From positions 1,426,001-1,490,000 of the forward strand of contig CM065889.1 in the NCBI GenBank assembly GCA_033439255.1: 64,000 nt of DNA, given 5' to 3'. The notes beneath the pieces are model-generated. The model saw nothing but the letters and a program-made list of their open reading frames with translations, was not told the origin of the DNA and did no database searches. Shown here in pieces: positions 1-64,000 of the stretch (the first letter of the stretch is position 1; each line of letters opens with the position of its first letter). Source of the stretch: Hericium rajendrae (Eukaryota; Basidiomycota; Agaricomycetes; Russulales; Hericiaceae). The translations under genes and the position numbers were made by a program.

Positions 1-313
1 AAAGGGATTGTACTGAGTGCTAGTGGAGTCCGAGTCGAACGACGTGACTTCAGTGCATCAGCAACTGAACGCGCGAGTTTAAACTGTCCCATGCGTAGTA
101 AATCAAATAAAATGCTATTAAATTCGAATAAAAATGATAGAGGAGAAATTATTTAGTACAGTGAATCGAATGAGCTTAGTAGGTATGTATCGTATCGTAT
201 ACTACTGGACAGCAACAGCCACTTATTGAAGTCTACCACTTAGCCCCAGCCACGACTCCCGGCAGCACCCAGCAGCCACATTTGGGGCTCCGCCGGGCAA
301 ACTCGCACTCACC

Positions 314-321
314 TATATAAG
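314..321 (+). promoter_or_regulatory. TATA box of E0 rightward transcript
   Basis: TATATAAG is followed by GCCTCGCACGATGTGC and then a CT-rich stretch. The same TATATAAR plus GCxCGxxCGAxGYGC arrangement recurs at 44884, 50914, 52175, 56888 and 63064, so it is a conserved core promoter of this repeat family. Transcription itself is inferred. Confidence 0.6.
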
Positions 322-408
322 CCTCGCACGATGTGCATTCTCTCTCTCTCTTCAACCACTACATTCCCCTTTTACTCTGACTTTCGGGCCTTTCTTCTCT
401 ACCTTTGG

Positions 409-660
409 TAAGTCTTTCTTTGTTAGGTTTGCTGTCCTATGCTGATGTCATTCATATCTTAGGATTATTCATTTTCGCTTTTTATCACTTCTGGTATGTC
501 TTAAATCTTTTGTCACTGTTGGTTTGTTACTAACCAACCTTTTATTTTGTAGACTATTTTCGCTTTTTGTAAATTTTGTAAGTCTAGTATACTTATCTTG
601 TGTTTATCTTTTAGTAGTAAGTGTAATGTTTATATCTTTTTATGATCAGTAGTAGTGTCT
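409..660 (+). other. Mini-intron run in E0
   Basis: The CT-rich leader ends in TTTG followed by GTAAGT. After that come repeated TTTTCGCTTTTTGTA(G) 3'-splice-like motifs alternating with GTAAGT or GTATGT 5' motifs. Open coding potential is absent. The layout is the same as in the larger run at 36459-37100. Confidence 0.45.
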
Positions 661-1080
661 TTGTTTATAATAGCATAATAATATAAATATAATCTTGATG
701 CATTAAACAAAGCCTATATTGGTGTGATCATTTTATTTGGAGTCTTGCTATGTGAATTCAATCAGAATTTATAGTTTCAATAGGCTTTATTGCTTTAATA
801 GATATGTCAGATCTATATATTAAATATAGAATATATAAGTGACATAAGTCTCATAGCTTTAATAGACACTTATAGCTCTTATAGCTCTACATACTATAGT
901 AGCTGCATAGTCAGCTATCATAACTATGATAGCACTCCATAGCATCACCCTTGAGCTTCATAGCACTACATAGCATCTCCCTTTGGCTATGTGGGCTATA
1001 CAATAAAGGATGATACTATGAAGCTAGGAGATCTATGTAGACTTTATAGAGCTATGTACCACTGGCAAATTTTTCAAATG

Positions 1081-1512
1081 TATAGTTGATGCTTCACTGT
1101 CTCATTCTTTTTATTTAATCATATCTACATGCATGTATGGACTCTGCTACACTATCTCAATTTACTATTCATGTCAGAGACTAGGGATCAGATTTCATTA
1201 TTCTAATGCTGCTGCCTAGCAATATACTGTACACTTATTACAGAGTTGGCTCATGCATTCTATGTAGATACACAATCCATAGCTTGTAGTCCTTTTTTGT
1301 ATTTTTAGCTATTTTATTCAATTTGTTATGTCTCTTTATACATTTGGTGACTGAAGCTCTAAGTAAACACATTGAGCCTTGCTCCTTCTTACCCACTTTC
1401 TCTCACTCTCCCTTCTCCTTCTTCCTATTTCCTCCTTCTCTTGCTTTCTTTTGTTCTCTATCAACTATTAACATAGCCAAGGTAGAGTTATAACAGGTAG
1501 AAAGGGCTGTAG
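1081..1512 (+). other. Unannotated stretch with a CT-rich leader before a 5' splice site
   Basis: AT-rich sequence without coding signal up to about 1370. A CT-rich block (about 1375-1460) then resembles the leader exons of the hairpin modules elsewhere, and the stretch ends at AG followed by GTGAGT. Confidence 0.35.
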
Positions 1513-1586
1513 GTGAGTAAAAAAAAAAGGCCTAATCATTATCTTCTCATGCTAATCAAGAGTGTCACTTGATTTCAAGTGACACT
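1513..1586 (+). other. Intron plus hairpin module (host of the giant Helentron)
   Basis: The intron at 1513-1560 runs from GTGAGT to TGCTAATCAAG (48 nt, TGCTAAT branch site). Immediately after it comes a hairpin at 1561-1586 with an 11-bp stem (AGTGTCACTTG / CAAGTGACACT) and a 4-nt loop. This is the plus-strand version of a module repeated on the minus strand further right. The module is interrupted at 1669 by the Helentron and resumes at 34186. Confidence 0.6.
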
Positions 1587-1668
1587 CATTTGTTTGACAC
1601 CTTCACTCATTCATTCGACACCTTCACACCTTCCATTGACACCTGCACAATTCTCACCACTCACTGTA

Positions 1669-1712
1669 CTTGGGGGGAGAGGGCCGATGCTTCGCACGGC
1701 AAGACGATTCCT
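1669..1712 (-). repeat. Helentron 3' terminus with hairpin
   Basis: Read on the minus strand: GGAATCGTC (the 3' asymmetric inverted repeat), TT, the hairpin GCCGTGC/GCATCGGC with one bulge, then CCTCTCCCCCCAAG. The same block with few changes ends H1 at 37101 and H2 at 45893. Confidence 0.75.
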
Positions 1713-1734
1713 TTTTTATTTAATTATTTAGTCA

Positions 1735-4700
1735 TTAAGGTGCATAAATAAGTAAACTTGCTTCTCGCTCTTTTGCATAATGCAAATTATCAAAACCTGA
1801 CAGCATACCTTCAAACTCACATTGTCTACCAGTAGTTACTCCATCATAGTACCAGATCCTTTTTCCTTTGTCAATAATTCTTGCAGTAAAATGAACATCT
1901 CCAAAATACACTATAGCCACCAGTTTGAATGATGTCTTTTCATTATTTGTGTGATGCTTCATGGTAAATGAGTGATTTATTTTTATATTATGATAGTCCA
2001 CTTCTATAGCTATCAATGGTGGACTGTTGTTGGTAAAAACAGTAGTAGTATGAAGTGCACTATTGCACTGAGGGCATTTTTTCATACTAATTCCATTCAT
2101 AATTTTTCCTAATTCACTAGCAGTATTTGAGTCTGCAGACAAGCTAGGAATATGCCATACAAGATTATGAACATTTTCAGTCACAGAATACTCACAAGAT
2201 GTACAATTGTCTTCTACATATCCTACATCTGTTTGACATGCAAGTATAACAGAGGTTAACTCTCTGATATCAGTTCCCACTCCTTGTGTATTAGGAAATT
2301 TGATAGGATCAAATTGTGTGAGCAAAGCTCTAACATTTTTTCTTATTAACTCAAAGTCAGAATGTTCCAAGTGAGTCCATTCATTATTCAATGTACTACA
2401 GTAATTGTTCAAATTTGCTAAGTGATCTTCCCAAAGATCTTTTTTTGTCCTAAAAATATGATAAAGGATGGTAAACAATGTATCATATGCACAGCTCCAA
2501 GTTTGACCACACCATTTCAATCCAATAGGAGAAGAAACTTTTACCTTTGAAGTACCACTTGTTTTTTGTTTTTTTATCTTTCTTTTATCAGCAGCTTCTT
2601 TACTAACCTGATCTAATGCTTTTGTTCCATTTGCTGTATCAAAGCTATCTGGCTTCTCTTCAAATGTTACAAGCTTTCTTTTCTTAAGATTATCAGGCTC
2701 CTCTATACTATTTTTATTAATTGTATCAGTCTTTTGTTTGACTAAAATTGTCCATTCTGCATTCTTTGTGTTATGAACAAGTTCAAAAGGATCTGATTTT
2801 GTCCATTTGAGTGGAACAGGCATATTTGGTGGGACATAATCAACTCCTTTCCACATTTGATACTGCTGGATGCGAGCTGCTCTAGTAGGAGCATCAATGA
2901 TTGCAGGAAGTTTCTTGTAATATTGAAGACAAGTTATTTCATCTAATAGCTCAAGCTCTCTAAATTCTGATCTTAGATATCCAGGCAGTCTTCCTTTAAT
3001 TTTATCAGTATTAAATTGCTAAAGAATAGCTGTTCCGGCAATACTTGAGCTTCGTGAGAGAGCAGTATAGACTCCTCTTTGGTCCTTACAATTTTGAATA
3101 TCAACAACATTGAATGGTCGTGTTCTTCCTTGAGAAGCATAGTCTGTCATTGAAAAGTTAGGTAGGATGGGAATCTGAGATCTACTAATCCATATTTCTT
3201 TATCATTGGGCATAAAGCATTTGATTTTCTCTTCAACTCTGGAGATAGGAACAACATTAAGAGGCAGTCCTGTGAGTTGGACTGGCTTGGGTGCACAAGT
3301 CAATCTCACAAAGACTACGTCTAACACAAGCTTGTCATCAATACCAGTATGACACTTCCATCCTACGACCACACCTTTAGCTCCATTGGTAACACACATC
3401 TCAGTTGCTTCATTATGTTTGAGCATGACAGGCATTCCTATACACAAAGATAGTTTCCCTGCATAGTGTTTAGTCATAGATGGAATTAACTCCCATAGTT
3501 TTCTTTGCAAGGTAATGTGAATTTGATTGTTTGCTCTTATAGGATCACTATACATATTTTTTTCTTTTTACTTGACAAAGATTCATCAGCCTTATGCCAT
3601 CTATCTATAGAGTAAAAGTGTACAAGTTTTTGACCGGACTCCATTCCACATCGAATTGTTCCTGCTTTATTAATTTCATCTCTCTGAATGTTGAATGATG
3701 TAATGATAGATACATTTCGAAATTGAGGATCTGCAATGTTGGGTCTATTGGCCCCAGGTCCTGTAATTCTAGATCTAAGAAGGTTGATATCATCTTCTGT
3801 ACAATATTTGTATCTCATATTTTCTAAAGCTCTTCTAAATCTAGCATCATCAGGTGTCTGTGTTTTTTGACGCATATTCTGTCTTAAAATTACTACAGTC
3901 ACAAACTGATGCCATAATGCTTTTCCTAAACAAGCCTTTTGTTTTAAATGAGAATGAGTGGTGTGAATTATGGTATCTACATCCTGACTGTACAAGGCAC
4001 TATTAGCAGGAGGAGGTAGTTGAGCAAAGTCACCAGCAAGAATGATGTTCACACCTCCAAAAGGTTGATCTTCTACTTTGAGTGCACTGCTCATTTGGGC
4101 ACTGATATTGTACAAACTATTGCAATCTACCATAGACACCTCATCTAAAAGATATATTGAACATGTTGGAGCCTGGTATGGATGTCAGCTAAAGTAGATA
4201 CACCTTTGCCTCCTTCTGGTTGAAATTTATTGATAGCCAACATAGAATGATATGTTGATCCTCCTATCAAAGCTGCAGCAGCTCCTGTGGGTGCCATGAT
4301 TAGAAATTTGTAAGACTCTTGTCTCTGCTCAAAAAATCTGGTCATAGCTTTGATGACTTGTGACTTGCCAGTGCCAGCCATACCCCTAAATACATTTTGA
4401 GCTGCTCAGACTGTGGAGTCACAGCATGATTTGCAATAATGTTGAATGCTCTTGATTGCTCAACATTTAGTGTGAATGTCTTAGCTATTTCATCAATGTT
4501 TAATCTATCCTCTGGATTTTTCGGATGATAATTGTAATCTAAATATGCTCTACTCACTAACTTGACTTCATTTATATTATAAGGATCTCTATAGGAAGTA
4601 TCATTATTCTTTTCTGCATTGCTAGCTTCAAGATCTCTTTTGGCCAAGATAATATCTTTTTCTCGTGCTAGAGTTGCTTTCCATTCTCTTTGAGACTTGG

Positions 4701-7700
4701 ATAACATGACATTCTCATCAACAGCATTTTCTGTCTGCTCTATTTTACTTGGATTTAACCATCCAGTACCTTGAATAAGTTTATGCATCTCATACATATC
4801 TGCCAGTCTTTTTTGTTGTTTTTTGCCTATATCATCCCATTCTTCTTGAAGCTTTTCAGTCAGACTATCTACACCCCAGTTGGCAGTTGCTTCATCTTCA
4901 TCATGTTGGCCATCAAGCTCATGCTGGAATGTGGCAAAGATTTTATCACCAAAACTGTTGTTCTGTTCTTGTTGTTTTCTTTGCGCAGAAAAGTCATCTC
5001 TAGCATCATTGCATTCATATTTGATTTGAAAAAAATCCATCACCTGCTTTTGTCGAGAAGTAAACTTATATTTGTTAAAAGCATCATCCCATGACTGTTC
5101 TTTGTTCTTGAGATCAAGACCAGATCTCCAAGGCTTAAATAGTGTAAGCATAGTCTGACAATATTCTTCTCTATTGCCTTTATCTCTTCTAGGCAAAGAA
5201 CCACCTGTGAAATTTGGAACTTTGATATTCTCTTCCTTTAGTTTGTGTATGTAATGAGTCTTGAGTTGAGGATGTGGCTCAATAAATAGCTTTTTTGGCA
5301 CAATTCTCTTCTTTGTGTTGTATTGATTATTTTTTGGATTGTAATCCTTATCATTTGGATCATCATACTCATCTTCTTCCTCTTCCTCTTCTTCTTTCTC
5401 ATTATCTTCATTGTCTATATTTATATATTCATCATTATCTTCTTGATAACTTGGCTCTCTATCCAAATTGTTTTCTTCTTCAACTTGAGTAAAAGCATCA
5501 TTTTCATCAACTATCTTCATTTCATTTTCTTCCAGTTCATCAGTCTCAATATTCTTCATGATCACATCTACAATATCTTTTGATGTACTTGTCTTTTTAC
5601 TAATATTTGATTTCTGATCCAAGTGTGACTTTGATTTTTTCAATCCACTTAAAGATCTTTTCTCATACCGACAGATCCAATCATACAAAGTTACATCTAC
5701 TAGCTCCTTTGACCTATACATATAATCCAGAATTGGAGACAAACCTACTAACTTTCCTTGAATTTCATTTACTATGACTTTGTCAGGAACATTCTCATGA
5801 AAGTCATCAATTTGATTCCAGTCTTGGCTAACTTGTTTGACATAAGTACTCCAGAAGAAAACTTTGAACAAGTGACTTGTATAATGATCTGGATGAGACA
5901 AGAGATACATACATGCCATAGGAGATCCCATTTCTAACTTTACAGTTAACGAGTTGACTATCTGAACTATCAACTTTCTTGCTTTTTCTTGTCTAGAACT
6001 ATCACCACCAATATAAGTAGTGTTTCTATCAAACACACTACGAATAGCTTGAAATGACATGTGTATTCAGAGGTGATTTAGTAATGTAGTCAGTAATATA
6101 TGCAACAATAGACTTAATGGCAGTTCCTGAAAGCATACTAGTTACATCTGTATTACATCCCAAAAGATATGTTAAAGGTGTGGAAAATGTGTTAAGCATG
6201 GCCTCTCCTTTTTTCATGATAATGCTACCACTGTCCTTGTCTATTAAAGAAGCTAGATATGTGTCTCTTGGAAAACGAGCTTTGCAACTATCATATTTTT
6301 TATTCTTGCAACCTCCTCTATCACAACTGTGAACATTAGACAAATATAAAAGTTCATTGACTCTCTTTTTAAAATGTGTCCACCATGAACAGGTTTCTTG
6401 GCAATTGCTGCAATCAGTTATATATTCATTGTTATCATGCTCAACTTCAAAACTTGGTACTAAAGGTGCATCACCTTTTTTTACATATATTTTGCATGGT
6501 TTGGGTGGAGCTTCTGGTAAAACTTGAGTTGGCTCAACATAGTTGATATCCTTTTTTACTTGTTGTATCATGTCATTTTCTACTTTTGCCATAGTACTAT
6601 CTATAAATTCTCCTTGATGACAACTTTCTAAATATTTAATCATCTCCTTTTGAAACTCTGAAGTAGGATCTAAAATTCTATCTCTAATTTCCTGAGGTGA
6701 CAAACAACCTTGAATCCAGATCATACATCAGGAACCTTCAAAACTTTCTGTTTGACAGTTCCATAGACATCCATGACCTGCAAGCAGTTCATCAGACACA
6801 TCAGATACTCTCAGACAATATCAGCTACTCTCAGCTTGCTGCAGAATATTTGACCTCAAGATTGAAAAAAGTATCAATGCAGAATGCTCACAGATTGATC
6901 AGAACTGATCAGATTTATGTAAATTTTAGATATTGAAAAGTTTGTTGCATCTAATGATTAGAGTTGGATGACTACTATATCTGCCAATAGTTATTGATTT
7001 CAAAATATAAAAGCTCTGATCAGAAATTGATCTCTAATTAGAGCCTGCAGCTGGATCAGGTCTTGCAGTTGATCAGACTCTGCAGGGTCCATCAGAAAGT
7101 TTTGAAGGTTCCTGATGTAGTATGCAGATGGAGGCTTAGACGACCTTGTTGTTCTACAGTTCCATAGTATCCAGCAGTCTTACCATACAATCCTCTTCTT
7201 TTGTCATTGAATCTCAATACATGTTTGATAAACAAGTCCACCATGAGTTTGAAAAACCTGGCACCTGCTACAGGATTGCTAGCAATAAGACGAAACTGCT
7301 CATCCTTCTCATAAAGCTTTGGATAGAATCTCATGTCTTTGTCAGCAAAATACAAACAGATAGGATGTTTAAGATCTGCTGGTGCAAATGTAATAAACCA
7401 AGAAGGGGCACCCAAATATGATATAAGAGACCAGATCTCATTTCTCATATATTTACGACCTGTCTTTGAACCTTGCACATGATGAGCAACATGGTCCAAA
7501 TCATTGATGATTTGATAGCAAAGTTTTTCCTCATCTGTCCTCTGGCTGTACTCTTTCTCCATCAGCCAATCTATCTATAAGTTGACTTAAAACTTCTGGA
7601 TTTACTGACATGAGTCTATCTGCTATATTGGAAAAATTGGCTTTTTTAGCCAAAAGGTAACCACCTGTTGTACTCTCTTTAATTTGATCATGATTGATAC

Positions 7701-9543
7701 AAACCAAGGGAAACATAGCCTCATATTGAAATCTTTTGTCATGATACATCAATAGATCACCTTTTCTTGCATGATCAGATATTTTTACACTGCCATTGCT
7801 ATTGCCAACACCTCCTAGGCCATATGGAAACAGCCATGGAAATATTTGAGGATAAAGCTGAGAATTGTTATATATTGACTCTGGATTTGCAGCTTGTCCA
7901 ATGCCTAAAGCTCTGTTGTTTTTGCCTCTCATATGTTGTAAAGCAATTGCTCTCAGCTGTTGAGTAGTCTTTTTGTCCAAATCTCCACCTATCAAACCAT
8001 GTACAATAAAAGGACATTTTCCAGACTCTACACCTTGAAGAGGTTCATCAGATACTGACATCATTCCAGGCTCAATAGCATCATCTGAAATTTTGCACTC
8101 TACAACTACAGGAGGAATGTCTTCAGGATAGCTATTGAGATTCTCATAAGATATATCCAAGTCAGCATAATCAATATGATTAAGCTTAAGCCATTCTAAA
8201 GCATGAGCAACTTTATTTCTCCGAACCAAAAGAGGAGTCCGCTTAAATTCTTTTTCAGTAGGCTGAGTTTGACCTATATAAACAAATGCCATAACTTCAT
8301 CCAATTCATCAAGGCTAGGTGGAAGCTTTGCATATATCTTAGGCATGGGAGTGGAGAAAAAAACTGCATTTGCAGACATTTTGTATAAGCCAGACTTGTG
8401 CACATGCACAATGCATCGGTTGTGACACACCCTTGAGATAAGCATCTTTTCTGTCCAACTGAGATCCTGTAGCTGCTCTGGAATTTCACCTATCCAATTG
8501 CCATTGATTAGAGCATGTTTTGGTATCTTTTTCTTTTTTAACTCTTGAAGACAAGTATTGCAGATACTTTTTGAGTGTTTATCAAGTAATGGTCCTTTAC
8601 AAGATTGTATTATATCTGATGAGTTGTATCTTTCCTGTCTTGCAATGAAAGTATTGTCAGTTTCAAGGATAGATAAGTCTAAATCATGTTCAGACATATC
8701 TGTCAGATGTTGAAGTGAAGTCAAAAGACCACAGACACTACATAAGCTCTCCAATATCATATTTGGTTGTATATCATTACAGTATTCAGAAACAATATCT
8801 TCAATCAGTTTTTTTGAAGGAGGTTTTGGAGGAAAGGATTGTTCATTTGGCTGTATAATTTTTTTATGTTGTTTATATCTTTTACGTTTTATATTATTCT
8901 TATTTTCAACAAGTTTAAATAATGTAAAATGTTCTTTACAACTTTTTTCCTTACAGCTATGATTGCTTAATTTATTTTGCAAGTCTTGCAACATATTTCG
9001 ATCATTTGCTTGTATCTTATGTTGATGACATACATTAATAATAGTACGTTTTGGGAGTTTAGCTAGTTTGGAAATTGGAATGGTAGTTACAATCATATCA
9101 TTAGCTACTGGTACTAAATCTTGACTATGAGAAACAAAATTCCAAGATGTGTTTTTATGAAATACAACATCTCCTTGTATAAAATTAGAGATTTCATTGT
9201 ATGACCAAGTTATATTTGGAGCAAAACCTCCTAACATTTGTGGCTTTTTGGTATTTATTGACAACAAGATATTACTTTTCATACTATCTTGTGTGTTGTA
9301 TGATATACTATCTTTATAAGATGATATCCATCCAATAAGGAAGGACTTTTGTCTGCTCAATTTGGCTTCGGTTATGCATAATAGCAATATTAAAACTAAG
9401 CACGTCATAACATGTATTTTTTGTAGTGCGAGCGCCTTGGCCCAATTATTTGTACACTTTGATACAGGCACTTTGGCCAATGTTAGCTGCACGTAGCAAC
9501 TGGAGTGGCCCTTATCTAAATATATCATCAAAGAACTCACCAA
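1735..9543 (-). pseudogene. Helitron Rep-helicase with C-terminal cysteine-protease-like domain, frameshifted
   Basis: This would nick and replicate the element (HUH Rep) and unwind it (Pif1-type helicase). In order: an N-terminal zinc-finger-like region; a Helitron N domain (IGQAANPESIYNNSQLYPQI near 7900); the HUH motif GRLSLHLHT just right of 7117; the Rep tyrosine motif AYITDYITKSPL near 6080; Walker A GMAGTGKS near 4375; Walker B with DEVSMVD near 4130; and the helicase end TDYASQGRTRPFNVVDIQN near 3110. The tail (2856-1735) has WSCAYDTLFTILYHIF and HFTARIIDKGKRIWYYDG, like the Cys and His boxes of ubiquitin-peptidase (C19)-like folds. The frame is broken near 7545, 6055, 4383, 4140 and 3552, by an in-frame TAG at 3019-3021 and by the TIR element at 6726-7117. 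The 9543 start codon is not ATG; the true start is uncertain. As written it cannot make an active enzyme. Confidence 0.85.
6726..7117. mobile_element. M1: 392-bp TIR element (MITE-like) inside the Rep-helicase
   Basis: It has perfect terminal inverted repeats of about 25 bp, beginning CATCAGGAACCTTCAAAAC and ending in the complement. It is flanked by a TA duplication (6724-6725 and 7118-7119). The interior is AT-rich and full of CAGAT/ATCTG words, with no ORF of substance. Removing it and one TA joins SLHLHT to MIWIQGC in frame, directly after the HUH motif. It belongs to a loose CATCAG/CATCTG-ended group found all over the window. Confidence 0.85.
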
Positions 9544-9600
9544 ATAGCAAATAATAGCACTAAGGCAATGGTCTAAGCAAGGGTCTCTACCTCGTTTATC

Positions 9601-9630
9601 GGATTCTATCGCTCAATAGTGATAGAATCC
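9601..9630. repeat. Hairpin upstream of the Rep-helicase
   Basis: Perfect 10-bp stem GGATTCTATC/GATAGAATCC with a 10-nt loop. It lies between the Rep-helicase and the next minus-strand gene. No intron abuts it, unlike the other hairpins. It could mark a relic Helitron end or a terminator; nothing decides this. Confidence 0.5.
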
Positions 9631-9743
9631 AATTGATTTTTTTTTCAATCACACGTAATGATGCATAATTAAAAAGATATATTTGAGTCCTAATATAAAA
9701 GTCAAAACAAAGATTTTAGAATTCCAACGCTTTTACTAATATA

Positions 9744-11928
9744 TTAATCCTCCTTTTCACGAGCAAGCAAGTAGACACCCTGGATGTTAAGACTAAGGTT
9801 GGAGAAATCGCCTTTCATCCAATGGGATGTGGTATGAATAATCGCAACTACATCTCCAGCATGCAAATCATCCTGAATCACCTTGACCTCAGAATGCGTA
9901 TGAGCTTTACCGAACAAAAGAGATGGATCTCCTCGGTCAACAGATCTGCCATCACCAATACGCTTGTAAAGTGCAGTGCAGTCCCACACTGGAACTGTAT
10001 AACAAAAAAACAAAGTTAGTTGATGAAAACAACAAGATAGACGCACTTACCATCATAGGACACCGGAATGGCTCTCTTACTCATTCCTTTGATCCCCATC
10101 TTGAATGTGGCATCGGTCCCTGTAGCCTGAGAAGCTGGGCTAACATTGGACCACTTGTCTCGTGACTTGGAAGACGGAGTGGCCAACTCCTTGGAGTCTA
10201 ATGTATAGTTACACTTAGTATTTCAGGTTGATAAAGATAATGTGCAAAACTTGCCGGATGACTGAGATTTCTTTTTGGAGGAAGAAGGTGCAACCGGACT
10301 CATCGCAGTTGAAAAAGGAAGCGCATTGTCCATGCAGTATATGCTTAGCTTGGACTTCTGAAAGACCAGGCCATAGAATGCCAAAGCCCTTTCCCATTCC
10401 ATGCTCAAGGGAGAGACATAGAGCTCTTTGATCTGACGTCCATCTAAAATAAGATAGTCATATTGCATACAAGAGATGATAACAATAAAGAACGTACTGC
10501 TTTCCAGCACCCGTGCATTGGCTAGATGAGAATCTACAACAAATCCAACGGTAAGACACAAGGCTGTGCTTTTATTTCCGTCCTTGAATGCAATAGCATG
10601 ACCAGTGCCTAAAGGCATAGCAACAAAGTCACTTGGATCTGCACGAGAGGGATTCATCAAATTCAAAGATCGGTTCTCCTGGAATGTGATAATCTGAAGG
10701 AGATAGCTGTGCACATACACTATTAATATATTGTACAATAAAATGAGTTGAACAATAAACTTACTCGAGTGTAATGTTACCATAGGCATCATCTGTCAGA
10801 CAACTAACTGCGTAGGTCATGACATCTACACTGCCACCAATCAGACTAGTAGACGTGCTATAAGAAAAAAGAGTCGTAAGTCATTCTGAAAAGCTTACAA
10901 CAAAAATCAAGCGTACTTTAGAGGGGGAAGTTGTTTGTAAAACATTGTCATAAGGGGATCAATCAACGTAGCAATGGTGACATTGCAGCCCTCTGGAATT
11001 CTGAAAGAAGAATGATTTAGTATTCCAATAGATGTGACAATAACATACAGATTGTCGTCCATCATGTCCAAGTCAATGTTGTCTTGATTCTCTTTGTTTT
11101 CATCTGTGCTCTTCTGCACGTCATCAGAAACCATTGCATCTGTAGTGTCAGCAGCTTCGTCATCTAGAAAGACATCCTTTGATCTATAATGTGTAGGCAA
11201 ATCAGCAATCATTCTACAGATAAAACTGTACGACATACGTCTTCTGAGGATTAACCTCCTTAATCGAAAATGGACTGCCAAGTACAATTGTAAAGCTAAG
11301 CAAGCTTGGACTATGCATGTGGAGAATGCAATAAAATCACGTACTCATCATCCGATATCAAGGTATGCTCTTTTCTGCAAAAACAACAATATCAAGAAAG
11401 CAAATGTATGAGAAAAAAAAACATATAAGTACTTCTCATTTATCTTCTGTTTCTTCGGGGCAGAAGCAGTCCCATTATTGTTAGTCATTTCTGATGTTTT
11501 GCGTAAGCGGAGAGGCTCTCTTATTCTTATGTTAATGCATATCTAAACAGTAAAAGATAAAAAAAACTCACCGATCTGCTTTAGCCATCCGTTTAAAACG
11601 TGTAGTCAATGGAGTCTGCAACTCTGGCCTACGCACAAAATAGTCAGAAAAGTATGAAACAAAATTCCAAAAAGATAAGTGTACTCTTCATCGGACTCGA
11701 ACACTGGCTCTTCCAAAGCTCTCTTTCTACTGTCAATGGCATTAGCCCAATCATATAATTGCACAAAATAAAGACATACGAGTTCATAGAACCTAGTGAG
11801 CTAGCCAGAGATGACGTCCGGCTGAGTCCCTTGGGAGCCGAAGGTTGAACGGTCATCTTGGGCTTACGAACAGGGGTGGAAGGAAGAGCAAGGACCTTGT
11901 CCTTGTTGCTGCGAGACCGAGTATTCAT
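9744..11928 (-). CDS. Unknown multi-exon cargo protein 1
   Basis: Not recognised. The start is taken at 11928 (MNTRSRSNKDKVLALPS), with a TATATAAG-like box near 12052-12058 on the same strand about 125 bp upstream. Splice signals suggest about ten exons with 45-60 nt introns; one near 10253 appears to use a GC donor (CCG|GCAAGT). The product is basic and serine-rich at the N-terminus, then acidic (VQKSTDENKENQDNIDLDMM). It has a middle part with NPSRADPSDFVAMPLGTGHA, a segment with IKELYVSPLSMEWERALAFY, and ends GVYLLAREKED before TAA at 9746-9744. No signal peptide or membrane segment is seen, so a nuclear role is a guess. It is transcribed in the same direction as the Rep-helicase. Confidence 0.6.
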
Positions 11929-12409
11929 GATGAAAAAAGGTATAAGAAGAGGATAATAGACGTGCAATAAGACAAATGAAGTGTCGGCAAAGATGCAAAA
12001 GAACAGTAGGGTAGCAAATGCTGAGGCAAAGTGATTGAACTGCTCTCTTCTTATATAAAATGAGGATAGGAGTTTAGGGCAGGTGTAAATCTGACTTAGA
12101 CCTCAAGTCATACTTTGTGAACGCACCGATGAATGATGCAATTGGAGATATTATGATAGAAAGCGTGCTTACATCTGAATTTGTGTAGTCACCTATCAAA
12201 TCGGTCTGACAGATCTTTGGGGTATAGTGACGTGTCAAGTAGTAACTGAATATCCAAAACAAATAAGAATTAGCAAGATGCAGAGCAAGATGAACAAGGA
12301 AATCGGAACCTGAGATCAACAAAATGCTTCAGCGTTGGCCCGAAGTACGGTAAAAACACGTATGTTCCTAGGATGTTTGTAGCCGACATTGGAAATGTAA
12401 AATATAGAA

Positions 12410-12985
12410 TTTCAACTGGACAACAAAGTGTTAGACATAACATAAAACCCTGATGGTTGATTCGGAAGCAATATGTTCTAGGTAAGATCTGCAAAGTAGC
12501 TGAGCCTTAAGCGAGCTTAAGAAAAAATGACACGTACCATTGGACCTGAAGCTTTGGAACAAACATAAAACACAGGATGCCTATTGGATCGGAAGAGTGA
12601 CAACTCGCAATGAAATTCCAAGAGAGCAATTGAAAGAAGCAGGGGGCAAAGTGCTAGGCATAGCATGAAACTGTTGATGGTTGATTCGGAAGCAATATGT
12701 TCTAAGCGAGATCTGCAAAGTAGCTGAACATTCAGCCAGCTTGAGGAATGATGACACGTATCATGGGACCTGAAGCTTCGGAACAAACATAAAACACAGG
12801 ATGCCCATTGGACCGAAAGAGTGACAACCAGCAATGAAATTCCAAGAGAGCGATTGAAAGAAGCAGTGAGCAAAGTGCTAGGCATAACATGAAGCCATTG
12901 ACCGTTGATTCAGAAGCAATATGTTCTAAGCGAGATCTTCCGAGTAGCCAAGCCTTGACCGGACTTAAGCGGAGATGACACCAAG
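12410..12985. repeat. Tandem duplication of about 225 bp upstream of cargo gene 1
   Basis: The marker GAAGCAATATGTTCTA occurs at about 12462, 12689 and 12915, each followed by similar sequence (ARCGAGATCT, then CTGAAGCTT, then AACATAAAACACAGGATGCC). There are two nearly complete copies and one partial. The ORFs of 74-122 codons inside it mirror the duplication and are probably not genes. Confidence 0.7.
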
Positions 12986-13287
12986 AAACCTGGATCACGG
13001 AGGATCATTAAAATTGAAATTGTTGGATCGTAATCTTGATACATTTGAAAATAAGCCTGCACCTTACTACATTCACAAAGAACATAGATCGGATTGTGCT
13101 GCTATGAATCTAGACGATCTTGTTGTTAATGCTGACCAATAGAAAAAACAGAGTCAGAATCAGACCACATCGTAATTTTGAATGCTCCGGTCTATCCTTT
13201 GCAGTTCTGCCGTCCTATCCTATCTTTCTTCTTTTTCCTCCTCTAAGGATTGCTTTCATTATCCATACGTTCTACGCATCATTTAAG

Positions 13288-14538
13288 ATGTCTCTACCTT
13301 TGATTGAGTTTTTAGACAAGCCAGATTGCCATAAGTGATTAGTGTTTTGTCTCTGTATGGTTTGTCGAATGAATATGTAGGAGCACATCTTATGAAGATC
13401 AGTGATGATGCTGTAAAGCAGTTACCACGTCATCTTCAACTCAGCAATATGTCTGATGTGCGTATTCATACCTTACTATTGTTGGGATTCAGCTAACTAG
13501 CTTTGTTAGATGAAGTTCTTGAGAGAGAACTATGTCGCACATAAAGCCGTAGATGGATCTGCAAAGGTTGTGTTGCGAAACTCGGATCTTGATGCAGAGA
13601 TGGAGGAAGCCGTCTGGGAAGGACAAGGTGTCTTGTTAGACTATGACTTGCCACCAATTTTGGATCGCAACAGGTGTGTTATTATCTGCTTTTGTCGTCT
13701 TTCTCTTTGCTTAAAAACATATGACAGTCTACCTACGAAGATCATTTGGGCGAAACAGAGCGTTCGCCTACTAGGAATAGGATCTCCTCTCTTTGATCAA
13801 TCAGTTGCCGGTGTTGCAGCTATCCATCGTCTCATAGATAGCATCTATTCTGTGAAGGGTCTCAGACCATGGGTTCCTGATCAAGTTGAGAGTCATGCAA
13901 GCCTTAGCTTTGCCAACCGTTACGTCACTCCTCTCTCACTTGTCAACGGCTCAAGTCCTGTACCCTTTGGGGACGTCGTGGATCCACAAGGCCTCTTGCT
14001 ACTGGCCACATCTACTGCAGGTGCTCATCTTGATGATAATAAGGTTGAGTACTATGAAAGAAAGTGGAACAGCACGTACGTCAACTCTATGCCGACTCTT
14101 GCATTGTATTTTACTAATGTTAAAACCTCTAGATCTTCTGATTATCACTATATCACCATTGATCCAGCTATCATTCGACCTGGTCAGATTGTTCAGGTGC
14201 AAGTGTCTTTTGTTACGGTACCTCTGTCTGGAAAAAAAGGGTTGTATCAGATGGCATGCAAGTTGCGATCTGTAGCTATTCTTGATCGTCAATTGCAAGA
14301 GGTAAATTTGTTTGTATCTTTGTATAGATGACACTTACAGATAGATTGTTACTAGGCCTATGATATGCAAGCATACTCTATTGAGTTTCAGAAGAAGGCA
14401 TCTCCTCCAAAGGTATTGAAAAGGTGCATTGGATATGTGGTCTCAGTTGACGCTATGTCAAGAGAGGTGAAGAAGACAAAGAGCACGGTTGTAGAAGGCT
14501 TAGAGGACACCTTTATGCAAGATTCTAGTTCTGCGTAG
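13288..14538 (+). CDS. Unknown multi-exon cargo protein 2
   Basis: Not assigned to a family. Exons read as 13288-13457, 13510-13673, 13728 to about 14077, about 14133-14299, and about 14356-14538 (TAG). Introns are 50-57 nt with clear GT and AG ends, and the frame is kept at the last four joins. Exon 1 (MSLPLIEFLDKPDCHK) meets a TGA at about 13336, but a one-base shift reopens it into SVLSLYGLSNEYVGAHLMKI, so a small indel or misread is likely. The central part has LLGIGSPLFDQSVAGVAAIH and a C-terminal segment RPGQIVQVQVSFVTVPLSGK followed by ACKLRSVAILD. It is divergent from cargo gene 1, with the tandem repeat between them. No enzyme motif is visible. Confidence 0.6.
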
Positions 14539-14661
14539 ATCAATATTGTTTGTCGTGAAGTGTTTTTTTTGGATTGTCTGTACACAGGATACCTATTCAA
14601 TATTTCATTCCATCCATCTGTCACGAGTTACTATAAGACAGATCAAATCAGAGTTGATCAC

Positions 14662-16923
14662 TTATAAATATATAAGACATCTTACCAACTGCTCTAACCC
14701 AAAGTTCCACAGTCGAGATACTTTACATAAAGTATGTTCTAGCATAATAGGATCAAACACCATCTTCTCTTTCTCTTCTATAGTCAGCTGTGCATCTAGA
14801 AAATGAAATAGCAAAACAAATGCATCTTTGATGACCATCTTGTTTTTCTCCTTAGGATGGATCAATTGTAATTTTGCTAGGCCTTTCAGTGCTCCTGCTT
14901 GGATCTCTGATATAAGTTCACCCATATCATACTCTGATGGCATATCAATGACATCTGTATAAGCATAGTCTGCAGTGAGAAGATAAGCCACAAGTGGTCC
15001 AAAGCCATAGAACATGACTTCATTTGTTTTGGACTTTTTGTTTTTGATGCACTTGTAAAATGCTGCAAAGGAGCAATGTGCTGTTCTTTCCACCAAATTC
15101 TTCCATTCTATGTTTGCTGCCCTCCAATATTTCTCTGCATGTTCAACGCTACGCTGGGTTGGACAACCATAAGCTGTGGTGTCGCAGAAATAATTTGAGG
15201 ATTTATTGGATTTAAGGCTGTCATAACAGGCTGACCAGTCTTCTAGGTCTGAAAACATGGCTTTCTGATCCAAGACAAACTGGCAACCATAAGTGATGCC
15301 ATGGAAGATCAGAGCACTGATAAATCCAGCTTGAGAGTGAACATTTGTTGGCGAAAAAGGAGTATCATCTTCTCTCATCCTCACAAGGCTTGGTGCACGC
15401 TGACGAAAGGGAAGATAATGGTCAAGTCGTGTAGCCATTTTTGTAAGGAGGGCATGATGTTCTGAAGGTGCACATTCTAGATCACCTGTAAAGGACAGCT
15501 CATTCTCCAAGGAACATCTATCCAGGAAGAATACAGCTGCATGCAGAAACTTTAAACATTTTGTGTAGCCAAGTGGAGGATGAGAAAATAGAGGAGGATG
15601 TGGTGAAGGGGAATGTCTCTCTTCAGACTGACTAGCAGTAGAGGGAATTGGCAAGGTCTCAATATGTTTACGAGCATCTTTGTTGAAACCGGAATATTGA
15701 TCACAAACATCATTGATGGACATCAGAAGTTTATGCTCCTCGGTGTCTGGTATGACAATAGCATGATGAGATAGCCAAGTTGAAAAATGTTGTAAATCAT
15801 CTTGAGATACGGAGCGCCATAGCTTTTTCTTTGCCACCATTGAACTAAATCCACAGAAGAGAACAAAAGTCTTTTCCAAGTAAAGAATCTCTATCCCTGT
15901 TTATCATGATGAGATATTATAAAATATTACTATTGATATATAAACATACCTGCAATAGAGACTAAATTCTGTACAAATACTGCTTGAGCAACAGCATGAG
16001 GAGAGACGGTTTGATCAGGATTTAACCATTGTCCTAAAGTCATTCGTAAAGATTGGTGAAGAAACTGTTTTCGAGGGCTAAAGTCAACAGAGCTGAGATC
16101 ATTGCGACAAGGTGGGAGACAAATAACACTGGGCACAGTAGAAAGATTTGAAGTAAAATGGGATGGTGTCAGAGTGATATTGCATGAATTAGTTGCATTA
16201 GCAGCAGCCAACAATATTCGCCCAAGCTTCACAATCCAGTTTTCTTCATCCTCAGCATGGACATTCAAGACTTGATCTGCATAGTAGCTTGCAATATGAT
16301 CAATCCATAGCCATGCTGTCATATGAGACATCATGACTATAAATTGATTGCAACGAGTGTCTAGAGATTGAAGTGCAATGTTATGAAGAAGATCAGAAAT
16401 GTTTTGTAGGCCTTTCTGAACTGAAGGCAAAGGATCCAGACATCCAGGAGTGCATTTTTTAATAGCTGTTGCCATGTTGCTGAGGCTGATATGTGTAGAT
16501 GGCCCCACAACATAACTAGAGGAGGATGCAAGAATGGAGTTCCTATGAGTAGAGAGTGCTTCCAAGTCATTTTTGAGTGATTCTACTGAAAAGTATTCTG
16601 CTCTTGATGTTAGACTCATATTGTTAACTAAAAAAAAAATTCTCCATACCTTTCCATCGTAAAATAGAAGAAAGTGAAATACCATCTCTATCATCAGATT
16701 CTTTTGAGGAAAGCATATCTTTAAAGCACTCTTGGCTCCAAGATAGGGTCTTCTCCACATTTGCAAGGCTTTTTTGTACTTGATCAGCACTGTTCTCCTC
16801 TTCTTGTTCATCTTCATTTTCCTGTTCTTCATCATCATGTTGTTCATCTTCATCTTGCCACTGATCTTCATCTGAAGCATCTCTCATTTCTTCATCTTCA
16901 TCTTGGTCTTCATCTGATCTCAT
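14662..16923 (-). CDS. Unknown acidic cargo protein 3
   Basis: Three exons read on the minus strand: 16923-16649, 16600-15950 and 15896-14662, with introns of 48 and about 53 nt that keep the frame. The product is about 720 residues. It begins with a highly acidic stretch (MRSDEDQDEDEEMRDASDED onwards), followed by a helical-looking region with no recognised catalytic motif (SRKQ-type and HFSTWLSHHAIVIP segments). The start lies about 90 bp downstream of the TET-like gene stop on the same strand. A fused gene is possible, because splice-like signals exist between them. Acidic leaders are common in nuclear chromatin proteins, but no function is claimed. Confidence 0.6.
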
Positions 16924-17011
16924 ACTATGCTCAGTATGTAATAATTATGTTATATGTAATTGTTAAAAACTAACATGCATAATTCACCCTATGGCACAAT
17001 CTCTTGCTTCT

Positions 17012-19399
17012 TCATATTCCTTCTTCATTGTCATCTTCTCTGGTCCTTTTCTTTCCTTTGTCTGATGTTTTTTGCTTATATGGAGAAATAAGTGCATCTG
17101 CTACCAATCGTATTTTCTTGTTTATGTTGGAACGTGTTTTCAAACTGCCAACAGAAAAGTGCTTAGGTTTGCGTAGTTTTGCTATTACAAAGATAAAATG
17201 TTGAGCAATTAGTCTTAGCTAATACACCATAAGTTAATTACTACCTGGCTTAGATCTTGTATAGGCCTTTGTCTTTCCTATATAAAAGATAATTTAGTTG
17301 AATCTCTTTTATATCAAAAAAATGTAAACACACCTCCCAAATAACTACCACCTAACACCTGAGACTCTAATGGATTATCTGGATCAATGAATAGCTTTGG
17401 GAAAGACTTGTGATTGCTGGGCATAAGATTGTAGTTTTGAATTAACCATTCTTTCCATCTTTTCAGGACAGGATGTCTTGGATCTTCTACCACTTCTTGG
17501 CCATTTGTAGCAGATGGAACCACAGTGATAGGAATAGTATCAATGTTATCGATATGCACTGCAACTTGACCAGGTGCTAGAGCCCAAGTTTTTGCAACAT
17601 ATTGATGAGATGAATTTGAATCTGCTGATTTGATGCTAAAAGCAGAGACAAACTTGTCAACATCAATTTGAACCTATAGAGTGAAATATCAATAATCAAC
17701 AAAATAATCAAGTAAGAACAACAAACTTGAAGCTTGGGCCAGATCTGTGCACATATGAAAATACACAACAACAGAAGATGTCGTACAATAAAATCAAGTA
17801 AGGAGTCAGGCTGCATGATGATGTGTCCATCTCTAGCCCAGCTACCCTTGCCAGCATTGACGGGATTATCTGTAGTGTCACTTCTATCCTCTGGACTACA
17901 TTTACAAAGATAAATCAATATATATAGCTTTAATATTACAAGTAGAACTCACTAATATCTAACCTCAGGACCTAAAGGTAAAAAGCCTTCCTTTGATGAT
18001 TTTGAGGACCAAGCGCACAAAGGTAAGATGCCTTTCATATCATACAAGATATCATTTGGATAACCAATAGCATTGAGGCGAACTGTAGTCTTCAAGGCCG
18101 ATGTTGATGTTCCTAAAGGAGCCTTTGGAGAAGTACCACCATGCATAAGCAAGCCTGAAAAATAACAAGCCAAAGTATCCTCTAGCACGATGAAAACACC
18201 AAGCTCTAGCAAGTGAAAGCGACCAGGATCGTATCCATTTTTAGGATACTTGGAATGAGAAACCATAGCAGTAAAAGCTCCAAGGGCATCATATCCATCT
18301 TTATGTTTGCCACCATAATGACCAAGGATAGATGCAAGATCCACATCTATGTAGATATTAGTTTTGAATCTTTGTTATATTCATTTTAATTTTACTAACC
18401 TGCTTCAGAAGTAGTGGCATTTGAGATATTTACTTGCATGGCCTGGGTCATAAAATTGTCTGACGATCCAATTTTGGGAAAAGGATGCAAGTCTGCAAAA
18501 GACTGAACATAATTTTGTATGCCTGGCAAGCATTTATAGCCCTCTGAAAACAAGCCAGTAGTTGCCTATACAGCTTTAGCCAAATTGATATCAGAAAGAT
18601 CTTATAAACCTACATCCAATAGTTCTTTAGACATCTTCTGTGCATCTGTCAACTCTCCACCTTTCTCTAACTTGCCATTTTTTGAAGGCGCAAAAAGATG
18701 TGGTGGCTTTTGATGGGTTGGTCCAATCTGATATGTTCTACCGGATTTGTCTGGCAAGATACCAGTACGCTCAAAAGCAGTACCACCCATTAATGTTTTA
18801 GAATCTGAATCTCAAATAGGCATTGATGCTGTACTCTCCTCCTCTTCTCCAAGAGCATTTTCCAATGCCTGTTGCAAATGCTCCATTTTTTCTGAAGAGA
18901 AAAATTTTCTATCACATAAAGTTCTTGAATTAGTATAGTGATACCAAGCTAAAAAGTTTAAACAACATACCCTGCTATCATGGTTCCCTGAAAAAGATCC
19001 TTCTTGCCTGTCACATCTCCATCTTGTTGCGATCGTACAAACACCATGTCACCAGAATTCAACTGAATCAAGCCTGACAAATATTATTTCTATTAGTAGC
19101 TGTATAAAAATGTGAGCAAAATACTCACCAAATTTGTCTTTCATCTCTCTCAAGGTACCCCGAGGTACTCCAACCCGAGCTGCATACTCCGCATTTTTCT
19201 GCTTGCCTGCTGAACTTGTATCCACTATGCACACATATGTTGTACCATCCTTGAATGTATTGTACAAAGGATCGTCGCTATTCAAAAAGTTCTTTGCATG
19301 CAGAGGATGATCTGGCCGTATGCCAATAGGAGGAAGTTCAGAATCTCGACCATGTAATTGTAATGATTTTAGATCATGTGGTAGAGTTTGAGAAGTCAT
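17012..19399 (-). CDS. TET/JBP-like 2OG-Fe(II) dioxygenase (one in-frame stop)
   Basis: Members of the TET/JBP family oxidise 5-methylcytosine or thymine in DNA. The start at 19399 is MTSQTLPHDLKSLQLHG. The protein is spread over about nine exons. The core at about 18340-18090 has GHYGGKHKDGYD (an H-x-D metal motif), VSHSKYPKNGYDPGRFHLLE, then FSGLLMHGGTSPKAP giving the distal His, and TTVRLNAIGYP with an Arg placed to bind 2-oxoglutarate. A basic tail (RSNINKKIRLVAD, KGKKRTRED) ends at TGA 17014-17012. An in-frame TGA at 18814-18812, in the exon carrying LGEEEESTASMPI, cuts the N-terminal part from the core; the frame is open on both sides. The family call rests on motif order and resemblance to fungal TET/JBP proteins. 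Another 2OG-Fe(II) branch is possible. Confidence 0.65.
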
Positions 19400-20043
19400 A
19401 ACTATATTTATTATAATTTATATCAATCCTAGTACTTGCAAACAATATGAGAGAAGTTGACTTACTATAGAAAAAAGCACTAAAAATGTCAAATTGAAAT
19501 ATTTTTATTGTTGTTGTTGAAAAGTAGCTATTTATTGCTCTATCTTTAGCTTTAGGCCCATATGGATAGACCAATTAGATTCACTCCAAAAAGAATCACT
19601 TAAAAAGAAGTACCTACCGCGTACCGAACTGACCGAACTGCTCAAACCCCACAAAAAGCTCCAAAGATGCCACCAATGTTAGGGGTCGACTCTTTGCTAT
19701 TGAGACCTCTGTCTATAATAACATTAGCATATACATATACATATGATATAAGGAAAATATAGCTTACTATCAAGATAAACAGCTAAAAGGAAGCACTCAG
19801 CTCCGACAGTATACCAAAAGTACTCAAAATGCCGGTGAATTGACAATCCACACTCGGATTGCTAAAGATAGTAGGTGTTATGATTTATTTTAGCCATTTT
19901 ATACATCTATACAAAGATTATAAGAATAATTAGACTCACCGCTAAAGAAAACCACGAAGAAGACGAGATTTGAGCACTGTTGTCGAGATGACGGGAAGAA
20001 GTAAGGAGCCTGGCAGCAAGCGCCCGCTAAGCGCCCGCAGCGT
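19400..20043. other. Non-coding stretch upstream of the TET-like gene
   Basis: AT-rich, with several splice-like signals on the minus strand and a short open stretch (YGPKAKDRAINS near 19550) that may be 5' untranslated or an upstream exon. No independent gene can be supported. Confidence 0.35.
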
Positions 20044-20125
20044 CCGCAGCACGGGCGAAATGACGTACTCCCGTCCCATGACATCACCAGGGGGACGGCA
20101 GTACGTCATTTCGCCCATGCTGCGG
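20044..20125. repeat. Long near-perfect hairpin between the dioxygenase genes
   Basis: The arms CCGCAGCACGGGCGAAATGA... (20044-20069) and the complement at 20100-20125 pair over about 26 bp with one mismatch. An inner CCGTCCC/GGGGACGG extends the stem toward a small loop around 20078-20090. GC-rich compared with its surroundings. Confidence 0.8.
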
Positions 20126-20159
20126 ATTACGTAAGGCCCGATCGTGATTTCCAGCGCAA

Positions 20160-20330
20160 GTCCTCTCTCTTGCTCTTTCTCTGGTAAGTACTCGTTCTTC
20201 TCGCAGAGTTGGGGCTTGGTGGAACGTCGGGAGGGTTTGCGGAGCACTCCGGTAAGTAATAAAACTTCTCATTTCAATCTATTTACTAATGATGAGCACC
20301 AACTCGCTCGTTTCGAGCGAGTTGGTGCTC
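20160..20330 (+). other. Leader, intron and hairpin module inside the Helentron
   Basis: A CT-rich leader (20160-20180) is followed by two GTAAGT donor sites (20183 and 20252). The second intron, 20252-20296, has TACTAATGATGAG at its end. Straddling the acceptor is a hairpin at 20294-20330 with a perfect 17-bp stem (GAGCACCAACTCGCTCG and its complement) and a TTT loop. This is the same architecture as the modules at 1513 and 44400-62618. Confidence 0.6.
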
Positions 20331-21370
20331 GTTTGAATCCCATCCCTCCCCCCTCCCTCCGACCTCATTCATTGCCCCCCGGGGCTCGCGCGCCGGGCCC
20401 AACGGCCTGATTGAGGTCCAACGACCTCGCGAATGGCTCGACCGCGCTCCGTTCCGGCCCAACGGCCTCACTTCCGGCCCCGGGGCTTCGAGCACTGCTC
20501 AGGGCAGTTGCAGCTGGCGTTTTGCCAGCTGCGTAAGGTGCGTAGACCTTCCACATCATACAGATGCAGAAACGTCGCCAAACGGCGACGTTTCTGCATC
20601 TGTATGACCCGGGTCAGGTTCTGCACGGTGCGGGTAGCTCCCGCATGCCGTGCAGGACCAGAAACGTCACCTTTTGGTGACGTTTCTAGCTGTGCACGAC
20701 ACGTTTCGTGTCCAGGGCGTGTGGGTAGCACCCACACGTCGTACAGGCCCTAAATCGCGACCGTTTGGTCAGGGCGTTTTGGGTCTGTACGGTCCCAGAC
20801 TTCTTGTGCACGGTGCGGGTAGCTCCCGCATGCCGTGCAGGGCCAGAAACGTCACCGTTCGGTGACGTTTCTAGCCCTGTGCGACAGGTTCATGTCCGGG
20901 ACGTGTGGGTAACACCCACACGTCGTACAGACCCTAAATCGCGACCGTTTGGTCGCGATTTTGGGTCCGTACGACCCGGACTTGTTCTCCATGGTACAGG
21001 GATAGAAACGTCACCGTTCGGTGACGTTTCTAGTCCTGTACGAGTTGCTTTGTGTCCGGGGCGTGTGGGTAGCACCCACACATCATATGGACCCAAAATT
21101 GCGGCCGTTTGCCGCCATTTTGGGTCTATACGACCCGGACTTGTTCTGCATGGTGCAGGACTGGAAATGTCACCGTTTGGTGACGTTTCTAGCCCTGTAC
21201 GAGAGGGTTTGCATCCAGGGCGTGTGGGTAGTACCCACACGTCGTGCTGGCCCAAAATTGCGACCGTTTGGTTGTGATTTTGGGTCAGACTTCTGATGCT
21301 GGTGTGGGTATGCCCCACACGTCGTGCAGCTCGAAATCATGACCGTTTGGTCTCGATTTCGAGTCTGTAC
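20331..21370. repeat. Dense array of short hairpins
   Basis: At least a dozen perfect or near-perfect stem-loops follow one another with little spacing. One type is an AGAAACGTCACCNTTNGGTG-like stem completed by ACGTTTCT (about 20570, 20663, 20846, 21005, 21167). Another is a GTGTGGGTAGCACCCACAC-like stem (about 20721, 20904, 21064, 21223, 21303). A third is a CGCGACCGTTTGGTCGCG-like stem (20750, 20940, 21100, 21260, 21337). The first member at 20562-20601 is a 40-bp palindrome (ATGCAGAAACGTCGCC, AAAC-type centre, complement). Open frames on both strands here are by-products of the repeat. Confidence 0.8.
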
Positions 21371-21468
21371 GTTTCAATCTAATTATAAACTACGTAGCAC
21401 AGTTATCGTATTGTATATTAGACACTTTAAATAAAATTTGTTTCTTTTTTTTTCTCGCAATTCTGAGG

Positions 21469-21516
21469 GATCACGTGCGACAGCGAGGACGGTCGGGCTC
21501 GCTGTCGCACATGATC
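21469..21516. repeat. Hairpin upstream of the JmjC-like gene
   Basis: GATCACGTGCGACAGCGAG (21469-21487) pairs with CTCGCTGTCGCACATGATC (21498-21516) with one mismatch and a 10-nt loop. It lies about 170 bp before the start codon of the JmjC-like gene, in its likely promoter. Confidence 0.75.
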
Positions 21517-24500
21517 AAAGATGTCATGTGATCATGTTGGCTTTCAGCCACCCGGCCTTATTGCTGCCACACCTCTCTTGCTCTCTGCTGTCATCTCTGC
21601 TACAGACAAGGTAAGCTTCCACTCTCTCTTGTCCTATGTTAATGGTGCATCTAACCTTCTGTAGACCTCATCTAATCTTCACAATCATGGCTTCCAAGTC
21701 AGCACAGTCAGATTTCAGGTATGACCCCTAAACTCATTCTTGATCTGCTATCTGATTTTACTGATGCTTTGTCAGCTGGATACCAGCCAAAGAGTTTGCT
21801 AAAACCAAACCTCCACTGGTCTCAGAGACTGTAAATAAGGCACAAGCTGAGAATGTAGATTTCAGACAAGAAGCAAAGTTGCTCCAAGCATTGCCTTGGT
21901 TCAATGGTGATATCTTGACCATCTTCACACTCAAGACCCTCTTGCAGTGGAGGCATGTCAATCCTCCAACCAAAGAGGACTTGAAGACTTTAGTTCTGGC
22001 AGATCAGGTTGTCGAAGACAAGTTGTTGGACGTGTATGAGGTAATGTTGTACTCTTTATTCGAGTTCCGATGTTGTGTATTAAATATATTCTAGAAATTT
22101 CTGACTCATATGGATGACTGGGGAAAGGAACAGTTCTATGATTTGCCTCCTCCTCAGAAAGGAAACCTGTGGAAGCTCCTGGTCGAAGGCGGTCAAAATC
22201 TAAACAATGAGCAGGACCGCCAAGCTATTTTTCATGCCGTTCTTAATATTGGTTCCAATCATCTTCCTCTGATTACCAACATCATTGCTCGCTATCAGAT
22301 TGTAGATGTCATCTGCAAGATTTATGATCTGTCACCTGCTCGAGGCCACAAGCAATTACATCTGCCTCAAGTTAGTGCATATAAGCAGCTTGTGCAGAAG
22401 GCAGGTATTCTCAAAGGGGTATGTGGTTACTTTTTCATTCTTTACTCAGTGATCTGATATATCCAAGGTTGTGGAAGATCTGAAGTCATGGCCTAGTATT
22501 ATGGAGAAGGCATACCATGCATTTCATAAAGACCTGGACCAATTGCTCCTTTTAGGGACAGAGGCCACTACATCAAGTGACAGTATCATTCTTACACCTA
22601 GTAAAGTGCTTGAAAGCTACTGGACTTCTACAACCTGGGATGATGAAGCTGCGGCCAAGATCACAAGTGCACTTGTGTGGGGTGTGGTGAAGAAAGACAA
22701 AGACAATCTAGTTTTTTCTATAATTCAGCACTTTGAAGCGGCAGCTGCTGGTCTACAAGCCATGATGAAGGTAATAAAGCTCAAATGTTGTATGTCTTGA
22801 CAAATTAATAATCTTACTTCAGACAGCTATATTTATCACAGATGAGGATACATTTTGGAAAGAGCTTTTTATGTGAGTCATAGTATTTATGCTTAATTTA
22901 TTATTTGTTCTGACCGTGATCTTGCTATAGAGATGCAAACTTATCGGATGAAGACATTGCAAAAATAGAAACTCTCAGACGTCCTAAATTTCTATCGCCT
23001 ATTCTCCTTTGCCTATCACTCTCTCCAATTGTGCTATTCTTGGGACGATCATTGTATACAGATGCTTTCAGTCGTGCTGTATATCTACAGGTATGTTTAA
23101 TATATCTATATCATTTTATCTGTTAACAATTTTATATGCATATGTTCTAGGTCTTCATTCTTTTAGGCAATGTTCAGCGAGCACCAAATCTGATCAAGTT
23201 TGAACGGATGATATGGATCACTCTGTTTGCTATTGCACGGGGTGCACTTGCTAGCATGCATGTACCTCAACTTCTTTCCTTTTGAAAAGTCCATTTTTCT
23301 CAGAAGGCAGAGGTGGCTGATGAGAGTAGCTGGTTCCAAGAGCCTGGATATGGTAGGAATTTTGAACATCACTTGTAAATTGGTTTTTACTAATATATTT
23401 TTAGGACGAGCAGAAGAGCAGTCTGATAATGCTGCATCTAATGATCAAGATGAAGATCAATTGGAAATAAATGTTGTTCTCAATGCAGAAACTCAACAAT
23501 TGGTTCAGAGTTTGTCAGAAGATCACCAACAGACTGTGGCAGCAATTGTAGCTGGACTTAACCCTAGCAAGGTAAATCCAAATACAATTGTGCGAGACCT
23601 TGTGGAAAGTTGGCAAAGCAAATCAAGTAAGTCATTATTTGTTATATATTTAATCTAATCAATCAATTCAAATGTGTGCAGGTGATGAAGAGGATGAGGA
23701 TGAGGATGAGGATGATGAAAGTAGCATTGATCAAGGTAAGTAAAAAAAATCAATTGATTCTTGGCTTGATAATCTATAATCTAATATGAATATATTTTAG
23801 CTAAAACAAAAAAGTCATTAAGGCGGAAGAAAGAGGTGAAAAAACCAGTTTACATAGAGTCTGAAGATGAGGAAGATGAGGAGCAGCAGAAGCAGAAGCA
23901 GAAAAAAGAAAAAGAGAGAAAGGAGAAGGAAAAGAAGGAGAAGGAAAAGAAAGAAAAGGAGAAGGAGAAGAAGGAGGAGAAAAAGGAAAAGGAGAAGAGG
24001 GAGAAGGAGAAGAGGGAGAAGGAGAAGAAGGAAAAAGAGAAGAGAGAGAAAGAAGAGAAGGAGAAGGAGAAGAGAGAAAAAGAAGAGAAGGAAAAGAAGA
24101 GACAGCAAGAAATCCAAGCTGAGGTAGACCCTAACAGGTTTATCAGAAATATGGAAGGCAGAAAGGAAGGTACTGGTGCACGTAGGGAGGCCATTGAGGA
24201 ACTCAAAACTAAGATGAACACACTACCCTTTCAGCTGGCTATACCATCAGTAAGCTTCTCATATCAATATCTTTGGATGCATATAAAGAACTAATCTTGT
24301 TTTAGGAAATACCTGCATTGGATAACAAACCTGCTAAGGTAAAAATGCTAAATTTATGTGAAGATTTCTATGACTAACTTGTCTAATTTTGATCAGCTGC
24401 ATTCTGAGCCTATCATGCTTCCTGCATATTGTGCAAAGAGTAATGATATAGTTCATATTTCCTACAAACCTGTTATCATGGAGGATGAGGTGAGAGATCA

Positions 24501-26228
24501 GTATATATATATTTGCACTGAGATTCTGATACATATCATTTAATAGGATGACTTTCAGATCAAGTTAGGCAACAAGTTAAAAACAGCTCTTGAATCTAGC
24601 TTGCAGCCTAATGGAAAGCCACGCATGTGTCAAGAATCTGCCAAGCAACATGAACATTCTGACAGAAATACTGGTTCTGCAGTCTATGTCACGTCCTGTG
24701 ATAGTTTTGCAGAGCTAGACACCTCTATCATTCAAGATATCTTCTCTTACAGGCATATCTTGGTACATGGTCAGCCTAGTTCTAGAAGATGGGGTTGGAA
24801 TGAGGAATCTATGGAAAGATTGGGTGATCTGGATCAGATCATTGAGATTCAGGGTAAGATCATACTTATATCATAGGACAGGTACTAACAAATGCTTATA
24901 TGACAGACATGGCTCATAGATCTGGACAAAAAGCACAAGCACAGCTGAGGAAAGGCACACGTCGTGATATTCTTCAAGCAGGCATGGATCCAGAACTGCT
25001 TGCAGAAGATTTGCATGTCCAGTATGATGGCAAGGTCTTAAATGGATTGGATAATCCTTGTCCAGAACCTTTGGCAGAAATGCCCAACTTCAGGTATGAT
25101 TATAAATTTATGTGTGCTTATTTATCATATTGACTTGGAGATATCAAGTGCTTTAGCTACTCATGAACTTGTGCTGCGACACTTTGAAGCTATCCTCCGA
25201 CCTAAGAATCATAATAGGCCAACAACAGATCTATCCTGGGCCACTGCAGCAACCAAGGGATCCATATCAGATTTTCATGAAGACACAGATGGCTTAGCTA
25301 CAGCTTCAAAGCCACTAGTTGGCACCAAGCTCTGGATTTTGCTAACACCCAAAGATTCAAGCAAAGACAATATTGGCAACTTGAACACCTATCTGGACAT
25401 TGAGAACTTTTCTGATCTTGATCTGGATAAGTATTATGTGGAGGGTATTCTTCTTCAGCCAGGTCAAACTTTGTAAGTAAAAATAATTTGCTTTGTGACT
25501 TTCAATTCTCACTTCTGACATTATTATAGATATCAGCGTGCTTGTACTCCCCACTGGGTGTATGGAGTTGAGGCAACCCTTGTCTATGGGCGTCACTTCT
25601 ATGCCCAGTCATGCTTGGATCGTAGCTTCTTAGGACAAATTCATTCTCAAATGGTGGGAACAATTCACAACAACACCTCTCATCCATCTGTTCGTCCTAT
25701 ACTAGCTGACTTCATGGCTTGGTGGGCTCATCTGTTGGACCATCCCTCTCCTTGTGGTGAGTTCTATCTTACAATTTGATTTGTATTATCCTCTCTAAGT
25801 ATATTGTAGCTGAGTATCCCAATATCAAAACTGTTCAAGGGATGCACATCTTTTTAGCAGCTGCACATGCTGTCATCTTTGCTTCAAGCTTATCAGTTGT
25901 CAAGAACAATATACCTCGACCTGATGCTACAATTCAAGCCCACAGATCTATCAATGGACTTGCTCTTACAAAGATGATCATGCATTATCTCAGTGAAGGC
26001 TGTCATGAGAATTCACCCAATCCCTTGGCATTCTTTACTGAAAGCAGCAAAAAGGTGGCTCAGGCTTGGATCTATTATAGGGAGCAGATTGAAAAGAGGT
26101 CAGATCTCCTAGAGGCTGTTGATCTCAAGATGTCCTCTTCTTCATTATTTTCCTCTCTCTGCTCTGACTTGGAGACCTTCTGGACCAAGAAACTGAGGAT
26201 GCAAGACCAAATGAACAGATGGTGGCTT

Positions 26229-26651
26229 TGTCACGGATCGCTCCATTTCTCTCCGCCTTCTTCTCTGCCATCAAGGCATCACGTCGGTCATGTGCTCCAG
26301 CAGCCCCATCACATGTTCACTTCCTCACATGACCTGGGGCTATCCTTCACCCATGCCCTTGTTCCCCTTTGGGACATCCTATTGTTCTCCCTCCCATTGT
26401 TCTCCTTTTGGCCACCATTGTTCTCACTCTATTGTTCGACCCGTTATGGTGTCCATTGTTCTTTTCCCATTGTCGTCCCAGTACTTATAGGCTCCCTGTC
26501 GCTCGCCTATTTCCCTAGATTGTCCATTTCGTCTGTACCGTACTGTACCTCCAATACAGGTCACTGCGCTGCTAGTCGCTCTCTGCTCTCTCGCTCCCAT
26601 CATCGCTGGTGACTTGGGTGGTTCTCTGCTGTCTACGACCGAGTCTTGACA
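26229..26651 (+). repeat. 5' LTR of the Gypsy element
   Basis: 423 bp, TG...CA ends, matching 32902-33324 base for base as far as I can read. CTTATAGGCTCCC near 26485 may hold the promoter. Confidence 0.95.
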
Positions 26652-27888
26652 CCTGGACAATCTCTCATACACCCGCCTCACCTCCCTACTATCGCCCATC
26701 ATACCTTTCTTCTTTGAACCCTTCACCGCCGACATCTTCACCGAATCCCGACATCCATTCCATCAACCTCATCTCCCCTTTCCCATCGCCAACACCATCG
26801 AGGGTAGTGCACTCATCCCCTCCTCCGCTATTGTGCTGTGAAGCGTTGGGAAGCCGAAGGAGTTTGGTTTCGATTGAGGTCGTGGAAACCACGTGCAGGT
26901 GCTATCTCCATTGCCTTATACGTTCGAATTCGAGTTTCCTTTGACGTCGACTTGCAAGAATTCACGTTCGGTGCCTCGGATATCGCTTACCACTGTCGCC
27001 AACCCAACCGAGGATCCCCTGCAAGTATCCTACCATCGACCTCGTTCCCCTTTTGCACACTAGGTCTCTTCACCCCCGAACCCTCACCTGAGCCTGTGTG
27101 GGCCAGAGAACGCCTCGGCCACCGATTCCTCAGAAACCCGTACTCGGACCCCCTGTACCCTCGTGCTCTTGGTCGTCGCCCAGTTGCGGCTGACTTCTTC
27201 TAGACCTCACCATTGATCCCACCGACCCCCGTTTCCAGACCACAGAACCATACCCACTCGGCGTCTTCGCCTCGCTCGACGAATACTTCATCTACACCCT
27301 TTCTGGCATCGTTCGAATAGACTTCGTCACTCCGGACGAGGACGACGACGGTCCCGCACAGTGGTACTTCGCCGATCGTGACGACCAGGCAGACCTCGAG
27401 CTTAACGACTTCGACGTCGCAGCTACAGAACACCGTCGCCAACACCCCGCTACCCCGCCGCTTCCCACCGTTGCCCTTCCTAGTGCAGATTCTCCCCTGC
27501 TCGCACCACCCCACTTGTTGTTCCTCCAGGTATTACCTTCAACCCGGTAACCAACAACTACTACGCATACCGCTCCGACACCAATCGGCTTGTAGTCAGT
27601 TGGAGACCCAGCCTCGTAGAAGAAAGTGACCTGTGGTTTTGGCAGGCCAGTACCCTCTTCTTAACCACTGCAGAACTCGCACTCTCTCAAGCAGTTATAG
27701 AGAATCTCACTCAGCAACAAGCTACCTGCCTCGATACCCTTCGGGCCCCACCACCACCACCTGTTTCGACGCCTACCCCAGTACCAGTCCCCTCACCTGC
27801 TCCACCCGTTGCCGCTGTTGCATCGACATCCACCGTCAACGTCAAACCAACCATTGCCACAGCCCCCCCTGTTCAGCCATCCATCGAC
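26652..27888 (+). other. Gypsy leader and likely 5' part of gag in broken frames
   Basis: Segments in different frames look coding: LDLTIDPTDPRFQTTEPYPL with SLDEYFIYTLSGIVRIDFVT (27200-27540), then ITFNPVTNNYYAYRSDTNRL (27530-27700), a proline-rich run, and in-frame entry into the gag ORF at 27889. Gag may therefore start well upstream, with indels between segments. No clear primer-binding site could be assigned after the LTR. Confidence 0.5.
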
Positions 27889-28878
27889 ATGTCCAACCCT
27901 GAGATCGGCGTCAAACCTGCTCCCTTTGAGGGAGATCGTTCCAAGTCCAAGGAATTCCAGCTGCGTATTCGCTTATTCCTTCGCGCCAACTCCACCCGGT
28001 ATAAAGATGATACCGCCCAGATCTCCCTCTTCCTCGACCTCTGCCAGGGCCCTATCGCCGGCCAGTGGGCCACCCAGCGCGTCGAGGAGATCCTTGAGGA
28101 TGACGATCTCGTGGCTGCAAAAACATCTCCAGCTCATGTTCCCCGCTACGCCAACCTCACCGCCCTTCGAACTCGCTTCAACTTGGACTTCTCTCCCCTT
28201 GACGACTCCAAGGATGCCTCCCATGCTATCCAGACCCTCCAGATGGGTACGCGCCCGGTAGTCGACTACATCACCGAGTTTGAGTCCTTCGCCCCTCGCA
28301 CCGGCTACAATGACGTGGCCCTGATCGACTGGTTCCTGCATGGCCTCAACAGCGCCCTGCGCGATGATTGCCAGCGCAGCTACCCCACGCCCACCACCCT
28401 GGCTGAGTGGAAGGCGAGGGCCCGTGACAGGAATGCTGCCTACCTCATGCGCACCCGGTTCCAGAGTCCCCGCCCTACAACTGGGCGCACCCCGGTGAGC
28501 ACTCGCTCCCCTCAGTCCACATCTACTGGCCGATCCCGCACAGTCGCTGCTACAGGTGCCCCACTGTCCAAACTCTCGGAGCCTGACCGTGAGCGCCTCA
28601 GGCGTGAGGGCGGTTGCTTCCGCTGCCGCCAGAAGGGCCATGGCTTCCGCGACTGCCCCCTCAATGCCGACTCCAACCCCCGTGCCCCAACCCCTCGTGT
28701 CCGAGCGCTAGAAACCGGCTCTGCCCCGGGAGTAGCTCCAGAAGATGCAGCCGCCGCCCTTGCTGTCCCCGCCATCAACAGGTCCATCGCCGACTTATCG
28801 TCGCAGTTGAAGGACTTGAGCGAGGAAGAGAGGGAAGAGGCAAAGGCTGCATTAAAGGATATGGTTGAGGGTTTTTAA
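27889..28878 (+). CDS. Gag polyprotein (capsid and zinc knuckle)
   Basis: The 329-residue ORF begins MSNPEIGVKPAPFEGDRSK. It has a capsid-like domain, FEGDRSKSKEFQLRIRLFLR through WFLHGLNSALRDDCQ (about residues 10-180). A CX2CX4HX4C knuckle (CFRCRQKGHGFRDC) lies near residue 245 and would bind RNA. It stops at TAA 28876-28878 just before the pol frame. It probably extends upstream in the same frame through a proline/valine-rich stretch. Confidence 0.9.
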   Translation: MSNPEIGVKPAPFEGDRSKSKEFQLRIRLFLRANSTRYKDDTAQISLFLDLCQGPIAGQWATQRVEEILEDDDLVAAKTSPAHVPRYANLTALRTRFNLDFSPLDDSKDASHAIQTLQMGTRPVVDYITEFESFAPRTGYNDVALIDWFLHGLNSALRDDCQRSYPTPTTLAEWKARARDRNAAYLMRTRFQSPRPTTGRTPVSTRSPQSTSTGRSRTVAATGAPLSKLSEPDRERLRREGGCFRCRQKGHGFRDCPLNADSNPRAPTPRVRALETGSAPGVAPEDAAAALAVPAINRSIADLSSQLKDLSEEEREEAKAALKDMVEGF

Positions 28879-28901
28879 AGCGCCCCCCGGTCACGTCGTC
28901 C

Positions 28902-29972
28902 GTGGGTGGCAAGAAACATTTCTTTGATCCGTCGAATCGCTTCTCTGTACTATCCGACCCCTGTGAGCAATCGTATCCATCGTCTTTGCGCATGTCCGCT
29001 ATCACACCCAACCGTCAGACACCGTCCATTACGCTCCAGGCCAAGATTATCACTGCCCCGATCAAGAAACAAATCGACGCTGAGGCACTTCTCGATAGTG
29101 GTGCAGAAGGCATTATTATGCACCCCGAGTTTGCCAAGAAACACCAGTTCCCCCTCAAGAAACTCCCTAAACCCTTTCCCGTTCGCAACGTGGACAACTC
29201 CGAAAACATCATGGGCTGGGTCCGCTATTCCGTCAACCAGAACATCCGCATTTACGCCAAGGACTCGACGTCCTTCCATGAGGAGACAGCTGAGTTCTAT
29301 CTCGTTGATATTGGCGACTATGACATTATCCTTGGGACCGATTGGTTACAGGAACACAACCCTGAAATTGATTGGGTCTCTCGTCGTGTTGACATGACTC
29401 GCTGCCCTCCCTCTTGCACCCTGAATAAGCCCCCGGTCAAAAACCTGTCCACTCGCTCAGAACGCCGCCAATCAGCCCCTCGTCCACCAGTCCTCAGTAC
29501 CGCTGCTGTACTGCTCCCCCCACCTTGCCCCCCTCCATTGCTCCCACTGCCCCCGCCATTTGTTCCTGCCCCACTTCCCAAATACGTGATCCCTGCTCGC
29601 CGAGTCCAAGGTGTCCGTCTTCGCCGCATCCACCTGTCCAAAGTTCCTGCACGTCTGTTCACCGAGGATGATGACCCGCGACCTAACGTCGATGATGACT
29701 GGGTTGAAGAGGGTCTTCGCCTAGCTGGTGTTCTCCCTGACTGGGACACACCACCCCCTCCAGATGACGACCCAGACTACCAACACACCATCCGTATCCG
29801 TCGCTCTTTCACCAATGCTCAGAAACTGGCTGAGCATGTGGCCGCCCATGTTGCGGAGAAGTCCTTTGCTGAGATGGTTCCCCTCAGTACCAGGATTTCC
29901 AACCCGTCTTTGATGAGGAATCCTCCCATTGCCTTCCCGAACGTCGCCCTTGGGATCATGCCATCGACCTGA
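28902..29972 (+). CDS. Pol: aspartic protease region
   Basis: The ORF begins MGGKKHFFDPSNRFSVLSDP. The protease active site ALLDSGAEGIIMHPEFAKK lies near residue 63, and a downstream DYDIILGTDWLQEHNPEIDW fits the retropepsin C-terminal part. A proline-rich linker follows. A frame break near 29880 separates it from the RT region, whose sequence continues in another frame (FDEESSHCLPERRPWDHAID). Confidence 0.88.
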   Translation: MGGKKHFFDPSNRFSVLSDPCEQSYPSSLRMSAITPNRQTPSITLQAKIITAPIKKQIDAEALLDSGAEGIIMHPEFAKKHQFPLKKLPKPFPVRNVDNSENIMGWVRYSVNQNIRIYAKDSTSFHEETAEFYLVDIGDYDIILGTDWLQEHNPEIDWVSRRVDMTRCPPSCTLNKPPVKNLSTRSERRQSAPRPPVLSTAAVLLPPPCPPPLLPLPPPFVPAPLPKYVIPARRVQGVRLRRIHLSKVPARLFTEDDDPRPNVDDDWVEEGLRLAGVLPDWDTPPPPDDDPDYQHTIRIRRSFTNAQKLAEHVAAHVAEKSFAEMVPLSTRISNPSLMRNPPIAFPNVALGIMPST

Positions 29973-30093
29973 AAGATGGTTTTGAACCCCGTTCATGCAA
30001 GGTCTATCCCATGGCTCCCACTGAGCAGGAGGACCTCGATTCGTTCTTGATGACCAGGTCAAAAAAGGCTACATCCGTCCTTCCAAATCCCCT

Positions 30094-33005
30094 ATGGCGA
30101 GTCCCTTCTTCTTTATCAAGAAAAAAGATGGAAAACTACGCCCTGTCCAGGACTATCGCACCCTCAACAAGGGCACCATCAAGAATGAATATCCCCTGCC
30201 CCTCATCTCTGAACTCGTTGACAAGCTCAAGGGTGCCAAAGTCTTCTCCAAGATGGATGTTCGTTGGGGTTACAACAACGTTCGCATCAAGGAGGGCGAC
30301 GAATGGAAAGCCGCCTTCAAAACCAACCGCGGTCTCTTTGAACCCCTGGTGATGTTTTTGGTCTTACAAACTCCCCTGCCACGTTCCAAGGAATGATGAA
30401 TGAACTTTTCAAGGATCTCATCGACACGGGCAAAGTCGTCATCTACATGGACGATATCCTCATTTTCACCGAAACCCTCGAAGAACATCGCGACCTCGTG
30501 CGCAAGGTCCTCCAACGCCTCCAGGACAATGACCTCTTCCTCAAACCAGAGAAGTGCTCTTTCGAGCAGCCCTCCGTTGAGTTCCTCGGTCTCATCGTCT
30601 CCCATAACACGCTTGCCATGGACCCCGTCAAGGTTGCAGGCATCGCTGAATGGCCTGCCCCCCGTAACGTCAAGGATGTCCAGTCCTTTGTTGGCTTTGG
30701 CAACTTCTATCGACGCTTCATCCAGGACTTCTCCAAAGTCGCCCGTCCCATGTTTGACCTTACCAAGAAAGACCATCCTTGGGCCTGGTCTGCTGAATGT
30801 CAACATGCCTTTGAGGCTCTTAAAGCTGCGTTCACCTCGTCCCCAGTCCTTATCATGCCTGACCCGTCCAAACCCTACTTGGTTGAGGTCGATGCCTCAG
30901 ACTATGCCACAGGAGGTATCCTATCCCAGCGTGGGGAGGACGAGCAATGGCACCCTGTTGCTTACATCTCCAAGGCCTTCACTGCCCCTGAACGCAACTA
31001 CGACATTTATGACAAGGAACTCCTGGCCATCATCCGTGCCCTCGAAGCCTGGCGGCACTACCTGGAAGGCTCTCCCCATACTGTGGAGATCTGGACTGAC
31101 CATAAGAACCTGGAATACTTCAAGTCTGCCCAAAAGCTGAGTCGTCGTCAGGCTCGCTGGGCTCTCTTCCTCACTCGTTTCGACTTCACCTTGATCCACA
31201 AACCCGGTATTCATCACCGGCCAGATGCCATGTCGAGACGACCTGACCATAGAGAGGGGGTGGACGACGACAACTCAGATCGTGTCCTCCTCGACCCCAA
31301 GTACTTCCAGATTCGTGCTACACGTCCAGCCGCTGTCAAGTCCATTGGCAATGCTGATCTTCGCCAACGCATTCACAATGCCAAGACCAAGGATATTGAG
31401 GTCGTTCAAGCCCTTGACGTGATCCTGAACAACGGTCCTCGCTCCCTCGTCAAGAACCTCCAAGAATGGAACTACGAGGATGGCCTCATCCTCTTTCGTG
31501 GCAAAGTCTACATCCCTGCTGACAAGGACCTTCGGCGAGATATCGTCAAGCTGCATCACGACACTCCCATGGCTGGTCACCCCGGACGCTACAAGACCTA
31601 TGAGCTCCTCAGTCGCAACTACTGGTGGCCCGGTATGTCTGTCTTCGTTCGTGATTATGTTGATGGCTGTGCTACCTGCCAGGCCACCAAGGTTCAAAAT
31701 CACCGCCCCCATGTTGAAACAATCCCCAATGCCATCCCTACCCGTCCCTTCCAAGACATTACCTCGGACTTCATCGTCAAACTCCCAGAATGCCAAGGCT
31801 ATGACTCCATCAATGTGGTCGTCGACCGTTTTACAAAGCACGTCTCCTTCACTCCTTGTAACGAGACCATTACCAGTGATGGCACAGTCGACATCCTTTT
31901 TGACAGGATTTATTGGAACTACGGCCTCTGGGAACGCCTCATCTCTGATCGTGGCCCACAGTACGCAGGCAAAGTCATGCGTGGCGTCTTTGACAAACTT
32001 GGTATCAAGTCCTCCCTCAGCACCGCCTATCATCCACAGACCGATGGCGAGTCAGAACGCGTCAATCAAGAACTCGAGCAATTCCTTCGTACCTTCTGCA
32101 ACTACCGTCAGGACGATTGGGTCCAATGGCTCCCTTACGCTGAGTTCTCGCACAACCACCGTATCCACAGCGCCACTAACCGAGCTCCATTTGAAATGCT
32201 CCTCGGCTATATTCCCACTGCCATCCCCACTGTCAACCCCACATCGTCTACACCCGCCGTCGAGGATCGTTTCCGTCACCTCGAACAACTTCGCACTGAG
32301 GTCCAGGCCAGCCTTCAAACAGCTGCTGATCTCATGAAGCGCAACAACCAGGACCATATGCATGACACCATCCACTTCCAGGTTGGCGACAAGGTCTGGC
32401 TCGATGGCAAGAACATCAAAACCACACGACCCAAAGCTAAGCTTGCTGATCGACGCCTGGGACCTTTCGAAATCACTGATGTCCTGGGCCCAGTCTCTTA
32501 TCGACTGAAGCTACCACCCACCTGGCGTATCCACCCGGTGTTCCACACGTCCCTGTTGTCCCCTTACAAGGAAACCGATGCTCATGGTCCCAACTTCCCT
32601 GCACCACCACCTGACCTTGTGGAGGGCGAGGAAGAGTACGAAGTTGAGTCTGTCCTCGATGCTTGTCTCACTCGGAACAAACGCGGCATTGAATATCTCG
32701 TCAAATGGGCAGGCTACCCTGATTCAGAAAATCAGTGGCTTTCACGTACCTCCCTTTCCAATGCCCATGGTGCAATCACCGACTTCTACACCCACCATCC
32801 GCATGCACTCAAGGCTCCCAATCTTCGTGGACTCATCTACCTCGATCCCGTCCATGCTCATCACGCACTCCAGGCGAAAGTGCGTCTTAGAGAGGGGGTG
32901 ATGTCACGGATCGCTCCATTTCTCTCCGCCTTCTTCTCTGCCATCAAGGCATCACGTCGGTCATGTGCTCCAGCAGCCCCATCACATGTTCACTTCCTCA
33001 CATGA
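30094..33005 (+). CDS. Pol: reverse transcriptase, RNase H, integrase and chromodomain
   Basis: RT begins near 30094 (MASPFFFIKKKDGKLRPVQD) and changes frame near 30356 within a T run. The catalytic YMDDILIF is at about 30443. RNase H follows with EVDASDYATGGILSQ and DHKNLEYF. Integrase has the HHCC zinc site (HHDTPMAGH, CATCQ), DRFTKHVSF, SDRGPQYAG and HPQTDGESERVNQ, with the catalytic D, D and E placed as in the DDE family. The C-terminus is a chromodomain (EYEVESVLDACLTRNKRGIE, YLVKWAGYPDSENQWL), which in this clade can direct insertion to marked chromatin. The frame runs about 100 bp into the 3' LTR before a stop. An earlier break lies near 30050. Confidence 0.92.
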
Positions 33006-33324
33006 CCTGGGGCTATCCTTCACCCATGCCCTTGTTCCCCTTTGGGACATCCTATTGTTCTCCCTCCCATTGTTCTCCTTTTGGCCACCATTGTTCTCAC
33101 TCTATTGTTCGACCCGTTATGGTGTCCATTGTTCTTTTCCCATTGTCGTCCCAGTACTTATAGGCTCCCTGTCGCTCGCCTATTTCCCTAGATTGTCCAT
33201 TTCGTCTGTACCGTACTGTACCTCCAATACAGGTCACTGCGCTGCTAGTCGCTCTCTGCTCTCTCGCTCCCATCATCGCTGGTGACTTGGGTGGTTCTCT
33301 GCTGTCTACGACCGAGTCTTGACA
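32902..33324 (+). repeat. 3' LTR of the Gypsy element
   Basis: 423 bp, apparently identical to the 5' LTR, followed by the target duplication GGCTT and the resumed JmjC-like exon. Confidence 0.95.
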
Positions 33325-33575
33325 GGCTTGATGCCAATGCGGACCTTCCTGAAAGCCTGCAGCCCTATGTTGGAGATGGATCACAATCGGTGTGGAAGAA
33401 GCCTGATGGCTATCAGAGTCCTCCCTGGATAGAGACTCACTTTGCAGAAAATATAAAGGTGTGGAAGACTATTGGTGCTGATAAGATAGTAGAGGAGGTG
33501 GAAAAGAGGAAGGGTATAGATGAGGAGGCAGATGAGAATTCAAGTCAGCCATCCAAGAAGACTCGTCACAAGTAG

Positions 33576-34167
33576 TGGCATTACTCTACAGTAGAAATGA
33601 TTGTATGGCACAATAGCAGAGTTTATTGACTTCTCTTTTATTTTTCACTAAGGCAAAGTACAAGAGGGCAGAGATCCACGATATAGTTAGTTCTCTAAAT
33701 TTATTGTAATATTCTCTATATCATTTTAATAGATGCTATCTAGAGTGCAAGAAGGCCATGGCATACAGATCATCATGCAAGAAAAACTTGAGACTGAGTG
33801 TAAATGTAAAAAGTCAGTTGACTAGTCATACGAGCTAAGCCCTAACTTGAAGGCCGAGGATATCTCATCCAATGTGCCTAAAAGCAAGAAGCATACAGAA
33901 AGAGTCGCTCATCATGAACTACCTATCAATAGTCTACAATCATGACTGATACAGATGCACACATCTCTCTACAAGCTTTGGTTATAAATAATCAAGCATG
34001 ACTGAAAGCTGTATCGTGCTCAGTAAGAAAAGCGAAAACAAATGACAGATGGTGGAATCGAACCTACAACCTTATCTTTATATTTTAGGTGTGAGAAATT
34101 ATTACCATAAAAGGCATTACATTGGCTGGGTGTCATCTTTTTTGAGTTGAAAAGCGGGTTAGAGTAA
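33576..34167. other. Helentron 5' subterminal region with a tRNA-like relic
   Basis: AT-rich with no gene. On the minus strand near 34075-34045, GGTTGTAGGTTCGATTCCACC looks like the T-arm and acceptor side of a tRNA. H1 and H2 carry a related tRNA-like block at the same distance from their 5' hairpin. The rest of a tRNA fold is not convincing here. Confidence 0.4.
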
Positions 34168-34185
34168 ACGATTCTAAGGAATCGT

Positions 34186-34494
34186 AACATCCTTGCCATC
34201 TCTGCTGCCTTTGCACTGTTTCCATCACCTTTACATCATCCTCATCGTCTTTCCAACTACACCGCCAATGCTGCATGCAATGTCAACACCCCATGTCTGA
34301 TGTGCAATGATACTGGCACCTCAGTCCCCAGCTTTGTGCACCCAGCCATAGACTACACCCATCCACTGCACTGCACCATCTGTATATTATCAACAACATG
34401 TGTGAGGACCTCATTACAGCCCATGCCCTTGATGTCCACGTGTACCTGCACTGTTGAGTCCCATTGCTATGGCAATGGGACTCGGACATCATTT
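34186..34494 (+). other. Continuation of the host hairpin module
   Basis: CT-rich, Cys-codon-rich sequence (NTPCLMCNDTGTSVPS, HCTICILSTTCVR in one frame) that would follow 1668 if the Helentron were removed. It ends in the hairpin at 34456. Coding status is unknown. Confidence 0.4.
34456..34483. repeat. Second-type hairpin (GAGTCCCATTG class)
   Basis: GAGTCCCATTGC/GCAATGGGACTC with a TATG loop. Relatives are at 44042-44067 and 50121-50148, each preceded or followed by GGACRTC and lying about 320-350 bp from the first hairpin of its module. Confidence 0.7.
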
Positions 34495-34534
34495 CATCAG
34501 TACTCTTACAAACTTTTTGCTGGAACTTATTCTG

Positions 34535-35160
34535 TCTGATCTTGTCTGATCACCTTATATACCTGACAGATTGTTCATTCCTGGCCACAAACAAAATCAA
34601 GCAAGTCAAGTAGAGTCAGATTTTATCAGATATGTATTTACACCCAGACCTAATCAGATTTGAAATATCTTCTGCTGCCAGACAGATCAGGCAGGGAGTA
34701 GTCTCTCAAACACAGTCAGATTTTGAATGTTGTTCAGATTTTGAATGTTCTCCAGATTTTGGATGTTAATCAGATTTTTTTTTCTTGTCAGGTCAGCCAG
34801 GCAGGGTGTAGTCTCTCAGACACAGTCAGATTTTGGATATCTTTCAGATTTTTTGCTGTCAGATAGATCAGGCAGGGTATAGTCTTCCAGACATAGTCAG
34901 ATTTTGAATATTCTTCAGATTCTGAATGTTGATCAGATTAATTTTTTTGTCAGTTTAGCCAGACAGGTGTAATCTCTCAGACATAGTCAGATATCAACTT
35001 ACATTTAAATTTTAGCTCAATATCAAATCAAGCAGAATAATCAAAAATTAACAAGTGTAGGTGCCAACTTGCAAGGCATGTTAGTATCTGATGCAACTGC
35101 TATAGGTCATGCAAATACAATTAGATACTGTCAGATGTCTTGCAGGTCAAATAAAAAGTT
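34535..35160. repeat. CAGAT-rich degenerate minisatellite
   Basis: Repeated blocks of about 100-125 bp with GATCAGGCAGGGTRTAGTCT, CAGACACAGTCAGATTTTG and TTTTTTGTCAG. It has no open frame. It resembles the subterminal repeats of M1 and the arrays at 53585-54400 and 60830-61193. Confidence 0.7.
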
Positions 35161-35562
35161 TTGAAGATTTTTGATCAATCAAAGTAAACTAAAAATTGCT
35201 CCAATCCATGTACTAGACATTTGCTGATATAGAAAGTGGTTGACAAAGTTATTACAAACTCAAGATTCAAGTGGATCACCTTTAGCTGTAAACTTCCTCT
35301 AGATTAGTAAACTAAGGTCACAGATTACATCCAGTGAAACTATGGTCAAAACAGTACAATATAATGCATAAGAGCTTATTGAGAAGCAATTACATAGGGC
35401 TTTCGACAAAAAACTAATTGAGATAAATCAAGATCAAAAGCAGAAATGGTTCTGCACAAATGAATTTTGCAGGTATCAGACTGTACAATATCTTATTGAG
35501 ATGCAGTAAATCAGATCTTTCCAATGCATCTAAGATTGAGACAAAGCACTTAGAATTGACTA

Positions 35563-36330
35563 AGATATTATTCAATCTTCTTTCAAAATAAAACTACATC
35601 ACATTTCATGAGTTTTGCACATAACATGGCATATAAAAACTTATTGGAAAGTAGTTGAAAATATCTTTTGAAAACATCTAAGAACATTGAAATCAGATAT
35701 GAATTGAATGAGGTACCCCTCTATCTTTTTCTTAGAAGATCAAAAACAAAAATGGATTGCATCCTATGACTTTTGAACATGACATAGTCTATGAAATCTT
35801 GTTGGAAAGCTATTTTTCACACCTTCTCAATGCATCTAAGATCGAGAAAAAGTGCCCAAAATTGACTAAGATATCATTAAATCTTCCTTCAAAACAAAAA
35901 TGCATTGTGTTCCATGAGTTTGAGACATAACACAATGTATAAAGGCTCATTGGAAAGCAGCTAAAAGGACCTTTCTGATACATCTAAGAACATCAAAATC
36001 AGATACAAATTGAGTGAGGTACCCCTCTATCTTCTTCTCAGAAGATTGAAAACAAAAATGGATTGCATCTTATGATTTTTTCACATGACACAGTCTATGA
36101 GGGCTTGTTGGAAAGAGATTATTCATCCCTTTCCAATGCATCCAAGATCGAGAAAAAGTGCTTAGAATTGACTAAGATATCATTCAATCTTCTTTCAAAA
36201 CAAAAATGCATCACATTCCACGAGTTTGACACATAACAGGGTATATAAAGGCTTGTTGGAAAGCGGTTGAAAAGACCTTTCCAATGCATCTAAGAGCGTT
36301 GAAATCCGATGCAAATTGAGCAAGCTACAA
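35563..36330. repeat. About 306-bp tandem repeat, 2.5 copies
   Basis: GACTAAGATATYATTCAATC starts near 35557, 35864 and 36170. It is followed each time by TTCAAAAYAAAA, CACATAACA and TTGGAAAG blocks and by GAGGTACCCCTCTATCTT. No coding signal. Confidence 0.7.
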
Positions 36331-36458
36331 GTGTCAGATCATATGTCCTTGTTTAATTGTAGCTATGTGGCTGATTTAAACTCTGATTAAAAGACATATC
36401 TGACAAGTTTGCTCTGAAATATCTCTCTCTCTGCAACCACCACCATCTTTGCTCTTGA

Positions 36459-37100
36459 AGGTAAGTTTGTTATCTTTGTTACCTTTGACTTCATTTTCGC
36501 TTTTTTGTAGTTATGTGACTACTACTCCTAAGATAAGTATTGTTGACTTTGTTATCTTTCTGATCTATTTTCGCTTTTTTGTAGTGTTGCTACACTTCTA
36601 AGGTAAGCATTTGTTATCTTTGTTATCTTACTACAACTAATGTTGTTATCTTTTTGTACACTTTTCGCTTTTTTGTAGTCATTGCTACAACTGTAAGGTA
36701 AGGTTTGTTACCTTTTAAGTTGTTATCTTTTCACTTTTTGTAGTGTTTGTTACATTGTTAAGGTAAGTTTTGTTATCTTTGTTGTCTTATTACAACTGAT
36801 GTTGTTATCTTTTTAGTTCATTTTTGCTTTTTTGTAGTCTTTGTTATACTTCTTAGGTATGATTTGTTATCTTTCTTATGTTGCTTACACTAATGTTGTA
36901 ACCTTTTCATTGTATTTCGCTTTTTTGTAGTCTTTCTTATCATTGTTAGTTATGTTTTGTTATGTTTTCTTACATTTTCACTTTTTGTACACTTTGGTAT
37001 ACTTTTAAGGTAAGCTTTGTTATCTTTCTTATGTTCCTTACATCTATATTGTTATCTTTCTAGTATATTTTCACTTTTTGTAGTCTTAACTACACTTCTA
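36459..37100 (+). other. Tandem mini-intron array with micro-exons
   Basis: About eight units of 70-100 bp. Each starts AAGGTAAGT or a variant, runs through TTTGTTATCTTTGTTATCTT and a CTRATGT-like branch motif, and ends TTTTCGCTTTTTTGTAG. Between acceptor and next donor lie 18-22 nt segments such as TCTTTGTTATACTTCTTAG and TGTTGCTACACTTCTAAG. A CT-rich start lies at 36416-36450. The array resumes at 39538 after H1. Splicing is inferred from motifs. Confidence 0.55.
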
Positions 37101-37840
37101 CTTGGTGGAAGAGGGCCGATGCTTTGCACAGCAATACGATTCCTTTTTCATTGTTAGTTATATTTAGAAATAGTGCATAAATGATGTCAAGTCTTACTGG
37201 TCAGATTGATTATAATTCTCTATAAATTCTCTAGCTACCTCAAGGTCAAGATCTTGAAAGGAAGATCTTAATTTTGAGTTTTGATTTTTGAGTTTTGGAT
37301 GGACTGGGGCCTATGTAGCATGTCTGAAATGCTGGTAATCAGTACATTTCAGTGCATTTTAGAACAATTAAATTGGTGGAGAACTGCTAGACTTACCTCA
37401 AGGTCAAGATCTTGGGGGAGAGATCTCAGTTTCGAGTTTTGATTTTCGAGTTTTGGATGGCATGGGGTCTATGTAGCATGTCTGAAAAGCAATTAATCAG
37501 TACATTCTAGCCCAATTTAGAATGAGTGAATCGGTGAAGAACTGAGGGACTTACCTCAAGGTCAAGATCTTGGGGGGGAGATCTCAGTTTCGAGTTTTGA
37601 TTTTCGAGTTCTGAGCAGATTGGGGTCTATGTAACATGTCTGAAAAGTGATTAATCAGTACATTTCAGCTCAATTTAGAACAAGTGAATCGATGGAGAAC
37701 TGAGGGACTTACCTCAAGATCATTCAGATGATGATGATTGGTTGATTGCTCACCAGGCAGATAGCCTATCACAGCTCAGAAGACATGAACTGGAAGCAGC
37801 TGTCAATGTGGTTTTGATAAGCTCTAATACATACTAGTTT

Positions 37841-38077
37841 GTGCAAGATTCAGAGACCTATAAAGAAATTAGTCTGCCAGCTCAGCAAGTGAGATACATA
37901 CAAGACGACCAAGGTGAGCTGCTGGGTCGAGTACCTCCTGGTTCCAAACCGTCAACCACTCAGCAGATGACTTGGAGATACCCGTCGAGCCTTGCAGCCA
38001 ACATGACAAGCATGCAGAATGTAAAGCTCATAAAGAAGCAAGACTTTACTACTGGTGCTTCAAAACTGAAATTTTGA
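37841..38077 (+). other. Conserved 78-codon block in H1
   Basis: One frame reads SLPAQQVRYIQDDQGELLGR onward to WRYPSSLAANMTSMQNVKLI. An inverted, mutated copy lies at about 41870-42075 in H2. It could be a captured gene fragment. No family recognised and no sign of expression. Confidence 0.35.
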
Positions 38078-38292
38078 TTATATAATCAGTCTTCAAAACC
38101 ATAGATTTATAGGCATTTCTGTACTTATAATATACTATAAGAGTAGACATTGTACTAATGCTAATTGCTCATTGATTATATCATTTTCAGTATTAAAAAA
38201 TATCAAAAAAGTCTGGCATGAACTGGAATTGAACTTGCAAACTCAAGAGAACCATCAAGTTTTGATTATGTAATCATCACGTGATCACAACC

Positions 38293-38316
38293 ATGGTACG
38301 GCCGTACCATGGTGAA
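38293..38316. repeat. CCATGGTACGGCCGTACCATGG palindrome
   Basis: An exact palindrome about 22 bp long. A close second copy lies at 41612-41633 in H2, plus a variant with CAGCTG at its centre near 41575. Confidence 0.8.
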
Positions 38317-39537
38317 CGACACGTGACCACCTTCATCATGGTATGGCCATATCATAGTGAAGCACTGCTGCATTGGAGCTCATACTAAGACTGAATCTTT
38401 CAACAGTCATTAAATGATTTGATCACATAGTATATTGCTATATAGTATATATACTTATTGAGTATGCTCAATGTATACTAAAAATGATTGAGCAACATAG
38501 ATCACAAAACTGAGTTTTTGTGTGAGTTCTGCATGGATCATAATACATAAAATATGGCTAGAAAGTGATGAATGAGTAACATCTGATCCACTTGACAACA
38601 AGTGAATCAGTGAAGAATTGACTGAGATAGCTAAGGATCAAGCATACTAGCAGGAAAAATACAGAAGTGCTTCGTGTTCTACGAGTTCTGCATGGATCAA
38701 AATGCACAAAATATGATTCAAAAGCTATGAATGAGTAGCATCTGATCCACATAACAACAAGTAAATCAGTGAAGAATGAACTGAGATAACTAAGGATCAA
38801 GCATACTAGGAGGAGAAATACAAAAGTGCTTCACATTCTACAAATTTTGCATGGATAAACACACATAAAATACAGATAAAAAGTGATAAATGAGTAGATT
38901 CTAATGCACTTGAGAACGAGTGAATTGGTCAAGAACTGACTGAGCTAGCTGAGAATCAAGCATCCTAGGAAAAAAATACAGGAATGCTTTACATTCTGCA
39001 AGTTCTGCATGGGCCAAGATGCATAAAATATAACTAGAAAGCGATAAATGATCAGATTCTGATGCATTTAAGAATGAGTGAATTGGTCAAGAACTGACCA
39101 AGTTACAGTAAACAAAGTGTAAAAGAAAAAGTTCAGCCAGAGCTGAAATTGAACCTGCAAACTCATCAGATTGAAGATATATGATTATATAAGCCAACTG
39201 CCTAATGGGCATAGTCATCATTTTGATGTCATTTTCACTATGAAAAGGTGGTATAGAGTAAACAATTCTAAGGAATTGTAATCAGGATGCAAGAAATACT
39301 ACCAGAAAGCAATAAATGAGTAGATCCAGATGTATTTATAAGCAGGTGAATTGGTTGAGAATTGATCAAGTTACATTAAATCAACAAAGTCTGGTCAAAG
39401 CTGAAGTTGAACCTGCAAACTCGTCAGATTGAAGATGTGTGATTATATAAGCCAACTGCCTAATGGGGATGGTCATCATTTGTATGTCATTTTTACTATG
39501 AAAAGGTGGTATAGAGTAAACGATTCTAAGGAATCGT

Positions 39538-39830
39538 AAAGATAAGTTTTGTTATCTTTGTTATCTTGTTAAGACTAATAAAGTTGTAGTCTTTCAGATT
39601 TATTTTTGCTTTTTTGTAGTCATTATAAGGCAAGTGTTGTTATCTTTTTAATCAATTTTCGCTTTTTTTTATCTTTGTAATGTTGTTATTTTTGTAGTCT
39701 GTTTTACTTTTTTGGTAGTTCTAAGATAAGTCTTATAATCTTTGTTATGTTTTTCAGCCTGATGTTGTTATATTTGTAGCCTTTTTACTTTTTTTTGTAG
39801 TTGAGGTCAGGATGATTACTTATGTAGTTG
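39538..39830 (+). other. Mini-intron array, continuation after H1
   Basis: Three or four further units with TTTTTGCTTTTTTGTAGTC acceptors and AGATAAGT or GGCAAGT donors. They continue the 36459-37100 array. Confidence 0.5.
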
Positions 39831-40349
39831 ATATGATATTTGTATAGTCTATAGATATATTGCTTGATTGAAAAGCATTAATTCAATGTATGATATCAGA
39901 TTTAAAATTGCTATCAGGTTCAAAGCTGCTATCAGTTTTAAATCTGAGGCCAGACATGAAATCTGGAGCCAGACATGAAATCTAGAGCCAGGCATAAATC
40001 TGGAGCCAGGCATAAATCTGAGACTAGATATAAATCTAATTGTATCTGTGATATCATACCCTGCATGATTGCCTGATGTGTCTGAATGTTGCTCTCAGGT
40101 GCAATCAAACATGACCAGAAAGTTTGTAAGAGTACTGATGAACAACCAAATCAAAACTAGATCAATCGAATCAAAAAAAGACAAACCAGATCAGTAAGTA
40201 AATGAAAAAGTTTGCTGATGTTCTCTTTGTTCAAACATCACTATTTATAAATACTTGTTGTTCGTCCTAAAATGTATTGAGTGTAGTATCTATAGCATTT
40301 AATGTCTTTTTTATCAATAATAAGCTTTCACATCATGTAAGCAAAATTT
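39831..40349. other. AT-rich sequence with short CCAGACATGAAATCTGGAG repeats
   Basis: Four copies of an about 20-bp AGCCAGRCATRAATCTGG repeat at 39945-40030, then the T1 right end at 40140, then about 200 bp in which I see nothing. Confidence 0.5.
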
Positions 40350-40582
40350 ATAACTGCACAAACAGCTCACACTATTTGTGGTAAAATATGATCAACAATA
40401 GTAGAAAGAAAAACTATTATTAGAGCTTTAGAATCATCTTCTGTCCATTGTAAAAATGTATGACTATTAGAAAATTAATGCAGTTTAGGAAACAATAGAA
40501 TAGCAGCAATTCTTTGATCAATGTCATCAATAATTTTATCTTCAGTAGTTGATTCATGCACATTTTTGAGATATGTTTCTAT
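40350..40582 (-). pseudogene. Relic of a Plavaka/CACTA-like transposase
   Basis: A minus-strand frame reads DIETYLKNVHESTTEDKIID, then HTFLQWTEDDSKALIIVF and DHILPQIV, with a stop between the two parts. The WTxDDSKALxxVxL pattern is typical of the C-terminal part of fungal Plavaka-type transposases. About 75 codons remain. The right edge coincides with the start of a CATCAGTAAACC-ended repeat. The family call rests on this one motif. Confidence 0.5.
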
Positions 40583-40950
40583 ATCAGTAAACCTGAAAGT
40601 TTCTGATTGACATTTGATTGTATTTAATTTGATCTAATTTAGACAATCAGACAGTCAGATGAGTCAGATAGGTTCCTATTGTCCAGTGTCTTTAAGATAA
40701 AAGTGTCTGATTTTAGACAAGCATCTGAGAGTCACATCAGAAACCTTGACAACTTTCTGATTGACCTGCAGTGTCTGACAGAATCTGGTACGAGTCAAAT
40801 CAGATGCATCAGACAGTCTCAAAGAGCTATTAGTTAGTATTGGACCTTAAGTTGCTGTCAGAGATAAATTAAAATACTCTCAGATTTGTAAAAATTTCAG
40901 ATATCAGAAATTCTATTATGATATATAATTAAAGATGAATGACTGTTATT
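40583..40950. repeat. CAGAT-family repeat fragment
   Basis: Begins ATCAGTAAACCTGAAAGTTT and continues through CCTATTGTCCAGTGTCTTT. The inverted copy at 61060-61193 ends in CAGGTTTACTGATG, so the two share a terminus. Confidence 0.6.
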
Positions 40951-41017
40951 ACGATTCCTTAGAATCGTTTACTCTATACCACCTTTTCATAGTGAAAACG
41001 ACACCAAAACAATGACT

Positions 41018-41098
41018 ATGCCCATTAGGCAGTTGGCTTATATAATCACACATCTTCAATCTAACGAGTTTGCAGGTTCAATTCCAGCTCTGGCCAGA
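41018..41098 (+). other. tRNA-like block in H2
   Basis: TTAGGCAGTTGGCTTATATA, a middle CTTCAATCT, and TTTGCAGGTTCAATTCCAGC resemble the D arm, anticodon arm and T arm of a tRNA. The counterpart in H1 is at about 39120-39190. A second related block lies near 41660-41730 (H1: 38215-38280). Stems are imperfect, so this is a relic or SINE-like part, not a confident tRNA gene. Confidence 0.4.
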
Positions 41099-43189
41099 CT
41101 TTTTCTTTTACACTTTGTTTACTGTAACTTGGTCAGTTCTTGACCAATTCACACATTCTCAAATGCACCAGAATCTACTCATTTATCGCTTTCTAACCAT
41201 ATATTATGCATCTTGATCCATGCAGATCTTGCAGAATGCATAGCATTCCTGTATTTTTTCCCCTAGTATGCTTGATCCTCAGCTAGCTCAGTCAGTTCTT
41301 GACTGATTCACTCATTCTTAGATGTATCAGAATTTACTCATTCATTGCTTTCTAGCCATATTTTATGCATTTTGATCTGGCAGAACTCGTAGAACACGAA
41401 GTACTTCTGTATTTTTCCTCCTAGTATGCTTGATTCTTAGTTATCTCAATCAATTCTCCACCAATTCACTCGTTCTCAAGTGGATCGAATACTACTCATT
41501 TATAGCTTTTGAACCATATTTTTTGCATTTTGATCCATGCAGAACTCATAGAATGTGAAGCACTTCATCATGGTACAGCTGTACCATGGTTGTGATCACA
41601 TAAGCACTTCACCATGGTACGGCCGTACCATGGTGGTGATCATGTGATGATTACATAATCAAAACTCGGTGGTGAAGTGTGAGTTCTCTTGAGTTTGCAA
41701 GTTCAATTCCAGTTCATGCCAGACTTTTTTAATATTTTTTCATACTAAGAATAATATAATCAATGAGCAATTAGCATTAGTACAATGTCTACTCTTATAG
41801 TATATTATAAGTACAGAAATGCCTAGAAATCTATGATTTTGAAGACTGATTATATAATCAAAATTTCAGTTTTGAAGCACCAGCAGTAAAGTCTTGCTTT
41901 CTCATGAGCTTTACATCCTGCATGCTTGTCATGTTGGCTGCAAAGCTCGACGGGTATCTCCAAGTCATCCGCTGAGTGGTTGACGGTTTGGAACCAGGAG
42001 GTACTTGACCCGGCAGCTCACCTTGGTCGTCTTGTATGTATCTAACTTGCTGAGCTGGCAGACTAATTTACTTATAGGTCTCTAAATCTGATACCAACTA
42101 AGGTATATTGAAGCTTATCAAAATGGTATTGATAGCTGCTTCCAGATGAGGCCTTCTGAGCTATGCTAGCCTATCTGCCTAGTTGAAAATCAACCAATTA
42201 TTATTATTCTAATGATCTTGAGGTAAGTCCATCAATTCTCTGCCAATTCTCTTGTTCTAAAATGTGTTCAACTCTACTGATTAATCGCTTTCCAGCCATG
42301 CTACATAGCCCCCAAACCATCCAGAACTCGAAAATCAAGACTCGAAATTGAGATTACCCCCTCAAGATCTTGACCTTGAGGTAAGTCCTTCAATTCTTCA
42401 CCAATTCTCTCGTTCTAAAATGCGTTCAACTCTACTGATTAATCTCTTTCCAGCCATGCTACATAGCCCCCAAACCATCCAGAACTCGAAAATCAAAACT
42501 CGAAACTGAGATCTCCCCCCAAGATTTTGACCTTGAGGTAAGTTTGGCAGTTCTTCACCGATTTAATTGTTCTAAATTGCATTGAAATGTACTGATTAAT
42601 CGCTTTCCAGATATGCTACATAGACTCCATGCCATCCAGAACTCAAAAATCAAAACTCAAAACTGAGATCTCCCCCCCAAGATCTTGACCTTAAGGTAAG
42701 TCTGGCAGTTCCCCACCGATTTAATTGTTCTAAAATGTGCTGGAATGTACTGATTAATCACATTCCAGACATGCTACATAGACCCCAATCTGCCCAGAAC
42801 TCAAAAATCAAAACTCGAAACTGAGATCTTCCTTTCAAGATCTTCATCTGAGAAATTTAAATTTGACATAGCTGCAGGTTACATTATAGGTGCTATCATT
42901 GAGCTATCAGAGCTATGAAGTTTGCTTATCCAGCTATGTAGAGCTATGAGAGCTATCATAGCCTACATAGCAGACAGTGTGACATTCATAGGGTTATCAT
43001 AGCCTCCATAGCTTGTAGTCTGATATACATAGGGCTATCATGATTAACAAGGTGTGCTATGGCTACTATGATGCCTATGATTACTACCACAAGTCAGATA
43101 AGCACCAGATATTACAAGTCAGAATTTATCATAATAAATTGTAATAAATCTACTACCATACATATATAAGCTAGTCGAGCTACTGCATA

Positions 43190-44340
43190 GGGCACAGGAT
43201 GCGGAGGGCATGCAAGTCACTGTGGAGGGTGCAGGCACAGGTGCAAAGACAGCGCGGGCACACAAAAGACAGCATGTGCATACAAAAGGTGGTGCGGCAT
43301 GCACGAATGCCAGCACAGAGAGCACAGAGGTAGGCGTGGGCCGCACACAGCATACATGGTCCATGCACGGCAAGCTGGACCATGTGTAGCTGCATGCGGG
43401 TGGCCATGCCCACAAATGGGGTCAGGGCTGCCGTGCATGCATGCAGGTTGTGTACATGCATGTGGGATGTTGCGCATGTACGCAGAGCATCTGGAGGGTG
43501 CGGGGTGTTGAGCGAGCACGCGGGAGCATGCGCGCATGCAGGGCATTGTAGGCAAGTGGCATTGAGTGTGAATGCTGGGTGTTGTGCATGCATTGTTGTG
43601 GGATGGGGTCTTGCAGTGCTGCCATGCACTGGCATCTGTGCACATGTGGAGGTGGAGCTGGACACGTGCGGGGGATGTCGGGCACGCGCAGGTGTCGAGC
43701 ATGTGCAGGAGGCCTGAAGCGGGCCTGCAGAACATTCTGCATGCACGAAGAGGCACTGTATGGCACGTCACGCATGTGTGATTGTTGTGCACCTGTGCAG
43801 ATCGATGTGCACACACGCAGGGCATGTTGAGTTGAGCAGGTGCAGGAGCATACATGCAACCGGGCATGGCATGCATGTCCGAGGCGTTGTGAGCAGGTGC
43901 AGGGTGTTGTGAGTGGGTGTGGGGGCTTGAGTGCATGGACAGGACATTGCAAGCATGCACGGTGTTGAACGTGAGCATGAGGCCTTGCAGGGATTGAGGC
44001 GAGCATGTGGGGTCATGGCCGATAGGCATAAATGACGTCCGAGTCCCATTGCCATGGCAACGGGACTATGGTGCATGCACATGCACGGACGTGGGGCATG
44101 GGCGATGACGTGGCCTGTGTGCACATGTTGTTGACGTCGTGCAGATGACGTCACATGGTACACACATGCACGCATGCTGTAGCCTTGTGCATGCTGGTGC
44201 ACGTGGAAGGAGATGGTGGTCGGAGGCATACGCAGGGGTCGCAGCCTGTTGGAGTCAGGCATGGGGTGTACGAGCTGTGTGCAGGGCGTGGATGTGGCGT
44301 AGACAGGCCAAGGAAGGGGCGATGAGAGTGCAAAAAAGGC
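43190..44340 (-). repeat. GC-rich CATGCAY-biased block of E1
   Basis: About 1.1 kb built from degenerate TGCATGCR and GTGCACAT words. All three minus frames stay open for 160-270 codons, which reflects lack of stop words rather than a gene. Equivalent blocks are 47480-48720 (E3), 49180-50460 (E2), 55230-56390 (E4) and 61640-62590 (E5). Confidence 0.6.
44042..44067. repeat. Second-type hairpin of E1
   Basis: AGTCCCATTGCCATGGCAAC then GGGACT. It pairs over 11-12 bp with a G-U allowed, adjoining GACGTCC. Same class as 34456 and 50121. Confidence 0.65.
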
Positions 44341-44399
44341 AGCAGGATCGTAGGATGGTAGCGCGAGGATGTGGGATCAACAGAATAAAAGATATCGAG

Positions 44400-44473
44400 A
44401 GTGTCGCTCGAAAAATGATTGACACTCTGTTGATTAGTATGAAAAAATGATAAGAGGCTTTTTTTTTACTTAC
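44400..44473 (-). other. Intron plus hairpin module of E1
   Basis: On the minus strand the intron 44473-44428 starts GTAAGT and ends ATACTAATCAACAG. The next base begins a hairpin (44427-44400) with the stem AGTGTC/GACACT and an imperfect extension. The preceding leader is CT-rich (44680-44480). Confidence 0.6.
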
Positions 44474-44883
44474 CTAAGGCCCTCTAAGTATCTGCTAAAA
44501 AAACCATCCCAGCCATATTGAAAGCCAATAGAGAATGAAAGAAATGGAAGGAAGGAGGCTGGAGGAGGAAACACGAAGGAGGGGAAGGGAGACTGGTAAA
44601 AAGGAGTGAAGTCTCGACATGTTAAACTCGGTGCTTCAGCCACTGAATGAGCAAAGCTTTGTTGCTCGAGCCTCAGCAAATCAAATAAACTTGTATAAAT
44701 TCAACGAAAAAAGGGACAGTGATAGATTATACATTTAATTAGAATGTATGAGAACACTGTGTATCTACTGAACTGTGAATCTGTGAGCAGCAGCATCAAC
44801 GTAGTAAAGTCTGGCATCCAGTCTCTGCCACAACACTCGGCAAGCACCCAGCAACCACAAATTCTGATTCTGTCTGGGATTCC

Positions 44884-44891
44884 TATATAAG
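44884..44891 (+). promoter_or_regulatory. TATA box of E1 rightward transcript
   Basis: TATATAAG followed by GCTGGCACGATGTGC, then CTCTTGCTCTTTAACCCCCA, shared with the E2 and E5 copies. Confidence 0.6.
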
Positions 44892-45893
44892 GCTGGCACG
44901 ATGTGCTTTACCTCTTGCTCTTTAACCCCCACCATCCCTTGCCACGTCAACACATTTGTTGTCATCATTTGCTCACTTGTCGTCATTTGCTCACTCATCA
45001 TCATCATTTGCTCACTCGTCGTTGTCGTTTGCTCATTTTATTAATCATTGTTCTCTTCGTTGTTAAAGGTACGCTGTTATTCTTAATTATCTTATAACTT
45101 ATACTAATGTCTTCATACTTATTACACTACCATGTAGTCCTACTAGATAAGCTTGATTGTTTCTTATACTGATGTCTTCAAATTGTCTTGTAGATTTTCA
45201 CTTTTTTGTTAATCTGGTAAGTCTTCATATATTATCTTTGTTATCTTCTAATACTCATGTCTTTTCTTATTTGTATCTTTTGCTTTTTGTAGTCATTGTA
45301 AGTTTGTTATCTTTTATAGTTCTGTAGTAGTCTCTGTAGCTATAGTAATGTTTTGTAATGAAATTGTTTGAGTAATATAATTTATCCAATTTTCGATGTT
45401 TGTGACTGTAAGACATCAGACTATTGAATCTATAATATATTTATTTTATATGCTATTTTAGCATATTTGATAGAAGTAATATAGAGTAGATAGAAATCTT
45501 ACTAGCTAGATATAATATAATGATAGAGATATATTATATAGTTAATATAGCTTCTATAGTTATCTTATACTAGAATAACTATGACAGCTATGATAGCTTA
45601 TGCCCTATGCTATGACAGCTATGACAAGCTATGATAGCTTTGCATTGTTTACTTGACTGCTATGTATAAAAGAGGACAGCTATGGACCTAGAAAAGCTAT
45701 GTAGCTAATATAGTGTTATATACCAGTAACATATTTCTCAGATGTTGACCTTGAGGTAGCTATAGATTTTATAGAGATTTATAATCAATCTGACAAGTGA
45801 GACTTTACATCATTTATGCACTGTTTCTAAATATAACTAACAATGAAAAAGGAATTGTATTGCCGTGTGAAGCATCGGCCCTCTTCCACCAAG

Positions 45894-46488
45894 TTATGTT
45901 TTTATTATGTTTTTGAGTTGAGGTGAGCTAATTTATTATTGTCTTTATCTTTGTGTCTTTGTTATCTATTATATTTGGTTAATATATTTTCGCTTTTTAG
46001 GTTAAGTAGGTAGTTATATATCAACTTTTTTTTCATCACATTGTATTAGTTCAATAGATGTTGTAATATAGTAAATTGATTAACATAATTTGAAATTTGA
46101 ATAACTACTTTGTAGATGATGTTTTGATATGATATTTGAGCATTAGTAATGAATATAAAATCTGCTTTATAGCTAGATTGAGATTCTGATAGTTCTGATA
46201 GATTTTATTACTTTGATAGATGTATTAAGTTTATATATTGAGTGTAGCATAAGTAGATAATATAGCTCTGATAGATTTAATAGCTAGGCATTCTATAATA
46301 GCTTCATAATTAGCTATGATAGCTATGATAGCAGATCATAGTACCCTCTTCAGCTCTATAGCATCTCATAGCACTTCATAGCTCTCCCTTTGGACTATGA
46401 GGGCTATGTAGTAAAGGGAGGTGCTATGGACCTATGACTTCTATATAAGATATGTAGAACTATGTAGGACCTGCAAATTTTTCAGATG
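45894..46488 (+). mobile_element. E6: right-hand fragment of a CATCTGAG-family element
   Basis: Has a TTTTCGCTTTTTAG mini-intron remnant, TATAGC-rich repeats and a terminus AAATTTTTCAGATG, flanked by TT. Its left end cannot be placed, because H2 and other repeats interrupt it. It truncates the gene to its right. Confidence 0.5.
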
Positions 46489-48003
46489 TTGTGTGCCATG
46501 TTCAACGTATCTGTCCCACTCGGTATCGGATTCTGTCTTGCTCTGGTCCCCACCATCCTCGTCATCTTGTCCTCAAGTCAGCTCTATTTTTGCATTCCCA
46601 CTATCCTGCTCACCTTGGCCTTCTGAATCTACCTTACGCTCAGGGATACAGCCATCAGAATTAGCTTGCTCATCTTGCTGTTCTGTGTCAGTGTCAGACT
46701 CACTCATATTGCTATCCTTGTAGGTTGCTGGTTGTGTGACAGCCTTCACGTTGGACTTCAAGAACATGGCAGCCTTAGCAGCAGTTGTATCAGGGCTGTC
46801 CCAGTCTGACTCATCTGCTGGGCTGCTGGCATCTGTGCGTACATCTTGATTTGTGTTGCTGACAATTGGCTCAGGTGTAGGTATAGTGTATGTCATCATG
46901 GGGAGGGATTGTGCCTGAGATGTACACCTGATTAAAATTTGTACAAATATAAGGCAAGAAAAACACATCTGCTTCGTAGACTTCTTTGCCTGAGCTCCCT
47001 TGCCATTTGCAGATGACCCCACTATCTTGTACAGCAGTCCAAAGGGTTAGATATCAAAACAAATGTAGCCTAGGGTGAAAAACATACCTTTTCTGTCTTG
47101 GGCTGTCCAGCTGACAAGCTTGATCATCTGAGAGATTAAAATTTTATATAGTCTAGTGTTCATTTATATGTCCTATCATAATGCTATGAAGTCTATCATC
47201 ATCTATGTAGCTATCTTTCTCAACTATATAAGGCTATGAGGCCTATCATGGCTTATATAGCAGTAGTTAGACACTATATAGTGCTATATATTTCTAAGGG
47301 GCAGCTATAGCTGCTATATAAATTCACTGGCTTTCCATGGTCCCTATGGTCCCTATGACCCCTACAGTAAGTGAGATATGAATACTAATATTGTTATCTC
47401 AAGTCAATCAGGTACAAAAAATATAAAGTCAAAATCATTATATTCAATACAGTTACTACAATCAAGTATACTACAAAACAAAACAGTGCATGCGTGCATA
47501 GTGGCACGTGGCATACACAGATAGAGCCATGTGCAGACACGTGCGTGCTGGCAGAGCACGACAAGGGTGCACATGCACACGAGGCATGGCAGATGCATGT
47601 GGCACGAGAGTCGTGCACGCAGCACAGCAGCCGGTACGAGGCACGGCAGCCTGTGCTGAAGCGCTGGGCCCGCGCGTGAGGTGCTGGATCTGTGCGCGAG
47701 ACACGAGAGGCACCATGGCCGTGCGCACTGGCGTCAGGCTGCGGCGGGCCCGTATGCAAGACACGGGGGTGTGCACTGAAGACGTGGCACATGGCAGTGC
47801 ACAAGGTACTAGGGACCATACGCAAGGCACAGAAGCGTGAGGCGTGCAGGCCCGCGCATGAGGCACTGGCTGCTGCTGGCCCATACACGATGTGCAGCGG
47901 GATGTGGGGAGCAGGCACGAGATGCAGCAGGCATGCGTGGGGCATGGGTCAGCCGCTGATTCATGCGTGAGGTGCAGTGAAGGGCGATGTGGTGAAGTGG
48001 GGC

Positions 48004-48165
48004 ACCACGGGATGTGGCTGACGTGCACGGGATGTGGCTGGTGTGCGCGGGACGTGGCTGGTGTGCGCAGGATGTGGCTAGTGTGTGTGGGACGTGGCGG
48101 GCGTGCTCGAGGCGTAGCAGGCATGCACGAGGCGTGGCAGGCATGCGCAAGGCATGGTGGGTGCG
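48004..48165. repeat. 20-bp minisatellite in E3
   Basis: About eight consecutive units of GGGAYGTGGCTGGTGTGCGC and variants with exact 20-bp spacing. On the minus strand it reads as GCGCACACCAGCCACGTCCC. Confidence 0.8.
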
Positions 48166-48720
48166 AGCAGGGTGCTGGCTCATGTGCGAGTGTGGCAGGG
48201 AGCAGCGGGATAAGGGGATGCAATGGGCCTGCACATGGCCATGCACAATGTGTATGCATGCATGTGCTGGCTGGCATGCCTGTGCGAGGCTCCAGCCGTC
48301 CACTGGTGGGGCCGCACACAGCACGGCCGGGTTGCGTGCAATCCGTCTGCTCGTGCGCCAGACGGGCCACGCGCAGCATGCCTGGCCCACGCACCATGCA
48401 GCAGCACCATGCGCGGGTTCGCGAGGCCATATGCAAGGGGTACAGCCCATGTGCGAGGCAATGGGCAGGCGTGGGCGTTGTCCGGCGGGCTGCGTGCACT
48501 GGTGCATGCGAGCATGGGCGTTGAGAGATGGTACGCTAGCCGCTACAGGCATGATGGCAGTGCTGAGTGATGGGGAGGCGACAGTGATGCTGAGTGACGG
48601 GAGGTGACAGTGAGGAGACAGAGAGGTGGGAGGCAATGGTGAGGAGGCGGGGAGGCAGGAGGCGATGGCGAGGTGACAGTGGAAGGGGGCAGGGAGAGGC
48701 CCAGTGGGAGAGAGGAGGTC

Positions 48721-48793
48721 GAGAGTACCGCTCGAATGAGCGGTACTCTCTACGTTAGCACGAATAGAGAGAACAAGAGTTTTTTTTACTCAC
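48721..48793 (-). other. Intron plus hairpin module of E3
   Basis: Minus intron 48793-48750 (GTGAGT ... TGCTAACGTAG). The hairpin 48750-48721 has a perfect 13-bp stem GAGAGTACCGCTC and an ATTC loop, starting at the acceptor. Confidence 0.65.
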
Positions 48794-49566
48794 CTTAGTG
48801 GCCCTCGTCACCTGTTTACCCTCCTTCGGTGTTCGGATTCATCTGAGAAAACTGAATTTTATATAGCTGCAGGTTAAATTATGGATGCTATGACTGAGCT
48901 ATCAGAGCTATGTAGTTTGCTTATCTAGCTATGTAGAGCTATGAGAGCTTTCATAGCTCTCATAGCTACCAGTTCTAGTTATGTAGTGTTATCATAGCTT
49001 TCATAGCCAGCAGTCTAAAATATATAGCACTATCATACTCAATAAGGTGAGCTATGAGTACTATTAGTACTATTGGGACTATATTAAGTCTACCAAGTAC
49101 TTAGGTGCAAGATATTCAAAGTCAAAATTTATTATATTAGATAGAATTACTACTACAGAGAAGTACACTACAAGTATGAATACCGCAGGCACGGACAGCA
49201 TGTGGGGCCACGCGGAGGGACGAGCACACTGATGTGACATGGTGCACATGCACACGAGGCGCGGCATGGCGCGGCAGTCGTGCACGACGCGGCGAGACAC
49301 GGCGGGCTCGTGCGAGAGGCGCACGGGGGGAGGGCGAGGCGCGGCGAAACGTCGGTGGACGGCTAAAGGGATCACGCTCGGGGCAGCGGGGTGCGCGCGA
49401 GAGGCACGAAGGCCAGGCGCGGGGCATCGACGATGGCGCGAGACGGGGGCGGGCGGCGGCGGATCCGTGCACGAGGCGTGAGGCGGGGGAGGCGGGCGTG
49501 CGGGGCATATGTGGCAGGGTCCGTGCGCGACGTGGTAGGCCCGCGCGCCAGGGGCGGGAGGGCTGG

Positions 49567-49630
49567 GGACGTGCGAGGCGTGGCGGACGTGCGAGGCGTG
49601 GCGGACGTGCGAACCGTGGCGGACTTGCGC
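49567..49630. repeat. 18-bp tandem repeat in E2
   Basis: ACGTGCGAGGCGTGGCGG repeated three times with a further variant. Confidence 0.8.
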
Positions 49631-50120
49631 GAGGCGTCGGGGTACGACGACGGGCCCGTGAGCGAGGCGTAGGCAGCCGCGCGAGACTCGCGGGGCGGCG
49701 CAAGGCCCGCGGTGGGTGCGCGAAGCGTCGGGCTGCGGCGAGCTCCGTGCGTAAGGCGCGGGGAGGGGCATGCGCAACGTGGCAGGCCCGTGCGTGACAC
49801 GGAAGACCTGCGCGCCGGAAGCGGAGGCACGGGCGAGGCCCGCGGGGAATGCATGATGCCCGCGGGGCATGCGCGAAGCGCGCGGTGGGTGGGCGAAGCC
49901 TCGAGCTGCAGAGGCGCGGAGAGGGGGGTGCTCGAGCACGCGGGCCCGCGCACGACGCGGCAAGCCTGCGCGCGAGGCGTAGCGGTCGCACGCGGAAGAG
50001 CGGCGCAGGGCGCGAGCTTTGGGGCCCGCGTGCGAGACATCGGGGTGCGGCGAGCCGTTCGAAACGCTGGTGGTACGGCGGAGGCGTTGAGGCGTGGCGA
50101 GAGCGAAAGGAGGACGTCCA

Positions 50121-50148
50121 GAGTCCCGTTGTTACGGCAACGGGACTC
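50121..50148. repeat. Second-type hairpin of E2
   Basis: GAGTCCCGTTG...CAACGGGACTC, 11-bp stem. Compared with the E1 copy, two stem positions have changed in a paired way (A-T to G-C). Confidence 0.7.
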
Positions 50149-50467
50149 TACGGCACGCGGTGGGCGGTAGAAACGGCGCGCGGTGGACGGTGTAAACGGC
50201 GCGCGATGGACGGTGACGTGGCGAGTGCGCGACCCACAGATGATGCGGAACGGCGTTGGTGCGTCGTCCGTGGTCGTGTCTGCGTTGTCCGCGGCCGTGC
50301 GCGCAAGTAGGGGGATCGGGGTGCGAGTGACGTGGTGGTTTGGGCGTGGGGTGTTGCGCGCGGGCAGCAGAGGGCGTCGGTGGGAACGCGGGAAGGGGCG
50401 GTTGAAGGCGAAGCGGGCGACGGGGACATGGGACAGGAAATGGGAGGCGTGGGGGTGTTGAAAGAAC

Positions 50468-50540
50468 GAGTGTCGCTCGAAAACGAGCGACACTCTGTAT
50501 TAGTACGAAGAAATGATATGAGAGGACTTTATCTACTCAC
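50468..50540 (-). other. Intron plus hairpin module of E2
   Basis: Minus intron 50540-50495 (GTGAGTAG ... GTACTAATACAG). The hairpin 50495-50468 has a 12-bp stem GAGTGTCGCTCG and a 4-nt loop. Confidence 0.65.
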
Positions 50541-50913
50541 CAGCATCCCTCTGCCTGCTCCATACCCACTCCGGCCGTGTTGATGCTCGATGGAGGATGC
50601 AACAAAGGAGGGAGGGAGGTAAGTAACACGGAGGAGAGTGGTGAGAAGGAGTAAGTCTCGACGCGTTAACTCGGGGCTTCGGCCACCGAATGCGCGAAGA
50701 GGCACAACAAATCAAATAAAACAGCTAAAAATACAAAAAAAGAAACTGAACTATATATTGTCCATCTCAGTAGAATACATGAACTACTTTGGTAACAAGT
50801 GTACGGTATAGTGCTAGGTAGCAGGGTGAGGTTAGCCAAATCTAATACTTAGCCTCTGACGCGGCACTCGGCAGCGCCCGGCAGCCACGATTCTCGGCTT
50901 CGCCCGAGATTCG

Positions 50914-50921
50914 TATATAAG
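50914..50921 (+). promoter_or_regulatory. TATA box of E2 rightward transcript
   Basis: TATATAAG, preceded by a small hairpin ATTCTCGG CTTCG CCCGAGAT (50890-50910) and followed by GCTCGCGCGACGCGCG. Confidence 0.6.
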
Positions 50922-52174
50922 GCTCGCGCGACGCGCGTTACCTCTTGCTCTTAACCCCCACCATGTCTTGCCACGTCGACGCTTCGTCGTCGTCGTTTGC
51001 TCGTTCGTCGTCGATGCCTGATCATTCGTCGCTGTCACTTGCTTGCTCGTCGCTGTTGCCTACTTACTCGTTGCTGCTATCTCTTAAGGTAAGCTTTTAT
51101 TCTTTCTCTTTTATTATATCATATGCTAATGTCTTCGCTACTTGTTACAGTACTTTGTATGATTACTAGGTAAGTAGTATTATATCTTAATACTGATGTC
51201 TTTAAATTATCTCGTAGGTTTTTGCTTTTTGTTAGTTTGAGGTAAGCTTCTATATGTTGTCTTTGTTATCTTAATACTAATGTCTTTTTTTCTTATTTAT
51301 ATTTTCGCTTTTTGTACTTTTTGTAAGTTTGTTATCTTTTGTAGTTATTTAGTAGCTTTTGTAGTTTAGTAATGTTTTGTAATGAAACTCTATGAAAAAT
51401 ATAATGATTTTTAAATCTTTAATATTTGTGATTAAGAAGAATAAAATTGTTGAGCTAAGAAGATGTTTTAATATGCTAGAATAATATATTTGACAGAAGT
51501 GATATAGAGTGGATAGTAGTCTTACTAGCTAGATATAATATAACAATGGTGATATAGTATATAGATAATATAGCTTCTATAGCTACTTTATACTATAATA
51601 GCTATGACAGCTATGATATCTTATACTCTATGCTATAGCAGCTATATAGCTTAGACTCTATGCTATGGTAGCTATGGTAAGCTATGATAGCTATGCATAG
51701 ATTACTTGACTGCTATGAGACTGCTATGTAGAAAAGAGGACAGCTATGGACCTAGGAAAGCTATATAGCCTACATAGCCTTATATATCAGTAGTAAATTT
51801 CTCAGATGTTGATGGGAGGGGACGGAGGGAGGGAGGGGAGGAGAGGGAGGAGAGTGAGTGGTGGGAGATGAGTCAAACATACGAACTTCGACGCGCATTT
51901 CGGTGGCTCAGCGCTCAGCCATCAAACGTGTGCAAGTTCAAATGTCTCGAGGTTAGTAAATCAAATCAAATAGAATAAAATGCAGAAAAAAGATCATATT
52001 TACTTCTCATCAATACAATTTGATTGAATGAGCTAATTAGTTGACTACTATACTACAAGCTACCGGGCAGTGACACAAACTTAAAGATGTCTGCCACCTT
52101 AGCCTCTGATACAGCATCCGGCAGCACCCGGGCCGAGTCGCATCACACGCATTTGGCGCTCTGCTCGCCACATC

Positions 52175-52182
52175 TATATAAG
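52175..52182 (+). promoter_or_regulatory. TATA box of E3 rightward transcript
   Basis: TATATAAG, then GCATGCGCGACTCAC and a long CT run that ends in TTTGGTAAGT at about 52275. Confidence 0.6.
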
Positions 52183-53584
52183 GCATGCGCGACTCACTTT
52201 CTCTCTCTCTTCCTTACTACTACCATCTCTCATCTTTCATCATCTCTCCTCTTCTGCTTTGACTTTCTTATGTTTGGTAAGTTGTCATATTGTTTTATTG
52301 TCTCTTACCTTATATTATTTGTGGCCTATGCATTTTTGCTTTTTTATTTCTTTGATATGTTGCTACATTGTTTTATTGCTTCTAACCCTATTGTTCTTTG
52401 CAGACTTTGCATTTTCGCTTTTATTTCCTTAGGTAAGCCTTATGTTTTTATTTTATCTTGTGATACTAATTTGTTGACTTCTTTTGTAGATCATTTTTGC
52501 TTTTTCTTATCTTGACAGTAAGTTTTATCTTTATCTTATCTTATCTTTTTTATCTTATCTTATCTTTATCTTATAGTCTTATCATATCTTATAGTGCATC
52601 ATAGATTTGCTAGTCATATTTGTAGATGTATTTTGATTAAATATTACTTGAAATATAATGCTTTTAAATTTTCGATATTTTGAATATCTCAGATGTGCTA
52701 TAATTATTTTATTTTATTGATGAGTTTATAGCATCTTTGAGTAATATTGTTGGTAAAGATGATATAGAGTCAATAGTAGTCTAAGTAGCTGCATATTATA
52801 TGATACTAAGGATATATCACATAGCTAATATAGCTATGATAATCATCATATGCTATGGCAGTTATGATAGTTATCATTTTATAACAGATAACTATGATGA
52901 CTATGATAGTTACTACCTTACCCTATGATAGCTATGATAGCTCTATATAGATTGTCTTGCTGCTATAGAGTGCTATGTAGAAAAGGAGACTGCTATGGCC
53001 CTATCAGAGCTATATAGGCTACATAGTGCTATATACCACTGTTAAATTTCTCAGATGATGCCTTTGGAGGTTGTTGTACAGGGTGCTTGACCTGTAAATA
53101 GTGCATGCAAAGTGAACAGTGAGATAAAAGAAAACATGAGTATGAATTACATAGCAAAGTATCAAATACAAAACTGAAAACACACCTTTGCGGGCTTAGA
53201 AGGCCCCACCGATGAAATTGAGGTATCCTGGGTGACTTTGACTGAGCCCTGAGCCTAGGACAGTATAAAGGATGAATGGTGCAAGGAACGAGACTATTAG
53301 AACATGCTACGCAATGAAGATACAAAGAACAAGCAGAAACATACCTTGTTAGTCTGTCCATTCGATGATTTTGAGGGCTTTGGAGTGTTTTCTAGTGGAT
53401 CTGTAGCCTGCAGGAATGCATCGGACATGAATGCATCAGGAAATGAGGAATCTTTTGACTCGTCTGATTGTCTGACTTTTGTCTGAGAGTTCTGAACAGG
53501 TCCATTTGTCTGACTCATATATGAATAAAATAGTGTGTAAATCATTTTGTAAAATCAGAAGAATATCAGATATAATCAGATCTA

Positions 53585-54400
53585 TCTTAAAAATCTGTCA
53601 GATGAAGTTCATCTTGTCAGACATTCAATAAAAGTCAGATTATTGCTGCTTTTCAGATAAAGTCAGGTAGGTCTCTATCGTTCAGATGTTCTCAGACATA
53701 TCAGATTCTTAGATATCTGTCAGATGAAGGTAATTTTGTCAGACATTCAATAAAAGTCAAATCATTGCTACTTTTCAGATGGAGTCAGGTAGATCTCTAT
53801 TGTCCAGATATTTTCAGACATATCAGATTCTTACACATCTATCAGATAATGATTATCTTGTCAGACATTCAATAGAAGTCAGATTATTGGTACTTTTCAG
53901 ATGAAGTCAGGTAGGTCTCTATTGTCCAGATGTTTTCAGACTTATCAGATTTTTACACATTTGTTAGAGAAAGGTAAATTTGTCAGATATCTATTCAAAG
54001 TCAGATCATTGGTACTTCTCAGATAAAATCAGGTACATCCCTATTGTCCAGATATTTTCAGACATATCAGATTTTCAAACTTTTGTCAGATGTAGATAGA
54101 CCTATCAGATGCTGAACAAAAATTAGACAATTGCTACTTTTTAGATAGAGTAAGATAGATCTCTATTACCCAAATAATTTTAGATGCATCAGACTTTCTG
54201 CACTCATTAGATATCATTAATGTTGTTAGATAAGAAATGCTGCTCAGACACAATCAGACATGTCTCTATTATTCAGTGTACCTCAGACACTTCAGATGTT
54301 AATGTACTTATCAGACATTAGTAATTTCATCAGACTCTAGATGCAAGTCAGACAAATGCTATTTTTCAGATGAAGTCAGATAGATCTCCATTGAATCAAA
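53585..54400. repeat. CAGAT minisatellite with about 119-bp period
   Basis: About seven copies of ATCTGTCAGATGAAGGTAAT ... CAGACATTCAATAAAAGTCA ... GTCAGGTAGGTCTCTATTGT ... TCAGACATATCAGATTC, with growing divergence to the right. No coding frame. Confidence 0.8.
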
Positions 54401-54752
54401 CTTAAACTTAGATTTAGGCTAAGAATTGGAATTAGATTGGACTTGATTTCAGACTAAGGGAGAGGTTCACAAGCTATAACCATCATGGCCACCACAAAAC
54501 TTATACAAAACTCTAGAGCCAAATTAACTACATGATTTAAATCTCTAATTACATAGGCACAGGGAGTCATACAGGTCACATGCGAGGTGTAAACACTGCA
54601 TCCACCCGTGCGGGCCCATGCGAGTCTGTGTGCGAGATAGCGGAGGTCTGCGGGAGTTGGGCTGAGCATGAGGTGGAGGGAGATGCAGAGCATGGGGGGT
54701 GAGAGAGGCAGCATGCAGAGGTATGGGTGTTGAGGCAGAATGAATAATGGGA

Positions 54753-54778
54753 AGTACTGCTCATTATCAAGCAGTACT
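54753..54778 (-). repeat. Exon-leading hairpin, sixth
   Basis: AGTACTGCT/AGCAGTACT-type stem, with the acceptor CTAACGACAG directly before it on the minus strand. Confidence 0.65.
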
Positions 54779-56394
54779 CCTGTCGTTAGTGTAGTGAACA
54801 GGAAAAATAACAGATCTTTACTTACCTTTCTATGCATGGCCTTGCAGTGCCCATGCGTGAAGTGTGGGGGCCATGCATGCAGCAGCATCTGAGAAAATGA
54901 AAATTTATATAGCAGCAAGTGCTATTATGGATCCTATGGGTGAGCTATAGAGGCTATGATGTTGAATAGTCTAGCTATAGTGAGCTATGAGTGCTATCAT
55001 AGTTACTATAGCATGAGGGATCAAATACATAGGGTGTTATAGCCTCCATAGTCAGAGGTGTCACATATATAGGGCTATGATACTTGCTAAGGGATGCTAT
55101 GACTACTATGGCTACTACAGTCTTTATGATAAGTCACCTAGGCACTCAGGACATTTAAGTCAAAAATCTCTTATATTAAAGTGTAAACTACTACATGCAA
55201 CAAAGCCACGAAATCTAGCTCTCACTAACAAATAAAGGCCTCGGACAGCACTGTCTGAACGCATAGCCAGGCAAGTGTTGTCCGGGGCATGCAAGGGAGC
55301 ACGCGGGTAAGCGGGCAAGCACTGGGCTGTTGAGGAGCATGAGACGGCGGGCAAAGGCAATCCACACTGTCCGAGGCCGTGAGGACAGGCGCGCGCTGAC
55401 GTGCCCATGCGCATCCCGTCCGCGACATGTGCACTACTAATGCGCACAAGCTGTCGGGCGTGCGAGGGATGGCGCGCTGGCATGGCCTTGCGCACGCCCT
55501 GCGGGGCTTGCGCGCCACCGTGTGGGCCATGCATGGCCGTGTGCACACTCGTGGGGCCGTGCATGATGGCACTCTGCATGAACGCGCTGGCATGACCATT
55601 CGCCGTCAGGGGTGCGTGCCCAATCGAGGCCTTGCTCCCCTGTGCATGGCCATGCGCACACTTGCTGGGCATGCGCAACTCCGTGCGCTCGCGTACGGGA
55701 GTCTTTGCGGCGCGCACACGCTGCACGAGTGCGTGTACGCGTTGGGGATGCAGTCCGCGGCCGTGTGTGCACAGCCACGTGTCGTGGCCGTGTGTGCACA
55801 GCCACGTGTCGTGGCCGTGAGCATGTTGTCAACGCCGCGGGCATGCCGGTGCTACGGTTGGTGAGATGGGGGTGGCCCGCGGGTCCGTGTGGTTGTTGTG
55901 GGCGGGTGAGGGCCGGGCAAACGACGTGTAGTCGCACGTTGCCACGGCAACAGGGTGGCGCAGTGGCGGCGGCGACAATGTCAGCGATGTCGGGGAGATG
56001 GACGCGGCGGGGTCTTCGATAGAGCATGCGCGTGCAGTCGGGGCCTCGTGTGGGCTTGCACGCGCTGGCTGGACCGTCCGCGTGGCCGTGCGTGCCTAGC
56101 CATGTGTCGTGGCAGCGAACGCGTTGTCGAGGACGCGGTGATGCTGATGGCGGAGCCGGTGAGGTGATGAACCCGCACGAACCTGTTGAGGGCGTGCGGG
56201 GGTTGTTGAGGGGCAGCGAGGGTGCAGAAGGCCGGGCGAACGACGTGTCGCGTCTCGTTGCCAACAGCAACGAGGCGCGACGATGCGAACGCAGACAGCG
56301 TCATCGGGGGAATGGGGCCACTGCGGGCTCGTGGATGTGGGCGTGAAGTCGAGGGGGAGGGGGAGTAGCGCGCGGGGTCGCGAGAAGGCAAACA

Positions 56395-56468
56395 CGAGTA
56401 TCGCTCATTGAACAAGCGATACTCGCGTGGTTAGTACAAGAAGACAATAGAAAAGTTTTTTTACTTAC
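56395..56468 (-). other. Intron plus hairpin module of E4
   Basis: Donor GTAAGT at 56468, branch TACTAACCACG, then a hairpin with the 11-bp stem CGAGTATCGCT. The acceptor CGCGAG overlaps the stem. Confidence 0.55.
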
Positions 56469-56887
56469 CTGTAAGCCCTCGGAGCACCTCACAAACCCTT
56501 CCGACTATTGAAGACGTTGAGGAGTCACTGAGGGTACAGAGAGAACGAGGGAGACAAAGACAAAGACAACAAGGGGAAGGGAGATGAAGGGGGAGTAACA
56601 AGCACGAGTCGACGCAACAAGTGCTTCAGCCACAGCACTCCACTCTCGCGCCTCGCAGATTTGACTCTAATAAACCAAATAAAATCGCATTATCTCCCAA
56701 AAAAAGGGAGAGGATACTAGAGGTCGGTGTATATACATTGAATGAGCTGTTTGTGTACCGACGGTGCAATATGCTCGGAGGTTTCACAATCCACTTATTG
56801 AGATCTAGCAGCCAGCCTCTGACGAGATGCCCGGCAATGACCGGCCCGGTCTCGGCAGGCTACATTTGACGCTCCGATCGCCACGTC

Positions 56888-56895
56888 TATATAAG
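56888..56895 (+). promoter_or_regulatory. TATA box of E4 rightward transcript
   Basis: TATATAAG, then GCATGCGCGACGCGTGC and CTCTCTCTCTTCCC, closest to the E3 copy. Confidence 0.6.
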
Positions 56896-57935
56896 GCATG
56901 CGCGACGCGTGCTCTCTCTCTCTTCCCTACTACTATCATCCCTCGTCTTTCGTCGCTCTCTTCTCCTGCTTCAATTCTTTGATGTTCAGTAAGTTATGAT
57001 GTTGTTGCTATCCTGTTTCATTGTTCATTAAACCTACTATTCTTTGTAGGCTTCTACATTTTCACTTTTATTATCTTAAGTAAGTCTTATGTTTTTCTAT
57101 ATCTGTATCTTGTATACTAATCTGTTGACTTTGCCTTTAGATTATTTTCGCTTTTTCTTATCTATGAAGTAAGTCTTATCTTATCTTTATATATTTTGCT
57201 ATCTTATCTTGAAGTGTTGATCCTTATAGTGTATCATTGATATATAGTAATGTTTATAGCTTTGTATTCAAAGTGTTGTAATTTAATATTGTTTGAAATA
57301 TAATGCTTTTAAATTTTCGATGTTTTGAATATTTTAAATGCAACAAGACTGAAATTTATAATATATTTGGATATTCAAATACATTTTGCACTTTAAAGCA
57401 GCATACAAGTCAGAGGTGATATAGAGTAGATAGTAGCCTTACTAGCTAGACATGATATGATAATAAAGATATACCACATAGCTAATATAGCTATGATAGC
57501 CATTATATGCTATAGCAGCTATGATAGCTATGATAGCTTATACTCTATGCTATGATAGCTATGATAGCTATCATAGCTCTATATAGATTACCTCACTACT
57601 ATGGAGTAGCTATGTAGAAAAGAGGACTCCTATGGCCCTATCAGAGCTATATAAGCTACATAGTGTTATATATCACTGGTCCTTTTCTCAGATGAGCAAA
57701 GCCAACAAGTGGTGGCAGAGACTATGCACAACATGTGCAGCTACGGGCAAGTGTGAGTAGTGCGAGACTGTGCAGGGCCATGTAGACAACAGCGAGGGCA
57801 TGCGAGGCGTATGGGCGTGGGGCAGAGGGCGCAGGAGAGGCAAGGCATGCACAGGAGACGGAGCATGGGAGAAGCTGCATGTGATATGCAGAAGTCACAA
57901 TGGAGAGGTGTGGGGGTTGATGCAGGACAGAAAAC

Positions 57936-57969
57936 GGGGAATACTGCTCAATTACAAGCAGTACTCCCC
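57936..57969 (-). repeat. Exon-leading hairpin, fifth
   Basis: GGGGAGTACTGCT stem with one mismatch. It follows the minus intron GTGAGTCACG ... TACTAATTCGG. Confidence 0.65.
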
Positions 57970-58330
57970 GAATTAGTACCATAGACAATGTATAATCATT
58001 ATCGTGACTCACCTTGGCCTCCAGTGAGCCCTTCGGGCTGTTCATTCATTCCTTCAGCTTTCAATTTTGTGCAAAAGATGACGGGGCCGTGCATGTCCAT
58101 TTGGGGCCATGCATGTCCGTTCTGAGCTGTGTATACCAGTGTTCGTTCAGGGCCGTGTGCAGTCATCTGGTGTTGTGAGGGGTCGTTCGCATCTGTGTTT
58201 GGTTGTGTGCAAGAAGGTGAAGGTGTGTGGGAGGTGTGAGGGTTGCACTGGGCACGGGCGTGGAGGGAGAGGCAGAGGCGGAGCATGCGTGGCATACAGG
58301 AGAGGGGTGCAGCAGTTGAGGAAGGAACAG

Positions 58331-58364
58331 AGGGAGTACTGCTCGATAACAAGCAGTACTCCCT
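58331..58364 (-). repeat. Exon-leading hairpin, fourth
   Basis: Perfect 13-bp stem AGGGAGTACTGCT/AGCAGTACTCCCT. It follows GTGAGTCAAACC ... TACTAATTCAG on the minus strand, the cleanest intron of the series. Confidence 0.7.
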
Positions 58365-58638
58365 GAATTAGTACCATAGATAACATAGTACTAGTCGGTT
58401 TGACTCACCTTTGCCTCCAACAATCCCCATGAGCACTCCATTGGTCCTTTCGACTTTCAATTCCATGCACAAAACGGTGGGAGTATCGGGCCATGTGGAA
58501 TGGTGCAAGATCATGCAAGATCATGTGGAGGGGTGAAGGCAGGGCATGCGTGGGGAATGGAACATGGAAAAAGTGGTGTGCAGGCGTGGGGCACGAGAGT
58601 CAGGGTGGGGCTGTGGATCTTGAGGTAGAACACATAAC

Positions 58639-58672
58639 GGGGAGTACTGCTCAATAACGAGCAGTAATCCCC
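58639..58672 (-). repeat. Exon-leading hairpin, third
   Basis: GGGGAGTACTGCTC stem with one mismatch. The preceding minus intron starts GTGAGTATCC and ends ATACTAATTCGG. Confidence 0.65.
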
Positions 58673-59153
58673 CGAATTAGTATGATAAACAATAGAAGAA
58701 CGAATGGATACTCACCCATGACTCCTCAAAGCCCCCTCCTCCCTTCAAACCCTCATCCCTCCCGATCTCCTCCAGCCTTCGAATCGATATAGAGTGGACA
58801 CAAAGTCGTACATGCCAGTGCATCTGCGTGGACTCATGTGCATGCATGCAGGGTCTTGCGCGAGATGAGAGAGGCATGCGGGATATGAGGTGGACCACAC
58901 AGGGAGATGGGGTATGGGAGAGGTGGGGTGCAGGGCCATGCAGGCCATGCAGGTCATGCGAGGTCGTGCAGGTCATGCAAGGTCATGCGCAAGGTGACGG
59001 AGGCATGCAGGGAGGAGAGGGAGGCATGCGGGAATCAAGGTGGAGGCAGAGCACATGCAGGGTATGGGGCATGGGAGAGGCAGCTTGCGGGGCATGAGGG
59101 CATGAGACATGCGACGGACAGGGTGGGGGGGTTGATGCAAATGAGAAAACGGA

Positions 59154-59181
59154 GAGTACTGCTCGTTATCGAGCAGTACTC
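59154..59181 (-). repeat. Exon-leading hairpin, second
   Basis: Perfect 12-bp stem GAGTACTGCTCG/CGAGCAGTACTC with a TTAT loop. The minus intron ends TGCTAATCTCAG right before it. Confidence 0.7.
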
Positions 59182-59315
59182 CTGAGATTAGCACGAAAGA
59201 CAATGAAATAATAAGTTTCATACTCACCTTAGAGCCATATAGCCTCCAATAAGCCCATCTGGCCTTCTAACGCATCCTTCCGGCCTTTGAATTGATGTCA
59301 GAGAGTGCCAAAACA

Positions 59316-59347
59316 GGGAGTACTGCTCGAAAATGAGCAGCACTCCC
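59316..59347 (-). repeat. Exon-leading hairpin, first
   Basis: GGGAGTACTGCTC/GAGCAGCACTCCC, one mismatch. The minus intron starts GTAAGTCATAAA and has a weaker TATTAAC branch site. Confidence 0.6.
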
Positions 59348-59723
59348 CAAGTTAATACAATGAACAATGCAAGAACAAGTTTTATGACTTACCTAGGACT
59401 CGAATAAGCCCCTCAAGCCTTCAGGGCATCAGAAACTGAAGGATGGAGGGGACAAAGACGAGAAACAGCAAGGGATAAATCAATAAGTACGAGTTAGACA
59501 TTTCAAATGCGAGTTGTGCTTCCAGCAAGCCACCGGCCCAGTCAGCAATCCCCGTCGACTTCCAAGTTCAACGTGTTGTTCAACGTTCAACTGGCTCACC
59601 TTCCCCCAGTCTCCCTATCTTTTCTGGCCAGCTTCTCTTGCTCTTCTGCTCATTTCTTTCCTTTCTCTTTCTTCTCGTAGCATACCCTGCACGGATCTTA
59701 GGAGGGCCTTCTCAATATCAAAG

Positions 59724-59796
59724 TAAGTAGCCTTGGTTTATTCACATTGTTATGTGCTAACTAAGAGAGTATCACTCATTTTCTGAGTGATACTCT
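59724..59796 (+). other. Plus-strand intron plus hairpin module
   Basis: Intron 59724-59765 (GTAAGTAGCC ... TGCTAACTAAG), then hairpin 59766-59796 with the 13-bp stem AGAGTATCACTCA. A CT-rich leader (59590-59700) precedes it. Same design as 1513-1586. Confidence 0.65.
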
Positions 59797-59833
59797 CTAT
59801 TCTCTTTGTTCTCTGCACTCTACACATCCTCCA

Positions 59834-60451
59834 ATGTTCCTTTTTGTGCTGCCATCGATCTGCATCCTTGCCATTCCTCTCACATCTCTACTAGGGTCCC
59901 AACATAGTATGTGCGACCTCAACAACACCACCACGTGCTATGCAAACTCACTGCTCGTATTGTATGGGGATACCATGCCACTGCAGGCCATACAGCCTGA
60001 CATGCATCCCAGTGCCCTGCGCATGGTTTTAATTGAAGGTGAGTAACTGCTATTCACCTGTTTTGTTCTCGTATACTAACAAACACTTCTATTTATCCTA
60101 TACCCCCACACCGCTGTACTTACTCTTCATGCCCACCATTGTCGCATCCCTGTAGACCATCTGCATCATGTGCAATGCTACACATGCCCACATGATATGC
60201 CTCCATCATCTCGTGCATAGCTGCAACAGCAGGTATGTATGTTGTCCATTTTACGTGTTGCACTAACTAAGTATATCATTCTTTTCAATTATAGACAATA
60301 CGACGTGCAATGCAAGTGGTCCATGCACATCTGCAAAAATGCATGCATGCCATACCAGCACACATCTGCAAGCCAGACCCAGATACTGAAGACCAATGCT
60401 CGAGTCAGCTTGAGAACACGGAAGTCAAGATCAGCAAGATACAGTAGATGA
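59834..60451 (+). CDS. Possible small secreted Cys-rich protein, three exons
   Basis: Starts MFLFVLPSICILAIPLTSLL, a plausible signal peptide, then GSQHSMCDLNNTTTCYANSL. Donor at about 60041 (GAAGGTGAGT). A possible second exon has TICIMCNATHAHMICLHH (about 60158-60233). The third, after TTATAG at about 60294, has DVQCKWSMHICKNACMPYQH and ends in TAG near 60449. The gene directly follows a hairpin module, and similar Cys-rich words occur at 34290-34430. Exon 2 limits and the join frame are uncertain, so this may be non-coding repeat sequence. No family recognised. Confidence 0.3.
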
Positions 60452-60829
60452 GGTGTGGTGTACATTTCTCATTTGTCTACAAGTTCTAATATGTTGACAG
60501 ACTGTTGACTTTCACTTGCCTCTTACACTGATCTCTTGATGAGATGGGCTTGTATTGACATGGAACCCAGCCCTTAAGTACCTCTGTCAATGAAATGAAC
60601 TGGGTTTTTTTTTTGGCATGGTTCATTGAAGGAGGCCACTTTGGTTCAGATGCTCATCTTTGGTATATGCCAGCACCTCCAGTGTCTGCACACATGCTTG
60701 CTGGTCATTTACCATAATGTAGTGTCCTCTTCATTTAGCCTGTCTAGTTTTAGTGTTTTGAATAGTATAATATCAATATCTGTTCTAAAGTGGATGGTCT
60801 GGACCCTATTCTGAGGCTCATCTGATCTG
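60452..60829. other. No feature seen
   Basis: AT-rich with a T tract at 60606-60615. No supported gene, hairpin or repeat. Confidence 0.4.
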
Positions 60830-61193
60830 ACCTAATTTATATCTGAGATTATAATGTTCTGACTTTCAGATAGTGTCTGACATCAGAGAGTATCTAACAT
60901 TAGATACAATAGGAGAAATATCAGACAGGATCTGATTTTCAGACATGATCTGACTCTCAGACAAGATCTGACTTTCAGATAGAGTCTGACTCTCAGACAC
61001 TTGTCTGACATTCAGATGGCTGTCTGACATCCACATGGCTGTCTGACATTCATATGGCTGTCTGAAATCAGACACTTTTGTCTGAAAGACACTGGACAAT
61101 AGGGACCTACCTGACTCATCTGACTATCTGAATGATCTGAATCAGATCAATCAGATACAATCAAATATCAATCAGAAATTTCCAGGTTTACTG
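60830..61193. repeat. CAGAT-family repeat ending in CAGGTTTACTGATG
   Basis: Runs of TCTGACTTTCAGAYA and GGCTGTCTGACATYCA words. The right end is the inverse of the repeat start at 40583. The left end is not defined. Confidence 0.65.
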
Positions 61194-62074
61194 ATGTGAA
61201 ATGAGTAACATGGTGCAACGAACAAGAATTCAGACATGTACCTTCATCTGAAAAATCTGTTTTCTACATAGCTCTCAGCTAACAATATGACTCTTATGAT
61301 AGTGGTATGATCCCTATGTGCTTTGACAGTACAGCTATATAGCTCTATGAGATCTACCATAGCTTCTATAGCTGTAGATGGAGGATATATAGAGCTATGT
61401 AGTTACTGGTGGCAGCTATGGCAGCTATGTAACATCATGAGGTTGCTATCAATGCTATGACTCCTACCATGGCATATCTAGATCTCAAAGATATCTTAGG
61501 GCTAGAGCATCCCAAGGTCAGATGTATGAGTTCAAGATAATTATATTGTGGACTCTAGGATGTTATACAGTAACTAATTCTACTAAAGTAGGGGTTAGGT
61601 AAATGAAAACTAAGTAAACATTCAGACATTATCGAAGGCGGGCATGTTCGAGCATAGCCGGGGCCACGCGCTGGCATGCGCACATAGGTGGAGCCGATGT
61701 GAGCACGCATGCATGGCACGGAAGGCCAGAATGAGACCCGGGACCCATGCACGGGAGTGCCCGTGCTGGCTGGCGCCATGCGCGACAGGGCCTGCACGCA
61801 CACGAGGCGCGACAGGGCGCACACGCGCACGAGGCGCGATAGGCCTGCACGCAGAAGGCACGAGGCATAGGGTTCGTGCGTGAGGCGGCAGGCCTGTACG
61901 TGAGGCGGCGGGCCTGTACGCAAGGCGGCAGGCCCTCTACGCGAGGCGATGGGCCTGTACACGAGGCGCGGGGCCCGTGCATGAGGCAGGGGACGTGCAC
62001 AAAGCATCGGGGATCGCGGGCCTGTGCGCGAGGCACTGGGCTGCCGCGGGTTCGTGTGCAACGCATCAGGCGCT

Positions 62075-62375
62075 CCCCGTGCCGTTGACGGGCTGCCCAT
62101 GTCGTCGACGGGCTGCCCGTGTCGTTGACGGGCTGCCCCTATCATCGACGGGCTGCTCATGCCGTCCGCGGGCTGGCCGCGGCGTCGACGGGCTGCCCGT
62201 GCTGTCGCACGTCGTCCGCGGGCTCCCGGGGTTGCGGACAGGCTGCCCACGTCGTCTGCGGGCTGCCCGCGTCGTCGACAGGCTGCCTGTGCTGTCCGCG
62301 GGCTGCTCGTGTCGTCGACGCCCATGTCATTCATGGGCTGTGTGTCGTCCGCGGGCTGTGTGTCGTCCGCGGCTG
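62075..62375. repeat. 20-bp GTCGTCGACGGGCTGCCCGT minisatellite in E5
   Basis: About 14 degenerate units at mostly 20-bp spacing. Neighbouring 61860-62000 has a different 20-21-bp family around GGCCTGTACGYGAGGCGGC. Confidence 0.8.
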
Positions 62376-62590
62376 CCCGTATCGTGATCCGGATGGGCGG
62401 GTCGCACGCGGGCAGCCGGCGCGGGCAGCGGTCGGGCTGCGGGTGTCGTTGATGGGGTGGTCGGCAGGCGAATGGGCGCGGAGGGTGCGCGAGAGCGAGG
62501 CGGCGGAGTGTCGGAGGGGGGAAGGATGATGCTGGAGGGGCGACAGTCGGAGACGAGGGGGATGAGGGCGCGGGAGGGCGAAAGAAGTTG

Positions 62591-62662
62591 AGAGTATCGC
62601 TCGTTCGAGTGATACTCTTGATGTTAGCACAAATAAATGGAATAAAAGTCTTTTTTACTCAC
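62591..62662 (-). other. Intron plus hairpin module of E5
   Basis: Minus intron 62662-62617 (GTGAGTAAAAAAGAC ... TGCTAACATCAAG), then a hairpin with the stem AGAGTATCGCTCG/CGAGTGATACTCT, including one G-U pair. Confidence 0.65.
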
Positions 62663-63063
62663 CTTGGAGGCCCTCTGCATCTGCCTGAGTCCCTCCGGCA
62701 TGCAGTTCGATGAGTCAGAAGGACAGGAGGAGGGTGGAGGGAGGAGAGTGGACAGTGGAGATGGTGGAGATAGTGAGAGAGTCAGAGAGACGAACTTCGA
62801 CGCACGTCTCGGTGCTTCAGCCACCGAACGAGCGAAGCTACGTTCCTCGACCCACTACAAATCAGGAAAAATCACATAAATTGAGAGAAAAACCTCATAA
62901 CTATAAATGGTATATAGAATTCAAATGAATGAGAAATATAAGTATCTACTGTACATGAAGCTCACAGGGAGCCAAGTCCATCTAGTGAAGTCTGGCACCC
63001 AGTCTCGACGCGACGCTCGGCAAGCACCCAGCAGCCGCGAATCCCGGCTTCGCCCGGGATTCC

Positions 63064-63071
63064 TATATAAA
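63064..63071 (+). promoter_or_regulatory. TATA box of E5 rightward transcript
   Basis: TATATAAA, preceded by the small hairpin AATCCCGG CTTCG CCCGGGATT (63041-63062) and followed by GCTCGCGCGACGCACG. Confidence 0.6.
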
Positions 63072-64000
63072 GCTCGCGCGACGCACGTTGCCTCTTGCTC
63101 TTTAACCCCCACTGTCTCTTGCCACGTCGATGCCTTCGTCGATGTCCTTTGCTCGCTCGTCGTTGTCTTTTGCTCGCTCATCGTTGTCTTTTGCTCGCTC
63201 GTCATTGTCTTCTGCTCACGCGTTGTTATTTCTTGCTCGTTGTTGCTGTCTCTAAGGTAATCTTTTAATTGCTGGTCTCTTATTGCTTATACTAATACTA
63301 CTTTAAGTTAGTTTTTTAGAGTTCGCTTTTTGTTACTTTGGTAAGTTCTTATGTGCTATCTTTATCTTCTAAGACTAATGTTTTCTTATCTTTTCTTACT
63401 GAGTTTCTTAGATTCTCTTATCTTATATTCTCTTATCTTATATTATCTTATCATATCTTCTTGTATAATCATATCTTACTTATCTTATCATATCTTCTTG
63501 TATTATCATATCTTACTTATTTTCTTACTTATATTTTTGCTTTTTAGTTAGTAGTAGTGTTTGTAATACCAATATAATCTTGATGCATTGAAATACTTTA
63601 TACCTGTGTGATTATATGTTATTAATTCTGATTGATTGTAGAAAGGATTTACAGTTCTAATAAATTTTATTGCTTTAATATATATAGCAGGTCTACATAT
63701 TAAATATAAGATATATGAGACACATATTGAATGTAGGATATGTGAGACATATATTATACATAGGTTATGTGAGACACATATTGAATATAGGATATGTAAG
63801 ACACATAAGCCTTATAGCTTTGATAGATACTGATAGCTTTTATAGCTAGTCATACTATCATAGCTACATAGTCAGCCCTCATAGCTATGATAGCACTCCA
63901 TAGTACTCCATAGCATCATCTTTGAGCCTCATAGCACTACATAGCATCACCCTTTGGCTATGTGGGCTATACAATAAAGGGCGATACTATGAAGCTAGGA

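What the first reader, a model, noticed from the sequence alone, without database searches (positions are those of the whole stretch)
1669..34185. A 32-kb Helentron that seems to carry five cargo genes
Seen: both ends match the ends of H1 and H2, with asymmetric inverted repeats, terminal hairpins and T/T flanks. Between them lie the Rep-helicase and five multi-exon genes. Removing the element puts the host hairpins 1561-1586 and 34456-34483 about 350 bp apart, close to the 320-333 bp in E2 and E1. Known: Helentrons can carry extra genes, but such a large set is unusual. Inference: the whole block moved as one unit.
Basis: partly seen in the sequence, partly recalled or inferred. Interest (0 to 1): 0.9.

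Follow-up and report, generated by a model that had tools for sequence, protein, structure and literature searches.

The report
Giant rolling-circle transposon carrying five genes
In what looks like a mushroom genome, a 25,000-base rolling-circle jumping element copies itself together with five extra genes, three of which a sister family of elements also carries, so they look like part of the element rather than accidental passengers.

Summary
The block 1669-34185 is a real mobile unit. Another copy (C12:1203914-1228937, 25,024 bp) is collinear end to end at 99.5-99.7%. The window copy is longer because a 7,096-bp Gypsy retrotransposon and a 392-bp MITE-like insert sit inside it. Unoccupied counterparts of three insertion sites were found. 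The window's own (C7:2645700-2646249) matches 550 of 550 joined flank bases at 98%, with an exact junction.

The five cargo genes (G2-G6) accompany RepHel in most copies found and show dN/dS of 0.19-0.26 between two subfamilies. Relatives of G2 and G3 sit beside RepHel in a second family, in the same order and orientation, with a G6 relative further on. A Dentipellis gene model joins a G6 relative to a RepHel-type helicase. So the genes look long-held, not freshly captured. No cargo gene has a credible Pfam match; G6 resembles a JmjC oxygenase by motif only.

By termini this is a Helitron2-group element; the endonuclease of strict Helentrons was not found. Published fungal cases reach about 14 kb with one to four genes, some of them shared between subfamilies. 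Verdict: real, a new variant of a known kind.

The parts
1669..1720 (-). 3' terminus of the element (RepHel orientation) with hairpin and inner inverted repeat
   Evidence: 14 genome matches of 93% or more to 1668-1740; junctions in 4 copies; fold
1735..9278 (-). RepHel gene (HUH Rep, PIF1-type helicase, C-terminal extension); frame interrupted in this copy
   Evidence: model (transferred to window coordinates); motifs; Helitron_like_N and DUF6570
6726..7117 (.). 392-bp MITE-like insert (TIR CATCAGGAACC, TA duplicated) inside RepHel
   Evidence: absent at this place in the C12 and C11 copies, related repeats elsewhere; junction
9744..11928 (-). cargo gene G2, modelled 464 aa, 15 exons
   Evidence: model; copies; dN/dS 0.22
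13288..14538 (+). cargo gene G3, modelled 327 aa, 6 exons
   Evidence: model; copies; relatives in Hericium and Dentipellis
14662..17032 (-). cargo gene G4, modelled 703 aa (model uncertain in the middle)
   Evidence: model; 15 loci
17231..19399 (-). cargo gene G5, modelled 570 aa, 9 exons; HKD...H pattern by eye
   Evidence: model; 15 loci
20300..21370 (.). GC-rich tandem repeats with palindromes between G5 and G6; breakpoint zone of the subfamily chimera
21514..33575 (+). cargo gene G6, modelled 1,226 aa on the C12 copy, JmjC-like motif; split here by the Gypsy. An ATG at 21687 may be the true start
   Evidence: model; copies and relatives; motif
26229..33324 (+). Gypsy LTR retrotransposon, 423-bp identical LTRs, 5-bp duplication GGCTT; not part of the unit
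34150..34185 (-). 5' terminus of the element (RepHel orientation) with hairpin ACGATTCCTTAGAATCGT
   Evidence: 9 genome matches of 95% or more; junctions in 6 copies

Best explanation
The block is one copy of a giant Helitron2-group rolling-circle transposon. Its unit is about 25.0 kb and carries RepHel plus five other multi-exon genes (G2-G6). SHOWN by sequence: whole-unit copies between the same termini; precise insertion with no target duplication beyond one ambiguous A; cargo present in the complete copies, with dN/dS well below 1; a second family with G2 and G3 relatives beside RepHel in the same order and orientation. INFERRED: RepHel nicks at the hairpin-bearing termini, copies the whole unit by rolling circle and inserts it at T/T, as known Helitrons do; the genes serve the element rather than the fungus; G6, and perhaps G5, are Fe(II)/2-oxoglutarate oxygenases that lift silencing from the element. 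Odds: mobile unit about 0.95; long-held element genes about 0.75; anti-silencing role about 0.35.
For: Collinear 25,024-bp copy and a second complete copy. Empty sites for three insertions. G4 and G5 at the same 15 loci, 11 of 15 with a family terminus in the right place and orientation. dN/dS 0.19-0.26 for G2-G6 between subfamilies. Second family: G2 relatives at 7 of 7 loci, and G3 relatives at 7 of 8, close to its RepHel; full-length G6 relative further on in the C6 copy. Dentipellis model with G6-like and RepHel-like halves.
Against: No expression data and no demonstrated movement. The window RepHel is interrupted. RepHel dN/dS was not obtained (script fault). The subfamily-B copy used for dN/dS itself shows stops in the G4, G5 and G6 models, and G6 frameshifts, part of which may be model errors. 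G4 and G5 are not detectable in the second family. Its C6 copy has unrelated open frames between G3 and G6, and its 5' terminus was not found. At least five G6 relatives are not tied to either family. G5 found no relative among 5.8 billion proteins. The JmjC profile hits are not significant (E 0.71 and 1.5). Both fold predictions failed.
Confidence: 0.8

Rival explanations
1. Recent capture: the Helitron picked up five host genes not long ago, for example by reading past its terminator, and they are passengers without a role for the element.
For: Gene capture is the textbook behaviour of Helitrons (PMC6431247, passages). G4 and G5 are seen only in this family. Some copies have lost frames.
Against: G2 and G3 relatives (about 50% and 70%) stand in the same order and orientation in a second family. 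dN/dS is 0.19-0.26. No close G2-G5 copy with the look of a single-copy host source appeared in the searches, although 4 of 15 G4/G5 loci have no confirmed terminus.
Confidence: 0.15
2. Composite or segmental duplication: a short RepHel-only Helentron lies beside another element or host block, and the whole was copied by recombination between repeats.
For: The region is repeat-rich and nested. A palindrome lies just right of RepHel at about 9602-9630 (by eye). Subfamily B joins the left module to a different right module between G5 and G6.
Against: Three insertion sites have empty counterparts that end at the Helitron termini. Flanks differ between copies. Both complete copies run through 9.6 kb.
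Confidence: 0.04

Closest known systems
Fungal Helitron2 elements such as FoHeli (PMC5148889, passages)
   Same: RepHel, asymmetric inverted repeats, terminal hairpins, ambiguous T at the insertion point; no endonuclease domain found in fungal Helitrons there either
   Different: FoHeli elements are about 5-11 kb; here 25 kb with five further genes
HELPO1 Helitrons of Pleurotus ostreatus (PMC4289320, passages)
   Same: Mushroom Helitrons with one to four carried genes of unknown origin, reported only within Helitrons; capA, capA2 and capB are about 45% similar between copies and subfamilies, so shared cargo has a precedent; one copy also holds a Gypsy
   Different: Up to 13.7 kb in their table (one copy enlarged by a Gypsy) and fewer genes; sequence relation to G2-G6 not tested
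Helitrons encoding a TET/JBP dioxygenase (PMC12730594; abstract, passages and section 3.2.3)
   Same: Fungal Helitrons, including Helitron2 of Agaricus bisporus, carrying an Fe(II)/2-oxoglutarate oxygenase, proposed to counter silencing
   Different: G6 looks JmjC-like; a TET/JBP match was not obtained for G5 or G6; that paper reports only Kyakuja elements of this kind in Russulales
Gene-capturing Helitrons of maize (PMC6431247, passages)
   Same: Rolling-circle elements up to 39 kb that carry several gene pieces
   Different: Those are gene fragments; here modelled whole genes shared by many copies
Starship elements of Pezizomycotina (search listing only)
   Same: Large fungal mobile elements with gene cargo
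   Different: Starships use a tyrosine recombinase (listing); here an HUH RepHel

Membership tests
Helitron2 group | RepHel with HUH Rep and SF1 (PIF1-type) helicase | tested here: met
   HUH, Y..DY..K and Walker A motifs; Helitron_like_N; helicase part aligns to the PIF1-matching part of P0001. Helicase core of the window not scanned on its own
Helitron2 group | Asymmetric inverted repeats and hairpins at both ends | tested here: met
Helitron2 group | Precise insertion without target-site duplication | tested here: met
   Three insertions with empty counterparts; one A ambiguous
Helentron in the strict sense | T/T insertion point | tested here: met
   4 of 4 left and 6 of 6 right junctions; one T may belong to the element
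Helentron in the strict sense | Endonuclease domain in RepHel | tested here: not met
   No such Pfam match in the RepHel pieces scanned (first 1,050 aa, C-terminal 261 aa, three window frames); the whole protein was not scanned in one piece
JmjC oxygenases (G6) | JmjC domain with HxD...H iron ligands | tested here: inconclusive
   Pattern kept in G6 and P0001; KDM7 chains first and third of four PDB profile hits, E 0.71 and 1.5; no Pfam match
TET/JBP dioxygenases (G5) | TET/JBP oxygenase domain | tested here: inconclusive
   HKD...H pattern by eye; no PDB match to E 10, no credible Pfam match; fold failed

The most novel reading that the evidence does not exclude
Hericiaceae fungi hold a lineage of giant Helitron2 elements with a virus-like gene set, partly inherited with RepHel across element families and genera, including one or two Fe(II)/2-oxoglutarate oxygenases that act as an element-borne anti-silencing kit aimed at histones (G6, JmjC-like) and DNA (G5, TET/JBP-like).
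Probability: 0.3. Interest if true: 0.88.

Novelty: new variant of a known kind. Interest (0 to 1): 0.7.

Why it matters
Helitrons are known for copying gene fragments. A 2019 review calls full-length gene acquisition exceptionally rare and puts fungal Helitrons at up to 14 kb (PMC6431247, passages). A 25-kb rolling-circle element that moves five intron-bearing genes as a unit, with signs of selection on them and relatives of three in a sister family, shows that this mechanism can carry a stable multi-gene programme. If G6 is a demethylase-type oxygenase, it is also a directly testable case of a transposon that undoes its own silencing.

Tried and rejected
Rejected: segmental duplication (three insertions with empty counterparts); a hidden 5' end near 9.6 kb (both complete copies run through it); the Gypsy as part of the unit (not inside the element in the other copies read). 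A tRNA B-box-like stretch near the right end gave no ARAGORN tRNA.

Led nowhere: Pfam for the cargo (only weak hits above E 0.1, below the curated cut-offs); PDB for G5; protein database for G5; fold predictions of G3 relatives and of one G5 exon (pLDDT 32 and 34), so no fold search was run. Paper searches showed no such element; only listings were seen except for five papers read in part (PMC9741609, PMC5148889, PMC6431247, PMC4289320, PMC12730594).

Limits: gene models are automatic, without transcripts. G4 in the C12 copy, G6 and the RepHel helicase part hold modelling artefacts. One search lists only matches of 250 bp or more. Genome-search counts are lower bounds, and I tallied loci by eye from the lists. 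21,000 bases of the C14 stretch read N. That the host is one of the Hericiaceae is inferred from three protein relatives only.

Full report
WHAT IS THERE. In RepHel orientation (minus strand) the element starts at 34185 with ACGATTCCTTAGAATCGT, a hairpin, and ends at 1669 with a second hairpin about 16-35 nt from the terminus CCCCAAG. The ends share a 10-bp asymmetric inverted repeat. Two shorter elements in the window, H1 (37101-39537) and H2 (45893-40951), have the same kinds of ends. RepHel occupies about the left third of the unit. Its N-terminal part matches DUF6570 and Helitron_like_N, and HUH, Y..DY..K and Walker A motifs are readable. No endonuclease family matched the pieces scanned. 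Five more multi-exon genes were modelled on the C12 copy: G2 464 aa (-), G3 327 aa (+), G4 703 aa (-), G5 570 aa (-), G6 1,226 aa (+).

26229-33324 is a Gypsy LTR retrotransposon with identical 423-bp LTRs and a 5-bp target duplication, inside G6. 6726-7117 is a 392-bp MITE-like insert inside RepHel. Without them the unit is about 25.0 kb. The RepHel frame of this copy is interrupted.

COPIES. The host genome is held (46.77 Mb, 19 contigs). C12:1203914-1228937 is a 25,024-bp copy in three collinear pieces, 99.50-99.65% identical, that cover everything except the two inserts. C11:1879836-1911545 is complete with other inserts. C5:1319133-1372147, C14:1907124 onward and C5 about 1072000-1100172 are further copies, nested or partial. 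From the lists I tally nine of 15 left-end matches that carry RepHel and cargo, the C4 one without a G6 found. Five others have no cargo near them in those lists, and the last (C4:1831097) lies beside a G2 piece of the C4 copy. G4 and G5 each occur at the same 15 loci. At 11 of the 15 a family terminus lies in the right place and orientation; the other four (C3:1407k, C12:1689k, C12:1718k, C7:2540k) have none confirmed.

EMPTY SITES. The joined flanks of the window insertion match C7:2645700-2646249 over 550 of 550 bases at 98%. At the junction the empty site reads CTCACCATA|CATCC against CTCACTGTA[element]CATCC. The C12 insertion has an empty counterpart in C5 (282 nt, 95.7%); the C11 insertion has three, two in C5 and one in C12 (93-94%). 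These counterparts are related repeats elsewhere in the genome, not alleles shown to be allelic. In all three cases the inserted piece is two bases longer than CTTGG...CGT, so one flanking A is ambiguous and there is no other duplication.

SELECTION AND HISTORY. Between the C12 copy and the C5:1319133-1372147 copy (subfamily B), dN/dS is 0.22, 0.19, 0.24, 0.20 and 0.26 for G2-G6. That B copy shows one stop in the G4 model, one in G5 and three in G6, and G6 frameshifts, some of which may be model errors. RepHel was not measured because of a script fault. Comparisons among the 99% copies have at most ten changes per gene and scatter from 0.27 to 1.14 where defined. The C5 about 1072000-1100172 copy has stops in G2, G3, G4 and G6 and ratios of 0.30-0.56. 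Along the element, B is 94-98% identical to the C12 copy in 15 of the first 18 one-kb windows and 89-92% in the other three, then 71-81% in the last seven. Subfamily B is therefore a chimera, with the change between G5 and G6, in the zone of GC-rich repeats.

A SECOND FAMILY. A family whose RepHel Rep region is 82-94% identical to the window's (8 loci; one fragment 75%) also carries G2 relatives (49-51% over the best stretch; 7 loci, all within 8 kb of its RepHel) and G3 relatives (about 70%; 8 loci, 7 of them within about 17 kb of its RepHel). G6 relatives (52-58% over the first stretch) lie 18-52 kb beyond G3 at 6 of those 7. At least five further G6 relatives (40-57%) are not placed. In the C6 copy, RepHel (75% over 1,595 columns), G2, G3 and a G6 relative matched from residue 34 to 1119 follow in the window's order and orientation. 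G4 and G5 are not detectable there, and unrelated open frames fill the gap. I did not find the 5' terminus of that copy, so that its G6 belongs to the same element is likely but not shown.

OUTSIDE THIS GENOME. G6 found one relative, a 1,963-aa Dentipellis fragilis model whose first half is G6-like (53% over the motif region) and whose second half is a RepHel-type PIF1 helicase (36% over 855 columns). It may be a fused gene model. G3 found Hericium alpestre (70%) and Dentipellis sp. (46%). D. fragilis is in the Hericiaceae, Russulales; the family of Hericium is recalled. G5 found none.

FUNCTION. G6 has a conserved H.DTDG...HWVYG pattern. A two-sequence profile ranks KDM7 JmjC demethylases first and third of four PDB hits, with the putative iron ligands aligned in the one shown, but at E 0.71 and 1.5. 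G5 shows an HKD...H pattern by eye only. A 2025 paper reports TET/JBP dioxygenases in many fungal transposons, including Helitron2 of Agaricus bisporus, and proposes escape from silencing (PMC12730594; abstract, passages and section 3.2.3). By analogy I think that G6, and possibly G5, protect the element from silencing, at about 0.35.

KNOWN KINDS. Termini and protein place it in the Helitron2 group (PMC5148889, passages). The strict Helentron hallmark, an endonuclease, was not found; that paper found none in fungal Helitrons either. Mushroom Helitrons with one to four carried genes, up to 13.7 kb, are known, and some of those genes are related between subfamilies (PMC4289320, passages), so the idea of shared cargo is not new. 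A 2019 review gives 14 kb for fungi and 39 kb for maize and calls full-length gene acquisition exceptionally rare (PMC6431247, passages). The kind is known; the variant is new in gene number, in size for a fungus and in the reach of the conserved set. I found no description of it in searches. On re-checking I lowered interest from 0.72 to 0.70 because of the Pleurotus precedent.

Noticed in passing
37101-39537 and 40951-45893: Two shorter elements (H1, H2) with the same kinds of ends; they share long stretches in inverted order (up to 88% over 838 nt). About 25 genome matches to the first 53 nt of the left end suggest a large non-autonomous family.
   Followed up: partly
C12:1203834-1204061 (L013): The 25-kb C12 copy sits inside the terminal region of another member of the same element group, so these elements insert into one another.
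   Followed up: yes
20300-21370: GC-rich tandem repeats of about 159 bp with palindromes (CGTCACCGTTCGGTGACG) between the divergent genes G5 and G6; copy number varies between copies, and the subfamily chimera changes here.
   Followed up: partly
1561-1586, 34456-34483 and several places from 44 to 63 kb: Host repeats hold different perfect hairpins such as GAGTACTGCTCG...CGAGCAGTACTC at the same relative place; the arms change but the pairing is kept (by eye).
   Followed up: no
9602-9630: Palindrome GGATTCTATCGC...GATAGAATCC just outside the RepHel start; its core resembles the 5' terminal hairpin and could be an old end (by eye).
   Followed up: no
L037-L038, C6:2122040-2125428: Second-family copy: open frames that look like pieces of glycogen synthase and a long frame that may be an F-box protein lie between G3 and the G6 relative (names from recall).
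   Followed up: no
34048-34075: tRNA B-box-like stretch (GGTTCGATTCC on the minus strand) near the right end; no tRNA predicted.
   Followed up: partly
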